In this document: positions 1 through 64,000 of the stretch, piece by piece | Layout: each line of letters begins with the position of its first letter | Numbering within the stretch: the stretch's first letter is position 1 | Source: Dioscorea cayenensis subsp. rotundata | Lineage: Eukaryota; Streptophyta; Magnoliopsida; Dioscoreales; Dioscoreaceae | Length of the DNA stretch: 64,000 nt | Assembly (NCBI RefSeq): GCF_009730915.1 | Contig: NC_052479.1 | Coordinates: forward strand, 1,426,001 to 1,490,000 | Reading direction: 5' to 3' | Made by a program: the position numbers and the translations under genes | Notes under the pieces: generated by a model | What the model was told of the DNA's origin: nothing | Database searches by the model: none | What the model saw: the letters and a program-made list of their open reading frames with translations, nothing else

Positions 1-1113
1 TTGGTCTTACTGTAGGACATTTGTATTCAATGTCCTTGACATATTAAAGGAGAATGAAACATGTTTTGTGGTGGAGCTCCTCATTTTATGAGAAGTACTG
101 ATAAGATCATCAATTAGTGGATCTGTTTGCTTTGAAACATGTCTCTGTAGTGGAGCTCCTCCATTTTCCTATTACTGCCTGTGTGATTTGGTTACTAGCA
201 ATCTTGTCTTTGATTGGTCAGAAGATTTTGACGGAACAATTTAATGAGGTAGAAGAATAGAAACTACAACAAAGATTAGAAGGAAAGGAAATGGAACAGG
301 AGAAGGAAGTGGAGGGAAAACTAAATGAGAGGATTTTGATGGATCAATTGAATGAGGTAGAAGGATAGAAACTACAACAAAGATTAGAAGGAAATGGAAG
401 AGGAGAAGGAAGTGGAGGGAAAACTAAATGAGAGTACAGGTAAACAAAATATTGTTAATAACATAGCAAGCCTAAGCAGTAATAACAACTTGAGTGAATA
501 ATGCAGTTTCTAATACATCAGGACCTGACTATGATGGACACTGTACATTACATATGGCAATTATGGTCAACAACTTCCATTCCATCAATTGTTGGTATAA
601 ACATATTTGAATCACAGTAGTAGAGTACAAAAAAAAATCAACCATTTAGTTCAGATTTAGGCCCTACTATGATGAAAGAATGGTGAATATTATGTTTTCA
701 ACATATTTTTTTCCTCAGTTGGCTCCACTTTCGGCGATTCTTTCTAAAAAAAGATTGAATTTTTTAATTTTTCTCATATTTTGTGTGAATGCGGTTATCT
801 GTCTGTAAAACTAAAATAATGTGTGAACTTGAATTGCACTTATTGTATCTTTTGGTCATTTGTCGCACATTTCTACATTAGTTAACCCTTTCCTGGCTAT
901 AGTTATGATTAATAGAATTTACCTTTTGTTGGATATAAATATGATTTATCCAGGGAATTTATCATTTGAGACCTCAAATCCATAATATTTATATCTATCT
1001 TTGCTATTCATCACAGTACTTATCATTGCAGCTTTGACTGAGTCTGTCCTATAATATTTTGCAAGCTCTTTTTGTCCTGGTTCTGTTCCTTATGATACTC
1101 CTTTTCCTTGTAG
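1..1113 (+). other. intron of the clathrin heavy chain gene (5' part of gene lies upstream)
   Basis: No coding segment matching the conserved clathrin N-terminus (about the first 84 residues) is present here. The first recognisable exon starts at 1114, after a pyrimidine-rich acceptor ending at 1113, and it starts in phase 1 (the G of an Ala codon must come from the previous exon). The stretch is therefore read as intron. It holds a purine-rich imperfect tandem duplication at 224-434 and otherwise nothing I recognise. Confidence 0.75.
224..434. repeat. imperfect tandem duplication, two units of about 105 bp
   Basis: Unit 1 (224-331) and unit 2 (332-434) share long identical blocks, including AATGAGGTAGAAG near their starts and GGAGAAGGAAGTGGAGGGAA near their ends. 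They differ by a 5-bp indel and a few substitutions. The sequence is strongly purine-biased on the + strand. It lies inside the first clathrin intron, with no sign of function. Confidence 0.85.
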
Positions 1114-4100
1114 CTCAACTTCCTGGAACGACTCAGGACCACTTGCAGATATTTAATATAGAGGCAAAACAAAAAATAAAGTCACATCAGATGCCAGAGC
1201 AGGTAAACTCTCAGTTTCTGATTGATAAATATGGCAATTTCATTGTCATTCCTTTCTTTCCATCATTTATTTATTTTTTAATTGTTTGTAGCCTTGATTT
1301 AATTATCAAATATTCATCTTTAGAAATTTGAAATTTTTGGTAGGTTGTCTTTTGGAAGTGGATCACACCCAAGATGTTGGGGCTTGTCACCCAAACTTCT
1401 GTGTACCATTGGTCGATTGAGGGTAATTTTCTGGTTTTATTTTTTGCTGTAGGTTTTTATGTTGCACATTATATTGACTTGATATTGGTAAGCTGATATG
1501 TTGTTCAAATTCTCTTGCAGGTGAATCAGAGCCGGTTAAAATGTTTGACAGAACAGCAAATTTGACAAATAATCAGATCATTAACTATCGATGTGACCCT
1601 TCTGAAAAATGGCTAGTTTTGATTGGAATTGCATCTGGTGCACCTGAGGTATCCTCATTTCATGAGTCTTATTTTTCCTTTCAAACTCCTTTCTTTACGT
1701 GCAAGCACTTCTCACATGCTCTTCCCACTTATCATATACATTGATGAACAAGAACTACATGCTACTTTTGGAAATATGTTGACATTTGACTTTCTGTTCC
1801 TTGCCTTGTGCTTAAGATCAACTTGCACATCATAGGCTTACAGTGGTACTATTGTTTATGTGATACTACTGTGGCAGTTCTTGTGTCAATATGGATTTTT
1901 TATGTAAAATTTATTTAAACATTTTTCTTACATAAGCAAACTCGTTTATGCTAAAAGCAAATTTAATCCTAAACTAGATAAGGTTAAATAAGTTCTTGCT
2001 TTTCTTGATTTCTGACTGATTTAGATTGACAAGATCATACCTGCCATTATCGACTAGACTAGCTAGTTGTGTACAGTAAATTCTTCTATGGTTCATGCAT
2101 CATACATATGCTTGCATCAACATTCTTACTTCAGCTTTATTTGGTTGCTAAAAAGGCAGGAATCCCTTTTATCATAAGCAGTTTTTGCGGAAAGTCTTTT
2201 CATGTTAAATTGCCCCTAGTAAGCTAGCACTAGCAGTGGATTAATTAGACTCATACTGGTGGTAAAATTAAACCAGATGGGTGTTTCTCCATTAGTCTAC
2301 TAGATGATAAAGGAAGATTTCAGTGTTTAGTATTAAGCAATCTGGAAATTTAATATATCCACTCATTTGGTGTTCTTTGGCATTGCATTTTTGTTGTCAA
2401 AATTTCTAGTCACTGTATTTTGTAGATATACAGTTCTCACACCAATCTTTTCCATGAAATAATTACTTAGAATCCAGCAAATTTATTCCTTATGAATTTA
2501 TTGTTTAGTTCTTGGTAAAGCCTGTTAAATATCTCGACAAAGCAATTTGATATTTTAATTTTGAAAATTCTCTCAATTAATATATTTATTTTCTTTCTAA
2601 GGAATAACTTTTCTCTTTCTAGAATATGTGACAATTTTTTTAATCAGTATAGAACCTTTTATTCTATTCTCACTTGAGTCATGTGTTCACTTGTAGAGAC
2701 CACAATTGGTGAAAGGAAATATGCAGCTTTTTTCTGTGGATCAACAGCGAAGTCAGGCACTTGAGGCTCATGCAGCTTCATTTGCATCTTTCAAGGTGAG
2801 ATTCTCTCACACCTGTTTTTTGGTTGCAGTAAGCTGATGAAAGACCCTTGAAACTGAATCATTTATTATGGCTTTGCTTAGATTTTTTGCCCCGGTTATT
2901 TCCTACACAGGTTGCAGGAAATGAGAACCCATCTATTCTGATATGCTTTGCCTCAAAGACATCCAATGCTGGACAAATTACATCAAAGTTGCACGTAATT
3001 GAACTTGGTGCCCAGCCAGGTTATTGACGTTATCCTTTCATAAAACCAATGCTGAGAGTTATATATATCTATCTATATATCTATATATATATAGTTTATT
3101 GTATATAGTGCATATGCTTTGAAAACCCTTGGCGTGGAGGAAAAAATAATTTTCCAGTTGTCTGATATGAGATAAAGATCATCAGAAGTATGGAGGGGAT
3201 TCCACTGTCAAGTAGAAGAGGGGAGGGAGTGGGTTCTTTCTAAACATGGTGATTTGTTGAGGGGGCTGTTACACCAGGGGCTAAGTAAGGAAGTTTGTGG
3301 GAAGGACAATCAAAAGGATAGATGGTTTTCGGAGAAGGCAAATGACTGAAGTTGCTGTGGTGTGGATTATTGCAAGTATGAAGGGATAGAGCAGTATATG
3401 AGCTATTACATTGGGAGATGGGGAGGGGTCCTCTAGGCATATTGTGTAGGAGCTGATGCATGGGAGGGTGGCATGAATTTAGTTGCCCATAGAGCAGTTA
3501 ATGTTCTTGACAGGTAAATCTGAGTCGGTTATTTTCTGGACCAAGGTGGTATACTACGTAATAACACCAAAGGTGCTTTTGATGGATGCTGTAAGAAGTG
3601 AGAATTTTCCAAGTTATGGACTGGAATTGTTCTTGATCAGGAGAATGACCCAAGGTCTCCAAGCATGCCTTTCATTTTAGAGGCATGAAGTGTGAATTTT
3701 GGTTTGGAAGGGGAAGGGGTGTGCTTGATGGATGCTGGAAGAAGTTAGAAAATGCAAGATGTCAGGGCCCTAGGGGGACAGGTGCTGGGGGCTAGAGGAA
3801 CCCATGAGGTTCATGCGTTTGAAGGCATAAAGGTTAAGGGCAACAATATGGGGAAAACTGTTGAATCATTACTGAATTGGGCATGATGGCATTGGAATTG
3901 AATGCTGCTTTATGCTTCTCTTTGTTTGCCACCAACGTGCTTTTGGCTGCTGGTTGGTTGGCCTTACTAATTTGGTTTTAAGTCCTCTTTTGTTTCTGTT
4001 TTACCAAGAGATAGTGCTTTATGCTGATCCAGCATATATTTGTGTATCTTTAATTTTTCTCTGATACAATTACTGTCTGGTTAATATTCTTTTTCTTAGC

Positions 4101-7100
4101 TGTTGGAATGCTTCCATTTTTCTATCAGGTAAGCCAGGGTTCACAAAGAAACAAGCAGATCTTTTCTTCCCACCAGATTTTGCCGATGACTTCCCTGTGG
4201 CCATGCAGGTAGCGCATGCGATCTAATACCATTCGAAGTGTTGAACTTCACTTAAATCATCATTTGCTATCATGAATGTTATAACAACATACATTTTCTA
4301 TGGAAAGTTTATTCCAATGCATTTTCATCTGGCAGATCTCACAGAAGTATGGTTTGATATATGTGATTACAAAGCTTGGCCTCCTGTTTGTGTATGATAT
4401 GGAGACAGCTGCTGCAGTATATAGGAACCGGATTAGCCCAGATCCTATATTTCTCACAGCAGAAGCTTCATCACTTGGTGGATTTTATGCTGTTAACAGG
4501 AAAGGGCAGGTTCTGCTTGCAAGTGTTAATGAAGCAACATTAGTGCCATTTGTCAGTGGGCAGGTAAGCATGACTGTTGACATTTCTTTAGTTTGCAGCT
4601 TTGATTGTCATAAGTTTGCACTCAGGAATAGGCTACTTTTTCAGCTGAATAATCTGGAACTTGCTGTAAATCTTGCCAAACGGGGAAACCTTCCTGGAGC
4701 AGAAAATTTGGTAAGATATCTCTCTGGCCTTCTGGTATTGATTTCCTGGACATTCCATGTAGGACATGATAATTGCGTTGTCTCATGCGAGTACGTCAAT
4801 GTCATTAACCATGTCTTTGTGATTAGTTGATATAATTAGAAAATGCCTCCTCTCCTATATATTAGAGAATGCCATTAATGCTACGTGAAATCTGATTTTT
4901 ATTTTTTCCTGACTGTATCATGTCTGAGAAAGTGAAACCAGAGTTATACTTATGGTTGATTCTGTTCCTTTGTACGAAGATATTAATCTGCAACATTTAA
5001 AGATTAATCTACGGGAAAATCCACTTCTCTAAATGATGTATACACGCTTCTTGGATGCTGTTATTATTACCAAATCTCAGTGGTTTACCCATCAGATAAT
5101 ATTGATTACTGCTAAGTATCAATTTACAAACTTTTATTTATGGTCTTGTAGTATAGTGACACTGGTCTCTGAGTTTTTTCTGGATGTTGCTTAGCTTCAT
5201 GCTGTTTCTTTGAAATTTTACGCTGGATATCCTTCTTGAGCATTTTCTCAATCCAGGTTGTCCAGAGGTTCCAAGAGCTGTTCTCGCAAACCAAATACAA
5301 GGAAGCTGCTGAACTGGCTGCAGAATCTCCCCAGGGCATATTACGAACTCCCGAGACAGTGGCCAAATTTCAGGTGTTCAAGTTATATTTTTCTTATACT
5401 GTTTCTGGATTTCATACACGTCAATAATGCATGCTTCAATGTACTTGTTTGCTTGTTGCTTATTTGTTACCTTTTTATATATGTGTAATCAAATTAAGAA
5501 ATGATTATCAATATGCTTCTGAACTTGTATGCATTTAACAGAGTGTTCCAGTGCAAGCTGGACAGACACCACCATTACTTCAGTACTTTGGAACATTGTT
5601 GACCAGAGGAAAACTCAATGCTTTTGAGTCTTTGGAGTTATCCCGTCTTGTTGTGAACCAAAATAAGAAAAATCTCTTGGAGAATTGGTTGGCTGAAGAC
5701 AAGCTTGAGTGTAGTGAAGAACTTGGGGATCTTGTGAAGGTATGGTGTGATTTTGTCCAGTAATCCTTGCTTATGACTGTGGATAAGCTTTCAACTGGAT
5801 GCTTTATTTTTCTGACTTTCTATTAAAATGTTTAGTGCATGAATTAATTATTATTTTTGTATTAATATCTGTTTTCTTTTGAAGACTGTGGATAACGACC
5901 TTGCATTGAAGATCTACATTAAAGCAAGGGCTACTCCAAAAGTTGTTGCTGCTTTTGCTGAGCGAAGGGAGTTTGATAAGATTCTCATCTATTCAAAGCA
6001 GGTGCTTGGTTTATGTTACAAGTGCAAGACCTGATATAATATTAATTATCTTTCTGTTTGCCTCTTATGTTTGCAATTCCTCTTTCTAGAAGGAAATATA
6101 TAAGTTCTTCTCCTAATGTTGATTGGAATTTGGATTATTCTTATAATGGAAACATCTTGTCCTTCGGTTCAGGTTGGATATACACCAGACTATCTTTTCC
6201 TCCTCCAGACAATTTTGAGAACCGATCCTCAGGTAATAGCTTTATTTACTTGAAATCTTGAGATAATTTACATGTGCTTCATGTAACTATTGGGAGTGAC
6301 TTGAGTGATCTAACAATTTAAACTTATGCCTTAACCATTTACTCTGAAGAGTAAGACTGTCAGTTTCTGTATCCAGGTTTTCTGATTATATTTACTATTT
6401 CTTTATTTTGTGACATCAGTTCTACAACAAGTCACTTTCCCAGTCAGGATTTTGAATTTTTGCTTGCACGGTGTTAATTTTTGTAAACAATTCATATGAC
6501 AGGGGGCAGTAAATTTTGCTCTAATGATGTCTCAAATGGAAGGTGGTTGCCCTGTTGATTACAATACAATCACAGATCTGTTCCTCCAGGTTCAATTTCT
6601 CTTTTTATTGACCCAGTTCCTACAGCTTCTTTTTGAGCAAGGCACATTGATGTTAGCATAGCAGGGGCATATTCTCACTTGTACCACTTGTTCCATCTTT
6701 TCTCGTACATTTGCTGTCTTGTTGGTACACTGAAAACTGGCCCTTTTTAAATTTTTTAGAGAAATTTGATAAGGGAAGCAACTGCTTTTCTGTTGGATGT
6801 TTTGAAGCCAAATCTACCTGAGCATGCCTTCCTTCAAACTAAGGTGGCTTCTCCTCCTTAAACTTACTAATATGTTTATTTCCCTGGACAATATTGCCCT
6901 TCTCTAATTTTTAGCATTTTCTGTAGGTTTTGGAGATAAACTTGGTTACGTATCCTAATGTTGCTGATGCTATATTAGCCAATGGTATGTTTAGTCACTA
7001 TGACCGCCCAAGGATAGCTCAGCTTTGTGAGAAGGCTGGCTTGTATGTGCGAGCCCTTCAGGTAGGATATTCTCAAGAAGTGGGAATGTTAAAGCTGTGG

Positions 7101-10100
7101 ATTTGCTGTAATTTGCAATCTAACTCCATTTATTTTGGCAGCATTATTCGGAGTTGCCTGATATCAAAAGAGTCATTGTCAACACTCATGCCATCGAGCC
7201 ACAGGTTTGTTGTTTGCTGCCACATTATTTGGTTGCATGATTCACAAACTCCTCCTGAAATGAATTTCTGTTTCCAGGCACTTGTCGAGTTTTTTGGGAC
7301 CCTTTCAAAAGAGTGGGCATTAGAGTGCATGAAAGATTTATTGCTTGTAAATCTTAGAGGAAATCTTCAAGTTATTGTGCAGGTAATTTTTACCTCGGTT
7401 TACATTATGATACTTTCATATATGCATTTGTTTAACAGTCTGGTATTTTCAGGTTGCAAAAGAGTATTCCGAGCAGTTGGGTGTGGATGGATGCATAAAA
7501 CTTTTCGAGCAATTCAAGTCCTATGAAGGTCTCTACTTCTTCTTAGGGTCATATTTGAGTTCCAGGTATTGATTTTTAAGGAAAATTTGAGGGTTCTTAA
7601 GTGGGTAATGGCAACAGCAGGGCAGATATGATGTGTGTGTTTTTGGTTAAACAGTGAAGATCCAGACATACACTTCAAGTATATTGAGGCAGCAGCAAAA
7701 ACTGGGCAGATTAAAGAAGTTGAGCGTGTAACAAGAGAATCCAACTTCTATGATCCCGAGAAGACCAAGAATTTCTTGATGGAAGCCAAACTTCCAGATG
7801 CACGACCACTCATTAATGTTTGCGATCGGTTTAATTTTGTTCCAGACTTGACACACTACTTGTACACGAATAACATGCTTCGATATATCGAAGGTTATGT
7901 TCAAAAAGTAAGATCTAATTGATTAACGGCTATTCTTTAGTTTGAAAGCCAGATTTCTGTATGAAATATTGATACTGTCTGCATTTAGAAGATTAAGACT
8001 ATTTTCTTTTCGTATGGGTTAAATAGGTTAATCCGGGCAATGCTCCTCTGGTGGTTGGACAACTGTTGGATGATGAATGTCCTGAAGATTTCATTAAAGG
8101 TCTCATTCTTTCAGTCCGTTCCCTTCTTCCAGTTGAACCTCTTGTGGAACAGTGTGAGAAGAGGTGAGTTATTTGTTATCTTCTGTATGCTCTTTTTCTG
8201 AAGAACCTTTTTTCTTTGCTTTTTGTCTAATGCTACTTTCTTTGGGATGTAGGAATCGTCTTCGGTTACTCACGCAGTTCTTGGAGCATCTTGTTAGTGA
8301 AGGGAGCCAAGATGTGCATGTTCACAATGCTTTAGGAAAAATCATAATTGACAGTAATAATAATCCGGAGCATTTTCTTACAACAAATCCATATTATGAC
8401 TCTCGTGTTGTGGGCAAATACTGTGAGAAGCGAGACCCAACTCTTGCGGTTGTTGCATACAGACGAGGACAATGTGACGATGAACTGATTAATGTCACAA
8501 ATAAAAATTCTCTGTTTAAACTGCAAGCCAGGTATGCATTTTATGTTCTTTCAAACTTTGTTAGTTTCACCTGAAGTTCTGGTCTTTTTGTCTTTCTAAA
8601 AAGATCCTGATATGAATGTCAATATCTTTCTCTACAGATATGTTGTAGAAAGGATGGATGGTGATCTATGGGAGAAAGTTCTCCAACCTGATAACGAATA
8701 TAGGAGACAGTTGATTGATCAAGTTGTTTCAACTGCATTGCCTGAAAGCAAGAGCCCAGAACAGGTTTCTGCTGCTGTTAAAGCTTTTATGACTGCTGAT
8801 CTTCCACATGAATTGATTGAATTACTTGAGAAGATTGTGCTCCAAAATTCTGCATTCAGTGGAAATTTCAATCTGCAGAACCTTCTGATTTTAACTGCTA
8901 TCAAAGCAGATCCTTCTAGGGTCATGGATTACATTAATAGGTTAGACAACTTTGATGGCCCTGCAGTTGGTGAGGTTGCTGTTGAAGCTCAGTTGTATGA
9001 GGAAGCGTTTGCTATCTTTAAGAAATTCAACTTGAATGTGCAAGCTGTTAATGTACTCCTTGACAATATCAGAAGTATAGATCGTGCTGTTGAGTTTGCT
9101 GTCCGTGTAGAGGAAGATGCTGTTTGGAGCCAAGTTGCTAAGGCCCAGTTACGGGAAGGGCTAGTGAGTGATGCAATTGAGTCCTTCATTCATGCAGATG
9201 ATGCAACTCAGTTTTTAGATGTCATTCGAGCTGCTGAGGATGCTAATGTGTATCATGACCTAGTGAAGTATTTACTGATGGTAAGACAAAAGACAAAGGA
9301 GCCAAAGGTTGACAGTGAACTTATCTTTGCATACGCAAAGATAGATAGGTTGAGTGACATTGAAGAGTTCATTTTGATGCCCAATGTTGCTAATCTCCAA
9401 AATGTTGGTGATCGATTATATGATGATGAACTATATGAAGCTGCTAAGATTATATTTGCCTTCATTTCCAACTGGGCCAAGCTTGCTAGCACACTTGTTA
9501 AGCTAAAACAGTTCCAGGGTGCTGTTGATGCTGCTCGTAAAGCAAACAGCTCAAAGACATGGAAGGAGGTCTGTTTTGCTTGTGTTGATGCTGAAGAGTT
9601 CCGTTTGGCGCAAATCTGTGGGCTGAACATCATCATACAGGTATTTCATTTACTGAGGCAGTTCTATTCTTTCTGCTATCTAGTGTGTGTTTGGTTTTGC
9701 TTGGGAAACCCATTATTTACTTCATGTATGTAATATTTTGGTTAATATTTGGCTTATGGGTCAACTCAACTATGGTTGTCTTGTAAAGTGTACTTAAATA
9801 ACTAGAGGCTGATCGACTTTGGTCAAGTTGGTTGATTGAGGTTTGGTTAATGAGTCTTATTTTCAAGTATAGGTTCATCCCGGACTATGTCACAATTTGG
9901 TAATTTAACTTTAGTTACATTCCATCGTTTTGTGAATTAGTAGCTTGTCCAAATGAAAACTATTGCCATATAAAGGGTGATACAGAGTCTGTGGCATGCA
10001 AATTTGTTTTTATATTGTACTTATTTTGCTTCAAATCAGAAAGCATGTTTCACAAACAATAGCCAACTTTGTTTACAGTTTTGGTATTACTGCATGGTTT

Positions 10101-12168
10101 GGAGAAGATCTCTCTCTTTTTGCAAAAGCTTGAACTTCTTTACACTAATGTTGTAGGTGGATGACTTGGAAGAGGTCAGTGAATATTACCAGAACAGAGG
10201 TTGCTTTAATGAACTAATCTCTCTTATGGAGAGTGGGCTAGGTCTGGAGCGTGCTCATATGGGCATCTTCACAGAGTTGGGAGTCCTGTATGCCAGATAT
10301 CGGCCAGAGAAGCTTATGGAGCATATCAAACTTTTCTCTACTCGTCTCAACATTCCCAAGCTTATTCGTGTTTGTGATGAACAGCAACACTGGAAGGAAC
10401 TCACCTATTTGTATATTCAGTATGATGAATTTGATAATGCTGCCACCACAATTATGAACCATTCTCCGGATGCATGGGATCACATGCAGTTCAAAGATGT
10501 TGCCGTCAAAGTTGCAAACGTGGAACTTTATTACAAGGCGGTGCATTTTTATTTGTCGGAGCATCCTGATCTTATCAATGATCTTCTTAATGTGCTTGCC
10601 CTTCGCGTGGACCATACACGTGTTGTGGACATAATGAGAAAGGTACGCTAATGAAGCTATTGGGGTCCTATTACTCGAGCATCTTCTCACCCTAGAAACA
10701 AAACATAGATATTCTAAGCTTTTATAATGTGGTTGCTTAAGTTTAATTTTCTTTTCCGCCTGTTTCAGGCTGGCCACTTGCATCTTGTGAAGCCATATAT
10801 GGTTGCAGTCCAAAGTAACAATGTGGCTGCTGTCAATGAGGCCTTGAATGAAATCTATATTGAGGAGGAGGACTATGACAGGCTTCGAGAATCTGTTGAC
10901 ATGCATGATAACTTTGATCAGATTGGTCTTGCTCAGAAGGTAAGTAAATTGTCTTCTTTTATTTTATTTTTTTAACAAATACTTTTTCGACGTTCATTTT
11001 ACAAATGAGCTTGTGAGATCATGGTCTGAGCAGATTGAAAAACACGAGCTGCTTGAGATGAGGAGAATTGCTGCATACATCTATAAGAAGGCTGGGAGAT
11101 GGAAGCAGTCAATTGCTCTGTCCAAGAAGGACAACCTTTACAAAGATGCCATGGAGACATGCTCTCAATCTGGTGATCGTGAGCTTTCTGAGGAGCTCCT
11201 AGTTTATTTCATTGAACAGGTACTTGTTTCGTGTTTCTTATCAATCAGACCAGCCTCATCTCTTATTTGAAACTGTGAACACAATATTTCCCCTATGCAA
11301 TACAGATTTTGAAGGTTCATCTCATTGTTTTGGTGTATAATCTAGGACTTAAATGAAAAAGAAATCCCTCAAAACTTAATCACACATCAGCACACAAAAT
11401 GTGTTTATGTGAAGACGAGAAAGCCAAGTACATTTATGGCCAAGTATTAGCTATATCAGCAGCAATAATTTTGTGTGTTTTTAGTAGTGAATAGATCACT
11501 GATTCTCAAGTATCAACTATATTTGTTATTATTTATTGTGAGTTGATTCTTTGGCTGTGTATTTACAGGGAAAGAAGGAATGCTTTGCTTCTTGCCTCTT
11601 CATCTGTTATGACTTGATTAGGCCAGATGTTGCTCTAGAGCTTGCATGGATGAACAATATGATTGACTTCGCATTCCCATACCTCTTGCAGGTTTGTTAC
11701 ATTTTGGCTGGTTGATTTGTTACTTTCTGTTAGTTTATTTATCACAAGCTATCTTAACTTTGAAATATTTTCTCTTAGTTAAAAATTTTTACCTGCTTGT
11801 GATATTTTTTCAGTTCATCCGTGAGTACACTGGCAAAGTGGATGATCTGGTGAAAGATAAGCTCGAATCTCAAAATGAAGTGAAAGCTAAAGAAAAAGAG
11901 GAGAAAGATTTGGTTGCTCAGCAGGTGGTTAACATAATCTGTTTTCTATTTTTAGGGTATTTCCATCATTTTAAGCCACATTGTAACACGTTGTTATTTG
12001 CAGAACATGTATGCCCAGTTGCTTCCACTTGCATTACCTGCTCCGCCAATGCCAGGCATGGGAGGAGCTCCGGGGATGGGTGGGCCTTTCACTGCACCCC
12101 CTCCTATGGGAGGGATGGGAATGCCACCAATGCCACCATTTGGCATGCCCCCGATGGGAAGCTACTAA
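1114..12168 (+). CDS. CHC: clathrin heavy chain (5' partial, 28 exons in window)
   Basis: This is the heavy chain of clathrin, the triskelion coat of endocytic and trans-Golgi vesicles. Exons: 1114-1202, 1344-1422, 1521-1648, 2697-2795, 2911-3019, 4129-4208, 4336-4563, 4645-4710, 5257-5373, 5542-5739, 5885-6001, 6173-6232, 6503-6589, 6760-6843, 6927-7061, 7142-7204, 7278-7382, 7453-7565, 7655-7907, 8027-8163, 8253-8531, 8638-9640, 10157-10642, 10769-10939, 11034-11219, 11569-11691, 11814-11924, 12004-12168. All junctions are GT-AG, phases agree, and there is no internal stop. The spliced product is about 1,622 residues. It begins at the conserved [19 protein letters not shown] segment of the N-terminal beta-propeller and runs through the CHCR helical repeats of the legs to a Pro/Gly/Met-rich tail ([14 protein letters not shown]). 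Plant heavy chains are about 1,700 residues, so only some 84 N-terminal residues lie upstream. Identity to the family is obvious along its whole length. The paralogue (CHC1 or CHC2) cannot be told. Confidence 0.98.
3181..3900. repeat. purine-rich foreign-looking insert in a clathrin intron (possible old transposon)
   Basis: The 1.1-kb intron between exons 2911-3019 and 4129-4208 contains about 700 bp much richer in G than its AT/T-rich flanks. Internally, a block starting GATGGATGCTG recurs twice (about 3580 and 3728), each time followed by AAGAAGT and then AGAA. A (TA)n tract precedes it at about 3060-3095. It has no long ORF and no terminal repeats that I can define. Origin as a decayed mobile element is an inference from base composition only. 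Confidence 0.35.
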
Positions 12169-13482
12169 ACTAAAAGCAACATAATGATTCGTCAAAGATT
12201 TGCACAAATGACATTTTCATTCGAAAATGAAAACCTTCAGTGCGATGCTTCCGAATCAGTAGTCCGTCAGCTCGTTATTTGTAGTGTAGGTATGAACTGA
12301 TTTACTTTTTTGTTAGCAGGCAATTTTTTGGTGTCACTGAGGTTGAGTTGAGGATTAAACTTTAGTGACTGACATTCATTCGATAAAAATGGGGACGGTG
12401 CTGCCGGGGGCTCATGTATAGTTCCCCCTTTAATATTTACTTCAGCGAAGGCGACATTTGTTTGTTGCCGCCCTTTTGTGGGATTTTTCTCCTTGTATTC
12501 CTACGTCATGCTACCCAGCTTTTCCATATTATTTAGTAGATTTTGGATGACAGGAAACCTGAAACTTGTATAAGTTTGATTATAACAGAATGATGTCTTT
12601 GACTTTATTTCATTGGGTCTTCTGCAGCTCTTCGTCCAGACATGAAGTTTGCTACTCTGGTTTCATCACTTATTTTGTTCTTGTCAGTGGTTGATGGTCT
12701 TTGGTGTTTATTTTGCTTGTCTTACATTACTTTTGTACGATATAATTCCTTGTAAGTCTCATCTCCAGGTCTGTTCCTCCACTAAAATCAGATTAGAGGA
12801 TGCAAATTATTGAAGGAACAGAAAGTTTCATCATTATGGTATCTTTCATTCATCTGTATAATATAATATAAATCTGACTGAAGGGTACTATTAATTGTTG
12901 TTATTATTATCTGGCATCAGTACTGAAAGTTTGGGATTCTGTTCGAGTATCTAAAGTTCTTTCTCTTACAGTAACTAAATGTATAGAATTAAAATAAAAA
13001 CAACTCTAAAACTCTATAAAAATAAATAAATAAATAAATTTGTTTTACGGCTTGTGAGCATGATGTTAATTTTTTGGTGTGATTGCTTTGTAATTTGAAA
13101 TAATTATTTATAGAAATAAGAATAGTACACAATTATATTGAGGGTGTGGATAGGACACACCCTGTGAGGCGTGGGTCTAGGTTGCTCTAGGGTGGTAACT
13201 ATAGACGGAAAAAAAAAATCATTCTCAAATTATTCTTATTATTTCCTTCTCCTGCTTCAGTATAATATAAATAAATAAATAAATAAATAATTGAACTATA
13301 TATTCATAACTTTTTTTTTTCTTTTTTATTAAAACCAATTATATATCTTTAGGGTTTAGGTCTCAAAAGGGTCCATAATGAAAAGCCCATTAAAAGATCC
13401 TCTCTTAAGTTTAAAGGATTTCCTGGCGCGGGCCCCACACTAAGCACCGCCTTCATCTTTCTCTTTCAATCTTTTTCTTCTT

Positions 13483-13533
<51 letters not shown>

Positions 13534-13614
13534 CCATCATAAAACCCTAAACATTCTCCATTTCCTTCATCGCCATCATCGTTCTCGTTCGCTTCCTTCG
13601 TCTTACCTCCATCC
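12169..13614. other. intergenic: clathrin 3' UTR and RanBP1 promoter/leader
   Basis: The first few hundred bases after the clathrin stop are presumably 3' UTR. A/T-rich DNA with AAAT repeats follows (13020-13040, 13265-13290). From about 13430 it becomes promoter-like for RanBP1: a GCGGGCCCCAC motif, a CT-rich tract, and the telo-box-like string AAACCCTAA at about 13544. No gene was seen. Confidence 0.6.
13486..13534 (+). repeat. compound (CT)n(TA)n microsatellite in RanBP1 leader
   Basis: About 15 CT dinucleotides run directly into about 8 TA dinucleotides, ending some 80 bp before the RanBP1 start codon. CT-rich leaders are common in plant housekeeping promoters. The repeat length is likely polymorphic. 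Confidence 0.85.
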
Positions 13615-16185
13615 ATGGCCAGCAACGATCCCGAGCGCCGCGATGAGGAGGAGGCACCTGAAGCCGCCGATGATGAGGACACCGGCGCCCATGTCGCCCC
13701 CATCGTCCGCCTCGAAGAGGTCTCCGTCACCACCGGGGAGGAAGAGGAGGACGTCCTTCTCGATCTGTAATTCCGCTTCTTTATTGCTTATCTCTTCTGA
13801 GATCTTTGAGGTCTTGATGTTTTGATGTTTGATGATGGTTTTTCAGGAAGGCGAAGCTCTACCGGTTTGATAAGGAGGGGAATCAATGGAAGGAGCGGGG
13901 TACTGGGAGTGTGAAGCTTTTGAAGCATAAGGAGAGCGGCAAGGTTCGTCTTGTCATGCGACAGGCTAAGACCTTGAAGATCTGCGCCAATCATCTAGGT
14001 TTTCTTTGATTTGATTATGTTTTTAATCCCTCGTTGATAGGGTCTGAGGAGTTGATGGTTTGATTTTTTTTTGGTTTTGAATTTTTTTTATAGTGATTCC
14101 ATCGATCAAGATGCAGGAGCATGCTGGGAATGATAAGTCGTGTGTATGGCATGCCACTGATTTTTCAGACGGGGAGTTGAAAGATGAGATGTTCTGCATT
14201 CGTTTTGGATCTGTTGAAAGTGAGTATTGGCTTTTTTTTTTAAAAAAAAAAAAAATTGTTTCTTGAATTCATTTGAATGGATGTTTGGGCTTATGTAGGT
14301 ACATTTTACTTGTCGGGTTTATTTAGTCTATCAGTTGTTCGGGAAACACAGACTTAAGTTTATACGTAATGAGCTAACTATGTTCCAAGTGTGTGATTTT
14401 GATCCTTTGGATCGACTCATCACCGTGAACTCTTATTTAGGGTTTTTGGTGAAGAGGGTATTGGTTTCTATTCAATAATGATCAATGTGGGGATCTTTAG
14501 ACCTGATTAGTAATTGCTGTAGTTTGTTTATGAGGAGTGGGATGCACACTGCTTCTTAGTTTTATTTAATAATAGCAGTTCTCTGTTTACCCTCCATTGT
14601 TCTTTCTTTTCGGCCAAGATGTGATCCTAATAATTGTTCTTATCATCTTAGATTTAAGGAATTAGATTTTGTTTTTTTGTTTTAATAAATGGTACCTGCA
14701 TTATATGGTATGTAGAAACAAATAACTTGCTTACTCTTGGGTCTTTTAAACCATTAAACTTGCCCCAAATGCCTATGTAAGCAATTTTTTCAGGTTATCA
14801 AGTAATTGTTTGAGTTATTTTCCCTTTTTTTAGTTGATTTTATTATGTTATTGTACCCTCAAAGCAGTCCCCTCTCCTCGGGGTGCTTAACTAACTTTTC
14901 AAACCTGAATAATCATAATTTTGATGCTCCAAATATGTGTGAATATTGGTCTATGTGTTTTTTCCCTATGATGCCTGTATACAGTGGAAGGTGTAGTTGT
15001 TGGTTTGTATAGTTTTTGGTTCCAATAATAGTGACAACCATGAATAGTCATATTATTCATGATTTATTCCTTGTGTTGGTTTGTTTTATCAATATCTGCT
15101 AACTCAACTTTTGTTGAGCTATAATACCTAGATAGCAGCAGCGCCATGTTATTTTAAAAGAAAATTTCTGTTTTTGACAATTTTGAATTTTTAAGGTGGT
15201 CATTAGCTATCCTAATTATAGTTAAAATAACAAATAATGAACTTCCAAGATGTGTTAATTTCTTTTTCCTCTTTTGATCTCTTTTTGATTGAAATAATTA
15301 TTTAATCATTTCAGATATTTGTTTAGTCAATAGTTCTAGACTGGGAAATTGTCTAGGATCAATATAGGCTTTCTTCTTGATTGAATTAGCTGAACAATGT
15401 GATAAAAATGGCCTTGGTTTCTAACATGAAGTGAGAGAACATCAGTGGAAATGCCAAAACTAAAATTATATTCTAGGGATGAAAGAGCATGCTTGCGTGG
15501 CGGGCTGTTGTTTGGGGAGCGGTGGGAATTGTGATGTATTCTACCACTGACAAGGCCGTACTTGTGTACCACAAGATGTAGTTAGCTCTGCTTCATATCT
15601 GTTTTTTTCTTGGGGAAGGTTTTATTTGGTTGTTTTAGCAGTGAAATTTGCGGTGTTGTTGGATTAAATATGCCATCTTTGAGTGCTTCACACCAGATAG
15701 TTTCATTGGGTGTCATTTATTTGTCATTTTATTCAATAGAGTTTTCACAAGAATACCTAGAATGGGATTCCAACTGAGCACCTTTTGTTTTAGAATGTTA
15801 GACTAGGCCAATTAGAGGCTATTGCATATCTTCATGTCTTGTCATTTACGGTGCTTTCCATGTCCCTGGTTGAAGACAATAGCATGCTTTTGTATGTCCG
15901 CTAGTCTCCCACAGATTTTTCCCTGCTTTACTTGTATTATGTGTAGTAACCATATACGGTCTTGTTTCAGACTGCAAGAAATTTATGGAAAAGGTTGAAA
16001 GCATTGCCGAGGACCTCGGAAAGAATGAAGAGAAAGAAAGCGAAGAAACCACCTCAGCAGCTGGGCTATTGGAGAAACTTAGTGTTGGCGATGAAAGCAA
16101 AAGCGAGGAGAAGAGCAAGGACGAGGCATCCACAGCTCAGACAACAGAAGAGAAAAAATCTGACGATGATAAGAAACCAGAGTAG
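13615..16185 (+). CDS. RANBP1: Ran-binding protein 1 (RanBP1), 4 exons
   Basis: RanBP1 binds Ran-GTP and co-activates RanGAP, so it supports release of cargo complexes in nucleocytoplasmic transport and spindle functions. It is normally cytoplasmic. Exons: 13615-13766, 13847-13998, 14094-14219, 15971-16185. Together they make 645 nt, coding for 214 residues, with consistent phases. An acidic N-terminus ([20 protein letters not shown]) leads into one RanBD (about residues 28-165). That domain shows the family signatures [20 protein letters not shown] and LKICANH. The tail is rich in Glu, Lys and Ser and ends [10 protein letters not shown], typical of plant RanBP1. The start at 13615 gives the expected N-terminus, and the third intron is long (1.75 kb). 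The gene is intact and lies head-to-tail behind clathrin. Confidence 0.96.
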
Positions 16186-18062
16186 CATCCTTCAGAAGCT
16201 CGAGCCTTGCGTCCATGATATTTGTTCCTGCTACCTTATTGGAATACACCCATATTTTTCTCATGTTCCTCTGGATTTGGTTCATAAGTTTGTGTAGATG
16301 TTAAGAGTGAGTTTTTGAGTATTTTCAGTCCTATTCTGTGGCCATATTCTGTGATTTCCTTCCCAGACTCTTTCAAGTGTCTTTTCATCATGCTGTTAGG
16401 GTTGGGTCCTGTTTGAGTACTGGAACTATTTCATTCACTTTTGGGTTGTTTGGATTGGTTACTGGTTGTGTTTGCAAGGTTTTTTTTTTTTTTTGTTGGT
16501 ATCACTCTTATTAATTCTTTTGTCTTTGAATTGTATTGTCTGATCTGTGTGTGAAATTATTCTCCAATTGCGTCGCAGAAAAATGTCAATTGAACTTTAT
16601 AAATGATTTTGGAAGTTTATTCAGTAAAATTTGTGTGTACAAGGGACAGTATTTTACCTGAACCGTATTTTATTTGTTGATTTTTTTAAATTTTTTATAA
16701 ATTACATTATACTTTATTCTGTTGTAGTTAATCGGATTTTACTTACTAAAAAATTTAATTATTTTATAAATTTTATAAAAATTAGTTTTTTTAAAATTAC
16801 TCTTGATTTATATCTTCACATTTTTTTTCAGAAGTTTAATAGAATGTTAAAGATAATTTTTTTAAAAAAAATAATAAATATTTATTGATGTTAAAAAATA
16901 ATAAATAAATAAATAAAACATAAATTTGTGATAGATAGATAAGAACGAAGGAACAATAAACACTGATTAATTATGTTAAATAATTAGAAAAAAATTTGGG
17001 AAAATTTTATTTTTTAAATCATAAATTTATATAATTTTTGGATAAAGCACTTCTTCAATTCACAAGACTAAAATTGTCATAACATGAATTGTAGATTATT
17101 TTTTGAATTAATATATTGAATAAAATCCATAAAATATATTTTTGATCTTTTTGCCAGTGGATTGTCACTATGTATATAGCAGCGGCATTGACAATTGTTT
17201 GACATAATAAATTGCAATTGCATGCAAGATATACATTGAAATTAATATTAACATAAAATTTTTAAAAATCACAAAGTTTAGAAAAATATGTATATTTTTA
17301 ATTATATATATGGATAATAAAACCAATTTCATACATGAAGAAAAAGAAAGTAGAACATTATACATACCCTTGAGTGCAATTTTTTTTAGATATTATAAAT
17401 GAAATAATTAATAAAACAAAAAATATAAAATAAGTAATGAAACAAAAAATATAAAACCAGTCTACACCAAAACATTTTGCAATAAATTCTATTAAAATAA
17501 AAAAATACAAATTATATATATATCCGCAGGTGAGCACAATATTTATTACTGTGCTATAATGAGATATAATCAGTGGTTAACTGGGTTGAGTAGAGGATGG
17601 ATGCTCTCTCTCTCTATATATATTCCCAATTTTTGACCCAAAATACCCCCGGTTCTATGGCAATTTTTTATTAAAATATTATAAATAAAATAATTAATAA
17701 AAAAAAAATATAAAACCAGACTACAACACTATAATTTTTTTTGCAATAATTTCTATTAAAACAAAAAAAATACAAATTATATATATATATATTTTTCAAT
17801 TTATGACCCAAAAATACCCCCGGTTCTATGGCGGCTTAATAATAGACAAAAACTTTGTTCCCTAAATACCCGTGTCTTTCTATAACTAGCTAACTTTTCT
17901 TATTAGTTCTCCAAAATTTTTAGTCTTTCTTCCCAAATTACACCTCTTCAGGATCCCTCTCTCTCCTGAATTTATAAATCCCTAATCCTAAAAAACCCTC
18001 TTTTTATTCTTTTCTCAAAACCCTCGCTTTCGATCTCTCCTCTCGTTCTCTTTCTCTCTTAG
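16186..18062. other. intergenic AT-rich DNA and promoter of the ADA3-like gene
   Basis: RanBP1 3' UTR is followed by very AT-rich sequence with AAAT repeats and no coding signal. From 17390 to 17835 there is a direct duplication (separate entry). From about 17940 the sequence becomes C/T-rich and reads as a transcribed leader for the downstream gene, ending at a good donor (CTCTTAG/gtcagc) at 18063. Confidence 0.6.
17390..17835. repeat. direct duplication upstream of the ADA3-like gene
   Basis: Two copies (about 17390-17661 and 17678-17835) share a start ATTATAAATRAAATAATTAAT, a middle block TTCTATTAAAA, and a distinctive end ACCCAAAATACCCCCGGTTC followed by TATGGC. Copy 1 contains an extra segment of about 90 bp with a (CT)n run. 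The pair sits 100-550 bp upstream of the likely leader. Confidence 0.75.
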
Positions 18063-19123
18063 GTCAGCTTCCCCTCTTTGATCGATGCCTCTTTTGTTTC
18101 TGATTGCTGTATGATCGCATTTTTAGTATCCATTAGTTGCAATTACGTGATTTCTTACAGCAATTGCATTTGTTGTCGCTGTTGCTGTGTCAATTATGAG
18201 TGTTTTTTGGGAATTTTTTTGGATTAATTGTGTGGCTTTCTTAGCTTTGATCTGTTATTCATGCGGTTGGTTGAAGAGTATCGTTTTGCAACTGTTGGCG
18301 AGTTGGATTTTGCTTCTCTTCTTGATTTTTTGGTTTTGAATCTTGTTTATTGCTCGTCTTCAATTCCATGTGTTTGTGATCATTGAATGCGGTTGTTTTG
18401 TAAGCTAGCAAAGTTGTGATTTTGGTTGGAGATGTTAAATATAAGTTGTTTTTCTGATATATGATCAGTTTAATTTGGGATTTGCTGTGAATTAGCTTGC
18501 TTAAAGAGTAGTGGGATTTATTTTCTGTTTTCTGGGCGTTGTTCGAATGAAAGAATGATATTTTGAAGTGACAAGTGTCAATTGCTTCTGTTTTGCTTTC
18601 CTGGTCTGTAAATCTGGATGTTTGTGGATTGTGGTCACCTTTCTTCCACCGCTTTTGGAAATAAATTCTCATATGGAGATTATGCCAAGCGGTCTCTTTC
18701 CATTGGATTTGATCATGGGTTAGAAATTAATGTTTTTTTGCTGGTTAAATTGTTGCCTTTTTAACTGCCTGCCTACTAATATTCTTGGTATTTTTTGTTA
18801 AGATTTTAAGACCATGTTTATGTTCATGTTATCTTTACTGTTCAAGCTCAGTGATTGATGCAATTTTTTTGCCTAATACTGTGCTAGTCTTACTGTCATG
18901 CATTTTGTTACCATTCTTTTCTGCTTGTTTACTTTCTATTTTTTTACCATTATGGTGGAGATTAAAATTGGCATTTTGATGCTAATTTTTCCAGCCTTCA
19001 TCTTTAACTGTTTGTTAACTCATAGGCTTGTTCTGGACTACTGTTATAAGTTGGCATTTTGATTTTGTGGATTAGTATTTGCTTCTTCATATCTGTTCAA
19101 TGAATTTGTTATAATTATGACAG
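18063..19123 (+). other. probable 5' UTR intron of the ADA3-like gene
   Basis: A pyrimidine-rich leader ends in a donor at 18063. A T-rich stretch of about 1 kb without coding potential follows, ending in TTATGACAG at 19123. Removing it leaves a short second leader exon before the ATG at 19270. Long first introns in the leader are common in plant housekeeping genes. The splice sites are inferred by eye. Confidence 0.5.
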
Positions 19124-19174
19124 GTCCTGTGGTTATTTCTCTGAACTACAAATATCAAGTGACCTTCAAACAAG

Positions 19175-19238
19175 ATGGTTAAAGTTGCTATTTCACATCA
19201 ATAACATGTTTGTCTACTATGTTGTTTCTTTTTTGTAA
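19175..19238 (+). promoter_or_regulatory. two short upstream ORFs in the leader
   Basis: ATG at 19175 opens a 9-codon uORF ending at TAA 19202-19204. ATG at 19206 opens a 10-codon uORF ending at TAA 19236-19238. Both lie in the probable last leader exon, 32-95 bp before the main ATG. If they are transcribed they could dampen translation. Confidence 0.4.
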
Positions 19239-19269
19239 CTTGAAGATACAATACTGAATTTATAAAGAG

Positions 19270-22200
19270 ATGGCAGCTAGTAGCAAATTTGACCTACCAT
19301 CAGACAGCCCTGATGGGTCTACTTACATGAATGGTCCACGCAGTTCTCACGGAGCTGCTTCATTGGAGAGGGTGGGAAGCTTTCGTGAGGGTTCAGAGAA
19401 TCGAGTATCATCCTCACTTCCAAGCATGTCTAGGTCTGGTTCAACAATATCACAAGGTGACACAAACAATCTAGTTCAGTCTCTTCTTTCAGATTTAAAA
19501 CCAGTGGTTTTGGAGCCAAGGTTACCTAGAGCAGGAGAGCTAAAAAGAGGTATTAGTTCCATTCTTGGTGTCTCTCCTGAAGATTCTGTTCATGCTTCAG
19601 TCAACACAAAGCCTTTGCCTTCTTCATCGGTGGAGGAACTCAAACGTGTGAAGGGTAATCTGAATGAGAGTTTTTTCAAGGCGAGGTATTCTGCTTTTTC
19701 TTCCTCTATTTTTTATGCCACAAATTTGTCACCTTGAGAAATCTAAATTACAGTTTTTAAGTTTTGCTTCATTACCGAAGTCAGCTATTATCACTTTCCA
19801 CTTGTATTTGATAGTAATTGTTTCCTATATTGAGTTGTCCGAGGATTCTTTTTTGATCCCTTTGTGTGTCTTTTTTGTTTTGGTTTTCGTGCTTCAATTT
19901 GGACTATTGGTGCTTTTTTGTTTGCACTTCCAACTGATGACTTTTTAATTTTTTATCCCACAAAATTTTGATAGGGAACGAGTGAAAGCGTTTAGTGATG
20001 CAGTTTGCAAAATTGATAATTATCAGCATACACAGTCGAAAAAGCGTTCTCGAGCTGCTATTTCATCAAATGATCGCTCCAATGCATTGTTTTCTAGTGC
20101 TAGTATGGTCAAGGTGGCCCCTCAGAGTCATATGAGTCCCAATATAGGTTCTCAGAAAATAGAAGAGAAGGTCAAACCCACTGTACCAAACAGGAGAGCT
20201 CGAACATCTATGGTGGAAGGAAGGGTAGGTTTTGGGAATTAGCATTTTCAATTTGTTGTTGGCTCTGTTGTTTACAATCCCTTGCATTTATTCTTTTTGT
20301 TTATAGATTGTTTATTTTAACCAGAAGCTTAGAGCTAAATTTGCCTTGAAAGACGAACAACTGCTGAATTTGCTTATTTATTTTCTGATATACGGAGTAT
20401 ACACTTCCTGTCTAAGTTATGTGAAACTTAAATTTGTAATTCTTCCCGTGATGTTACTGTCATAAATGTTCTCTGACCTGGTTCTGTTTAGAAAATAGTT
20501 TTCAGTATAAATACTGTTTAAGCAAATGAGAAGCATGCCTCCTGCAATCTCTGGAAAAGTTGTCCATTGTGGGGACACATGTAGGTTAGATTTTGATATT
20601 TTTTATGTTATATAATGAAAGGCAAGTACACTGGGCTGTTCTCAAGTCTTTGGTGACTGGGGAATGTTTGAAATTTCATTTTGTACTAGAGACACTATCC
20701 TTATAATGGGAAGGTCTTTGTGAATGATGCAACTCCTTTTGTTTTTATTTGATTTAGATGGACGTTCGGGCTAATGCTATTTCTAGACCATCTGGCCTTC
20801 CTGATACGGGCAGAGAGATGTTCAAATTTGTAAATAGTGGTCCAGCAACATCAGAAGAAAAAGGTCGGGCATTAACATCCGAGGCTGATGAATCCGAGAA
20901 ACCAAGGTTAAAGAAGAAACGCTCTGTGATTAAATCAGATGGCTCTGGAAGTGCTGTTATGGCTAGAGCACTTGATAGTGATAGGGAGACCAAACGGGTA
21001 ATGCAACCAAAAGTTGGTACTGATGTACGGCCGAGACTAAATAATACCCATGGTTTCAGGTGTGATAACTCTTCTCATCATATTTGCATGGTTATTTGTG
21101 TTAATGTTCCAGTAAAATATAAATGTTCTTCTTGAAAAATCTTAATATGCAGGTCTGGACCTGCATCTGGAAGCATTAGAATTGGAAAGCCCGATCTAAC
21201 TTCCCAACAAAATAATCTTGGGATGAGGCCTTCACCTAGAAGTGACCAAGACAACAGCTCACTGCCTAATGACAGAAGAGATCGTCTAATTGGTTTAGAT
21301 AAGGAAGGTGCCACTCTCAAAGTTGGTAACAAGTAAGAAATTAACAAGGACACGTATTTGCTTGAACTTTTTTTATGCATTGAACTCCATTACATATGAC
21401 ATTAACTAAAAGTATCATTTAGTTTCACATTTTATTGGAATGGTCACAGTCAAAGCACAAAGCCTAAAGTCTACAGCTGCTAAAAGTCTTAGCCATTTTC
21501 CCTCTTAGTTTATTCCTTCCATGAGAAAAAAAAAGGTTGCTATATCCATTTTATCTTCTTGAGAGATGATGCTTATTACATTATAAAATCTTCTTGTTTC
21601 TCATTTACGATATACATTACTTGCTCATTATTTTAACTTTGAATTCACAGGCAAAATAGCAGTGAAGAAAACACAACTGGCAGTTTATTAACAAGGTTAA
21701 ACACATCTGTTCGGGCTCCCAGATCAAACTCAGGTTCTCTGTCAAGGGCATCCCCAAATCCTCATCGAGTGCTAGCAAATCCTGATGACTGGGAGCAGGC
21801 ACAGTTTACAAGTAAGGTCAATGGTTTTGGCGGGGTTGTTAATCGTAAATCCTCATCATCTCAATCAGCAGCGTCACCTACACTTCCATCTTTCGGACAA
21901 AGGCCTCAAAAGATTGCACGTGTTGCAAGAAGATCAAATTTACCTCTAGTTTTAAATCACGACGAATTGGCCATATCTGATACACTAGAAAATTCATCCA
22001 TTAAGGAAGATGGGCTTGGGGTTGCAAGGCATTTGTCTTCAAATACTTCTCAAGTTAAATTAAAAATTGATCACATACAACAGGCTACTCTTTTGGAAAA
22101 TGAGGAGGCTGGTGTCACTGAAAGCAAGTCAAAGGATAAAGTTAAAAAATGTAATGAGATAGAGGAAAAAACTACACCATCTTTGCAGAAGGTTGCATCT

Positions 22201-25200
22201 CTGATTTTGCCCACAAGAAAGAACAAGGTGCCTGTTGAAGATGATATTGGAGATGGCAATCGAAGGCCAGGACGGGTTGGAAGAGGCTGTGCTCCTGCAT
22301 CTTCTGCCTTGCCTGCCGCATTCGAGAAACTAGATAATAATTCCACTTTAAAACAAACAAGAAGTGCAAGAATTAGTTCTGAAAAAATTGAAAGGTGATA
22401 AAAATTCCTATTTTTGACCAATAATTTGTAACTATTTTATGCATTTAGCTCATTTGATTTTTTTTCCTTGCTTTAGCAGACTAGGTCGTCCCCCTTTCAA
22501 GAAATCATCTGAGCGCAAGTGCCATACCCGTCTAAAGCATTCAGTGAACAATGCATGCTTAGATGCTGTTGGTATGCCAATCAAGAATGTGACTTAATTC
22601 ATTTATTCTTCTCTACATCATTATCCATCTATATCACATCTGCAGGAGAATCAGATGATGACCATGAAGAGCTTTTGGCTGCAGCAAATGCGGCCTTGAA
22701 TGCAAGTAGGTATTTCAAACAGAGTTCATTGTTGTCTATGTCTGCTTTGGATTGTGAACAGAGAAATAATAGTGTATCTTGTGCAGAGCGTGCTTGCCCC
22801 AACTCTTTCTGGAAGCAATGTGAGCCCATCTTTGGTTTATTCTCTGTGGAAGATATAACATATTTGGCACAGCAGGTAATGATGAGGTTATAAGAATTTT
22901 TGAAGTTATCCTCAAGCATTTTTTTTCCAGGTTATTTTATTTTAATCTGTATCGGCAGATCCAGCCTGTAGATGATGAGATTTCTGCTAGTAGGTCCAGT
23001 ATGTATGTGGAAAATAGTGGGCAGAGCCTGAAGGTATATGCTTCTAAACTTTGTGTGTGTGTGTGTGTGTGGCAGCTTCTTCCAAAAATTTTGTGTGTGG
23101 CAGAATCTTCCAAATATTGAGAATATTTTATTCCAATTGTCACATGGTAGAACACCTCATGATCTTGGGGTGAATTCTTTTGTAGTCTTTGTACGGGTTC
23201 CTGGAAATCTTTGTCTTTGCATGTGCAAGCACCCAGATGGTTTTTTTAACAGTCCAGATCACTGAGCCTAGATGCTTTGACAATTGACAACCATGTGATT
23301 TTGTTAAAGAATCTATTGTTTATTTCTGTTAGTTGCCTGCTTTAAACATTGCAAATATGTAATGAGCTTGTTATGTAAATTTAGCACAACTGTTCTCTAT
23401 TCTTCAGGATGATTGTGGACACATTTCACTGCCATCAAAATCTGCCCTTGGGTGTTTGGATGATCCTGTTTCTATGTCAAATGGAAGTATCTTGACTTCA
23501 GGCGAAAGCAACATAAAAATCAACAGTGAAATAAAACGAGATGAGCCTTTATTGGAGCAGTTAGTAAGTGGAAAAGGCATTCAAAGTGGCATTTCAATTT
23601 GCCAAGCTCTTCTTTCAGCTATTATTGAAGATGAAGATGTTGAAAATTTCTACTGTGACACTAGTACATCAGAGGAATACTCTTACTCAGATGCTTATGG
23701 ATATCGATCTGAGGTTGGTACAAAGTTAACCAAAGGGTTTTCATTTGCTTTCATCTAACGACTTCCAAACTGCTGACATCACTCTTATTAATGGCTACAA
23801 GGTTCGCAATTGGATGTTCCATGAGGAACCACCACAAGACAAATTGGAAAGTAGTAATGGCTTGCAAGACACAGGACCCAGATCCAGGCTTGGAAATTCA
23901 CTTGATGATTTTTTCCCCTGTGGCACAGTGTCCCCTGACATTGCATGCACTGAATTCCAGTATAACCGGATGAGCATCAATGATAGGATTCTTCTGGAAC
24001 TGAGTGAAATTGGTCTCCACCCAGAGCCAGTGGTATATATCTTTCCAAAACATTCCTTTATTTTGGAAATATAATATTCCCCCACATTTGATCAAATTTC
24101 TTTATCGTTTAAGTTCTGGTTTTATTTATGCTTAAGATAATTGTTAATAACTCTGGTCTAGTACTTGCACACTATCTAGGTGCTATCAACCATTGTATGT
24201 ACTTTCCATTATGTTGGTATTATGAAAGAAGTCTACCATGCCTCGTGAAACTATTGAGATGGTATGGTAAGTGACCATGGCTTGTGCTTGCACATTATCT
24301 TGGTGCTAATAATTATGACCTAGCTTGCATTATCTAGGTATTGCAAAAGGCAAGACTCTATTTGAAACCTTTGATCTGTGTTGTTAATACCTCGTTATCT
24401 ACCTGGAGTCTGTTTTTATGCAGCATATTGAGCTTCAAGGTTTGCCAAATCATCTTTCGTTTATGTTTATTGACCCAAACGTCATATGTGGCCATATTTT
24501 GGTTTTGTTACACATAATTGCGCTTGTTCAAGCATTTATGTTTCATTCATTCCTTAAATTAATTTGGGTGCAAGCCTTTTCCTATGTTTCATATTTACTA
24601 CATTCTCTTCCACACAGCATGTGTTGAATATGATATAGTAATATTATTTTCTAACTCTGCAAAGGCTACTCCTTCTCAAGTTCTCATCTGATGGTCTAGT
24701 AGATTATTGCCAGTTTTACAGCATATTGTGATCTTATTGCCAGTTTTACTGCATATTGTTATCATGAAGCACATTTTCACTACTAGCATCCAGAAATTCT
24801 ATTTAATTTCCTGCTTTTTTTTTTAATAATAATCTTCAGCCTGATTTGGCTCAAAGTGAAGAAGAAGATATTGGTGATGACATTACTAAATTAGAAGAGG
24901 CTTCATGAGCAGGTATTTCCTGTTCTTGTTGTTCTTCTTGCTCTTATTCTTATTTTATTTATTTTTTTTTTTTTCATTTGGTGTTCATTCTGGGTTGATT
25001 TTCCTTTGTTGTTTTGTTATAATCAGCTCTAAATTCCTACACTGTTGTAGTTATATGGTTCACATCATCATGCACCTTATGCACTACGCATTGACATAGA
25101 TGCTCATTATGATTGCCATTAAGGAATTTGTTGATGACATTATACCCTTAAGTTCTTTGAGGAACCTTATAACAGGTTCGCTATTTTTAACTCAAGTGCT

Positions 25201-27443
25201 ACTATCACAAATATTCTTCTCATCTTCCACCGATGCATTTACTGAAATCTAGGATTAAGGCTTCTCAATATCAATCACTTGCAAAAAGTTGCTTTGTGAT
25301 TTTTGCTGATATTCCCATTTGTTACTGTCTGCTCTGTTGATCTTTTGGTTAGCTCCTATTATGCTTGACTTGAAAATTTATGCAAGCAACATTTAGGAGT
25401 TGTGATCATTGGTATATGTTTCCTAGTGAACAATATAAATGATTTTAGAAAAATATGCTTTGCAAATAAATATTTTTCTCTCATTACAAAGGTTCGGAAG
25501 AAGAAAAGCTTATTACTCAATCTAGAGAAGCTTGTGATGGAGGCAAGAGGAGATCAAGAAAGGTATCAATCAAGTACTGCGTATAACTGCAGATTATGAA
25601 GTAGTATTGCTCTATGAAATTCATTGGGTTTCTCTTATAATTTGTTACTGAACTACTTGTTTATTTATGAATAGGAAACTTGAGCGTCTTGCGCTGGACA
25701 AACTTGTTGGGCTGGTGTATGACAAATATATGGTAATCAAAACTGTACATGCCTAGTTGTTTATCTACCTGTACATCAATTTATTGTATTTAGGGAATAA
25801 TAAATTTTGGAGAAGAGGGAGAGGTGTGGGAGGGAATGCTAGTTAATTATAGTTATGGTTCTTTGGTGTGTGGGAGTATTTGCTGGTTATAAACCTTATG
25901 GTTATGGTAGGCACAGCTAGGAATAAGGTCCAATCACCTGGTTTGGTGTCTTTCGGTTCTAATTTACTTCTATTTCTTTTTTTAATACCTACATTAGACC
26001 TTTTATATGAAAGGTTTCTTATGCTTCAAACAAGACACATTATCTATTTATTCCTGGGAATCCATTTGTCCTTTCTAAGATTGACTTTCGTTATGTACCA
26101 TGGTAAGATTTATTACATGCATTTCTTTCTGTTTGCACTTAAATGGGTAGCGTGTTTAATACTAAATTGCTCCTTCGGTTTGTGCTTGTACATGGAGTTG
26201 TCAATACAAGTCTGAATTTTAATTCCAACTTTCTGCTTTTAGACTGATTTAACGCAGAAATTTGTATACTTCACCATAGCCCTGTTATTAAGTCTTTTGC
26301 TTTATTAACTGATGATAGCTGCCCCGTGTGAAATTGAATTACAGGCTTGTTTTGGTCCACATGCTTCTGGTGGTAAACATGTGAATAAAAATACGAAGCT
26401 TGCCACGATGGCCCTGGTTAAAAGGACCTTAGCTAGATGTCAGAAATTTGAGAAGACAGGGATTAGCTGCTTTGATAAGCCTGCTTTTAAGGACATGTTT
26501 CTCTCTATATCTTCTCACAATGCTGACATGGAAAGTATGGACATTGCCATGGATGGTGAGGCCGCCAAGAGTTTTGCTTCAGCTCAACACTCACAAAGAA
26601 CTACGGGTAATTTATACCACTTCCCACTGAATATATGCCTTCTAGTGTTGTGCATCTGGAAAGGCAGTGTTTTTCTCCTTGCTGCTTATTCGGTATCTTT
26701 TTTTCCTTTTGGCATCTCTTTTTACAGATATTGGCACTTGTCTGGCCTCACAACCAGTGCAAGGGATGAATATGCTTGATAAGAGTTGTAACACTCTCCA
26801 ACCTATCAACCAATCATCAGAACAGGAATACGGTAAAGATGAGCCATGGTTGAGCAGAGTGAAGAGGAGGGAAGTATTACTTGAGGATGTAGTTGGTGGT
26901 AGTAGTAGCAACACTATACGACCCCCCACGGGCCTAGAAAGTTCTCTTGCAAGGGGTACAAAAGGGAAAAGGAGTGGAAGGGATAGAGGAGGGAAGGGGA
27001 GCAATAAGGACCCGGCATCTAGAACTGGTACACTTAAGGCACGACCGTCTTTATCTAATGTCAAGGGTGAAAGGAAGACCAAGGCCAAGCCGAAACAGAG
27101 AACTACACAGTTATCGGCTTCTGTCAATGGTCTCCTTTCCAGGAATACAGAGCAACAACCTGATACACTATTATCTTCTTCCGGCCACAAATCACAAGGA
27201 AAATTAGATGAGAGTACTTCGCTTTCGGATTCTGTCGGAATTCAGAAAACATCTGATGATGTCGAGGCTATTGAGCTGGGCCATTTGCAAATACCTGAAT
27301 TAGATGTTGACGATTTCACTGGTCAAGGACAGGATCTAAGTTCATGGTTGAACATTACGGATGATGACGCAATGCAAGACTTCGATTGTATGGGGCTGGA
27401 AATTCCTATGGATGACCTTTCAGATGTTAAGTTGATGATATAA
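19270..27443 (+). CDS. ADA3-like nuclear protein (Ser/Arg-rich, plant At4g29790/At2g19390 type), with two apparent frameshifts
   Basis: Exons: 19270-19685, 19975-20224, 20758-21059, 21153-21332, 21651-22394, 22480-22571, 22646-22875, 22959-23033, 23408-24032 (frame break inside), 24840-24912 (frame break inside), 25492-25562, 25675-25732, 26345-26606, 26728-27443. The product is large (about 1,200 residues), low-complexity, Ser-, Lys- and Arg-rich, with many nuclear-localisation-like basic clusters (KKRSRAAIS, RLKKKRSVIK). A conserved C-terminal part contains a charged helical segment (RKKKSLLLNLEKLVMEARGD), then YDKYMACFGPHASGGK and the end LEIPMDDLSDVKLMI. From memory, Arabidopsis relatives have been proposed as ADA3-like subunits of the SAGA histone acetyltransferase complex. 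I cannot verify that here. Frame breaks at about 23735-23741 and 24896-24902 interrupt the conserved C-terminal part (see findings). If they are real, the protein would lose its conserved end. Confidence 0.8.
22475..22480 (+). promoter_or_regulatory. tandem (NAGNAG) splice acceptor
   Basis: The acceptor of the exon starting near 22480 reads TTTAGCAG/A. Use of TAG (22476) gives Ser-Arg at the junction. Use of CAG (22479) gives Arg only. Both keep the frame, so the two mRNA forms would differ by one serine. Confidence 0.6.
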
Positions 27444-30400
27444 ATGCCGTTGCTCGTGTTCGATTTTTTGTAGCATACACTGAAGAAAGTATACCCAATG
27501 TTGCAGTCCGAGTCCGAGTAATTTCTCGCTATATTTATCCGTCTTCCGGCTTTTGAGAAGTTAATAGGGATCAAATCTCTGTGCTCTCTGTTTTTCTTGT
27601 AATTTTGTTCATGTGGCCACTGCTTGCAGAAATCTTTGTTTCTTGTTTTTCTTTCTTTCTTTTTTTTTTTTAATCTTTTTGGCAAACAAGGTGGTGGTGT
27701 AAATGTTTGGTCATGCAAGAGCTTTGTAAATACTTGATGCTGATTGACATTATCTCAATCAGTGAGTGTGGTTGTGACAATTGTATATACATTTTTGTCT
27801 CAAATAAAATGAAATGATATTTATCTTATTGGAATTGGATTCTTCCTTTGTGCAGATACATTTCTATGCTTTTCTTGATGTTGTCCCTTGTGTCAACATC
27901 CATCAACTTTATTACCTTCTTCTTGACTCTTTTTTTAGGCATACCTTTTTCTTTCTTGTTTCTTCATGTCAGCAACCTTTATTTCATAAAATGATTTCTC
28001 TTGGTGATTGGGTAAATTATATGAACATTCAGTTAATTGTTTGGACACTTTTATTTGAGTCCTTGTATTATAAAAAATATATTTTTATTTAAATTCCTGT
28101 TCAATTGAGTCATTAATACTTACACAATTAATAATAATATATAATTAATTAAAAATACACTGATGTTTATGTGGTATAATATAATAATATTATATAATTT
28201 CAACTTGAGAACATTATTAGACATAAATTGTATGATGTGTTATGTCACGTCACCCTTTTTATTGCCAACATGAGCAATTGGACATAGATCTAAAGTTAGT
28301 GATACACAATTGAATTTTTTTTTTTATAATTCATTTGACTCAAATAAGATTATTTCAATAGTTGGGTGATCATTTAAACAATTTATCTTTGTTTATTTTA
28401 ATATTTATTTATTTATCTCAATGATTAATAATTACTTTTCACTGGTTCTGCTCTGTGCCACTCTGATCCCTGATTGATGCATCAATTATTTGACACTTTT
28501 GTTGGGGACCCAGTTTTCCTCATTATTTAATTTACAACACTCATTGCCTCAAAACTTTATATCTTTGATTCCTTTCATACATAACTCATTTATTTATTAA
28601 GCTTGGTTTTATAAATAATAATAAAAAAAAACAATCATAAAAACTAAGGACTATTATTAGATCACTAGTGTCTATAATGCTTGCCATTGGTTTTCTTATA
28701 CTCCAAAAAACATATCCCTTTATATTTGAACTCTTCTTCTTTTAAATAAATAACTAAATTTGGTTTTAGATGACAATTCATTCAATCTTCTAAGTACAAT
28801 TTTATATCCCAAATGTGTGCACTTTTTACTTTCATGTGACATTCAAAAATAAATTAAAAAAAACACACACACACTGACACACACACACCTTGCTTGCTAA
28901 ATACAACAAAGACCCAATCATATGTGCATACATAAGAGAAAATTAATGAATTACCCTTTAGAATTTAATTTTAAAAATTTGACAAATTCGGTTATAGGTG
29001 ATAGAAAGCCAGTTAGTTTATTTATTTTGTTTTTTTTCAAACCCATTGGTGTTTTTAAAAATTACGAGCTCTAAATCAGTTCAAAGCAAATTACTTAACC
29101 TTATAAAAATATAAATCACTTGTGACTAGTTATTTTTTAATAAATAAAAATTTAAATAACACCAGATTTATATGAGTTTTTGTGATTTCAAGATCTAACA
29201 AAAATAAATAAATTTATTAAAGAAATTAATTAAATTAAATTTTGTTTAAAGAGATTGATAATTGAGAGAGAGAGAGAGAGAGTGTGTGTGTAAATGCTAA
29301 AAGAAAGTGAGGACATATATGATATATGTGGTTGAAAGTTGGATTAGATGGTGAAGCATTAGCCACAAATGCTGACCAAGAAAAGGTAGCATAGATATAT
29401 AATATTGGATACCCTTCCCATCATCTTGTCCATTTCTCCATCTCAATAATCATGTCCAAAGACATCTTCAAAAGACCATACAATATATCATGGACTTTAG
29501 TCATTATTAGAATGACTTTTCAAATTTGGTTTCATCTAAGTTCATTTCTATCAATTACCATCATCACTACAACTATTAACATTGAGTTTAAATAAAAAGC
29601 ACTCATATTCTGATAAAAAAAAACTAATTCTAATCTTAACTCAAATATAGTAAAGATAAAAATGTATTGAAATAGTAACTTCATACATGTGTAATTTTCT
29701 GATATGTAATTTATTCATATTTTCGAGAAAAAAAAAAACTCAATCATCATATAATCAAGTGAAAACCTTTTATACATAATTTATATTTTTAATAATCTCT
29801 TAATAGCAAAATATATCCATTTATTATTTTGATCTATATCTCTGGTTAAAGAAAATAGTAATAAAAAAAATATTTTATTAATGTTTGTGTCTAAAATAAA
29901 AAACACAAACTAACTCATTAGTAAATATTAATCTTATTACATTAAAAAACCTACAATACAATCTTCTAAAAATCATTTAAATATATTGTCATATCACCTT
30001 TTATTATGATATAAGATTAGGCAAAGAAGTTCGGCACATGAAATAAAAAAGGAGTTATTTTAGCCAACCAGCCATATAAAATTGACCTCTCTTTCATAAC
30101 CATGAACCATGTCATGTTATTATAAGTTCATACAAGATGAAAAAGACCAAAATGAACAAAATAGCATCCATACTTTAGCAGTTAAAATTAATATTTTTGT
30201 ACTTTAGAGTCCAAAACTAATGATAACTTCAACAGATCTATTTATTTCAACAATTACACACACAATGATCTAATGGCTCTCAATCATGTACTATTTAATA
30301 TTGTATAAACTATTTGTCACTGTATATAAATCAGTACTGTTATACACTGTCTGTCACTATACATATATATATATATATATATACATGAGTGCACACATAG

Positions 30401-30444
30401 ACATAAATGAGTTTGGAGACTAGTTTGATTTGGATAGGAATGAG
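27444..30444. other. intergenic AT-rich DNA, no gene seen
   Basis: The 3' UTR of the ADA3-like gene runs into about 2.5 kb of A/T-rich DNA. Simple repeats include a CA run at about 28865-28890 and an (AG)n(TG)n run at about 29266-29291. A (TA)n run (about 30360-30382) lies some 65 bp before the bHLH start codon. ORFs here are short, AT-driven and unlike known proteins. Confidence 0.7.
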
Positions 30445-30571
30445 ATGATGGAGGAGGGTGGAGAGATGAGGCAAGCACTAGCAAGTAGTAACTTTCCATC
30501 TGTGTACAAAGGCACTTTGATCCTTCCAAAGCCTTCAAACACTAATTGGGATCATCATCATCATCATCATC

Positions 30572-30612
<41 letters not shown>

Positions 30613-30801
30613 GCCTTGTTCAAAGCTTCTTCTTCTTCTTCTTGTAATTATTATCATTCTTATTACTCTTCTTCTACTTCATCTTCTGAAAGGAGTGCTT
30701 CTGCTTTGAGAGTTCATAGTTTGAATGAGAAGAGAAGGAGAGAGAGGATTAATGCTCATCTTTCTACTCTTAGACGTATGCTTCCTCCTCATGCTCTCAA
30801 G
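30445..30801 (+). CDS. bHLH transcription factor, first exon only (bHLH51-like; rest in intron/assembly gap)
   Basis: The exon starts at the ATG-ATG at 30445 (MMEEGGEMRQALASS) and ends at the donor AAG/gtattt after 30801, giving 119 residues. The N-terminal part contains a histidine run (6 His from CAT codons) followed by about 14 glutamines (all CAA), then a Ser/Tyr-rich stretch. The exon closes with the basic region and helix 1 of a bHLH domain, HSLNEKRRRERINAHLSTLR, followed by RMLPPHALK. The His/Asn-Glu-Lys-Arg-Arg-Arg-Glu-Arg pattern predicts E-box DNA binding. It most resembles the Arabidopsis bHLH51/bHLH30/TMO5-type group by the SLxEKRRRxRIN signature, and in that group an intron interrupts the loop. 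Helix 2 and the C-terminus are not visible between here and the gap at 31634, so the gene is truncated by the assembly. Confidence 0.85.
30572..30612 (+). repeat. (CAA)14 coding microsatellite (polyglutamine)
   Basis: About 14 perfect CAA triplets directly follow six CAT triplets inside the bHLH exon, encoding His6-Gln14. Pure triplet runs of this length are usually polymorphic between individuals. Confidence 0.9.
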
Positions 30802-31633
30802 GTATTTATTTCTCTAATATATATATATATATATATATATAGATTTGAAGAACTTAACTTTATATATATGGATCACACAAACAAATTAAAGGAGTTGATC
30901 TTTTAGTATGTGATTCTCTATTTGTCTCTTTCTTTTCATGTTTGTATAGTTTGAAGAAATTAAGTATATAAAATGGATCATGGTTCTTGAAAAGAAGACT
31001 TTGCATGATATAGTATGAAGAACTTAATAATAAGGCATGGCATAAACTCTATTATGTGTTTGGATTGAAGAAAGGGGATTCTTTTGTTCATTTCAATTAA
31101 TCCCAAATTAATTAGAAGTATTGGAAAGTCAACCAAAGTTTAGGATCCCAAAAATATGAAATTTTTGCACTGCTTATTTATGGATATTATTAGTAAATAA
31201 ATAAATAAAGCATAAAATAGAGATCATAAGAGTACAAGAATATGGGGATGACTTGAAGAAACATACAAGGTTTTGTATTGGTTCAACTAATCGAATTGAG
31301 TAGAACATACATTAAATATATAGAGCTTTGAGTATGTCCAATCATAAATATATATATAAATAGATACACGTAATGGTGACGTGGCAAGCATCTTATTTAA
31401 ATACATCTTAACAAACGCTTCATAATTATCCACATCATCTAATCTTATCTTCATCATTATATTTACAATCTAATCCCTTGCAAGTTTTATCAAATATTTT
31501 CTCTTGAAAAAAAAAGGTCATTGCATGATCTTCACCTCTAATTCATGATTTTTTTTTCCATATATATTATAATTTTATTTATTTGATTTAGTCCTTAAAT
31601 TTATTTTATTAAGGGCATGACATAGGCTTGATG
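30802..31633 (+). other. putative bHLH intron up to the gap
   Basis: AT-rich sequence starts at the donor at 30802, with a (TA)n run at about 30820-30841. No segment resembling bHLH helix 2 was found before the N-run. Confidence 0.6.
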
Positions 31634-32633
31634 NNNNNNNNNNNNNNNNNNNNNNNNNNNNNNNNNNNNNNNNNNNNNNNNNNNNNNNNNNNNNNNNNNN
31701 NNNNNNNNNNNNNNNNNNNNNNNNNNNNNNNNNNNNNNNNNNNNNNNNNNNNNNNNNNNNNNNNNNNNNNNNNNNNNNNNNNNNNNNNNNNNNNNNNNNN
31801 NNNNNNNNNNNNNNNNNNNNNNNNNNNNNNNNNNNNNNNNNNNNNNNNNNNNNNNNNNNNNNNNNNNNNNNNNNNNNNNNNNNNNNNNNNNNNNNNNNNN
31901 NNNNNNNNNNNNNNNNNNNNNNNNNNNNNNNNNNNNNNNNNNNNNNNNNNNNNNNNNNNNNNNNNNNNNNNNNNNNNNNNNNNNNNNNNNNNNNNNNNNN
32001 NNNNNNNNNNNNNNNNNNNNNNNNNNNNNNNNNNNNNNNNNNNNNNNNNNNNNNNNNNNNNNNNNNNNNNNNNNNNNNNNNNNNNNNNNNNNNNNNNNNN
32101 NNNNNNNNNNNNNNNNNNNNNNNNNNNNNNNNNNNNNNNNNNNNNNNNNNNNNNNNNNNNNNNNNNNNNNNNNNNNNNNNNNNNNNNNNNNNNNNNNNNN
32201 NNNNNNNNNNNNNNNNNNNNNNNNNNNNNNNNNNNNNNNNNNNNNNNNNNNNNNNNNNNNNNNNNNNNNNNNNNNNNNNNNNNNNNNNNNNNNNNNNNNN
32301 NNNNNNNNNNNNNNNNNNNNNNNNNNNNNNNNNNNNNNNNNNNNNNNNNNNNNNNNNNNNNNNNNNNNNNNNNNNNNNNNNNNNNNNNNNNNNNNNNNNN
32401 NNNNNNNNNNNNNNNNNNNNNNNNNNNNNNNNNNNNNNNNNNNNNNNNNNNNNNNNNNNNNNNNNNNNNNNNNNNNNNNNNNNNNNNNNNNNNNNNNNNN
32501 NNNNNNNNNNNNNNNNNNNNNNNNNNNNNNNNNNNNNNNNNNNNNNNNNNNNNNNNNNNNNNNNNNNNNNNNNNNNNNNNNNNNNNNNNNNNNNNNNNNN
32601 NNNNNNNNNNNNNNNNNNNNNNNNNNNNNNNNN
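31634..32633. other. assembly gap, exactly 1,000 N
   Basis: The run of N is exactly 1,000 long, so it is a scaffold join of unknown true size. Open frames spanning it are artefacts. It probably hides the remaining exons of the bHLH gene that starts at 30445. Confidence 0.98.
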
Positions 32634-33165
32634 GCTCACTTCAGAAATGGGGAGTTGGCACCACACTCTGGCATCTCACATGTTTTATAAGAGAAAGGGC
32701 TAAATTTAGAGAGGCAATGAATAAGAATGGTGAGAGGAGTTAGGAGAACCATCATTCATTGTGCCTCCTACCTAATTAAGGTAGTTTGAAATGGTCCTCC
32801 TTGCATATATATATATATATAATTTAAATAGTCATTTAATGATAATTTTATTAGACTCAAAAGTTGGGTGTATGATTTTTCTATTGAATGCAACAACATA
32901 AAAAAAAAATTCTTATAATTTTGGAAAAAATTTATTTAAAAAAATTACATCTATTATTGGTTCTTCAAGTGGTGGATCTAATTATTTAATTTTGATCTTT
33001 TATGTTAAAAAAAAATGTTTGGTTTAGTTTTTCAGTATTTAAATATAAATATTTAATTTGATCTTTTATTGCTTTTAGTTAATCATGCTGCATAAATCTT
33101 TTAAAGTGTTGTTGTGTACAATTTCGCTATGAAATTTCTTGTAATGACAATTTGAGCTTACTAAT

Positions 33166-33203
<38 letters not shown>

Positions 33204-33888
33204 CTTAAAAATACATATTCCACGCCACCACATAAAATTAGCTTTTGTAGTGTCACATAACTAACAAAGCATAACAAAATGATCAAATTGAATCTTTTGA
33301 ATTTCAGCCACAACAAATATTGTTTTATTTATAAAAATTAAAATAATCATTCACATTTCTAGAAGAACTAAATAGTGGCGATTTAACTAAAAAGTAAATT
33401 TACAAAAAAATGATAATAAACAATAGAGGGTGGTTGGCATTCAACTTGAATACTCTACTCAGTTGGTCCACACTTAATTACTACTTAAATAAAACATTGA
33501 TTTTTGGAGTCACCACCAATATTTCTCATCTTCTTTATGACTTCCTCAAGTACAAATCACAAATACACAAAATCCCACATCAAGATTACCTTATCATGTT
33601 AAGCTCTAAAAACAAAGAGCACAAAAGACATTGAAATGCAACAACAATCCAATCACTACTCACAATAAGACATACATGTACATTAAATTAAAGATGGTTG
33701 ATAATTAAGGACTGATAAAAAATGAAAAAGAAAGAGTGAGGAATCTTCACAAGTGAACCAACATTGCAAGTGGGAGAGCAATGAGCTCAAGGCATTCAAT
33801 GAAACGAAAGAGGAAGACCAAGTTGAAGTTAATTAATAGTACTACTTGCAAAGCACATTTCATTAAACCACCATGTCTTCAACCTTGA
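32634..33888. other. intergenic, no gene seen
   Basis: After the gap there are about 110 bases of less AT-rich sequence with a short open frame to TAG at about 32741-32743 (ending MNKNGERS). It could be the tail of the bHLH gene, but I do not recognise it. The rest is AT-rich, with a long (TA)n run at about 33171-33201. Confidence 0.5.
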
Positions 33889-34295
33889 TTAATTGCTAAG
33901 TTCTTCATGATCTTCTCCAAGTGAAGCTCTGCAAAGAGGGCAACTTGACTGACTACTTAGCCAAAGATCAACACAATCAGGATGAAAAGCATGCTTGCAA
34001 CTAGGCAACACCTTCACCTTCTCACCATTAACCAAATTTGCCAAGCAAATTGAGCACTGAGACTCATCTGTTGATGATCTTGCTTGGTGACTCTCAATTG
34101 GGAGGTTCTTGATGGTGTTTGCATCAAGCCCAGACATTGAAAGTAGAGAAGTTGTATTATTTTGCCGATCAGAATATGACTGACATGCCCAGCGAATGCA
34201 GAAATAGATCAAGGCAAAGAAAAGAGGATAACTGTGAGGATGAAGAGGACGATGGCATGGAGGCTTCGGCCATGGATCTGCAAGTTCTTAGTCAT
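33889..34295 (-). CDS. ATL-type RING-H2 finger E3 ubiquitin ligase (small), frame broken in the membrane segment
   Basis: ATL proteins are membrane-anchored E3 ligases. Downstream of a frame break there is a clear GLD box (SMSGLDANTIKNLPI). A complete RING-H2 follows: CSICLANL, then LPSCKHAFHPDCVDLW, then CPLCRASL, with all eight Cys/His ligands and the conserved Pro and Trp. Upstream, in another frame, the ATG at 34295 opens MTKNLQIHGRSLHAIVLFIL followed by a hydrophobic stretch. These two frames join into one transmembrane helix if the A-run at 34220-34223 (T-run on the coding strand) has five bases instead of four. The corrected ORF is 408 nt (135 residues), a normal size for short, intronless ATLs. 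As sequenced, only an open frame lacking its natural start encodes the RING. Confidence 0.82.
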
Positions 34296-34592
34296 CAAAC
34301 TCTCCGTTGTGCAAATGAAACATCTGGCTTGCTGTAATTTTTCCAAAGTGACAGATCAAAGCTCTCAATATATATATATATATATGAAAACTATAAAAAA
34401 AAAATAAATGCCAACCAAGAAAAAAGATAAGGGAATTAGCTGGAGACTTCATTAAAGCATATGAATAATATCGTTCAAGAGAACAAACAAAAGAAAGACT
34501 GGGACCATTATGATCATCAAAAGAAGGTATAGGTACCCCACTAAACATACATATATATATATTCAAAACAAACTTATCAACTACTTGCTAAG

Positions 34593-35108
34593 TCATACAT
34601 AACTTAAATAAGAAAGCATGTCTTCTTCTCCTTGAGCTGTAATGGAGTAGTAGACTAACTGCTGCTGCTGCTGCTGTTGATGATGAGAAGGAAGAACATT
34701 AGGGTTAGGGTTAGGATTAGGGTTGAGATCTGTGTAATTAGCATGAGAGTTTTGAGGGAGATGATCAGTAGTGGACATGGCAGCTTGGTGAAGCCAAATC
34801 TGAGCCTTGAGGAACTTGACATAATGGATGGCCTCTTCCAACATTGTGACAGTGTCCATCTTGCTACCACCTGGAACAAGGGACTTGAGAATACGGAACC
34901 TGTCACTTATCCTGTGCCTTCTCTGCCTTGCTGCAATGCTTTGTGGATCAGTGGATAGTTTCATCCCTACTTTCTTACTTCCCTTCTTGTTCTTGATGTC
35001 CTTCTTGTTGTTGTTAGCTGGAGGAGGAGAAGAAGATGAAGAAGATGGATATGGATATCCAGTTTCAGAGTATGAAGCCATGTTCATGAAGTCATGAACT
35101 GCATGCAT
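34593..35108 (-). CDS. LAX1: LAX PANICLE1 / REGULATOR OF AXILLARY MERISTEM-type bHLH transcription factor
   Basis: This is a single-exon gene of 171 residues starting at the ATG at 35108 ([17 protein letters not shown]). The central bHLH domain (about residues 55-110) reads [20 protein letters not shown], then [20 protein letters not shown], then [20 protein letters not shown]. That matches rice LAX1, maize barren stalk1 and Arabidopsis ROX very closely, including the atypical basic region. Those factors act in boundary regions to start axillary meristems and so control branching; a similar role is inferred here. After the domain come an Asn-Pro repeat encoded by telomere-like hexamers (34699-34724), a Gln run (about 7) and a divergent tail. 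The gene lies on the same strand as the RING-H2 gene, about 300 bp upstream of it, with no evidence of shared regulation. Confidence 0.92.
34699..34724 (-). repeat. telomere-like (TTAGGG)n tract in coding sequence of the LAX1-like gene
   Basis: About four hexamers, one with an A substitution, read AACCCT on the coding strand and encode four Asn-Pro units. The hexamer differs from the heptamer TTTAGGG usual in plants. Confidence 0.85.
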
Positions 35109-35900
35109 GTGCACACATCCCTCTGATATATAGCATTCAAGTCAGACAACCAATCTCTGGCTCAAGATATGGCCAGGGTTTTAGGGTTAGGGTTAGAGTT
35201 TTAGGATTAGGGTTAGGGTTTCTTCACCACCTTCTTCTCTGAATATATATATATATATATATAAATGTGTTTCTCTTTTTCTATACATGCACGAAGAGAA
35301 TGTTTGGAGATATGGAGTTTGTCCTGCCACCTTTGTCCTTGAGGACATCTTGACCGTCCATTGATGATCAAAGTTGGATGATCAACGGTTAGGAAGGGAT
35401 CAACTTAGCTTGTCAAAGCTGTGGCTGACGTGTGGTGTTGGGTGTGGGGTGAAACCCTAGCAAGATGAGCTTGTCCCTTTTTTTCACCATTAAAAATGGA
35501 GATAAAGATGAAGGAGAAGAAGAAATTAAACAAGTGTTTTCTTGAGTACTTGGTGTCCCAAAAGAGAAGGAATGGAGGGATAGGGAAGGAGGATTGAAGT
35601 GACCCTTTGATAAGATGAGGCACAGGGTATACCCTTAGAAAATAATAATAAGAGATTTTCATATGGTGTTTAATGCAGATGGTGTCAGTGATGGGGAGGA
35701 GTAGTGGTTGCCATTTCATGTCAAAATATGGCCTTTTGATTTGTTTCTTGACACACGTGTGTGTTTCTGTATGTGTGTCAAACTTTGTTTGGTGCACACG
35801 CGTGTTCACCAAATCCTCATCATTATACATTTATACATACATGAAATGTTTTTTAATAAATAGTTTGATTAAAAGTGATCTAGTTAATTAATGTTAACTT
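35109..35900. promoter_or_regulatory. upstream region of the LAX1-like gene
   Basis: The region contains telo-box-like repeats, a (TA)n run at about 35242-35262 and a moderately GC-rich stretch with no coding signal, presumably promoter. GTGTGTGT-type repeats occur near 35750-35780. Confidence 0.5.
35175..35221 (-). repeat. telomere-like repeats / telo-boxes upstream of the LAX1-like gene
   Basis: Mixed TTAGGG, TTTTAGGG and variant units lie 67-113 bp upstream of the LAX1-like ATG. On the gene's strand they read AAACCCTAACCCTAA. AAACCCTAA is the plant telo-box, known to recruit TRB proteins and Polycomb at developmental genes. A regulatory role here is only an inference. Confidence 0.7.
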
Positions 35901-35919
35901 GTGTTGGTATATTAGCACC

Positions 35920-37760
35920 ATTTGACCGAGAATAATGTCACCTTTAAACACAAATGCATGTATTGATTAAGTAATATAGTATGCGTGATAGTATGGTTAT
36001 CAATCCATGAGGAATTTAGAATTATTAGTATTAATTATTCAACGTATTATCTAGCCTAATTATGTGATGTTCAATAGAATTTGAAGAAAATTGAAATTAA
36101 AGGTCCTAGACTAGCAACATTAGCCCTTAAGAACAAACAATGCATGAAAAGAGAGGTGTTTGGGCACAGACTCTCTTTAAGGCTAACAATACAAACTGGA
36201 CAAGGATATAATACAAACATGCAATACGGATTAGATTGAGAGAATTCCTACAATGCAATATCTTTTTTTTTTTAAGTGAATTGCATCTGGTCTCATACGT
36301 AGCTAATATAGACATCCCTATAACTGCATTAATACTCTATGAATACTATTTAGAAATAAAATACGGTTTCTTGAATTACCTAGCTCCTTTCTCAAGGTAA
36401 TTAACCTTAATCACATACATAGAGTAATTGGAATCTCATCCTTATTGGCACTTCCTATGATTGCATTAACGAACAAGGAGCCCTAACTATGTTGATGTCA
36501 CTAGGGAGAATTGCAGGCCAGGATTGCCTAGTAATTCCAAAGTACCATATCTATAGGTGAACTCACAACTCTCTTCAATTGTGGTTGATCTACATACGAT
36601 AGACCTCTCGATCTTCACTCATATGGTTCACACATATATAGACTCTTGGCTATCGCAAGTCACATCAATAGAAATCAAGATAAGAAAGTACGCACAATTG
36701 AATCTTAATCAAAATATTGCATTATAAAAGTTGATGAAAGATTAAGAAATATTACATCCAATTAAGTCTCAAAAGATAAACGCCCAAAGGTTTATCTATG
36801 CCTAAACACCAAGTAAATTAGTTTCCCATTATTGGGGAACAGCAATCCAATCCAAGAGAGAAGGAAAACTTTGAATAAAATATTAAAGACACTCTCATGC
36901 CTTATCCCCCATATTAGGGACAATATTTAAGGATCTTCCATGAACGTCGCCGAGATCTCTCTTCAGCAACTTCCTTGATGCCCTAGAACCTTGGTAAACT
37001 TGGTTGTACCTAGATTGATGAAGAAAAGCCCTTCCAAGCCTATCCTCTTCTTCCCTTTCACCTAGCTGCCAAAAGTCCTCCCTAAAACCCCTGAAAACCA
37101 TATTTATACCATTTTGCTTACAAGGGTTCATTATGGGAGTAACCCTGTGCCATATAGATGTGGAGATGAAAAGGCATGAGCCTTATGGGCAGCTTACGGG
37201 CGTATAACCATAGTTTGTATGGTCTTCTGCCTGAGTCTTACTATCTAGCTTATAGGCGTAAGCAGTACACCGTAAGTGCTTCTGTCTGGTGCTTGCGACA
37301 GTCTTATGAGCATGAGCCTTGTCTGTAGACTCCACTGCCTAACACTTGCTGCCAAGTTTTCAGGCACAAGCTTTGTTCGTAAGCTCTTTTGTCTTACTCT
37401 TATGCTTTAGCTTATGAGTGTAAGTATGCCCACAAGCCCTTATGTCTGGAACTTACGACCATAATTTTGGTTATAAGTAGACCTTAATTAAAGGCTTTTG
37501 TTTGCCCTGTTCTCCTTGTCCTGTTGCTGAAGAGATCTTCTCTTCATCCTTATGGGGATAAGGAGCCTACATGACTGTCTGGAATACCCTAAATTGCTCC
37601 CAATTGCCTCAATTGGTTCTCTTGTGCTCCATACACTCCATTTGTGCCCTAAATACATCAAAACAACAAATCATAAGTACCACTTTGCTAATAGTTCATT
37701 AAATAACCATACCGAATATAGAATATTAATCACAATATGAGCTCACACACTTATCACCAG
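35920..37760. mobile_element. probable LTR-retrotransposon remnant (LTR/untranslated part)
   Basis: About 1.8 kb contrasts with its flanks in base composition. It shows motifs typical of plant LTR-element ends, such as a GGTTATCAATCCATGAGGAA-type segment near 35995 and a CTCACACACTTATCA end near 37757. No gag, pol, primer-binding site or second LTR is visible, so a solo LTR or an eroded piece is likely. The call rests on general resemblance, and borders are approximate. Confidence 0.4.
37192..37465. repeat. degenerate 54-bp tandem repeat, five units, each with a GCTTA...TAAGC palindrome
   Basis: Units begin near 37192, 37248, 37301, 37356 and 37410 (spacing 56, 53, 55, 54 bp), and a partial unit follows. 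Each opens with a variant of GCTTATRRGCGTAAG, a dyad that could form a hairpin. Each then carries a CTTnTGTCTGG-like block and a second CTTACG-like element. It lies inside the probable retroelement remnant. Confidence 0.75.
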
Positions 37761-37973
37761 GTCCCTTATGTAAAGTATTCATGTTTTTGATGAAGAGACG
37801 GGTACGAATCTCAACCCACACAAAGTGAGGGCACAAGTGTATTGAGGTATTAATTCTATGCATGTGCATGGTCTTAAAACATGCTTACCCACATTTCATA
37901 AATAAACAAATAAATAAATAAATGATGCAATTGATTGTTTATCTTGAAAATTAAAAAACTTTTCGGCGAGGTC

Positions 37974-39480
37974 TATTTTTGGTTGAATCATTTACTACTA
38001 TAAATAATTCCAATTAAGACCAAATTAAATTATCAAAACTTTTGATGGCAGGAACTCTTCAATTAAGATATCATGATGTGAAAAATAAAGTTTGATATCT
38101 GAGTAACTTCCCAAAAAAATCGTCTAGGAATCATCGATTATAGAATATAAAGTGTGACTTATATTCCAATTTTTGATAAAAAAAATTAATAATGAAAATG
38201 ATTACTCATCTCCAAAATAGTAAGATTCTTGATAAACATGAAATTTGATTATAGTTTCATCATAGAATCATTTCTATTTTAAGATTTAATTCAAGTAAAA
38301 GTGACTGAAAAGAATAATTGTTAACATTGAAAATAAGAAGAGAAATCCTAATTGAAGATTTCTTATTAAATTATGTACCATAACTAATTATGTTTTTTTC
38401 GTAAAAATCATTAATTAATATCTTGTTACTCATGTCATGTGAAGAAGTTGTTTTTGGCTTGAAGGAGGTGACACGGACCCAAGTTATATCAAATAATTCT
38501 TTTGTTAAAGATTCAAAAGGCTATGCTAGCTCTAAAACTTAGGTGTGTTCCTCCTAAAAAGGACAAGAGAAAAAACAAAAATCAAATTATATCACCAAGT
38601 GCTAAATAACACAATTGAACACATTAACAATGATGAATAAAGCACTAGAGAAAATCAATCATATTAAATTTTATTTTCGATTGAATCATTTACTACTATA
38701 AATAATTTAAATTAAGACCAATATGAATCATGAAAACTTTTGATCGTGGGAACTCTTTAATTGAGCTGTTATGCATGATGTGAAAACTTTCCAAAATATA
38801 TAAAGTTTGATGTATGAGTAACTTCCAAAAAGACGTGTCCATTATGGAATATAAAAGTATGATTTATTTCAATGTTAATAAAAAGCTTAATGATAAAAGT
38901 AATTACTCATCTTAAAAGTAAAAAGATTCTTGATAAGTTTGAAATTTATTTAAATATGCATCAAGGAATATTACTATTTTAAAATTTAATTCAAGAAAAA
39001 AGTGACCGAGAAGAATAATTATTGAAATTGAAGATAAGAAGAGAGCTCCTAAATTAAGATGTTTTTATTAAACTATATTTATTATTATTATTATTATAAT
39101 TATTATTATTATTTTGGTAAAAGATCATTAATTAATATCTTATTACCGGTTGTTAAATATGATGTGATTAATTAGGAAATGAACTATGTATTTCCCAAGA
39201 TTCAAATTATAAACAAGAAAATGCATTAAGAAATTAATATATAGCTATGATCTCATGTGGAGATGCTTTTGGCTTGAATGAGATGAGACGGACATCTCTA
39301 TATAACCAAGTCATTCTCAAATAATTCTCTCGCTATAGATTCAAAGGCTATGCTAAAACTTAGGTTCCTCCTAAAAATGGACAATAGATAAGACAATAAT
39401 CAAATTATGTCACCAGGTGCTAAATAACACAATAAAACACATTAAAAATAATGAATAAAGGACTAAAGAAGAATCACTCA
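37974..39480. repeat. tandem direct duplication of an AT-rich segment of about 0.7 kb
   Basis: Unit 1 (about 37974-38661) and unit 2 (about 38672-39480) align end to end. Both start with TTGAATCATTTACTACTATA and share GAGTAACTTCC, GATTCTTGATAA, TTTTGGCTTGAA, GGCTATGCTA and TGCTAAATAACACAAT in the same order. Both end with GAATAAAG-ACTA-AGAA-ATCA. Unit 2 has an added (ATT)n block near 39078-39110. Divergence looks substantial, so the event is old. No coding potential is seen in either copy. Confidence 0.85.
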
Positions 39481-40155
39481 CCTAATAGTCATAGTATATG
39501 CATATATAAATATAATGCACAGCAGTAACAACAATGACTAGCCGGTAATCCCAATTATTTAATTGGAGTCAAATTTTATTTTTATTTTTTTATTTTTTTA
39601 CATAGCTCTATCAAAAGCCAAAAGACTAAGACTGAACAAACCAAGTGCATGCATATCATTCGTAAAGTTTCTACTAGACATTTTTTATATCTATATTTTT
39701 CTCTTCATCTTTTATGGTTTTTCACTCAGAAAACTTTTACCAAACTTATATATGGGAATATGTATCATTTATCTAAGAGCATGTCCATACGCATCTAGCT
39801 TTAATCGATTCTCTCTTAACTTATCAGTAATAAATGCCACTCACAATCTATTTTTCAGATAAACTCATTCCTTAATTGATTATTCTCAATAACATATGAT
39901 ATCTATCTCAAAATTTTCATCTCAACCATGTCCATTGTTGGAGTATATATGTTGTTTTTTAACCACCTAAGATTTTGATTCATACATCAAAGTTGGCCTA
40001 ATGAGGATTTTATAAAATTTACTATTTAATCTAAGAGTTATTATACGATATCATATATATATATAAACCTCCGGAAGCTTTTCTCCATTTTATCAAACCT
40101 ACCTTAATCACATTGGTAACATCTTTTATAACAAATGCATTCATACATATATCTA

Positions 40156-40190
<35 letters not shown>

Positions 40191-41149
40191 TTTTTAAATA
40201 TTTCAACTTTAACAAATATGTACAAAAATTTTATGTTTATTTGGACTAGTTTCAAGTGTTTGATTGTAAATATATTATAATAGAACTCATTTTAATTAAT
40301 TATCAATTGAAAGGCACTGGCGCTATTGTTTTATTGTTATGATCTTTAGTACATTATCTAATTAGTAAAGAAAAAAAACGAACAAGGCATGTCATCATCT
40401 CGGCCACATTCAAATTGGATGCATCATGAACAAAAAGACAGGACATCAGCTCATCTTTTTTTTTTAAAAAAAAAAAAATATTTATTGTTATTATTAATTT
40501 TTAATCTTTATGAAATATTTGATGGCAACTCATCACCTGACTAACTTGCCATATGATCTATCATTAGCTTTGCATTTATTTTAATACATAATCAAATATA
40601 CAAATTTAAACTACATTAAAAGCCAAGCATAGAAATTAAATGAATCCAAATTAATGTGATCATCTTTGAATTATCACGCCGACACACTTAAGAGAATATG
40701 TTGAACTTCAAAAGAAAACATATCTAATCAGTAAGACATGGTGGTGGTTGAAGTGGTTTTCTCTTCATTGATAGGTCATCTTTAATTTGTATTAACTTAT
40801 TTGCTTCCTTTTTTGTTTTATATATACACACACACATACATGTTTATTAATTTCAACCTTTTTTAATGCAAGCAACCTCTTATGGTCAATTAGTGAATCT
40901 AAGCCTTATGGACTACTTCCATTAACTTCTTAGACAATGACTCAATTATAATTTCCATTCATTCTAGAATAGTACGTAATGTATTCTTTACCTCATTGTT
41001 TGCTAGATATATGTACATATATATATATATATATGAGATAAAAATACATATGAGTTTTGAATGATGTGTAATATAGAGATAAAAGAAGGATATATATATA
41101 TATATATGTGGAATTAATAATACAAGAAAAGAGGCTTTCATAGATAGAT
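39481..41149. other. intergenic AT-rich DNA with many (TA)n runs, no gene seen
   Basis: Notable (TA)n runs lie at about 40157-40186, 41016-41034 and 41090-41108. Short open frames are composition-driven. Confidence 0.7.
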
Positions 41150-42490
41150 TCAAACATCTCTAGGGTCTATGAAAAGAGTGGGAGGAGGAGGTGCCTTAGT
41201 CCAATCAAAGGAGACCATGTCTTCACTTGCACTGATGAGTTTTTTCATGCACAATAGATCTTCTGAACATGATAAGAACTTGCAATGAGGAATATAATGC
41301 CTAAGTTTATCGAAACCTCCGATTTCGGTAACGATAACCTTGCAATCTTTTTCGGTCTTCACCGCCAAGTTATGCACATAGTTGCACAAGGAGTTCACTA
41401 GTTTTGATGCTAATAAACCTTCACCATGAATTCCATACATGAAATAGAAGCCAAATGGAGTGAAAATATTAGGTATTGATGGAACCCTAATGCAAGGTTT
41501 TAGAACTCTACTTACCAACCTTGAAACTTCTGCAAGTAGAACACAAGCACAATGAGCTCTGCCAACTCTTAACTTGAAAACATCAGCACAATTCCACACA
41601 CTTAACATTGCCCAACTTGTGGGAATGCTACTTGATGATCTATGATGATCATCATCTTCTAAACCATGCCATGACTCTCCTTGTGCATGAGCAATCCATG
41701 TCCCTAAACTCAACTTATTCGATAAAACCCGATCGATGTCTTGAGGGAAGAACTCTGCAGAGCTCAAGAATTTTCTGTAGATTTTTCGGCTTGTACTTGA
41801 GTAAGCTTCTCTATGATTACATTTGAAGGTATATGAATTGCATGTTGCTTGACAGGGTTCACAAGAATCATCGGCGATCGGAACTTGGAGTAGCCAAGCT
41901 TATCGACAAAGAGCTTGATCGATGCCTTGTTCTTCTTCTCCGTTGCCATGTATGCGTATTCGACTAGATTGGCCTATGAACCATTCTTCCATTTTACATA
42001 CTAGAAGCAATCCAATTCCTCTTCTTCTGAAAAGAGGAGAAACTCTTAGACCTAAGATATACCCTACCTTTGCTTCACCTTCATTAGGGTTAGGGTTAGG
42101 GTTAGGGTAAAGGTTGCCAACTGTGACAATTTTGATAGAACCTCTAATAATTCCCACCATCTCTTCTCCTAATTCAGCAACCTATGTTTAAGCCATCAAA
42201 AGAAGTACAAAATTAGTAAAACAGTATAAAGAAAACTATTGAAAAGATGATCAACAGATTGACCGATCGACTTATAAGAAGAAGAGGAGGAGAATTACCA
42301 TCATTTTATACAAAGGGCTGTTTCGAATTCGACATAGCGGATCGCCTAATGTATCGGTGAAGAGAAAAGGACTCTTCGTCGATCCTATTTCACACTTCTT
42401 CTCAAGTTCTTCCACTTTTGCTCTATCTTTTCTTCTGTCAAAGCTTCTTATCTTCACTGCCAAAGCTACTTCTTGTTCATCTGAAGACAT
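41150..42490 (-). CDS. HOOKLESS1-like GNAT N-acetyltransferase, two apparent compensating frameshifts
   Basis: Two exons: 42490-42299 and 42181-41150, with donor ATG/gtaatt and acceptor AACATAG. Arabidopsis HLS1 acts in apical-hook growth and light/ethylene/auxin responses and is reported to affect histone acetylation. Visible conserved parts are LFTDTLGDPLCRIRNSP, the acetyl-CoA-binding motif LGLRVSPLFRRRGIG (RRxGIG), KLGYSKFRSPMILVNPV, SSAEFFPQDIDRVLSNKLSL and, at the end, FIDPRDV. The start at 42490 (MSSDEQE) is preferred because upstream codons are non-ATG. Two breaks disturb the frame: near 41971-41974 (one extra base) and at the T-run 41782-41786 (one base short). Their net effect is zero and the corrected protein has about 407 residues, matching the family. 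An Asn-Pro repeat encoded by TTAGGG hexamers lies just before the acetyl-CoA motif. Confidence 0.88.
42084..42108 (-). repeat. telomere-like (TTAGGG)4 tract in coding sequence of the HLS1-like gene
   Basis: Four perfect TTAGGG units encode PNPNPNPN on the minus strand, in a position where relatives have a variable loop between the beta-strands of the GNAT fold. Confidence 0.88.
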
Positions 42491-42610
42491 GAGTTTGCAC
42501 TTCAAGTGATGCCCTAATTAATTGCTTTACTAATATCTCACACTAATGCTATAGCTTATCAATTTCATATACATATATATATATCTATTCCATTCATTAG
42601 TCTATGCATG

Positions 42611-42643
<33 letters not shown>

Positions 42644-45600
42644 AACACATGATTAAGCTTGATTTTTTTTTATGATCATGATGAAAACAAGTGCTTGGAC
42701 AAGTAGGGCCATGAAGTTACATACATGTTTATATATATTTATATATAAGACATGAAGTCACTCCCTTCTCACTAATGGCACATGATTGATAAGCTTAACT
42801 TGCTTCATAGTTGATATATATTTATAAATTAAAAGAAGAAGAAAAACACAAGTCACCATGAGCTATCATTTTTATGATCATCTTTAAGTTTGTTCTTGCT
42901 TATACTCTTTAGTCTTTAGCAAGCTTGTGCCGACATGAACATTGTTTGGGTTTTTATAAAGTATTACTTGTTTTTGGATTTGATGGTTTGATGGCTGCCA
43001 TTAATTAATTATTATAAAAGCTTAATCAATTAGTTTTTAGACTCATTAAATGATATCGAACATGCATTATTATATTCTATTTTTTAATTTAAGGTTGAGA
43101 GCATCATTTGTCTTCTAATCGATATGGTGATAATTATTTTTCTTCAAAATGAAAAAAAATGCTCATCTTCATCTTTGAAGAGGAGAGATTTTTTAATATA
43201 TATTTTTAAAATTAAATTATTAAATTAAATAATTATTTAAACATTATATTTTTTAAAATATTCAGAAAAATTAGTTTTTATATCGCATTTATTACGACGC
43301 CAACATGTCATCAAACGTTTGGTGCATATGTTTCTCTTTTCTCTTACAAGAGACCGCACAAATCTTAATCTCTTTTTTAAAACTAATTTAATTTTTTTTA
43401 ATTAAAATAAGTTGCATTTTTTTAATTGCATTTAGTTGTTTTCTTTATGACAAAAAAAAAATTATAATTATTATCAAAAGTTGAAAATTCATAATCATAA
43501 TTATAAAAACCATCATGCTTTGAACAATATGTTTTCTAAATTCTAATACAGTTTGTAAAAAGGTATATTAATTGAAATATGAGCTTAATAGAAATCTGAT
43601 AAAACTTAAAAGAAATATAGATTGGATCCAAAAGAAGTTGGGAGAATAAGATATATATATATATATATATATATAGAAAGCTTCAAAAAAAAAACATGAT
43701 CAAGAATGTTGTGTAAGTTAATATACATCAAGTAATTAAAAAGAAATAGAAAATGCTGGGGTTTAGAAGTACTATCTTAGGTTGAGTATTATTTTTAATA
43801 ATATTTGATTTAATAATACTTTTTATTTGAAAAATAACTTTTTATTTTTATTCATTATTTTGGGCATGGTTAACATGTTTCACAAATTCTTGCTTACCTG
43901 AATTTGCTGATGGATTAGGCAATATAAAACCAAAATTTTGACTAAAAAATTTCATTAAAGCATCATTGACAATTAGGTAACTAACAGTCCACCTTATGGT
44001 TCTAATCTATGATGAAAAAAATATATATAAATATTTTATTTGATAAAATAAATATTTTTTATTATATTTTTAATGAAATTAAACATCCACCACTCCCACA
44101 ACAGGAGAGTAATTCTTCATTGTTCTCCTTGGAATGAAGCTTAGAGGTTGGTTGATTTTTAAACTCAAATAATATTTTAAGAAGATTTCAGTCCCTCATC
44201 GGAATTTAATATTATTAGATTATAAAATTAGACCCCGGATTTTTTTTATGTAAGGCTCTCATTTTGAGAAGATTTGAGATCGAAACATACACACAGGATA
44301 AGAGCATGATATTGTTGAGCTTGCGAATACGTTCCATATCAGTGCACGCCTATAACTATTAATCTTAAATAAGGGTGATTGTCACCTAATGTCAAAAAAA
44401 AAAAAAATTTATGATGAATGTTTAATAAAATATTACTAGATAAAATATTTTCGGTTTCCAATTGTAGAATTTAATATTTTTAGATATATGTACAAATTAC
44501 ATTCCCAAGAAAACTTTAAAAAAAAAATCCCTGTAATGTATTATATATCTTTTGATCTGTTTATTTTTCTATAGTTTTATATATTTGAAATTATGATTTA
44601 TCTTTTAGTCATGCTAATTGCTACTTTTATAAATTATTATTATTATTTTGTGAGATATTGCAATGAGTTGTGGGGATGTATATTTGGTAAATTTAATTTA
44701 TAGAATAAAACATTATTCTCCATGTTATAGCACGGCAAAATTAAAACATTTTTTTAAAAATATATTACCCTATAGAACACTAAAATTACTTATATAACCA
44801 ATAATTTATGGAATAAATCTTCAAAAATCATTTATGTTTGATTAGATAATTGAGAAGAATATAATTAAATTTGTTCAAATCATTTATTTATTTTTATCTA
44901 GATGTATATATAGTGTTATTGGTTTGAAAAAAATAAAAATTTTGAGTTACAATTAAAATTACAAGGAGAGATTTAACAGTATATATTACATAAATTCAAA
45001 TTTTTATTAACAGTATGAACATAATATATGGATTTAGAAACTAACCTTACTTGTGGCAAACTATATATACACACACACTTAAAAGATATTGTTTATATGT
45101 AGATATTTTTATTTTAAATAAATAATGACTACCATTTAAGTCCAAAATACAAAAGAAATTCTTCATACAAACTCCTTTGTTGTCAACAAGCAAAACATAA
45201 TATTATAAAATAAAATAAAAAAACAAAAGAAAAATATCAAAATCCTGACATTAATTAAATTTTGATATTAAATAAAAAAAGATGATTAGCAAGGGTGGTA
45301 AATCACTTAAAAGTCTATGCGAATTTGTAAAGTGAATTATAGGTTCGTTTTACTTTGCAAGATCAGCTAGTCCTTATTTATTCTTTTATCACTTTATCCT
45401 TTGCTATGGCCTATGTTATAGTTCCTATGGTTTCTATGACCCACATATAATTAAATGGAAAAAAATAAAACAATCATAATAGGTATACTGAATTAACAGT
45501 TAAAGCAAGATAGTGAGATACTAATTAAACAGGGTTGGAGTAAGAATTAAACAATATTCTATGCAACAGGATCCAACCACCTCAATCTCTAACAAAATAA

Positions 45601-47758
45601 TTAGTATTTTAATTTTCTAAAGGCAAGTGTTTGAATTTCATATGGGATTTATCCATATTTTTTTAAAATAAAAAAAATACTAAATAAGATATCAAAATAA
45701 TTTATATGTACACATTATTTAACATATTTGTTAAGTTTTTCCAAACTGATTTTTCTCTCTTTTATCTTCTGTGAAATTTAACTCCGATTCTAATTATGTT
45801 TGTGGTTTTATACAGAGAAATGGATAAAATAGTTCTATATCAACTAGGAAAAAAAGAAAAGAAAAAAATCATGCATTTATAATTATAATTTGGACTTAAA
45901 CATGTGAGGTAGTTTTTTTATGAAATAAAACGGTGAGACCTGGTATATGATGGGCCAAAATGGACAATTCCTCAAATATAAGTTGACCTATTTTATTACA
46001 CACCTCTTTTTCCTGTGTTTTTTCTTCTGTCTTCTACACATATAAGCACAAAAATTTTGACACTATTTATGGTGTCTTCTTTTCCTTATCAAGATTCTAT
46101 GATTTTATAAGAAATAAAATTTAGTTCATAATTATTACCTACTTCAATGCTTACGAGAACCATATATAATATATTTAAAATCCGCTTCTGAAGCTCGGGT
46201 TAAGATAAACGATAACAACACTAAATTTAATAGAAAATCGTTTGTTTTGATGTTTCAAAACAAAGATAAAGATTAAAAAAAAAAATCTTCGAACAAATAT
46301 ATCTATTAAATAATATCCTTACTTAGGAAGTCATTGGTAACTATTCATGTTTGTAATTAAAAAGTTTTAAATTCGAGTCTCTCATATTACAATTTATTTT
46401 CTGGATCTCTTGTGTGGGAATTTTGTGTGAAAAATATCTCTCATTATTTTTTTCAGAAACTCAATTAAATCACCGGTAACTAGTGTATTTTGTCAACGTT
46501 GTTAAAATATATATATATCCCTTAATTTTTAATAAGCACAACCCACATCTCAACAATAATTTCAATACTTATACAAAAATTGGAAGGATAGTAAGACATT
46601 AGTTAAGGAAGAAGTGATTAATTAGATCACAAAAGTATTTGACTATAACAAAAATTTTAAGCATGAAAAAGAAATCATAAAAGAACTTCCTATTAATTTA
46701 TAGATTTACATATGTATATATATACACATATTTCAAAGATAAAATAAATCTAATTTTACCAACTGATTTTCCATGTCCATCAATTGTTGTATCTACCATA
46801 AAAATGATGAGGAGGCAAATTTAGAAATTTTTTCAATAAAAATTTTGAGTTTTAAAAATTAGTATTACAAATATAACATGTTTAGTTTTGGTATGAGCAT
46901 AATTCTTATATCTACGAAATCTTCTATTCTCGTTTGGTTAATTTTGTGAAAGTAAATTAAAAAAAAAAATCATAAAATAATTTTTTTAATATTTATATTT
47001 TCAAACGATTGCAGGTTAATTTCTACTATCTTTAATATTAATTATCTCAAATTATATCATCAAATCACAACAAATGTAAATGACAAATAAAATAAAATAA
47101 CAAATTAAAATTTTATCGCCAATAAAAAAACACACACAAATTAGATTTCCATTACTTGGACCAAGTCATTAGTGTTGATTTTTTTAAAAAAATTATTATT
47201 TAAAAAAAAAGCTATAAACACTATCAATATGGATAAATATATTTTCAAAGGAGATAAGGACAAAAACTAAATATATACCATAACTTATGCATTTATTTCC
47301 CATCTACCATTTTAATTATCTTCATGTATATCTATTAAAGAAGAGAAAAATATATAAATTAATTATTAATCCAAATCATGCACACACACACATATATATA
47401 TATATATACATTACTAACATGAAATTAACATAATAAAAGTCACACACTAATTAGAGAGTTAATCAAGATTAGTGCATCATTTAGAAATCATATGCACTTA
47501 TTAGTCCAAAAGTCCAAGCAAAACATCCATTTTTATCTTTCACTTGTCCTTCTCCTTCTCCTTCTCCCACAAAGATCTCATTTTTAAGCTTGTTTTTGCT
47601 CTCTTTGCATTGAATCTCAACCTCCCAAGTCTCCCAACAACCTCTTGTTGTTGCTTCTCTTGAAGGGAAGGAAGCCCCATCACCATCTCTACCTTCCCCC
47701 TTAGACACCCCAACCTCTTCTTCTTCTTCTTCTTCTTCTTCTTCATAGCTTTGTCAAG
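42491..47758. other. 5.3-kb gene desert, AT-rich
   Basis: No coding exon was recognised on either strand. The stretch holds long A/T runs and (TA)n/(CA)n microsatellites (for example 42613-42643, 43650-43675, 47381-47408). Transposon-like scraps without definable ends also occur. The last 250 bases are CT/CTT-rich and probably form the BAG leader. Confidence 0.7.
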
Positions 47759-50386
47759 ATGAGAAGCTCCAGTTCTAAGCAGCAGGGAGTTGGGCCGGAG
47801 AATGGTAGTAATGGGGCTGTAGTTTGGGAGATGAGGCCTGGAGGGATGTTGGTTCAGAGGAGGGAGGATGGGGCTGGAGTTGCAGGGCCTTTGATTAAGG
47901 TCAGGGTGTTGTATGGGACTGCCCAGCATGAGATCTCTGTGCCGGCTCAATCCACTTTTGGTGATTTCCCTTTTTGATCTTATTGTTTGGTTTTTAGTTG
48001 AGTATGTGTTGGGGATTGCGGGGAGGCATGCAAAATTGCAACTTTGGCTCTGTGGTTTGTGGTTCTAGGGTTTTTCTGAAAATAATTGTGGATTTTTGAG
48101 AATTAGGGTTTTTTTCTGCTATTGATTTGATTTTTTTTTTTTGTTTGTCTCTTGAATCCTCTGAGGAAGCGTGATTTTCTGGTCAATATGATCTTGAAAA
48201 TTACTTTTTTTTAAATGATTAATTGTAGATGATTGATTTATGCTTTGTTTGTCTCCTGAATGCTTGGAGGAACAATAATTTTGTGGAAGATGAGACTTGA
48301 TTTAGCTTTATTGGGTGATGTCAATGTTGTGATTCCTTTTTTGTCTATTTCATGGATAAATTCATGGATTTAAGTGAATTTTATGATTGGTGTTTCCAAG
48401 GTGAATTGAAGAGGCATCTTTCTCAAGTGGTTGGATTGGAGCCTGAGGAACAAAGACTGTTGTTTAGGGGGAAAGAAAAAGACAATGAAGAACGCATGCA
48501 CATGGCCGGCGTTAAGGACATGTCAAAGCTGGTCCTTTTAGAGGACCCGGCGAGCAGGGAGCGGAAGCTTGACGAGATGAAGAAGAATGAAAGAATTGCT
48601 CGGGCATGCGAGGCTGTTGTCCAGATCAGGTCGGAGGTGGATAAACATGTCGAGAAGGTGTGCCATTGTTTGGCATTCTAATGCATTATATTCGAGTTTT
48701 GTTCTGAAAGTGACATGTGTTTGTGCCAGGTTTCTGGTTTGCAAGCTTCTGTTTATGCAGGTAAGAAGGTCGAGGAGAAAGAGTTTCTTGTTTTGACTGA
48801 ACTGCTCATGGTGCAATTGCTGAAGTTGGATGGTGTAGAGGCCGAGGGAGAAGCAAAGGTGCAGAGAAAAATCGAGGTATCTTTTTATATTATGTTGTTA
48901 TCCCTCGAGATAAACGTAAATTTTCTTTTTAAGCATTAGTTATACACAAGTAGAATTAGTTTATGTCGATTGACTCACATAACTTTCTTATGGTTAAGTT
49001 TTTCTTTGAATTTGGCTACTTAATTGATTTTTAACTGTTAAGTAATGACTCGATTGCAAGTCGGAACAAAGAACATGCCCTTGTTTGAGATATTGAGATA
49101 TCAACACTGTTGGCAAATAATTATACCTTCTTTTGTGCTATTGTTTGATTGAAAACTAGAAATTTTATTTGTATGCCAATTTTTCTATTTGATAATATGT
49201 TGACATTCTTATCACAGGGTAAGGTTGATTCCACTGAATTGAATTGCTGAACTGATTTGTATGGTTTAAAAAGTTTCTTCTGTATATGATTTGGATGGAC
49301 ATATATATGATGTGTAGTTGTCCGCTTATGTGAAAGTTACCGGCTTACCATACCATAGGTTTCCTTTTTCTCATCCATTGGCATTGATTTCATATATGAT
49401 TATGTTTACTCTTAAGAATGTTTTGTCAAATAAATGCCGATCTCTTATAATGCCAACAAAAAGGCCTAACTCAACCGGAGGATTGTTTGTTATATTTATA
49501 TTCCTTTTATCCACTTGCTAGTAAAAACCGATATTCTTGTAAGGTTAACACTTAAAAAAGTGATTTCAGAGAGAAATACCAAGGTTGCATGCTTCTGTAG
49601 ATATAAATTATGAGGTCATTGACTCATTGTGCAGAAACAACAGGGAAAATATGAATTGTACCATTGAAGAACGATGATTTGATTACTAATGTCTCAAGAT
49701 GAAAAAAATTAATGAAGTTTGGTGAAGCTAATAAATATTATAGAAAGGGCTTGATGGAACATGATCTAGATCTATACTGGAGTGAAATAGTAATATCCTT
49801 CAAGTGTGATGCTGAATATCATTTTAGGTTTTTTTTCAATAGGATTTCTACGAGAACTCTCATGAATGTTGTTTTCTGATATTTTATAATGAAAACTGAG
49901 GTTTGAAAGTTGAAGGATGAAATGCTCATAAAAGGTATAAACAGGCAACAAACTCGTTGCTCTTGTGTCAAGATGAATGTGAAAGTTCAATTTGCTTTAT
50001 AATGGTATTAGGAATCCATTTTTCAGAAAAATTATCATAACGAAAAGGTTCCAAGCATTTTTTTTCGCTGATAATTCAGTTCTAATGATTTCGATATCTA
50101 ATATCACTCGACTAATAATCTGGTCTCTATTGTATTAGAGAGAAATACAACAATAGAATATGTTTACAGTACTTTTTCCCTAAAATTTCAGGTTCGGCGT
50201 ATACAGAGCTATGTAGAGATTCTTGATGCACTGAAGGCAAGAAACTCCAACCCTATCAACAGCAGCAAAACCGTGTCAGTATCAACACAGTGGGAAACAT
50301 TCGACTCCGGATTTGGAAGCTTGACTGCACCTCCTCCAATGCCATCATCAACAAGGATGACCGAGGACTGGGAACAATTCGATTAA
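47759..50386 (+). CDS. BAG: BAG-family co-chaperone (ubiquitin-like plus BAG domain; BAG1-4 class)
   Basis: Exons: 47759-47960, 48401-48657, 48730-48876, 50192-50386. They total 801 nt (266 residues), with phases consistent and no breaks. BAG proteins bind the Hsp70 ATPase domain as nucleotide-exchange factors. The plant BAG1-4 class adds an N-terminal ubiquitin-like domain that can link to the proteasome. Visible parts: a Gly-rich N-terminus; the UBL (about residues 45-120: LIKVRVLYGTAQHEISVPAQ through QRLLFRGKEKDN and SKLVLLEDPASRERKLDEM); the BAG helices (about 130-215: VDKHVEKVSGLQASVYAGKK, FLVLTELLMVQLLKLDGVEA); and a tail with VSTQWETFDSG ending TEDWEQFD. The last intron is 1.3 kb. The size is close to Arabidopsis BAG4. 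The gene ends 143 bp from the convergent ammonium transporter gene. Confidence 0.94.
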
Positions 50387-50529
50387 TCCTCTGAATTTTG
50401 ATTTTTTATTTTTTTTTGGCCTTTTGCTGCTATATTATTTTACTTCCAAAACCCTAAAGATATAAAGAATAGGGATGACTTGTACACGACTTCATAGTTC
50501 TTGTATTCAACTGGTTCTTGTGAACTTCC

Positions 50530-52132
50530 TTAAAGAGCTTGATTCTCGAGGTCTCGATGAGAGGTGCCATTCGGCATACTGCTGTGTTCTGTTTCATGTG
50601 TATGTGTTGTTGAATAAGCTATTTCTCCATGAACTGCATCATCGCCGATTTGCAGCTCTTCTTCCGACATCCTCAAAGGTATAAAAAATCTAATGACAAG
50701 CAGGATGATGGATGTGGCCACAATGTTCCAACCCACAATGAAGCAGGCACCAACAAGCTGTTTCAGGAATTGAACACCGCCGGGTCCACCGTAGAAGGCT
50801 CCCTTGGAGTTAGTTACGGGTAGGAACATGCTTGAGAGATCAGGGTGTGCAAAGAGACCGGTCATTGCCCCGCCGAGGATTCCGGCAATGGCATGGGTGT
50901 GCAGGATGCCAAGAGTGTCATCAATTCTCTGTAGCAACTTTGACTTTTTGTTCAGGTACATCATTGTGTACCATGGTACACTACCAGAGACTATCCCCAT
51001 CACAATGGCTGCCCAGCTCTGCACAAGACCTGAAAGAAATAGAGAACATAATGATGGTGAAGTGAATTTAGTTTTTTTCTCTGCATTCAAACTAATGATG
51101 TTTACCTGCAGCAGGAGTTATACAAACAAGTCCGGTAATCATCCCGTTGATGGCTCCAATGAGTGATGGCTTGCCGAAGATGGCAACATCCCAGCAAGTC
51201 CAGATCAAGAGGCTGGTGGCAGCGCAGATATGGGTGTTCAGTACTGCAATAGATGAGTCAACGTTTGCTGAGAACGGATCACCGCCATTAAAACCTGTCC
51301 ATCCCATCCATAAGATCCCGGCTCCGGCGAGCGTCAGAGGGATATTGTTCGGCTGGAAGTCTTCCCTGTCCTTCTTTTTATCCTCGGGCCAACCTACCGC
51401 CAATAACAAACAATCAGGATAAGTAAATCTTAGCAAGTTTTTAGTCTCCGAGAAGAGTTAGAAACTAAGCAAGTTACCCAATATGCTGCAGTGAATCCTG
51501 CTGCTCCAGAAGCTAAGTGAACAACATAACCTCCAGAGTAGTCCATGATGCCCCAGTGGAAGAGGAAGCCACCACCCCAGATACTAAAAGCTCCTACAGT
51601 GTATGAAAATGTCAGCCAAAGTGGCACAAACACCATCCAAGCCTTGACACTCATCCGGCCAAGAACAGCTCCTGCAAGTAGCATCACCGTTACCGCTGCA
51701 AAGGCAAACTGGAAGAATACCATGGAGGCCATTGGATAGAATGGTTGCACTGCTGCAGTTTCGACACCACCGGTTGAATTATAATGCAGGGTGGCAGGTA
51801 GTAATGCCTGTGGTACAAGATAGTCTTGTGCCACCGCCAGTCCCTGCCCTTCCCCAAAACGGAATAAGTTTCCGGCCAAAGGCCATCTTGTAGGCCCAGA
51901 GGACCCAGCAGGGCATGACAGCAGCGAAGGCATAAAGAGCCATGAAGGCAGAGTTTAGTGCCCATTTCCTCTTGACAATACCTGCATACAAGAGCACAAG
52001 GCCTGGCATGCCTTGCATGCCGACTAATGCAGCGGAGATCATCTGCCATGCGTTGTCGCCCTTGTTTAGCCAGTCCGGCACCACGGTCGATGTGTTGCTG
52101 CCTAGGTAGGCCACTGGCACAACGGAGGCCAT
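50530..52132 (-). CDS. AMT2: ammonium transporter, AMT2/AMT3 (MEP-like) subfamily, with two apparent frameshifts
   Basis: Exons: 52132-51478, 51393-51106, 51029-50530. This is a plasma-membrane ammonium channel/transporter of the Amt/MEP/Rh family. Conserved segments occur in order: [139 protein letters not shown] and [20 protein letters not shown]. The sequence resembles plant AMT2/AMT3 rather than AMT1 proteins. Exon 1 is 655 nt, where 654 is expected (one extra base near 51841-51855). Exon 2 is 288 nt, where 289 is expected (one base short near 51381-51385, in the VGPRxKKKDRE segment). With both corrected, a protein of about 480 residues results, normal for the family. As sequenced, translation would stop after the first three or so membrane helices. 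Confidence 0.9.
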
Positions 52133-53507
52133 GGCTGAATGCAAGGTATGCTTCTCTGAGGCCCTGGACAAACGCCTTGTGTGTCTTCATCTATAAACAC
52201 TATGTTACGTCAAAGTCAATGAGGGAAAAGAACAAGAGATTCATTGAGGGTTTGAATCCTATTCCTGCCTATGAGGAATGAGAATCTTTTGAAGATTCTA
52301 AATGAACGTTTCTTTTTCTAGAATTTAGAACCAGAAATAAGGTATTAAAGTAACACCAACAACCAAGTTTGAAGAGTCACTGAGCTGGTATTTATATTCA
52401 ATGTGATCACACACAGCCACACACATTTTCCATGAAAAATGATTCGATCTTTTGTAAGACTAGTCAGAGAAGGTTTGGAAGAAATTTGAATGTGAAATGT
52501 GGAAAAAATTGTAGCAACGTTGGTGTTCGATTAAGATTTTGCTTGGCCACAGAATTAGATCGTTTTTATTCAACGGTCAGTAGAGTTTCCTTGTAGTACA
52601 TTCACTGCTTACTGTGTCCCCTTAACTTATCAAACTTAATTAGCCTTGCTTCTATTCGTTGATTCTTCAAGAACAATAACAAAAATGTTATTTTCTTGTA
52701 ACCTATCAACCATGAAAGGAGGACCAAAAAATCATTGACTAACATGCAAGCTGTATATTGTAAGGAAAAAAAAAAGTCATCTTTGTACATGAGTGTAAAA
52801 TTATAATGCATCTAATGATGTTCAAACGTCCTAAGGGAGGACGAGGGTGTGCAGCATTAAAGATCAAGGTCATCTTCATACGTTTCATTATTATAATTTT
52901 CTAAGAAAATTCTATGCTGAATAGAAAGTGGAAGGAAGAGGGGGGAGTTAGCTATTGAAATAGTAGACCTTTCTTTATATATTGCTTTCACTCCTACTTT
53001 TTTATATGCATGCTTTTCAAATAGGAACTGTTGACATAGTGCTTCTCAGTTAACTTTGAAATGGTATTTGCTTGCAAAAAATAATGCTACAAATTCAGAG
53101 CAGTGAAATCTTTGAATATGGTGTAGAAAGACGAAAAGAGCACCTAAGCATAACGTCCCCTAAACTTTAAAGCCAAATGGCAGATAATTGACTATTGAAG
53201 GTGGATGAAATTGGTCATTGACTTTGCAAGCTAACTTAGAAAATTTGAGGAAAAAAAAAAGTTATTGGATATGATAGGACAATGTACAAAACATTATTCT
53301 AAGGTTGCTGATGAAAATAAAAACTTTTTTAGAGTAATTCTATTCCAAATTGGACCAGAAAGATTTTAACAGAAGATTACCAACCCAATAGAGTAGTCAA
53401 TGAACTGATTGGTAATCATTCTGAAGCTTTTCATCAGCAAAATCAAACAAAGAAAAGCAGGGGTGCATCTGAATTAAATTGCCCGATGAATTATCAGAAA
53501 TGCATAC
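52133..53507. other. upstream region of the ammonium transporter, no gene seen
   Basis: This is presumably promoter and leader of the minus-strand AMT gene, then unremarkable AT-rich DNA. No exon of the neighbouring kinase relic was found here on either strand. Confidence 0.6.
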
Positions 53508-53659
53508 CTTGCACATATCTGATCGAAGACAACTGATGCTATGAGTCCTGCAATGATCACTGCAATAATGCTTTGGGATTGTGTGTTCCGAATCGTCTTC
53601 CAGTTATATCTGCAACTCCTGTTGCCAGATTGAATAGGTAACAATGCGGCCAATGCCCA
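53508..53659 (-). pseudogene. relic exon of a farnesol/phytol kinase (FOLK/VTE5-like)
   Basis: On the minus strand, one frame reads FNLATGVADITGRRFGTHNP and another continues SIIAVIIAGLIASVVF. Together these resemble the signature of the FOLK/VTE5 kinases: Gly-x-Ala-Asp-Ile-x-Gly-Arg-Arg-Phe-Gly, then Asn-Pro-x-Lys-Ser, then a hydrophobic helix. These are membrane enzymes that phosphorylate farnesol or phytol. The pieces are in different frames and join if the AAA near 53572-53574 had one more A. Good splice-like borders remain (acceptor GTGCAG at about 53660, donor AAG/gtatgc at 53507). The usual GDG before the ADI motif is degraded, and no other exon is visible for kilobases on either side. 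It is therefore called a relic. Family assignment is from memory of the motif. Confidence 0.5.
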
Positions 53660-55513
53660 CTGCACGCCGGAGAAAATTTATTTGAGTTAATACTGAGAAA
53701 TTCCACTGATTTTTCTATCTACTTATTAATCCATGTTTTTCTAAATATTTAGAAGAACCAGTGCATGGACCAAGCAAGTTCGTCCCACCTTAATGGTTTT
53801 GACCCTGATAGTTAAAGGAAATAAAATTACAGGAAGAAAGCTGGGGATACACAAAAACCATAAGGTAAGATGAACCGATTCACGCTAATTCTTCTTTCAA
53901 GCAAATATTTTGACAAACACATACGATCCATGAGTTAGATTCTGCAAGAAGATTTTGGTAGCTAATGTTAGAACAAGAGCATAATGTAGTAGTCATTTCA
54001 AGAGCTTCCTAGGCAGTTAGAAATAAACATTATGAAAAATGAGAACTTTTAACAGTAATGCCATGAAACCTGAGAAACATAATTAAGGGTGCAGATTGAT
54101 AACCAGAGTTTCATTCTTCCATAGTCCAACTAGAAAACCAAGCATTCCTGGAGCTCTCTCTGCAATTATGCCATTCCAGAACTTAATACAATAAAGACAG
54201 CCACTTCTCTTATCTCATTCTGTGGATAATGAAAATTAAGAAATCAAATTGTGAGTTACCTGATAAAAAGACCATAGACATAAATGCACAAGCTTGTCTC
54301 ATGAATGTATAGTTTCTCAAAGTCCCTTACTAGTTATTGATCAATTCTTTTTTTTTTTATAATAATTCCTGTTTCCATGATACTTTCTCTATCCAAAACC
54401 ACCAAAATATCGTCTTTCCTACGATGCATTAATTTCTCAGTCTGCATACTGTTGTTTTTCCCTTTTGATTCCAAGATCACCACTGCTTATAATTCTACTT
54501 AAACAAACAACAAAATTTCATTGCATACATGAATTTGTTTGTAATACAGAAAACTGTATCTTAAACTGATTGTCTACTTTGTCTTCTTCAACAAAATGAC
54601 ATATGTTTGTCGTCATTAATTGATCAAATCATCCAATGATTTGTTTCATTCCATAAGTTACTAAATCTAATCTAATTCTTTATTAAAAGTTGGACCTTTT
54701 CTTCAAACCAAACAGCTTGATCCTTAGTAAACAAAGATCAGTACAGCATGTGAAGAAAGCACAGTCCAAGGAATGCCCACATTCCATGATTAATTAGTAT
54801 CCTCATTCCCAAACAACATTATGTCTGAGATTACAACAAATATATATTTATATATTACAAAAGGACACGTGTCAAGCATTAATTGGCAAACAAGGTCTAT
54901 GGGCCCTGATTAAACTAAAGACAAGGTTTGTTTTGAAGCCTTTGGACTCATCCGGCGGTTTGCCGCCCATGAGCACATCACCGGCCCATAAACCTCTCCC
55001 GGCCCTCCACGTGGCGCACTCCTATCACTCCCCCCGTTTCCTTCTCCTCTACCACCCCACTAGTATATCCACTTTATAATTTATTTATTTATTTATTATT
55101 TTTTTCATAAACACCCCTAAACCATCCAAACCTGATTTTACATATATATATATATATATATAAGCCACTGACGACAAAATGATCTATTGATATAATGATA
55201 TTTAGATCTTTTAAAACTTTTCACAAGTAGTAAAAATTTAAATTATGAGTGATGATATATTTACGCGAGTGGTAGTGATTGTGATACAGATGGTTACTAG
55301 TCTACCGTATATACTGCAGACTGACTTTGCTCTATTAAAGACATGCATACCCCTATTTTTTTTAGGGGTTTAATAGTTCATCTAGATAAATATAAATATA
55401 TATGAAAAAAAAAATAAAAAAAAAGAGCATAATTTATTTGTAATAAAAAATTTTATACGTGCATAAATTAAAAAAAAAAACAGAGGAAGTGGAGGAGGGA
55501 ATACCTCAACGTC
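53660..55513. promoter_or_regulatory. intergenic and promoter region of the U-box gene
   Basis: The first 1.2 kb is featureless AT-rich DNA. From about 54950 a GC-rich patch appears, with an inverted repeat GGCGGTTTGCCGCC and the palindromic G-box CCACGTGG at 55007-55014, about 500 bp before the ATG. G-boxes bind bZIP/bHLH factors and often mark stress or light control. The factor here is unknown. Confidence 0.5.
55007..55014. promoter_or_regulatory. G-box CCACGTGG upstream of the U-box gene
   Basis: A perfect palindromic G-box (ACGTG ABRE core) sits in a GC-rich patch 500 bp upstream of the U-box start codon. A single site without expression data is weak evidence of function. Confidence 0.45.
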
Positions 55514-57554
55514 ATGGACGCCGGCGGGATGTCTGGGTTCCTGCCGACGGCGGCGCTGGTGGAGTCTCTCGTGCACACCGCCCGTGAGGTCGCCGCGATG
55601 GAGGAGCTCCCTTTCGTCCAGATGCGCAATGTCTCGTCGGCTGTCCGGCGCACGAAGCTCCTCTCATCGCTCTTCGATGAGATCCGGGACGCCGGCGGGC
55701 CGTTGCCACCGTCTTCGATTCTTTGCCTCACTGAGCTTCTCTCGGTGATTCGGTACACCAAGGGTTTGATAGAATGCTTGGCCGGAGGGAGCGCGCTGTG
55801 GAGCTTGGTGCAGGCGGAGCCCATAGCGCGCAAGTTCCACGCCGGCGCGAGGGAGCTCGCGCGCGCGCTTGATATCCTTCCGCATAGTCTGATTGGCTTG
55901 TCCGGCGATGTCAGCGAGCAAGTGGAGCTCCTCCATAAGCAAGCGAAGCGCACGGAGGTGTTCCTTGATCCGCGAGAGCTCCGGATGAGAGACGAGCTTC
56001 TCCAATTGATGGCCATGGAGCGGAGCAAAGCCGGCGGAGATCGGAAGAAGATGGAGGAGATCATGTTCAGCATCGGGTTGCGGAGCGCGGTGGATTATCA
56101 AGAAGAGATATCGAGATTGGAGAATGAAGCTCGGAAACAGGCCGGCACCGGCGGGATCGTCGCCGTCTCCAACATCAACATCCTTATATCCCTCGTCTCC
56201 TCTGCTGGCGAGGTGATTCGATCTCCGGCGGTGCATCATCTCCGGCCATTGCTCTCCTTCCCGAGAGGCCTTAACCGGTCTGTATCCACCCCATCGTCGT
56301 TCAACTCCATGGTCTTCAACGTCCCCGATGAGTTCCGCTGCCCGATCACCCTCGATCTTATGCGAGATCCGGTGATCGTCGCCTCCGGTCACACCTACGA
56401 TCGGAGCTCCATCGCCCGGTGGATCAACTCCGGCCACCATACTTGCCCTAAAAGCGGTCAAAGGCTCATACACATGGCGCTCATCCCCAACTACGCACTC
56501 AGGAGCTTGATCACCCAATGGGGCAAGGAGAACAACGTCCCCTCCTCCTTCTGGGACCGTGACGCCGGCGCCGGCGGGCGGTAGCCATGGGAGTTCCACT
56601 GCCAATGCAGACAAGGTGTTCGATCATTTGTCTGCAACAAGAGCAGCTACTGAAACTGTGAGAATGACTGCAGAATTCTTGGTAGGAAAGCTGGCAATGG
56701 GTTCTCCGGAGATTCAAAGACAAGCTGCATACGAGCTGAGATTGTTAGCGAAAACGGGAATGGACAACCGACGAATCATCGCCGAAGCCGGCGCCATTCC
56801 GTTCCTAGTCACATTGCTCGGCTCTCGCGATCCCCGGACACAAGAGAATGCGGTGACTGCATTGCTTAACCTCTCTATCTTTGACAACAATAAGGTTCTT
56901 ATAATGGCTGCTGGTGCTCTTGATTCTATCATCGAAGTGCTTTGCTCAGGAGCAGCTATGGAAGCTCGAGAGAATGCAGCTGCGACGATCTTCAGTTTGT
57001 CAATGGTGGATGAATGCAAGGTGACGATTGGGACGAGGCAAGCGGTGATAACAGGGCTCGTTGATTTGCTCCGTGAAGGGACGGCAAGAGGGAAGAAGGA
57101 TGCAGTTAGTGCATTATTCAACATTGCTGTTTATAATGCGAATAAGGCACGGATAGTAGCGGCCGGAGCGGTGGCGGTGCTGGTTGAGCTTTTGACTGAT
57201 GATAAGGCGGAGATAACGGATGATGCGCTTGCGGTGCTTGCACTTCTTTGTAGCTGCCCGGAAGGGTTGAAGGAGATGGGAGAGAGGAGATGATTGGTGC
57301 CATTGCTGGTTGAGCTGATGAGGTTTGGGTCTGCAAAGGGGAAGGAGAACTCCATCACTCTTTTGCTTGGATTGTGTAGAGATGGTGGGGAGGAGATGGG
57401 GAGAGCATTGTTGATGAATCCAAGAAGTGTTCCTGTTCTTCAGAGCTTGGCTGACAATGGATCTGCAAAGGCTAGAAGGAAGGCTGATGCTCTTCTTAGA
57501 TTGCTGAACAGATGTTGCTCTCAGGCATACACCACTACTTCTCATGTTGGATGA
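55514..57554 (+). CDS. plant U-box E3 ubiquitin ligase with ARM repeats (PUB16/17-like); one frameshift and one in-frame stop
   Basis: This is an intronless gene. The N-terminal U-box-associated helical domain (about residues 1-250) begins MDAGGMSGFLPTAALVESLV. The U-box (about 270-345) follows: VPDEFRCPITLDLMRDPVIV, then ASGHTYDRSSIARWI, then CPKSGQ. The U-box recruits E2 enzymes, and the ARM repeats bind substrates. ARM segments include QRQAAYELRLLAKTGMDNRR, TQENAVTALLNLSIFDNNK, RENAAATIFSLSMVDECKV and GKKDAVSALFNIAVYNANKA. The frame breaks near 56570-56581 in a GC-rich run (one extra base). After that the frame stays open except for TGA at 57291-57293, beyond which the same frame gives a last ARM unit (GSAKGKENSITLLLGLC). 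Total length is 2,041 nt, and removing one base gives 680 codons. The first half is GC-rich with G/C-ending codons, unlike its surroundings. It ends 584 bp from the convergent SAM50 gene. Confidence 0.88.
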
Positions 57555-58138
57555 ACCTGTTACATTGTAAATCAGTTGAGTGTTGATAGTGTTTGTTTGT
57601 TTGTTCATGGTGTAATTAGCTTTGCAGCAAAGTTACAATCCAATGCCCAATGGTGGCTCTGTTGATGTTGAATGAGTGTTTGTGTATACCCATTTCCACT
57701 CTCGTGGATGTTATGTGAGTGATTTCATTTGCATGTTCTGGAATGAATAAATAAATGCTGTGTCTAAAAACAGAGATAAATAGTTTACCTGTTTTGCCAT
57801 ATGTTCCCAAGACAGCTCCATAGAAGTGAATCCTGTGAAGAAATACACCTGAAAAATGCCTAGCTATGATTAAGATACAGAGAAAGGCGGGAAATTTTCA
57901 GGTTTAACTTTAGAGAAACAATTTAACTGCCAAGTAATCTGTAGAATGAGAAAACTCTGTTGGTAATTGACATGGTTAAGAAATAACTCCATCAATCAGC
58001 TCATGTTTATTAGGACTCTGAAATACGACCGCAACTGAAACAAATAATTTGGATCACAAAACTGTCAAAATGTATTATTCTCTGTCGCACATTGATTGAC
58101 AAGCCGGTAGAATAGACTTCTGTAGCTGAAAATCAACC
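57555..58138. other. region between convergent U-box and SAM50 genes
   Basis: Presumably the two 3' UTRs. An AATGAATAAATAAATG polyadenylation-like stretch lies near 57741-57756 on the + strand. Nothing else was recognised. Confidence 0.5.
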
Positions 58139-61100
58139 TCATGGGGATGAGAAGTTGAACTGTATGCCGGTCTTTCCTTGGTCGTGTTCAAACTGCTTCA
58201 ATATATAACAATAATTTATCTGCAGAGACACCCCATATTTGAGTAAGAGCTTTGTTGGATAAAGAATACATTAAACATCACAAAGGATTCTAGACTAACC
58301 TCCATCCGGAACAATTTGGTGGGAATAATCAGGCCAAACCCGGCACTACTCCGGACTGTCTCCCTAAATTTATGTAGAGAAAAGCTTTTAAGCTCCTGCG
58401 GCAACAACTTGGCGAGATTTCCAACACAAACAAATGCATGACCATGAATGCCAGCCTCTCTGAATAGTTTCAGAGGTAGATCAAAAGAAACATCAGCAAA
58501 AGCGGTAACTGCAATGTCACCACCGAGAACATCTCTCCCGGGAGAGGCAGTGGAATCTTCACTGCCACTGCCAGTTCTACTTGGAATGTGCCGTCGAGAA
58601 TCGGTTGGTCCCAAACCTCTGAACTTAAAGCCCAATAATGAGGTCGGTCCAGCCAAAGTGCAAACTGGTGAAGAATGTCCACCCATAAAGAACCGATCAG
58701 GAAGTGGTGAGCAGTTGTTCATGAATCCTCTTCCCCATGGCATGACAAAACCAGCAGACACTCCAACATTGAGGGCAGCATTGTAGAAATCCAAAGGTAG
58801 AGCACCTCGTAAATCAAATTCCTGTAGGAAAGCACCAAGTGCAGTGACATTTGTTATCTTGCCCATGCAAAGTGAAAGAATGTTGAGTATGACAAACAAA
58901 AAGGTCTGTTAGGTCAGTGTCTTCTAACATGTAGCCTCACCTCCATCTCATACTTTTTGATTAACCTACCTTTCCTTAACAATTAGCCTCAACTGAAAAC
59001 TTCTTTTACCAGCTCATAAAACTTCTCCAGCTAGTACAGCTTTATAATTTTTTCTTATAAATCTTGCAAGTATCAGAAGCTCACTTGTTCTGCATGATCA
59101 CAAAAAGAGGAAAATATATCTGCAAAATCTCCACTGTGCATATGTAGTGGCTAAATTGCATACCAGTCTACTTCGAATATTTAAAAGACCACCAATATCG
59201 CATCTCTTAAAAATCAGCTATCTACTACCATGGCATGGCATGTAAAAAATAATAAAATACCTAGTCTTTCTGCAAGCAGCAGAAGATGAGAAAAAAAAAA
59301 CATACCTGGCGTAAAAACCTCACGCTCTTGCTATCAGGTCCCAAACCAGCAATTTGAGTTGTGGAAAGGAAGGCATATCCAGTTCTTGGCCTCAGAAAAG
59401 AATCTCTATGGTCTACTTTAAATGTATACTTTATTGAGGAGAGCAAACTATGTCCTAACTGCCTCCTTACTGACTTAGATGCCATTTGCGATGGATCAGC
59501 CAGAGCACGCCATGTAAGATTGTAACTCAAGTCGTGTTCTCTTTTTGAAAATAAACCAAGTGAAAGACCAAGTAGATGTTCTTTGTATGATGAAAATTTT
59601 AACCAATCTTGAGTGAGAAGTGATATTCGAGCACTGAGGGGGCTTGATAAAACTCTGAATCTGGGGAGGTATACTCCAACACCTAACTCTGTTGTTTGGT
59701 CCCAGCCATAAGCCAAGGAAGCATCCCAAATATCACCATATCCGAAATAATTTTTGCGCTTTAATGATCCCTCTAAAGTCCAAGTTCTAGCCTAAAAAGC
59801 AATCCAGATGTAACACCCATGAGAATAAAAATTATAAATCATAGATAATAATATCTGTAGACATAATTCAGTGGCTAATACAAAACTTTTACTATAAAAA
59901 TTCCATGTTTCGTGAAGGATAAATGGTGGAACCTTAGTATTTGCACCACAGAGAAATATTGGAGATATAAGATTCAAATTTTTATATACAAGTGGTTGAG
60001 TATGTTTACATCTAGGGAAGAAAAAAAAATTCTTAGAACATGTTAAGGATTAACAAATCTGATGCAACCCATTAATGGGGAGGACTCCCATCTCAACAAC
60101 ACCGAATACTCAGCCAAGGCCAAAGAGCCAAACTACACATTAATTAAAGCCTTAGTCTAAAAGGCATCTTTATATAAGAAAAATAAATCAAACTCCAAGG
60201 GTTGGCAGCTTGAAACAAAATTTCAATTTTGATATTCTACTCAAACTAAGCATGTTGGTTTAATGGTCAAGCTAAACTTGGGCCAAAACAGAGCTACTCA
60301 TGAGCAACTTGGTTATGTTACAATAATATATAACTAAAATTATCAACCAACTAGAAGTCTTCAAGGTAATACCCAGGCAAAAGAAGTCTGGTTTTTCCAT
60401 TTTATATTAGACAAAAACTCCTCACTTTCAAGAAGCAGCAATCAACTTGAGTGCAAACTACTTCAGAGCATCCTAATTGAACATCTTTCTTGATTAAGCA
60501 ACTCAATGATGGGTACATTAACTATAAGATGGCTCTGATTTCTCATTAGTTCACACCCTAAAAAAAAATAAACACTGCAGCATTTCCTTATGATACACCT
60601 TTTTTTAAAAAAAGGCTATTATTACCTCAAAACATGTGTGTGATCGTACCTAATAAAGATAACAGCAGTTAATGGGAGTAAGAAAATTTGCATTGAACAC
60701 ATACTAGTTTAAGTAGAAGTAACCTTCAAACAATATACAATAGCAGTACAACATGAACTCAAGGCATTATCAAGAAACAATTTCAAGCAACTTAACACCA
60801 TTCCAACCTCCAATATTTAACACGAAATATAATTCGATACCACTGTTATCAAAGCCATTCATCTACTATAACAATGTTCAAATTATACATAACAGTTCCC
60901 ACAGTCCTCATTCACAGTCATAATGCTATTTCAGATAATCCATCTCACAGGCTACAGAATCCACCACTCAATAAACAAAACAAAACCCAATATTTCTCAT
61001 ATAAATGACAAAAAACTTAACTCCTAATTCTGAGAAGAATTCAAACTCTACTGAAACAGTCTCATTATAATTAAAAAAAAAATCATTCAATCACAGAATG

Positions 61101-61661
61101 CTTAATTCTAGATATCAACAAGAAAACATCACAAAGCCGAGGTCCCGAAACCATATTCCATATAAAAAGCACACATTTCATCAAATTCCAAAGCAAAAGT
61201 CTCACCTCCGGCCGGGTATAGATGCCGATGTCGCCGGTGAGCGGGTTCTTAGCCTCCACCAACTGAATAACAACATTAGCCGTGTCGGTAAGCTCAGGCG
61301 GTCCCGCATCAAGCGTAATAGACACCGAATCGAAGATCCCAAGCTGCCGAAGCATCGCATTTGCAGTGGCGGCCGCTTGGACGAGCTCCTTCAACGTAGA
61401 CACCGAGCGGAAGAGATCAGCCACCTCGGCCTCAATAATGGACTCCTTGGTAACAACGTTTCCTCTAATGACAACATCATGGACGCGAACCCTAACAGTT
61501 CCATCGGAGAGTCGCCCAAGGAGCTCATTCGAAGCCTCCTCCTCCTCCTCATCATCATCATCAACCTCCTCATCGTCATCGTCTTCAGGGTTGCCATGGG
61601 CTTCAGGGTCTTCGGGAGGGTGCTCGACGGAACGCCGTTGAAGCTCTTGATCGGCGGCCAT
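58139..61661 (-). CDS. SAM50: SAM50-like outer-membrane beta-barrel protein (Omp85 family)
   Basis: Exons: 61661-61206, 59791-59306, 58821-58300, 58219-58139. They total 1,545 nt (514 residues), with all exons in phase and no breaks. SAM50 is the core of the sorting and assembly machinery that inserts beta-barrel proteins into the mitochondrial outer membrane. The N-terminus is acidic (EDDDDEEVDDDDEEEEEASN). A single POTRA-like region (about residues 60-150) follows, with VRVHDVVIRGN and IFDSVSITLDAGPPEL. The Omp85 barrel then runs from GDIWDASLAYGWDQTTELGV through LLTQDWLKFSSYKEHLLGLS, GGHSSPVCTLAGPTSLLGFK and FRGLGP to a C-terminal barrel strand ending FEHDQGKTGIQFNFSSP. The start at 61661 (MAADQELQRR) is the first ATG of the frame. 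The order closely follows Arabidopsis At3g11070/At5g05520. Intron 1 is 1.4 kb and otherwise empty. Confidence 0.95.
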
Positions 61662-62246
61662 CGCCGCCACGAGAGGTGGAGAGAGCTCTGCGAGCTTTGC
61701 GAGGGTTTAAGAGTTCCGATTTGAATCGGCCGAAACGATTCTTTGGTTTTGAGTAGTCAGTGAGTCAACTCGGTCATAACTCACCGAGTTTAAATCCACG
61801 CCTTCAGAAAAGCGGCAATGTATTCGCCTATCAGCGATCGCCACGTGTTTATAATTGTTTTGCATTTTTATCCTTGGAACAATCTTTTAATTTAATTCAG
61901 AGTAGAGTTTTGTTTGCAAATTAACCCCTGTAAGAACATAATAATATTCAATAATAAAAAAATTCTTCAATTAATTTCACTAGTCTTTGTTCGATCCTCT
62001 GCTCTGCAACACTTGCAATTGCAAACAAGCATCATTCATTCAACACTCTGAACAATAAATACAAAGAACAGAAACAATATTAAAAGGAAAAAAAAAAACA
62101 CTCCGGCAAACACAGCAGCTCTCGTTCAAGCTATTCTATACATCATTTTTCAGTTCACTCCCATACTCAAGAAATGCACACAAATTAATATGAAAACATG
62201 AAATCGGAAAGGTGATTATCCACAATCAGGGTTTGTAAGTTCATCG
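61662..62246. promoter_or_regulatory. SAM50 promoter and 3' flank of the receptor kinase gene
   Basis: This short region lies between two minus-strand genes. CACGTG (61842-61847) lies 181 bp upstream of the SAM50 ATG, within GCCACGTGTTT. The rest is AT-rich, with the presumptive 3' UTR of the kinase gene at the far end. Confidence 0.5.
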
Positions 62247-64000
62247 TCAGTTGGCCTCGGTTGATATAATCTCAAGTTCCGCCCACCACAACGGAGAGAG
62301 TTTAGGAACTGCTCCGTCCGGAGGCATTGCAGTAATCTCCCTCAATTTACTGACAACTTGAGATATTGTTGGTCTCATTGTAATGTCTGAATGAATGCAT
62401 GATCGAATTACATCACAGAGTGCGTTAACGTCTTCCTCGCGGACTGATTCAAGAGTTGGGTCAATGATTTCTTTAAGCGGTCTTTTTCCGGTTAAATAAC
62501 TCGAAGCCCAAAGCACAAGCAAACCGTTGTCCTCGCAGAATGGAAGCCTGCCCGATATTATTTCCAGCAGTAAAATTCCAAATTTGTAGATTATGTTCTC
62601 CGGCTCTGATCCCTGTGTGTCCAAAGGAGCTAACTCTTCCGAGGCTAACTTGGATTCTTTTGCTTCGCACCAAAATCTAATGTCTGAAACCTTAGCTGCA
62701 TAATCGTCGGTAAGGTAAATTGAAGACGAGTCAAGATTTCTGAGAAGAACAGGTGGGTTGAGCTGGTGCATGTGCTCGAGGCAATATGCAATTCCCATGG
62801 CAATCCGCAAGCGTGCAGCCCAGTCTAAGTGTTCAGCTTCTTTAACTGCATCAGTACCCAAGAATCAAAACATACTAAATTATGATACTCCCTATTAAAT
62901 GCAAGGCAAATACATAAACTTATATATTGATACTCTTTTATATTTATTTGTTACCCTCAAAAATCAGATGGTTATACATTGTATATTAGTACTGAAGCAG
63001 TTTGCTGGGATTATTGCAGGCATATGTTATATACTCGATGAAAATATAAACATGAAAGGGAAAAGCTTTTATTGATGTTCTCTGAGGTGAAGTTTATAAG
63101 CAAGATACTTACTGTGAAGATGCTCGAAAAGAGTTCCATTTGGAGCATACTCAAACACCATCATCCGGGTGAAAGGCTCACTCTCCTCGCAATAACCAAG
63201 AAGGTTCACAAAATTCTTATGGTTCACTTTGGATAAAGTTGAGATCTGAAAAAGTCATTTACCCGATTCAATATAAAGTATAATAATCATTTAAACTTCA
63301 GAGCGGGGGGAAAGATGTAAAGTACCTTCTTCCTGAATTGTGCTTCACACTGTTTTGACCAATCTTTGGATGATGTTACCATGCTAGATATAACCGCTAT
63401 TTCGACACCACTAGACAGTGTTCCCTTGTACAGCATGCAATCCGATAAAGTACCGATAATGTTGCTGAAATCTTCACAAGCTGTTTCGATTTCTGACCGT
63501 CTAAGCGAAGGTACACCTGGCATCAAGAGAGAACATAATGAACAAGGAAGCGTAACAGTTAATGAGAACATTTTGGTCTTTCAGAAAATTTTGTGTCACA
63601 TGCTCAAAACAAACCTGTTACAAATGCCTTCTGTAATTGCCCGCTCAAACCTGTTGCCCAAGGCCTGACAGTAACAACCTTGCTACCTCGGCAGCATAGA
63701 ATGTAAACTGCTGCAACCGCAAGGAGAAAGGAAACTCCTGCTGCAGCGGGGGCATAGATGGTCCAGTAAATTGTATGCTTTGCTCCAGAATCAGAGGTTG
63801 CACCCAAAGAAGGATATTTTGCAGGCGAAGGAATCAAAGTAAAAGTGGAAGGCGAGATAGTCTTATTGGGCTGCTTATTCACTTGAGGTTTAGTCATTGC
63901 AAAGGATGAGGGTGCTGGTGCCGGTGAGACAGCAGGTGGATAAAACAGGGATGGTGCTGGTGCTTCAGATGAAAAGCGTGAATGGGTTACTGATGGCACA
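62247..64000 (-). CDS. LRR receptor-like pseudokinase (MRH1/MDIS-type), C-terminal part; N-terminal LRRs outside window
   Basis: Exons in window: 64000-63615 (partial), 63516-63326, 63245-63113, 62845-62247. All phases agree and there is no break. The visible protein starts in a Pro/Ser/Ala-rich extracellular stretch. A transmembrane helix follows (YAPAAAGVSFLLAVAAVYIL), with CCRG just inside. The kinase-like domain has LRRSEIETACEDFSNIIGT, NFVNLLGYCEE, MVFEYAPNGTLFEHLH, WAARLRIAMGIAYCLEHMHQ, LLLEIISGRLPF and, at the end, LSPLWWAELEIISTEAN. These match the Arabidopsis MRH1/At2g40270/At3g56050/MDIS family. Key catalytic residues are absent. The beta-3 segment is IAVISSM without the Lys. The catalytic loop is VLLRNLDSSSIYL instead of HRDxxxxN. 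The DFG site reads DIR. A signalling scaffold or co-receptor role at the plasma membrane is inferred. Relatives act in root-hair growth and pollen-tube guidance. Confidence 0.93.

Follow-up and report, generated by a model that had tools for sequence, protein, structure and literature searches.

Small insertions and deletions persist in long-read genome assemblies, as a plant paper states (PMC8290290), and for the sorghum Tx430 nanopore assembly it is suggested that leftover short indels and mismatches might cause false stops, frameshifts and falsely truncated genes (PMC6242865). According to a further paper, errors in long reads can shift the frame or introduce premature stops and thereby pseudogenize genes; it cites one hybrid assembly in which indel errors affect 2,746 or more human genes (PMC12007338). 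This literature on long-read indel error provides general support, none of the papers found being tied to the assembly considered here.

The window, that is the whole stretch of DNA analysed here and the reference for all coordinates, comprises 64,000 nt of Dioscorea cayenensis subsp. rotundata (NC_052479.1:1,426,001-1,490,000, forward strand), and its gene content indicates plant nuclear DNA. Five of its genes, otherwise well preserved, are interrupted, which is most likely a warning about assembly quality and not biology.

Frame breaks in five genes

Coding pieces amounting to 17,371 bases were placed for 12 genes. These are hand-picked, recognisable open stretches that cover only part of the exons, so that any break in the other exons would go unnoticed, and a gene is called clean on the strength of its placed pieces rather than of all its exons (three pieces each for SAM50, the receptor kinase and RanBP1). 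Frame breaks were found by means of the reading frames, and the peptide pieces flanking each break were mapped back to the DNA. Gene names that lack Pfam or PDB support are presumed ones, some of them taken over from an earlier note on this sequence; HLS1 and ADA3-like are such names, both assumed from that note.

The eight frame-breaking indels and the U-box stop described in the earlier note are present in the sequence (Table 1). The ADA3-like, HLS1-like and ammonium transporter genes hold two breaks each and the RING-H2 and U-box genes one each, while the ninth lesion is an in-frame TGA in the U-box gene and not a frame slip. Mapping of the peptide pieces located seven of the eight breaks, and exon phase the remaining one. 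At seven breaks the two frames adjoin within one exon, either 1-2 bases apart or overlapping by 1-4.

Table 1. Affected genes, their lesions and the scaffold gap, in window positions.
Feature	Position	Strand	Remarks
ADA3-like gene	19270..27440	+	10 exon pieces, 3,450 nt placed
ADA3-like frame break 1	23738..23742	+	T4 run in one exon; pieces 23408-23740 and 23742-24032 in different frames
ADA3-like frame break 2	24896..24900	+	adjoins GG; exon 24840-24912, 73 nt
Scaffold gap, run of exactly 1000 N	31634-32633	.	inside affected segment
RING-H2 gene	33892..34295	-	PF13639, 53.7 bits
RING-H2 frame break	34221-34224	-	flanking pieces overlap by 4; 4-base run at 34220-34223
HLS1-like GNAT gene	41153..42490	-	Acetyltransf_1 match
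HLS1-like break	41958/41960 (at 41959)	-	frames adjoin
HLS1-like break	41782-41786	-	within T5 run
Ammonium transporter, three exons	50533..52132	-	PF00909; structure matches
Transporter break	51843/51845 (at 51844)	-	frames adjoin
Transporter break	51375-51379	-	within T5 run
U-box/ARM gene	55514..57551	+	U-box 82 bits, profile 1-71/73; ARM_PUB match
U-box gene frame break	56578/56580 (at 56579)	+	frames adjoin
U-box gene in-frame TGA	57291-57293	+	stop codon

The tested domains, those of the transporter, HLS1-like and U-box genes, run on through the lesions. Compared separately with PF00909, the four pieces of the ammonium transporter, whose two lesions lie 468 nt apart, cover positions 1-69, 83-170, 174-270 and 270-399 of the 399-position profile with 34 to 84.4 bits; read across the breaks, the gene yields a single match to 1-399/399 with 277.4 bits and aligns over its whole length with structures of ammonium transporters, the best being an AmtB (E = 1.9e-62). 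For the HLS1-like gene (lesions 176 nt apart) the Acetyltransf_1 score rises from 31.8 bits as the sequence stands to 43.3 bits when read across, and the end of the profile is reached (31-116/116). Once the stop in the U-box gene, 712 nt from its frame break, is passed, the ARM_PUB match extends from profile positions 19-213 (93.4 bits) to 19-294 of 308 (115 bits). The RING-H2 break sits in a hydrophobic stretch ahead of the RING domain, and because the RING score barely moves on reading across (53.7 vs 54.5 bits), this break is called from the reading frame. The same holds for both ADA3-like breaks, since two of the ten pieces of that gene were scanned against Pfam and gave no match, and a search for relatives (contaminating plant DNA copies) returned none among 55 pattern matches in a genome-contig collection and none among 8 pattern matches in a viral-contig collection. 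The call of the second ADA3-like break (near 24898), with about 5 codons following it, depends on the phase of its exon with the hand-read neighbouring exons.

Measured exon lengths in the transporter agree with those given in the earlier note (655 nt for exon 1, 288 nt for exon 2). Its wider statement that each correction restores exon phase is borne out for these two exons and for the 73-nt ADA3-like exon, the lengths that were compared with phase. The further break it had proposed in a "kinase relic" at 53.5 kb was not counted; 41 residues read across gave no Pfam match. By its motif, this minus-strand stretch (53500-53700) resembles a piece of a phytol/farnesol kinase and not a protein kinase, and it is perhaps a true old relic.

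All eight breaks fit a change of one base, as had been claimed, but each could also be a two-base change of opposite sign, and the stop codon falls outside such a description. Taken as one-base changes, five breaks have one base too many and three one too few. Runs of four or more make up 4.7% of the placed coding bases and hold four of the eight breaks, an excess with P = 0.0003 that is somewhat overstated, as a break beside a run is indistinguishable from one inside it; these four, all in A/T runs of 4-5, comprise all three breaks with a base too few and one with a base too many. The earlier note places most breaks in runs or short repeats; half of them lie in runs of this length. Such a preference for runs is as compatible with natural slippage as with sequencing error. 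All six introns checked, which belong to the transporter, HLS1 and BAG genes, begin with GT and end with AG, and neither larger indels nor lost splice edges were seen in the genes checked.

Distribution along the window and the scaffold gap

The lesions affect five unrelated genes with 1-2 breaks each. Within the segment 23.7-57.3 kb, the edges of which were chosen after seeing the data, eight breaks fall in 7,907 nt of placed coding sequence (1.0 per kb). To the left of the first break there are none in 6,989 nt (P = 0.0008 and 0.016 under the local and the uniform rate, respectively), and to the right of the last break none in 2,475 nt (P = 0.08 and 0.29 in the same order). The eight indels span 7,192 of the 17,371 placed coding bases, for which P = 0.011 at a uniform rate (0.0099 including the stop). 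The clustering reported in the earlier note is thus supported at its left edge and modestly by the span, but its right edge is not significant. Clathrin, RanBP1, SAM50 and the receptor kinase, said to be clean outside the segment, indeed show no break in their placed pieces. Clathrin, to the left, is the longest clean gene; its joined placed exons give one continuous 1,478-residue match to mammalian clathrin, with small gaps, four residues at most, in the portion of the alignment inspected. BAG and LAX1, described as clean between broken genes, likewise carry no break in their placed pieces, but that the genes inside the segment (HEC/LAX1-like, BAG and a second bHLH gene) are clean is no more than chance would give (P = 0.15). 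In a comparison by eye, broken and clean genes could not be told apart by their third-position GC.

The affected segment flanks the scaffold gap on both sides and extends 24.7 kb past it; the gap itself is absent from the earlier note's finding. The bHLH gene starting at 30445 has just the first half of its HLH domain ahead of the gap (profile 4-29 of 53), and a search with one loose motif in 30801-34300 gave no match to its continuation, so that the next exon of this gene may lie in the gap. The same gene contains a (CAA)14 array at 30571-30612 that encodes a poly-glutamine stretch. Short telomere-like repeats of the TTAGGG type occur at 34699-34710, 35180-35218 and 42084-42107, and those in the HEC-like and HLS1-like genes fall in coding pieces, where they encode Asn-Pro repeats.

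Origin of the lesions

We consider it highly probable that the breaks are consensus errors left over in a draft assembly built from long reads (or gap-filled). Such a draft would retain small indels, in the simplest case of a single base, about one for each kb of coding DNA; coverage or correction would probably be poor in the segment on both sides of the gap, and the genes in the plant itself would most likely be intact. The one-base fits, the continuous domains, the GT/AG introns and the 1000-N gap inside the segment support, short of proof, under-polished long-read error, which the earlier note had named as the simplest reading. Together with the run preference and the one or two breaks per gene they make residual error the best reading, and it is also favoured by the single continuous match of clathrin to the left. 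From the observed breaks, contexts, domains and gap we infer the technical cause, as well as low coverage and the sequencing method. Several points count against it. The TGA in the U-box gene is a lesion other than a frame slip, substitution errors being rarer after correction; homopolymer slips are also common as natural mutations; the segment runs farther past the gap than a simple contig-end effect suggests; and the regional contrast is modest (P = 0.011). Shortened homopolymers, a signature of old nanopore data, were sought in the window and not seen: A/T runs reach 15 in the window and 14 within the segment, so homopolymers are not plainly shortened as such data would predict.

One sub-type of residual error, tentative and on the doubtful side, would have clean contigs joined by fills from a few uncorrected long reads with patchy errors. 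The close spacing of the lesions within the HLS1-like, transporter and U-box genes, the clean genes between them and the one gap left unfilled are in keeping with such patchwork filling; however, clean genes between broken ones are expected at one uniform local rate, and patchwork filling is inseparable here from general under-correction. Mutation in the plant would instead mean that the segment belongs to a haplotype that has recently begun to decay, such as one copy of a region that does not recombine or is maintained clonally, with five genes truly mutated and another copy supplying the function. We regard this as unlikely, although natural indels favour runs too and one stop beside eight indels could arise by neutral decay: with an assumed 3 to 10 substitutions per indel, and 3.4% of random substitutions in these genes leading to a stop, 0.8 to 2.7 stops are expected (P of one or fewer, 0.80 to 0.24). 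Because decay predicts this many, the single stop does not decide between error and decay. What speaks against decay is that each break fits one base, that larger indels and lost splice edges were not seen in the genes checked, that the tested domains continue across the lesions, and that decay would have had to set in jointly in five unrelated genes and to be equally early in all of them. The marks by which pseudogenes would be told, namely erosion of domains, loss of splice sites and indels of larger size, were not found in the transporter, U-box, ARM_PUB and GNAT domains or the six introns. There is little chance that at least five neighbouring genes without functional relation really lost their frames on one haplotype block, nearly simultaneously and in the very recent past, as might be the case where recombination is absent or propagation clonal, so that the segment would capture block-wise gene loss as it begins. 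Were the lesions real, gene-block decay would here be seen in its very first stage, which is rare. That the frame changes are unrecognised short introns or alternative splice sites is scarcely credible: no support for this was found at the breaks, the tested domains continue straight through them, and at seven of the eight the adjoining frames are too close for an intron.

If residual error is the cause, as is likely, the local gene models will be wrong: five genes would be annotated as truncated, split or pseudogenic, and no loss of function called in the region should be relied on before reads are mapped.

Comparison with known systems

Young plant pseudogenes that follow duplication have frame breaks and a premature stop in common with the genes described here. 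They would be expected also to have suffered larger indels, loss of splice sites and erosion of domains, whereas none of these was seen in the parts of the present genes that were checked. In residual long-read assembly error, small indels, often in runs, break the frames of otherwise intact genes, and the same is found here, the cause being judged from the sequence. The false stops and frameshifts that the authors of the sorghum Tx430 nanopore assembly suggest may arise from residual indels resemble the present breaks (PMC6242865).
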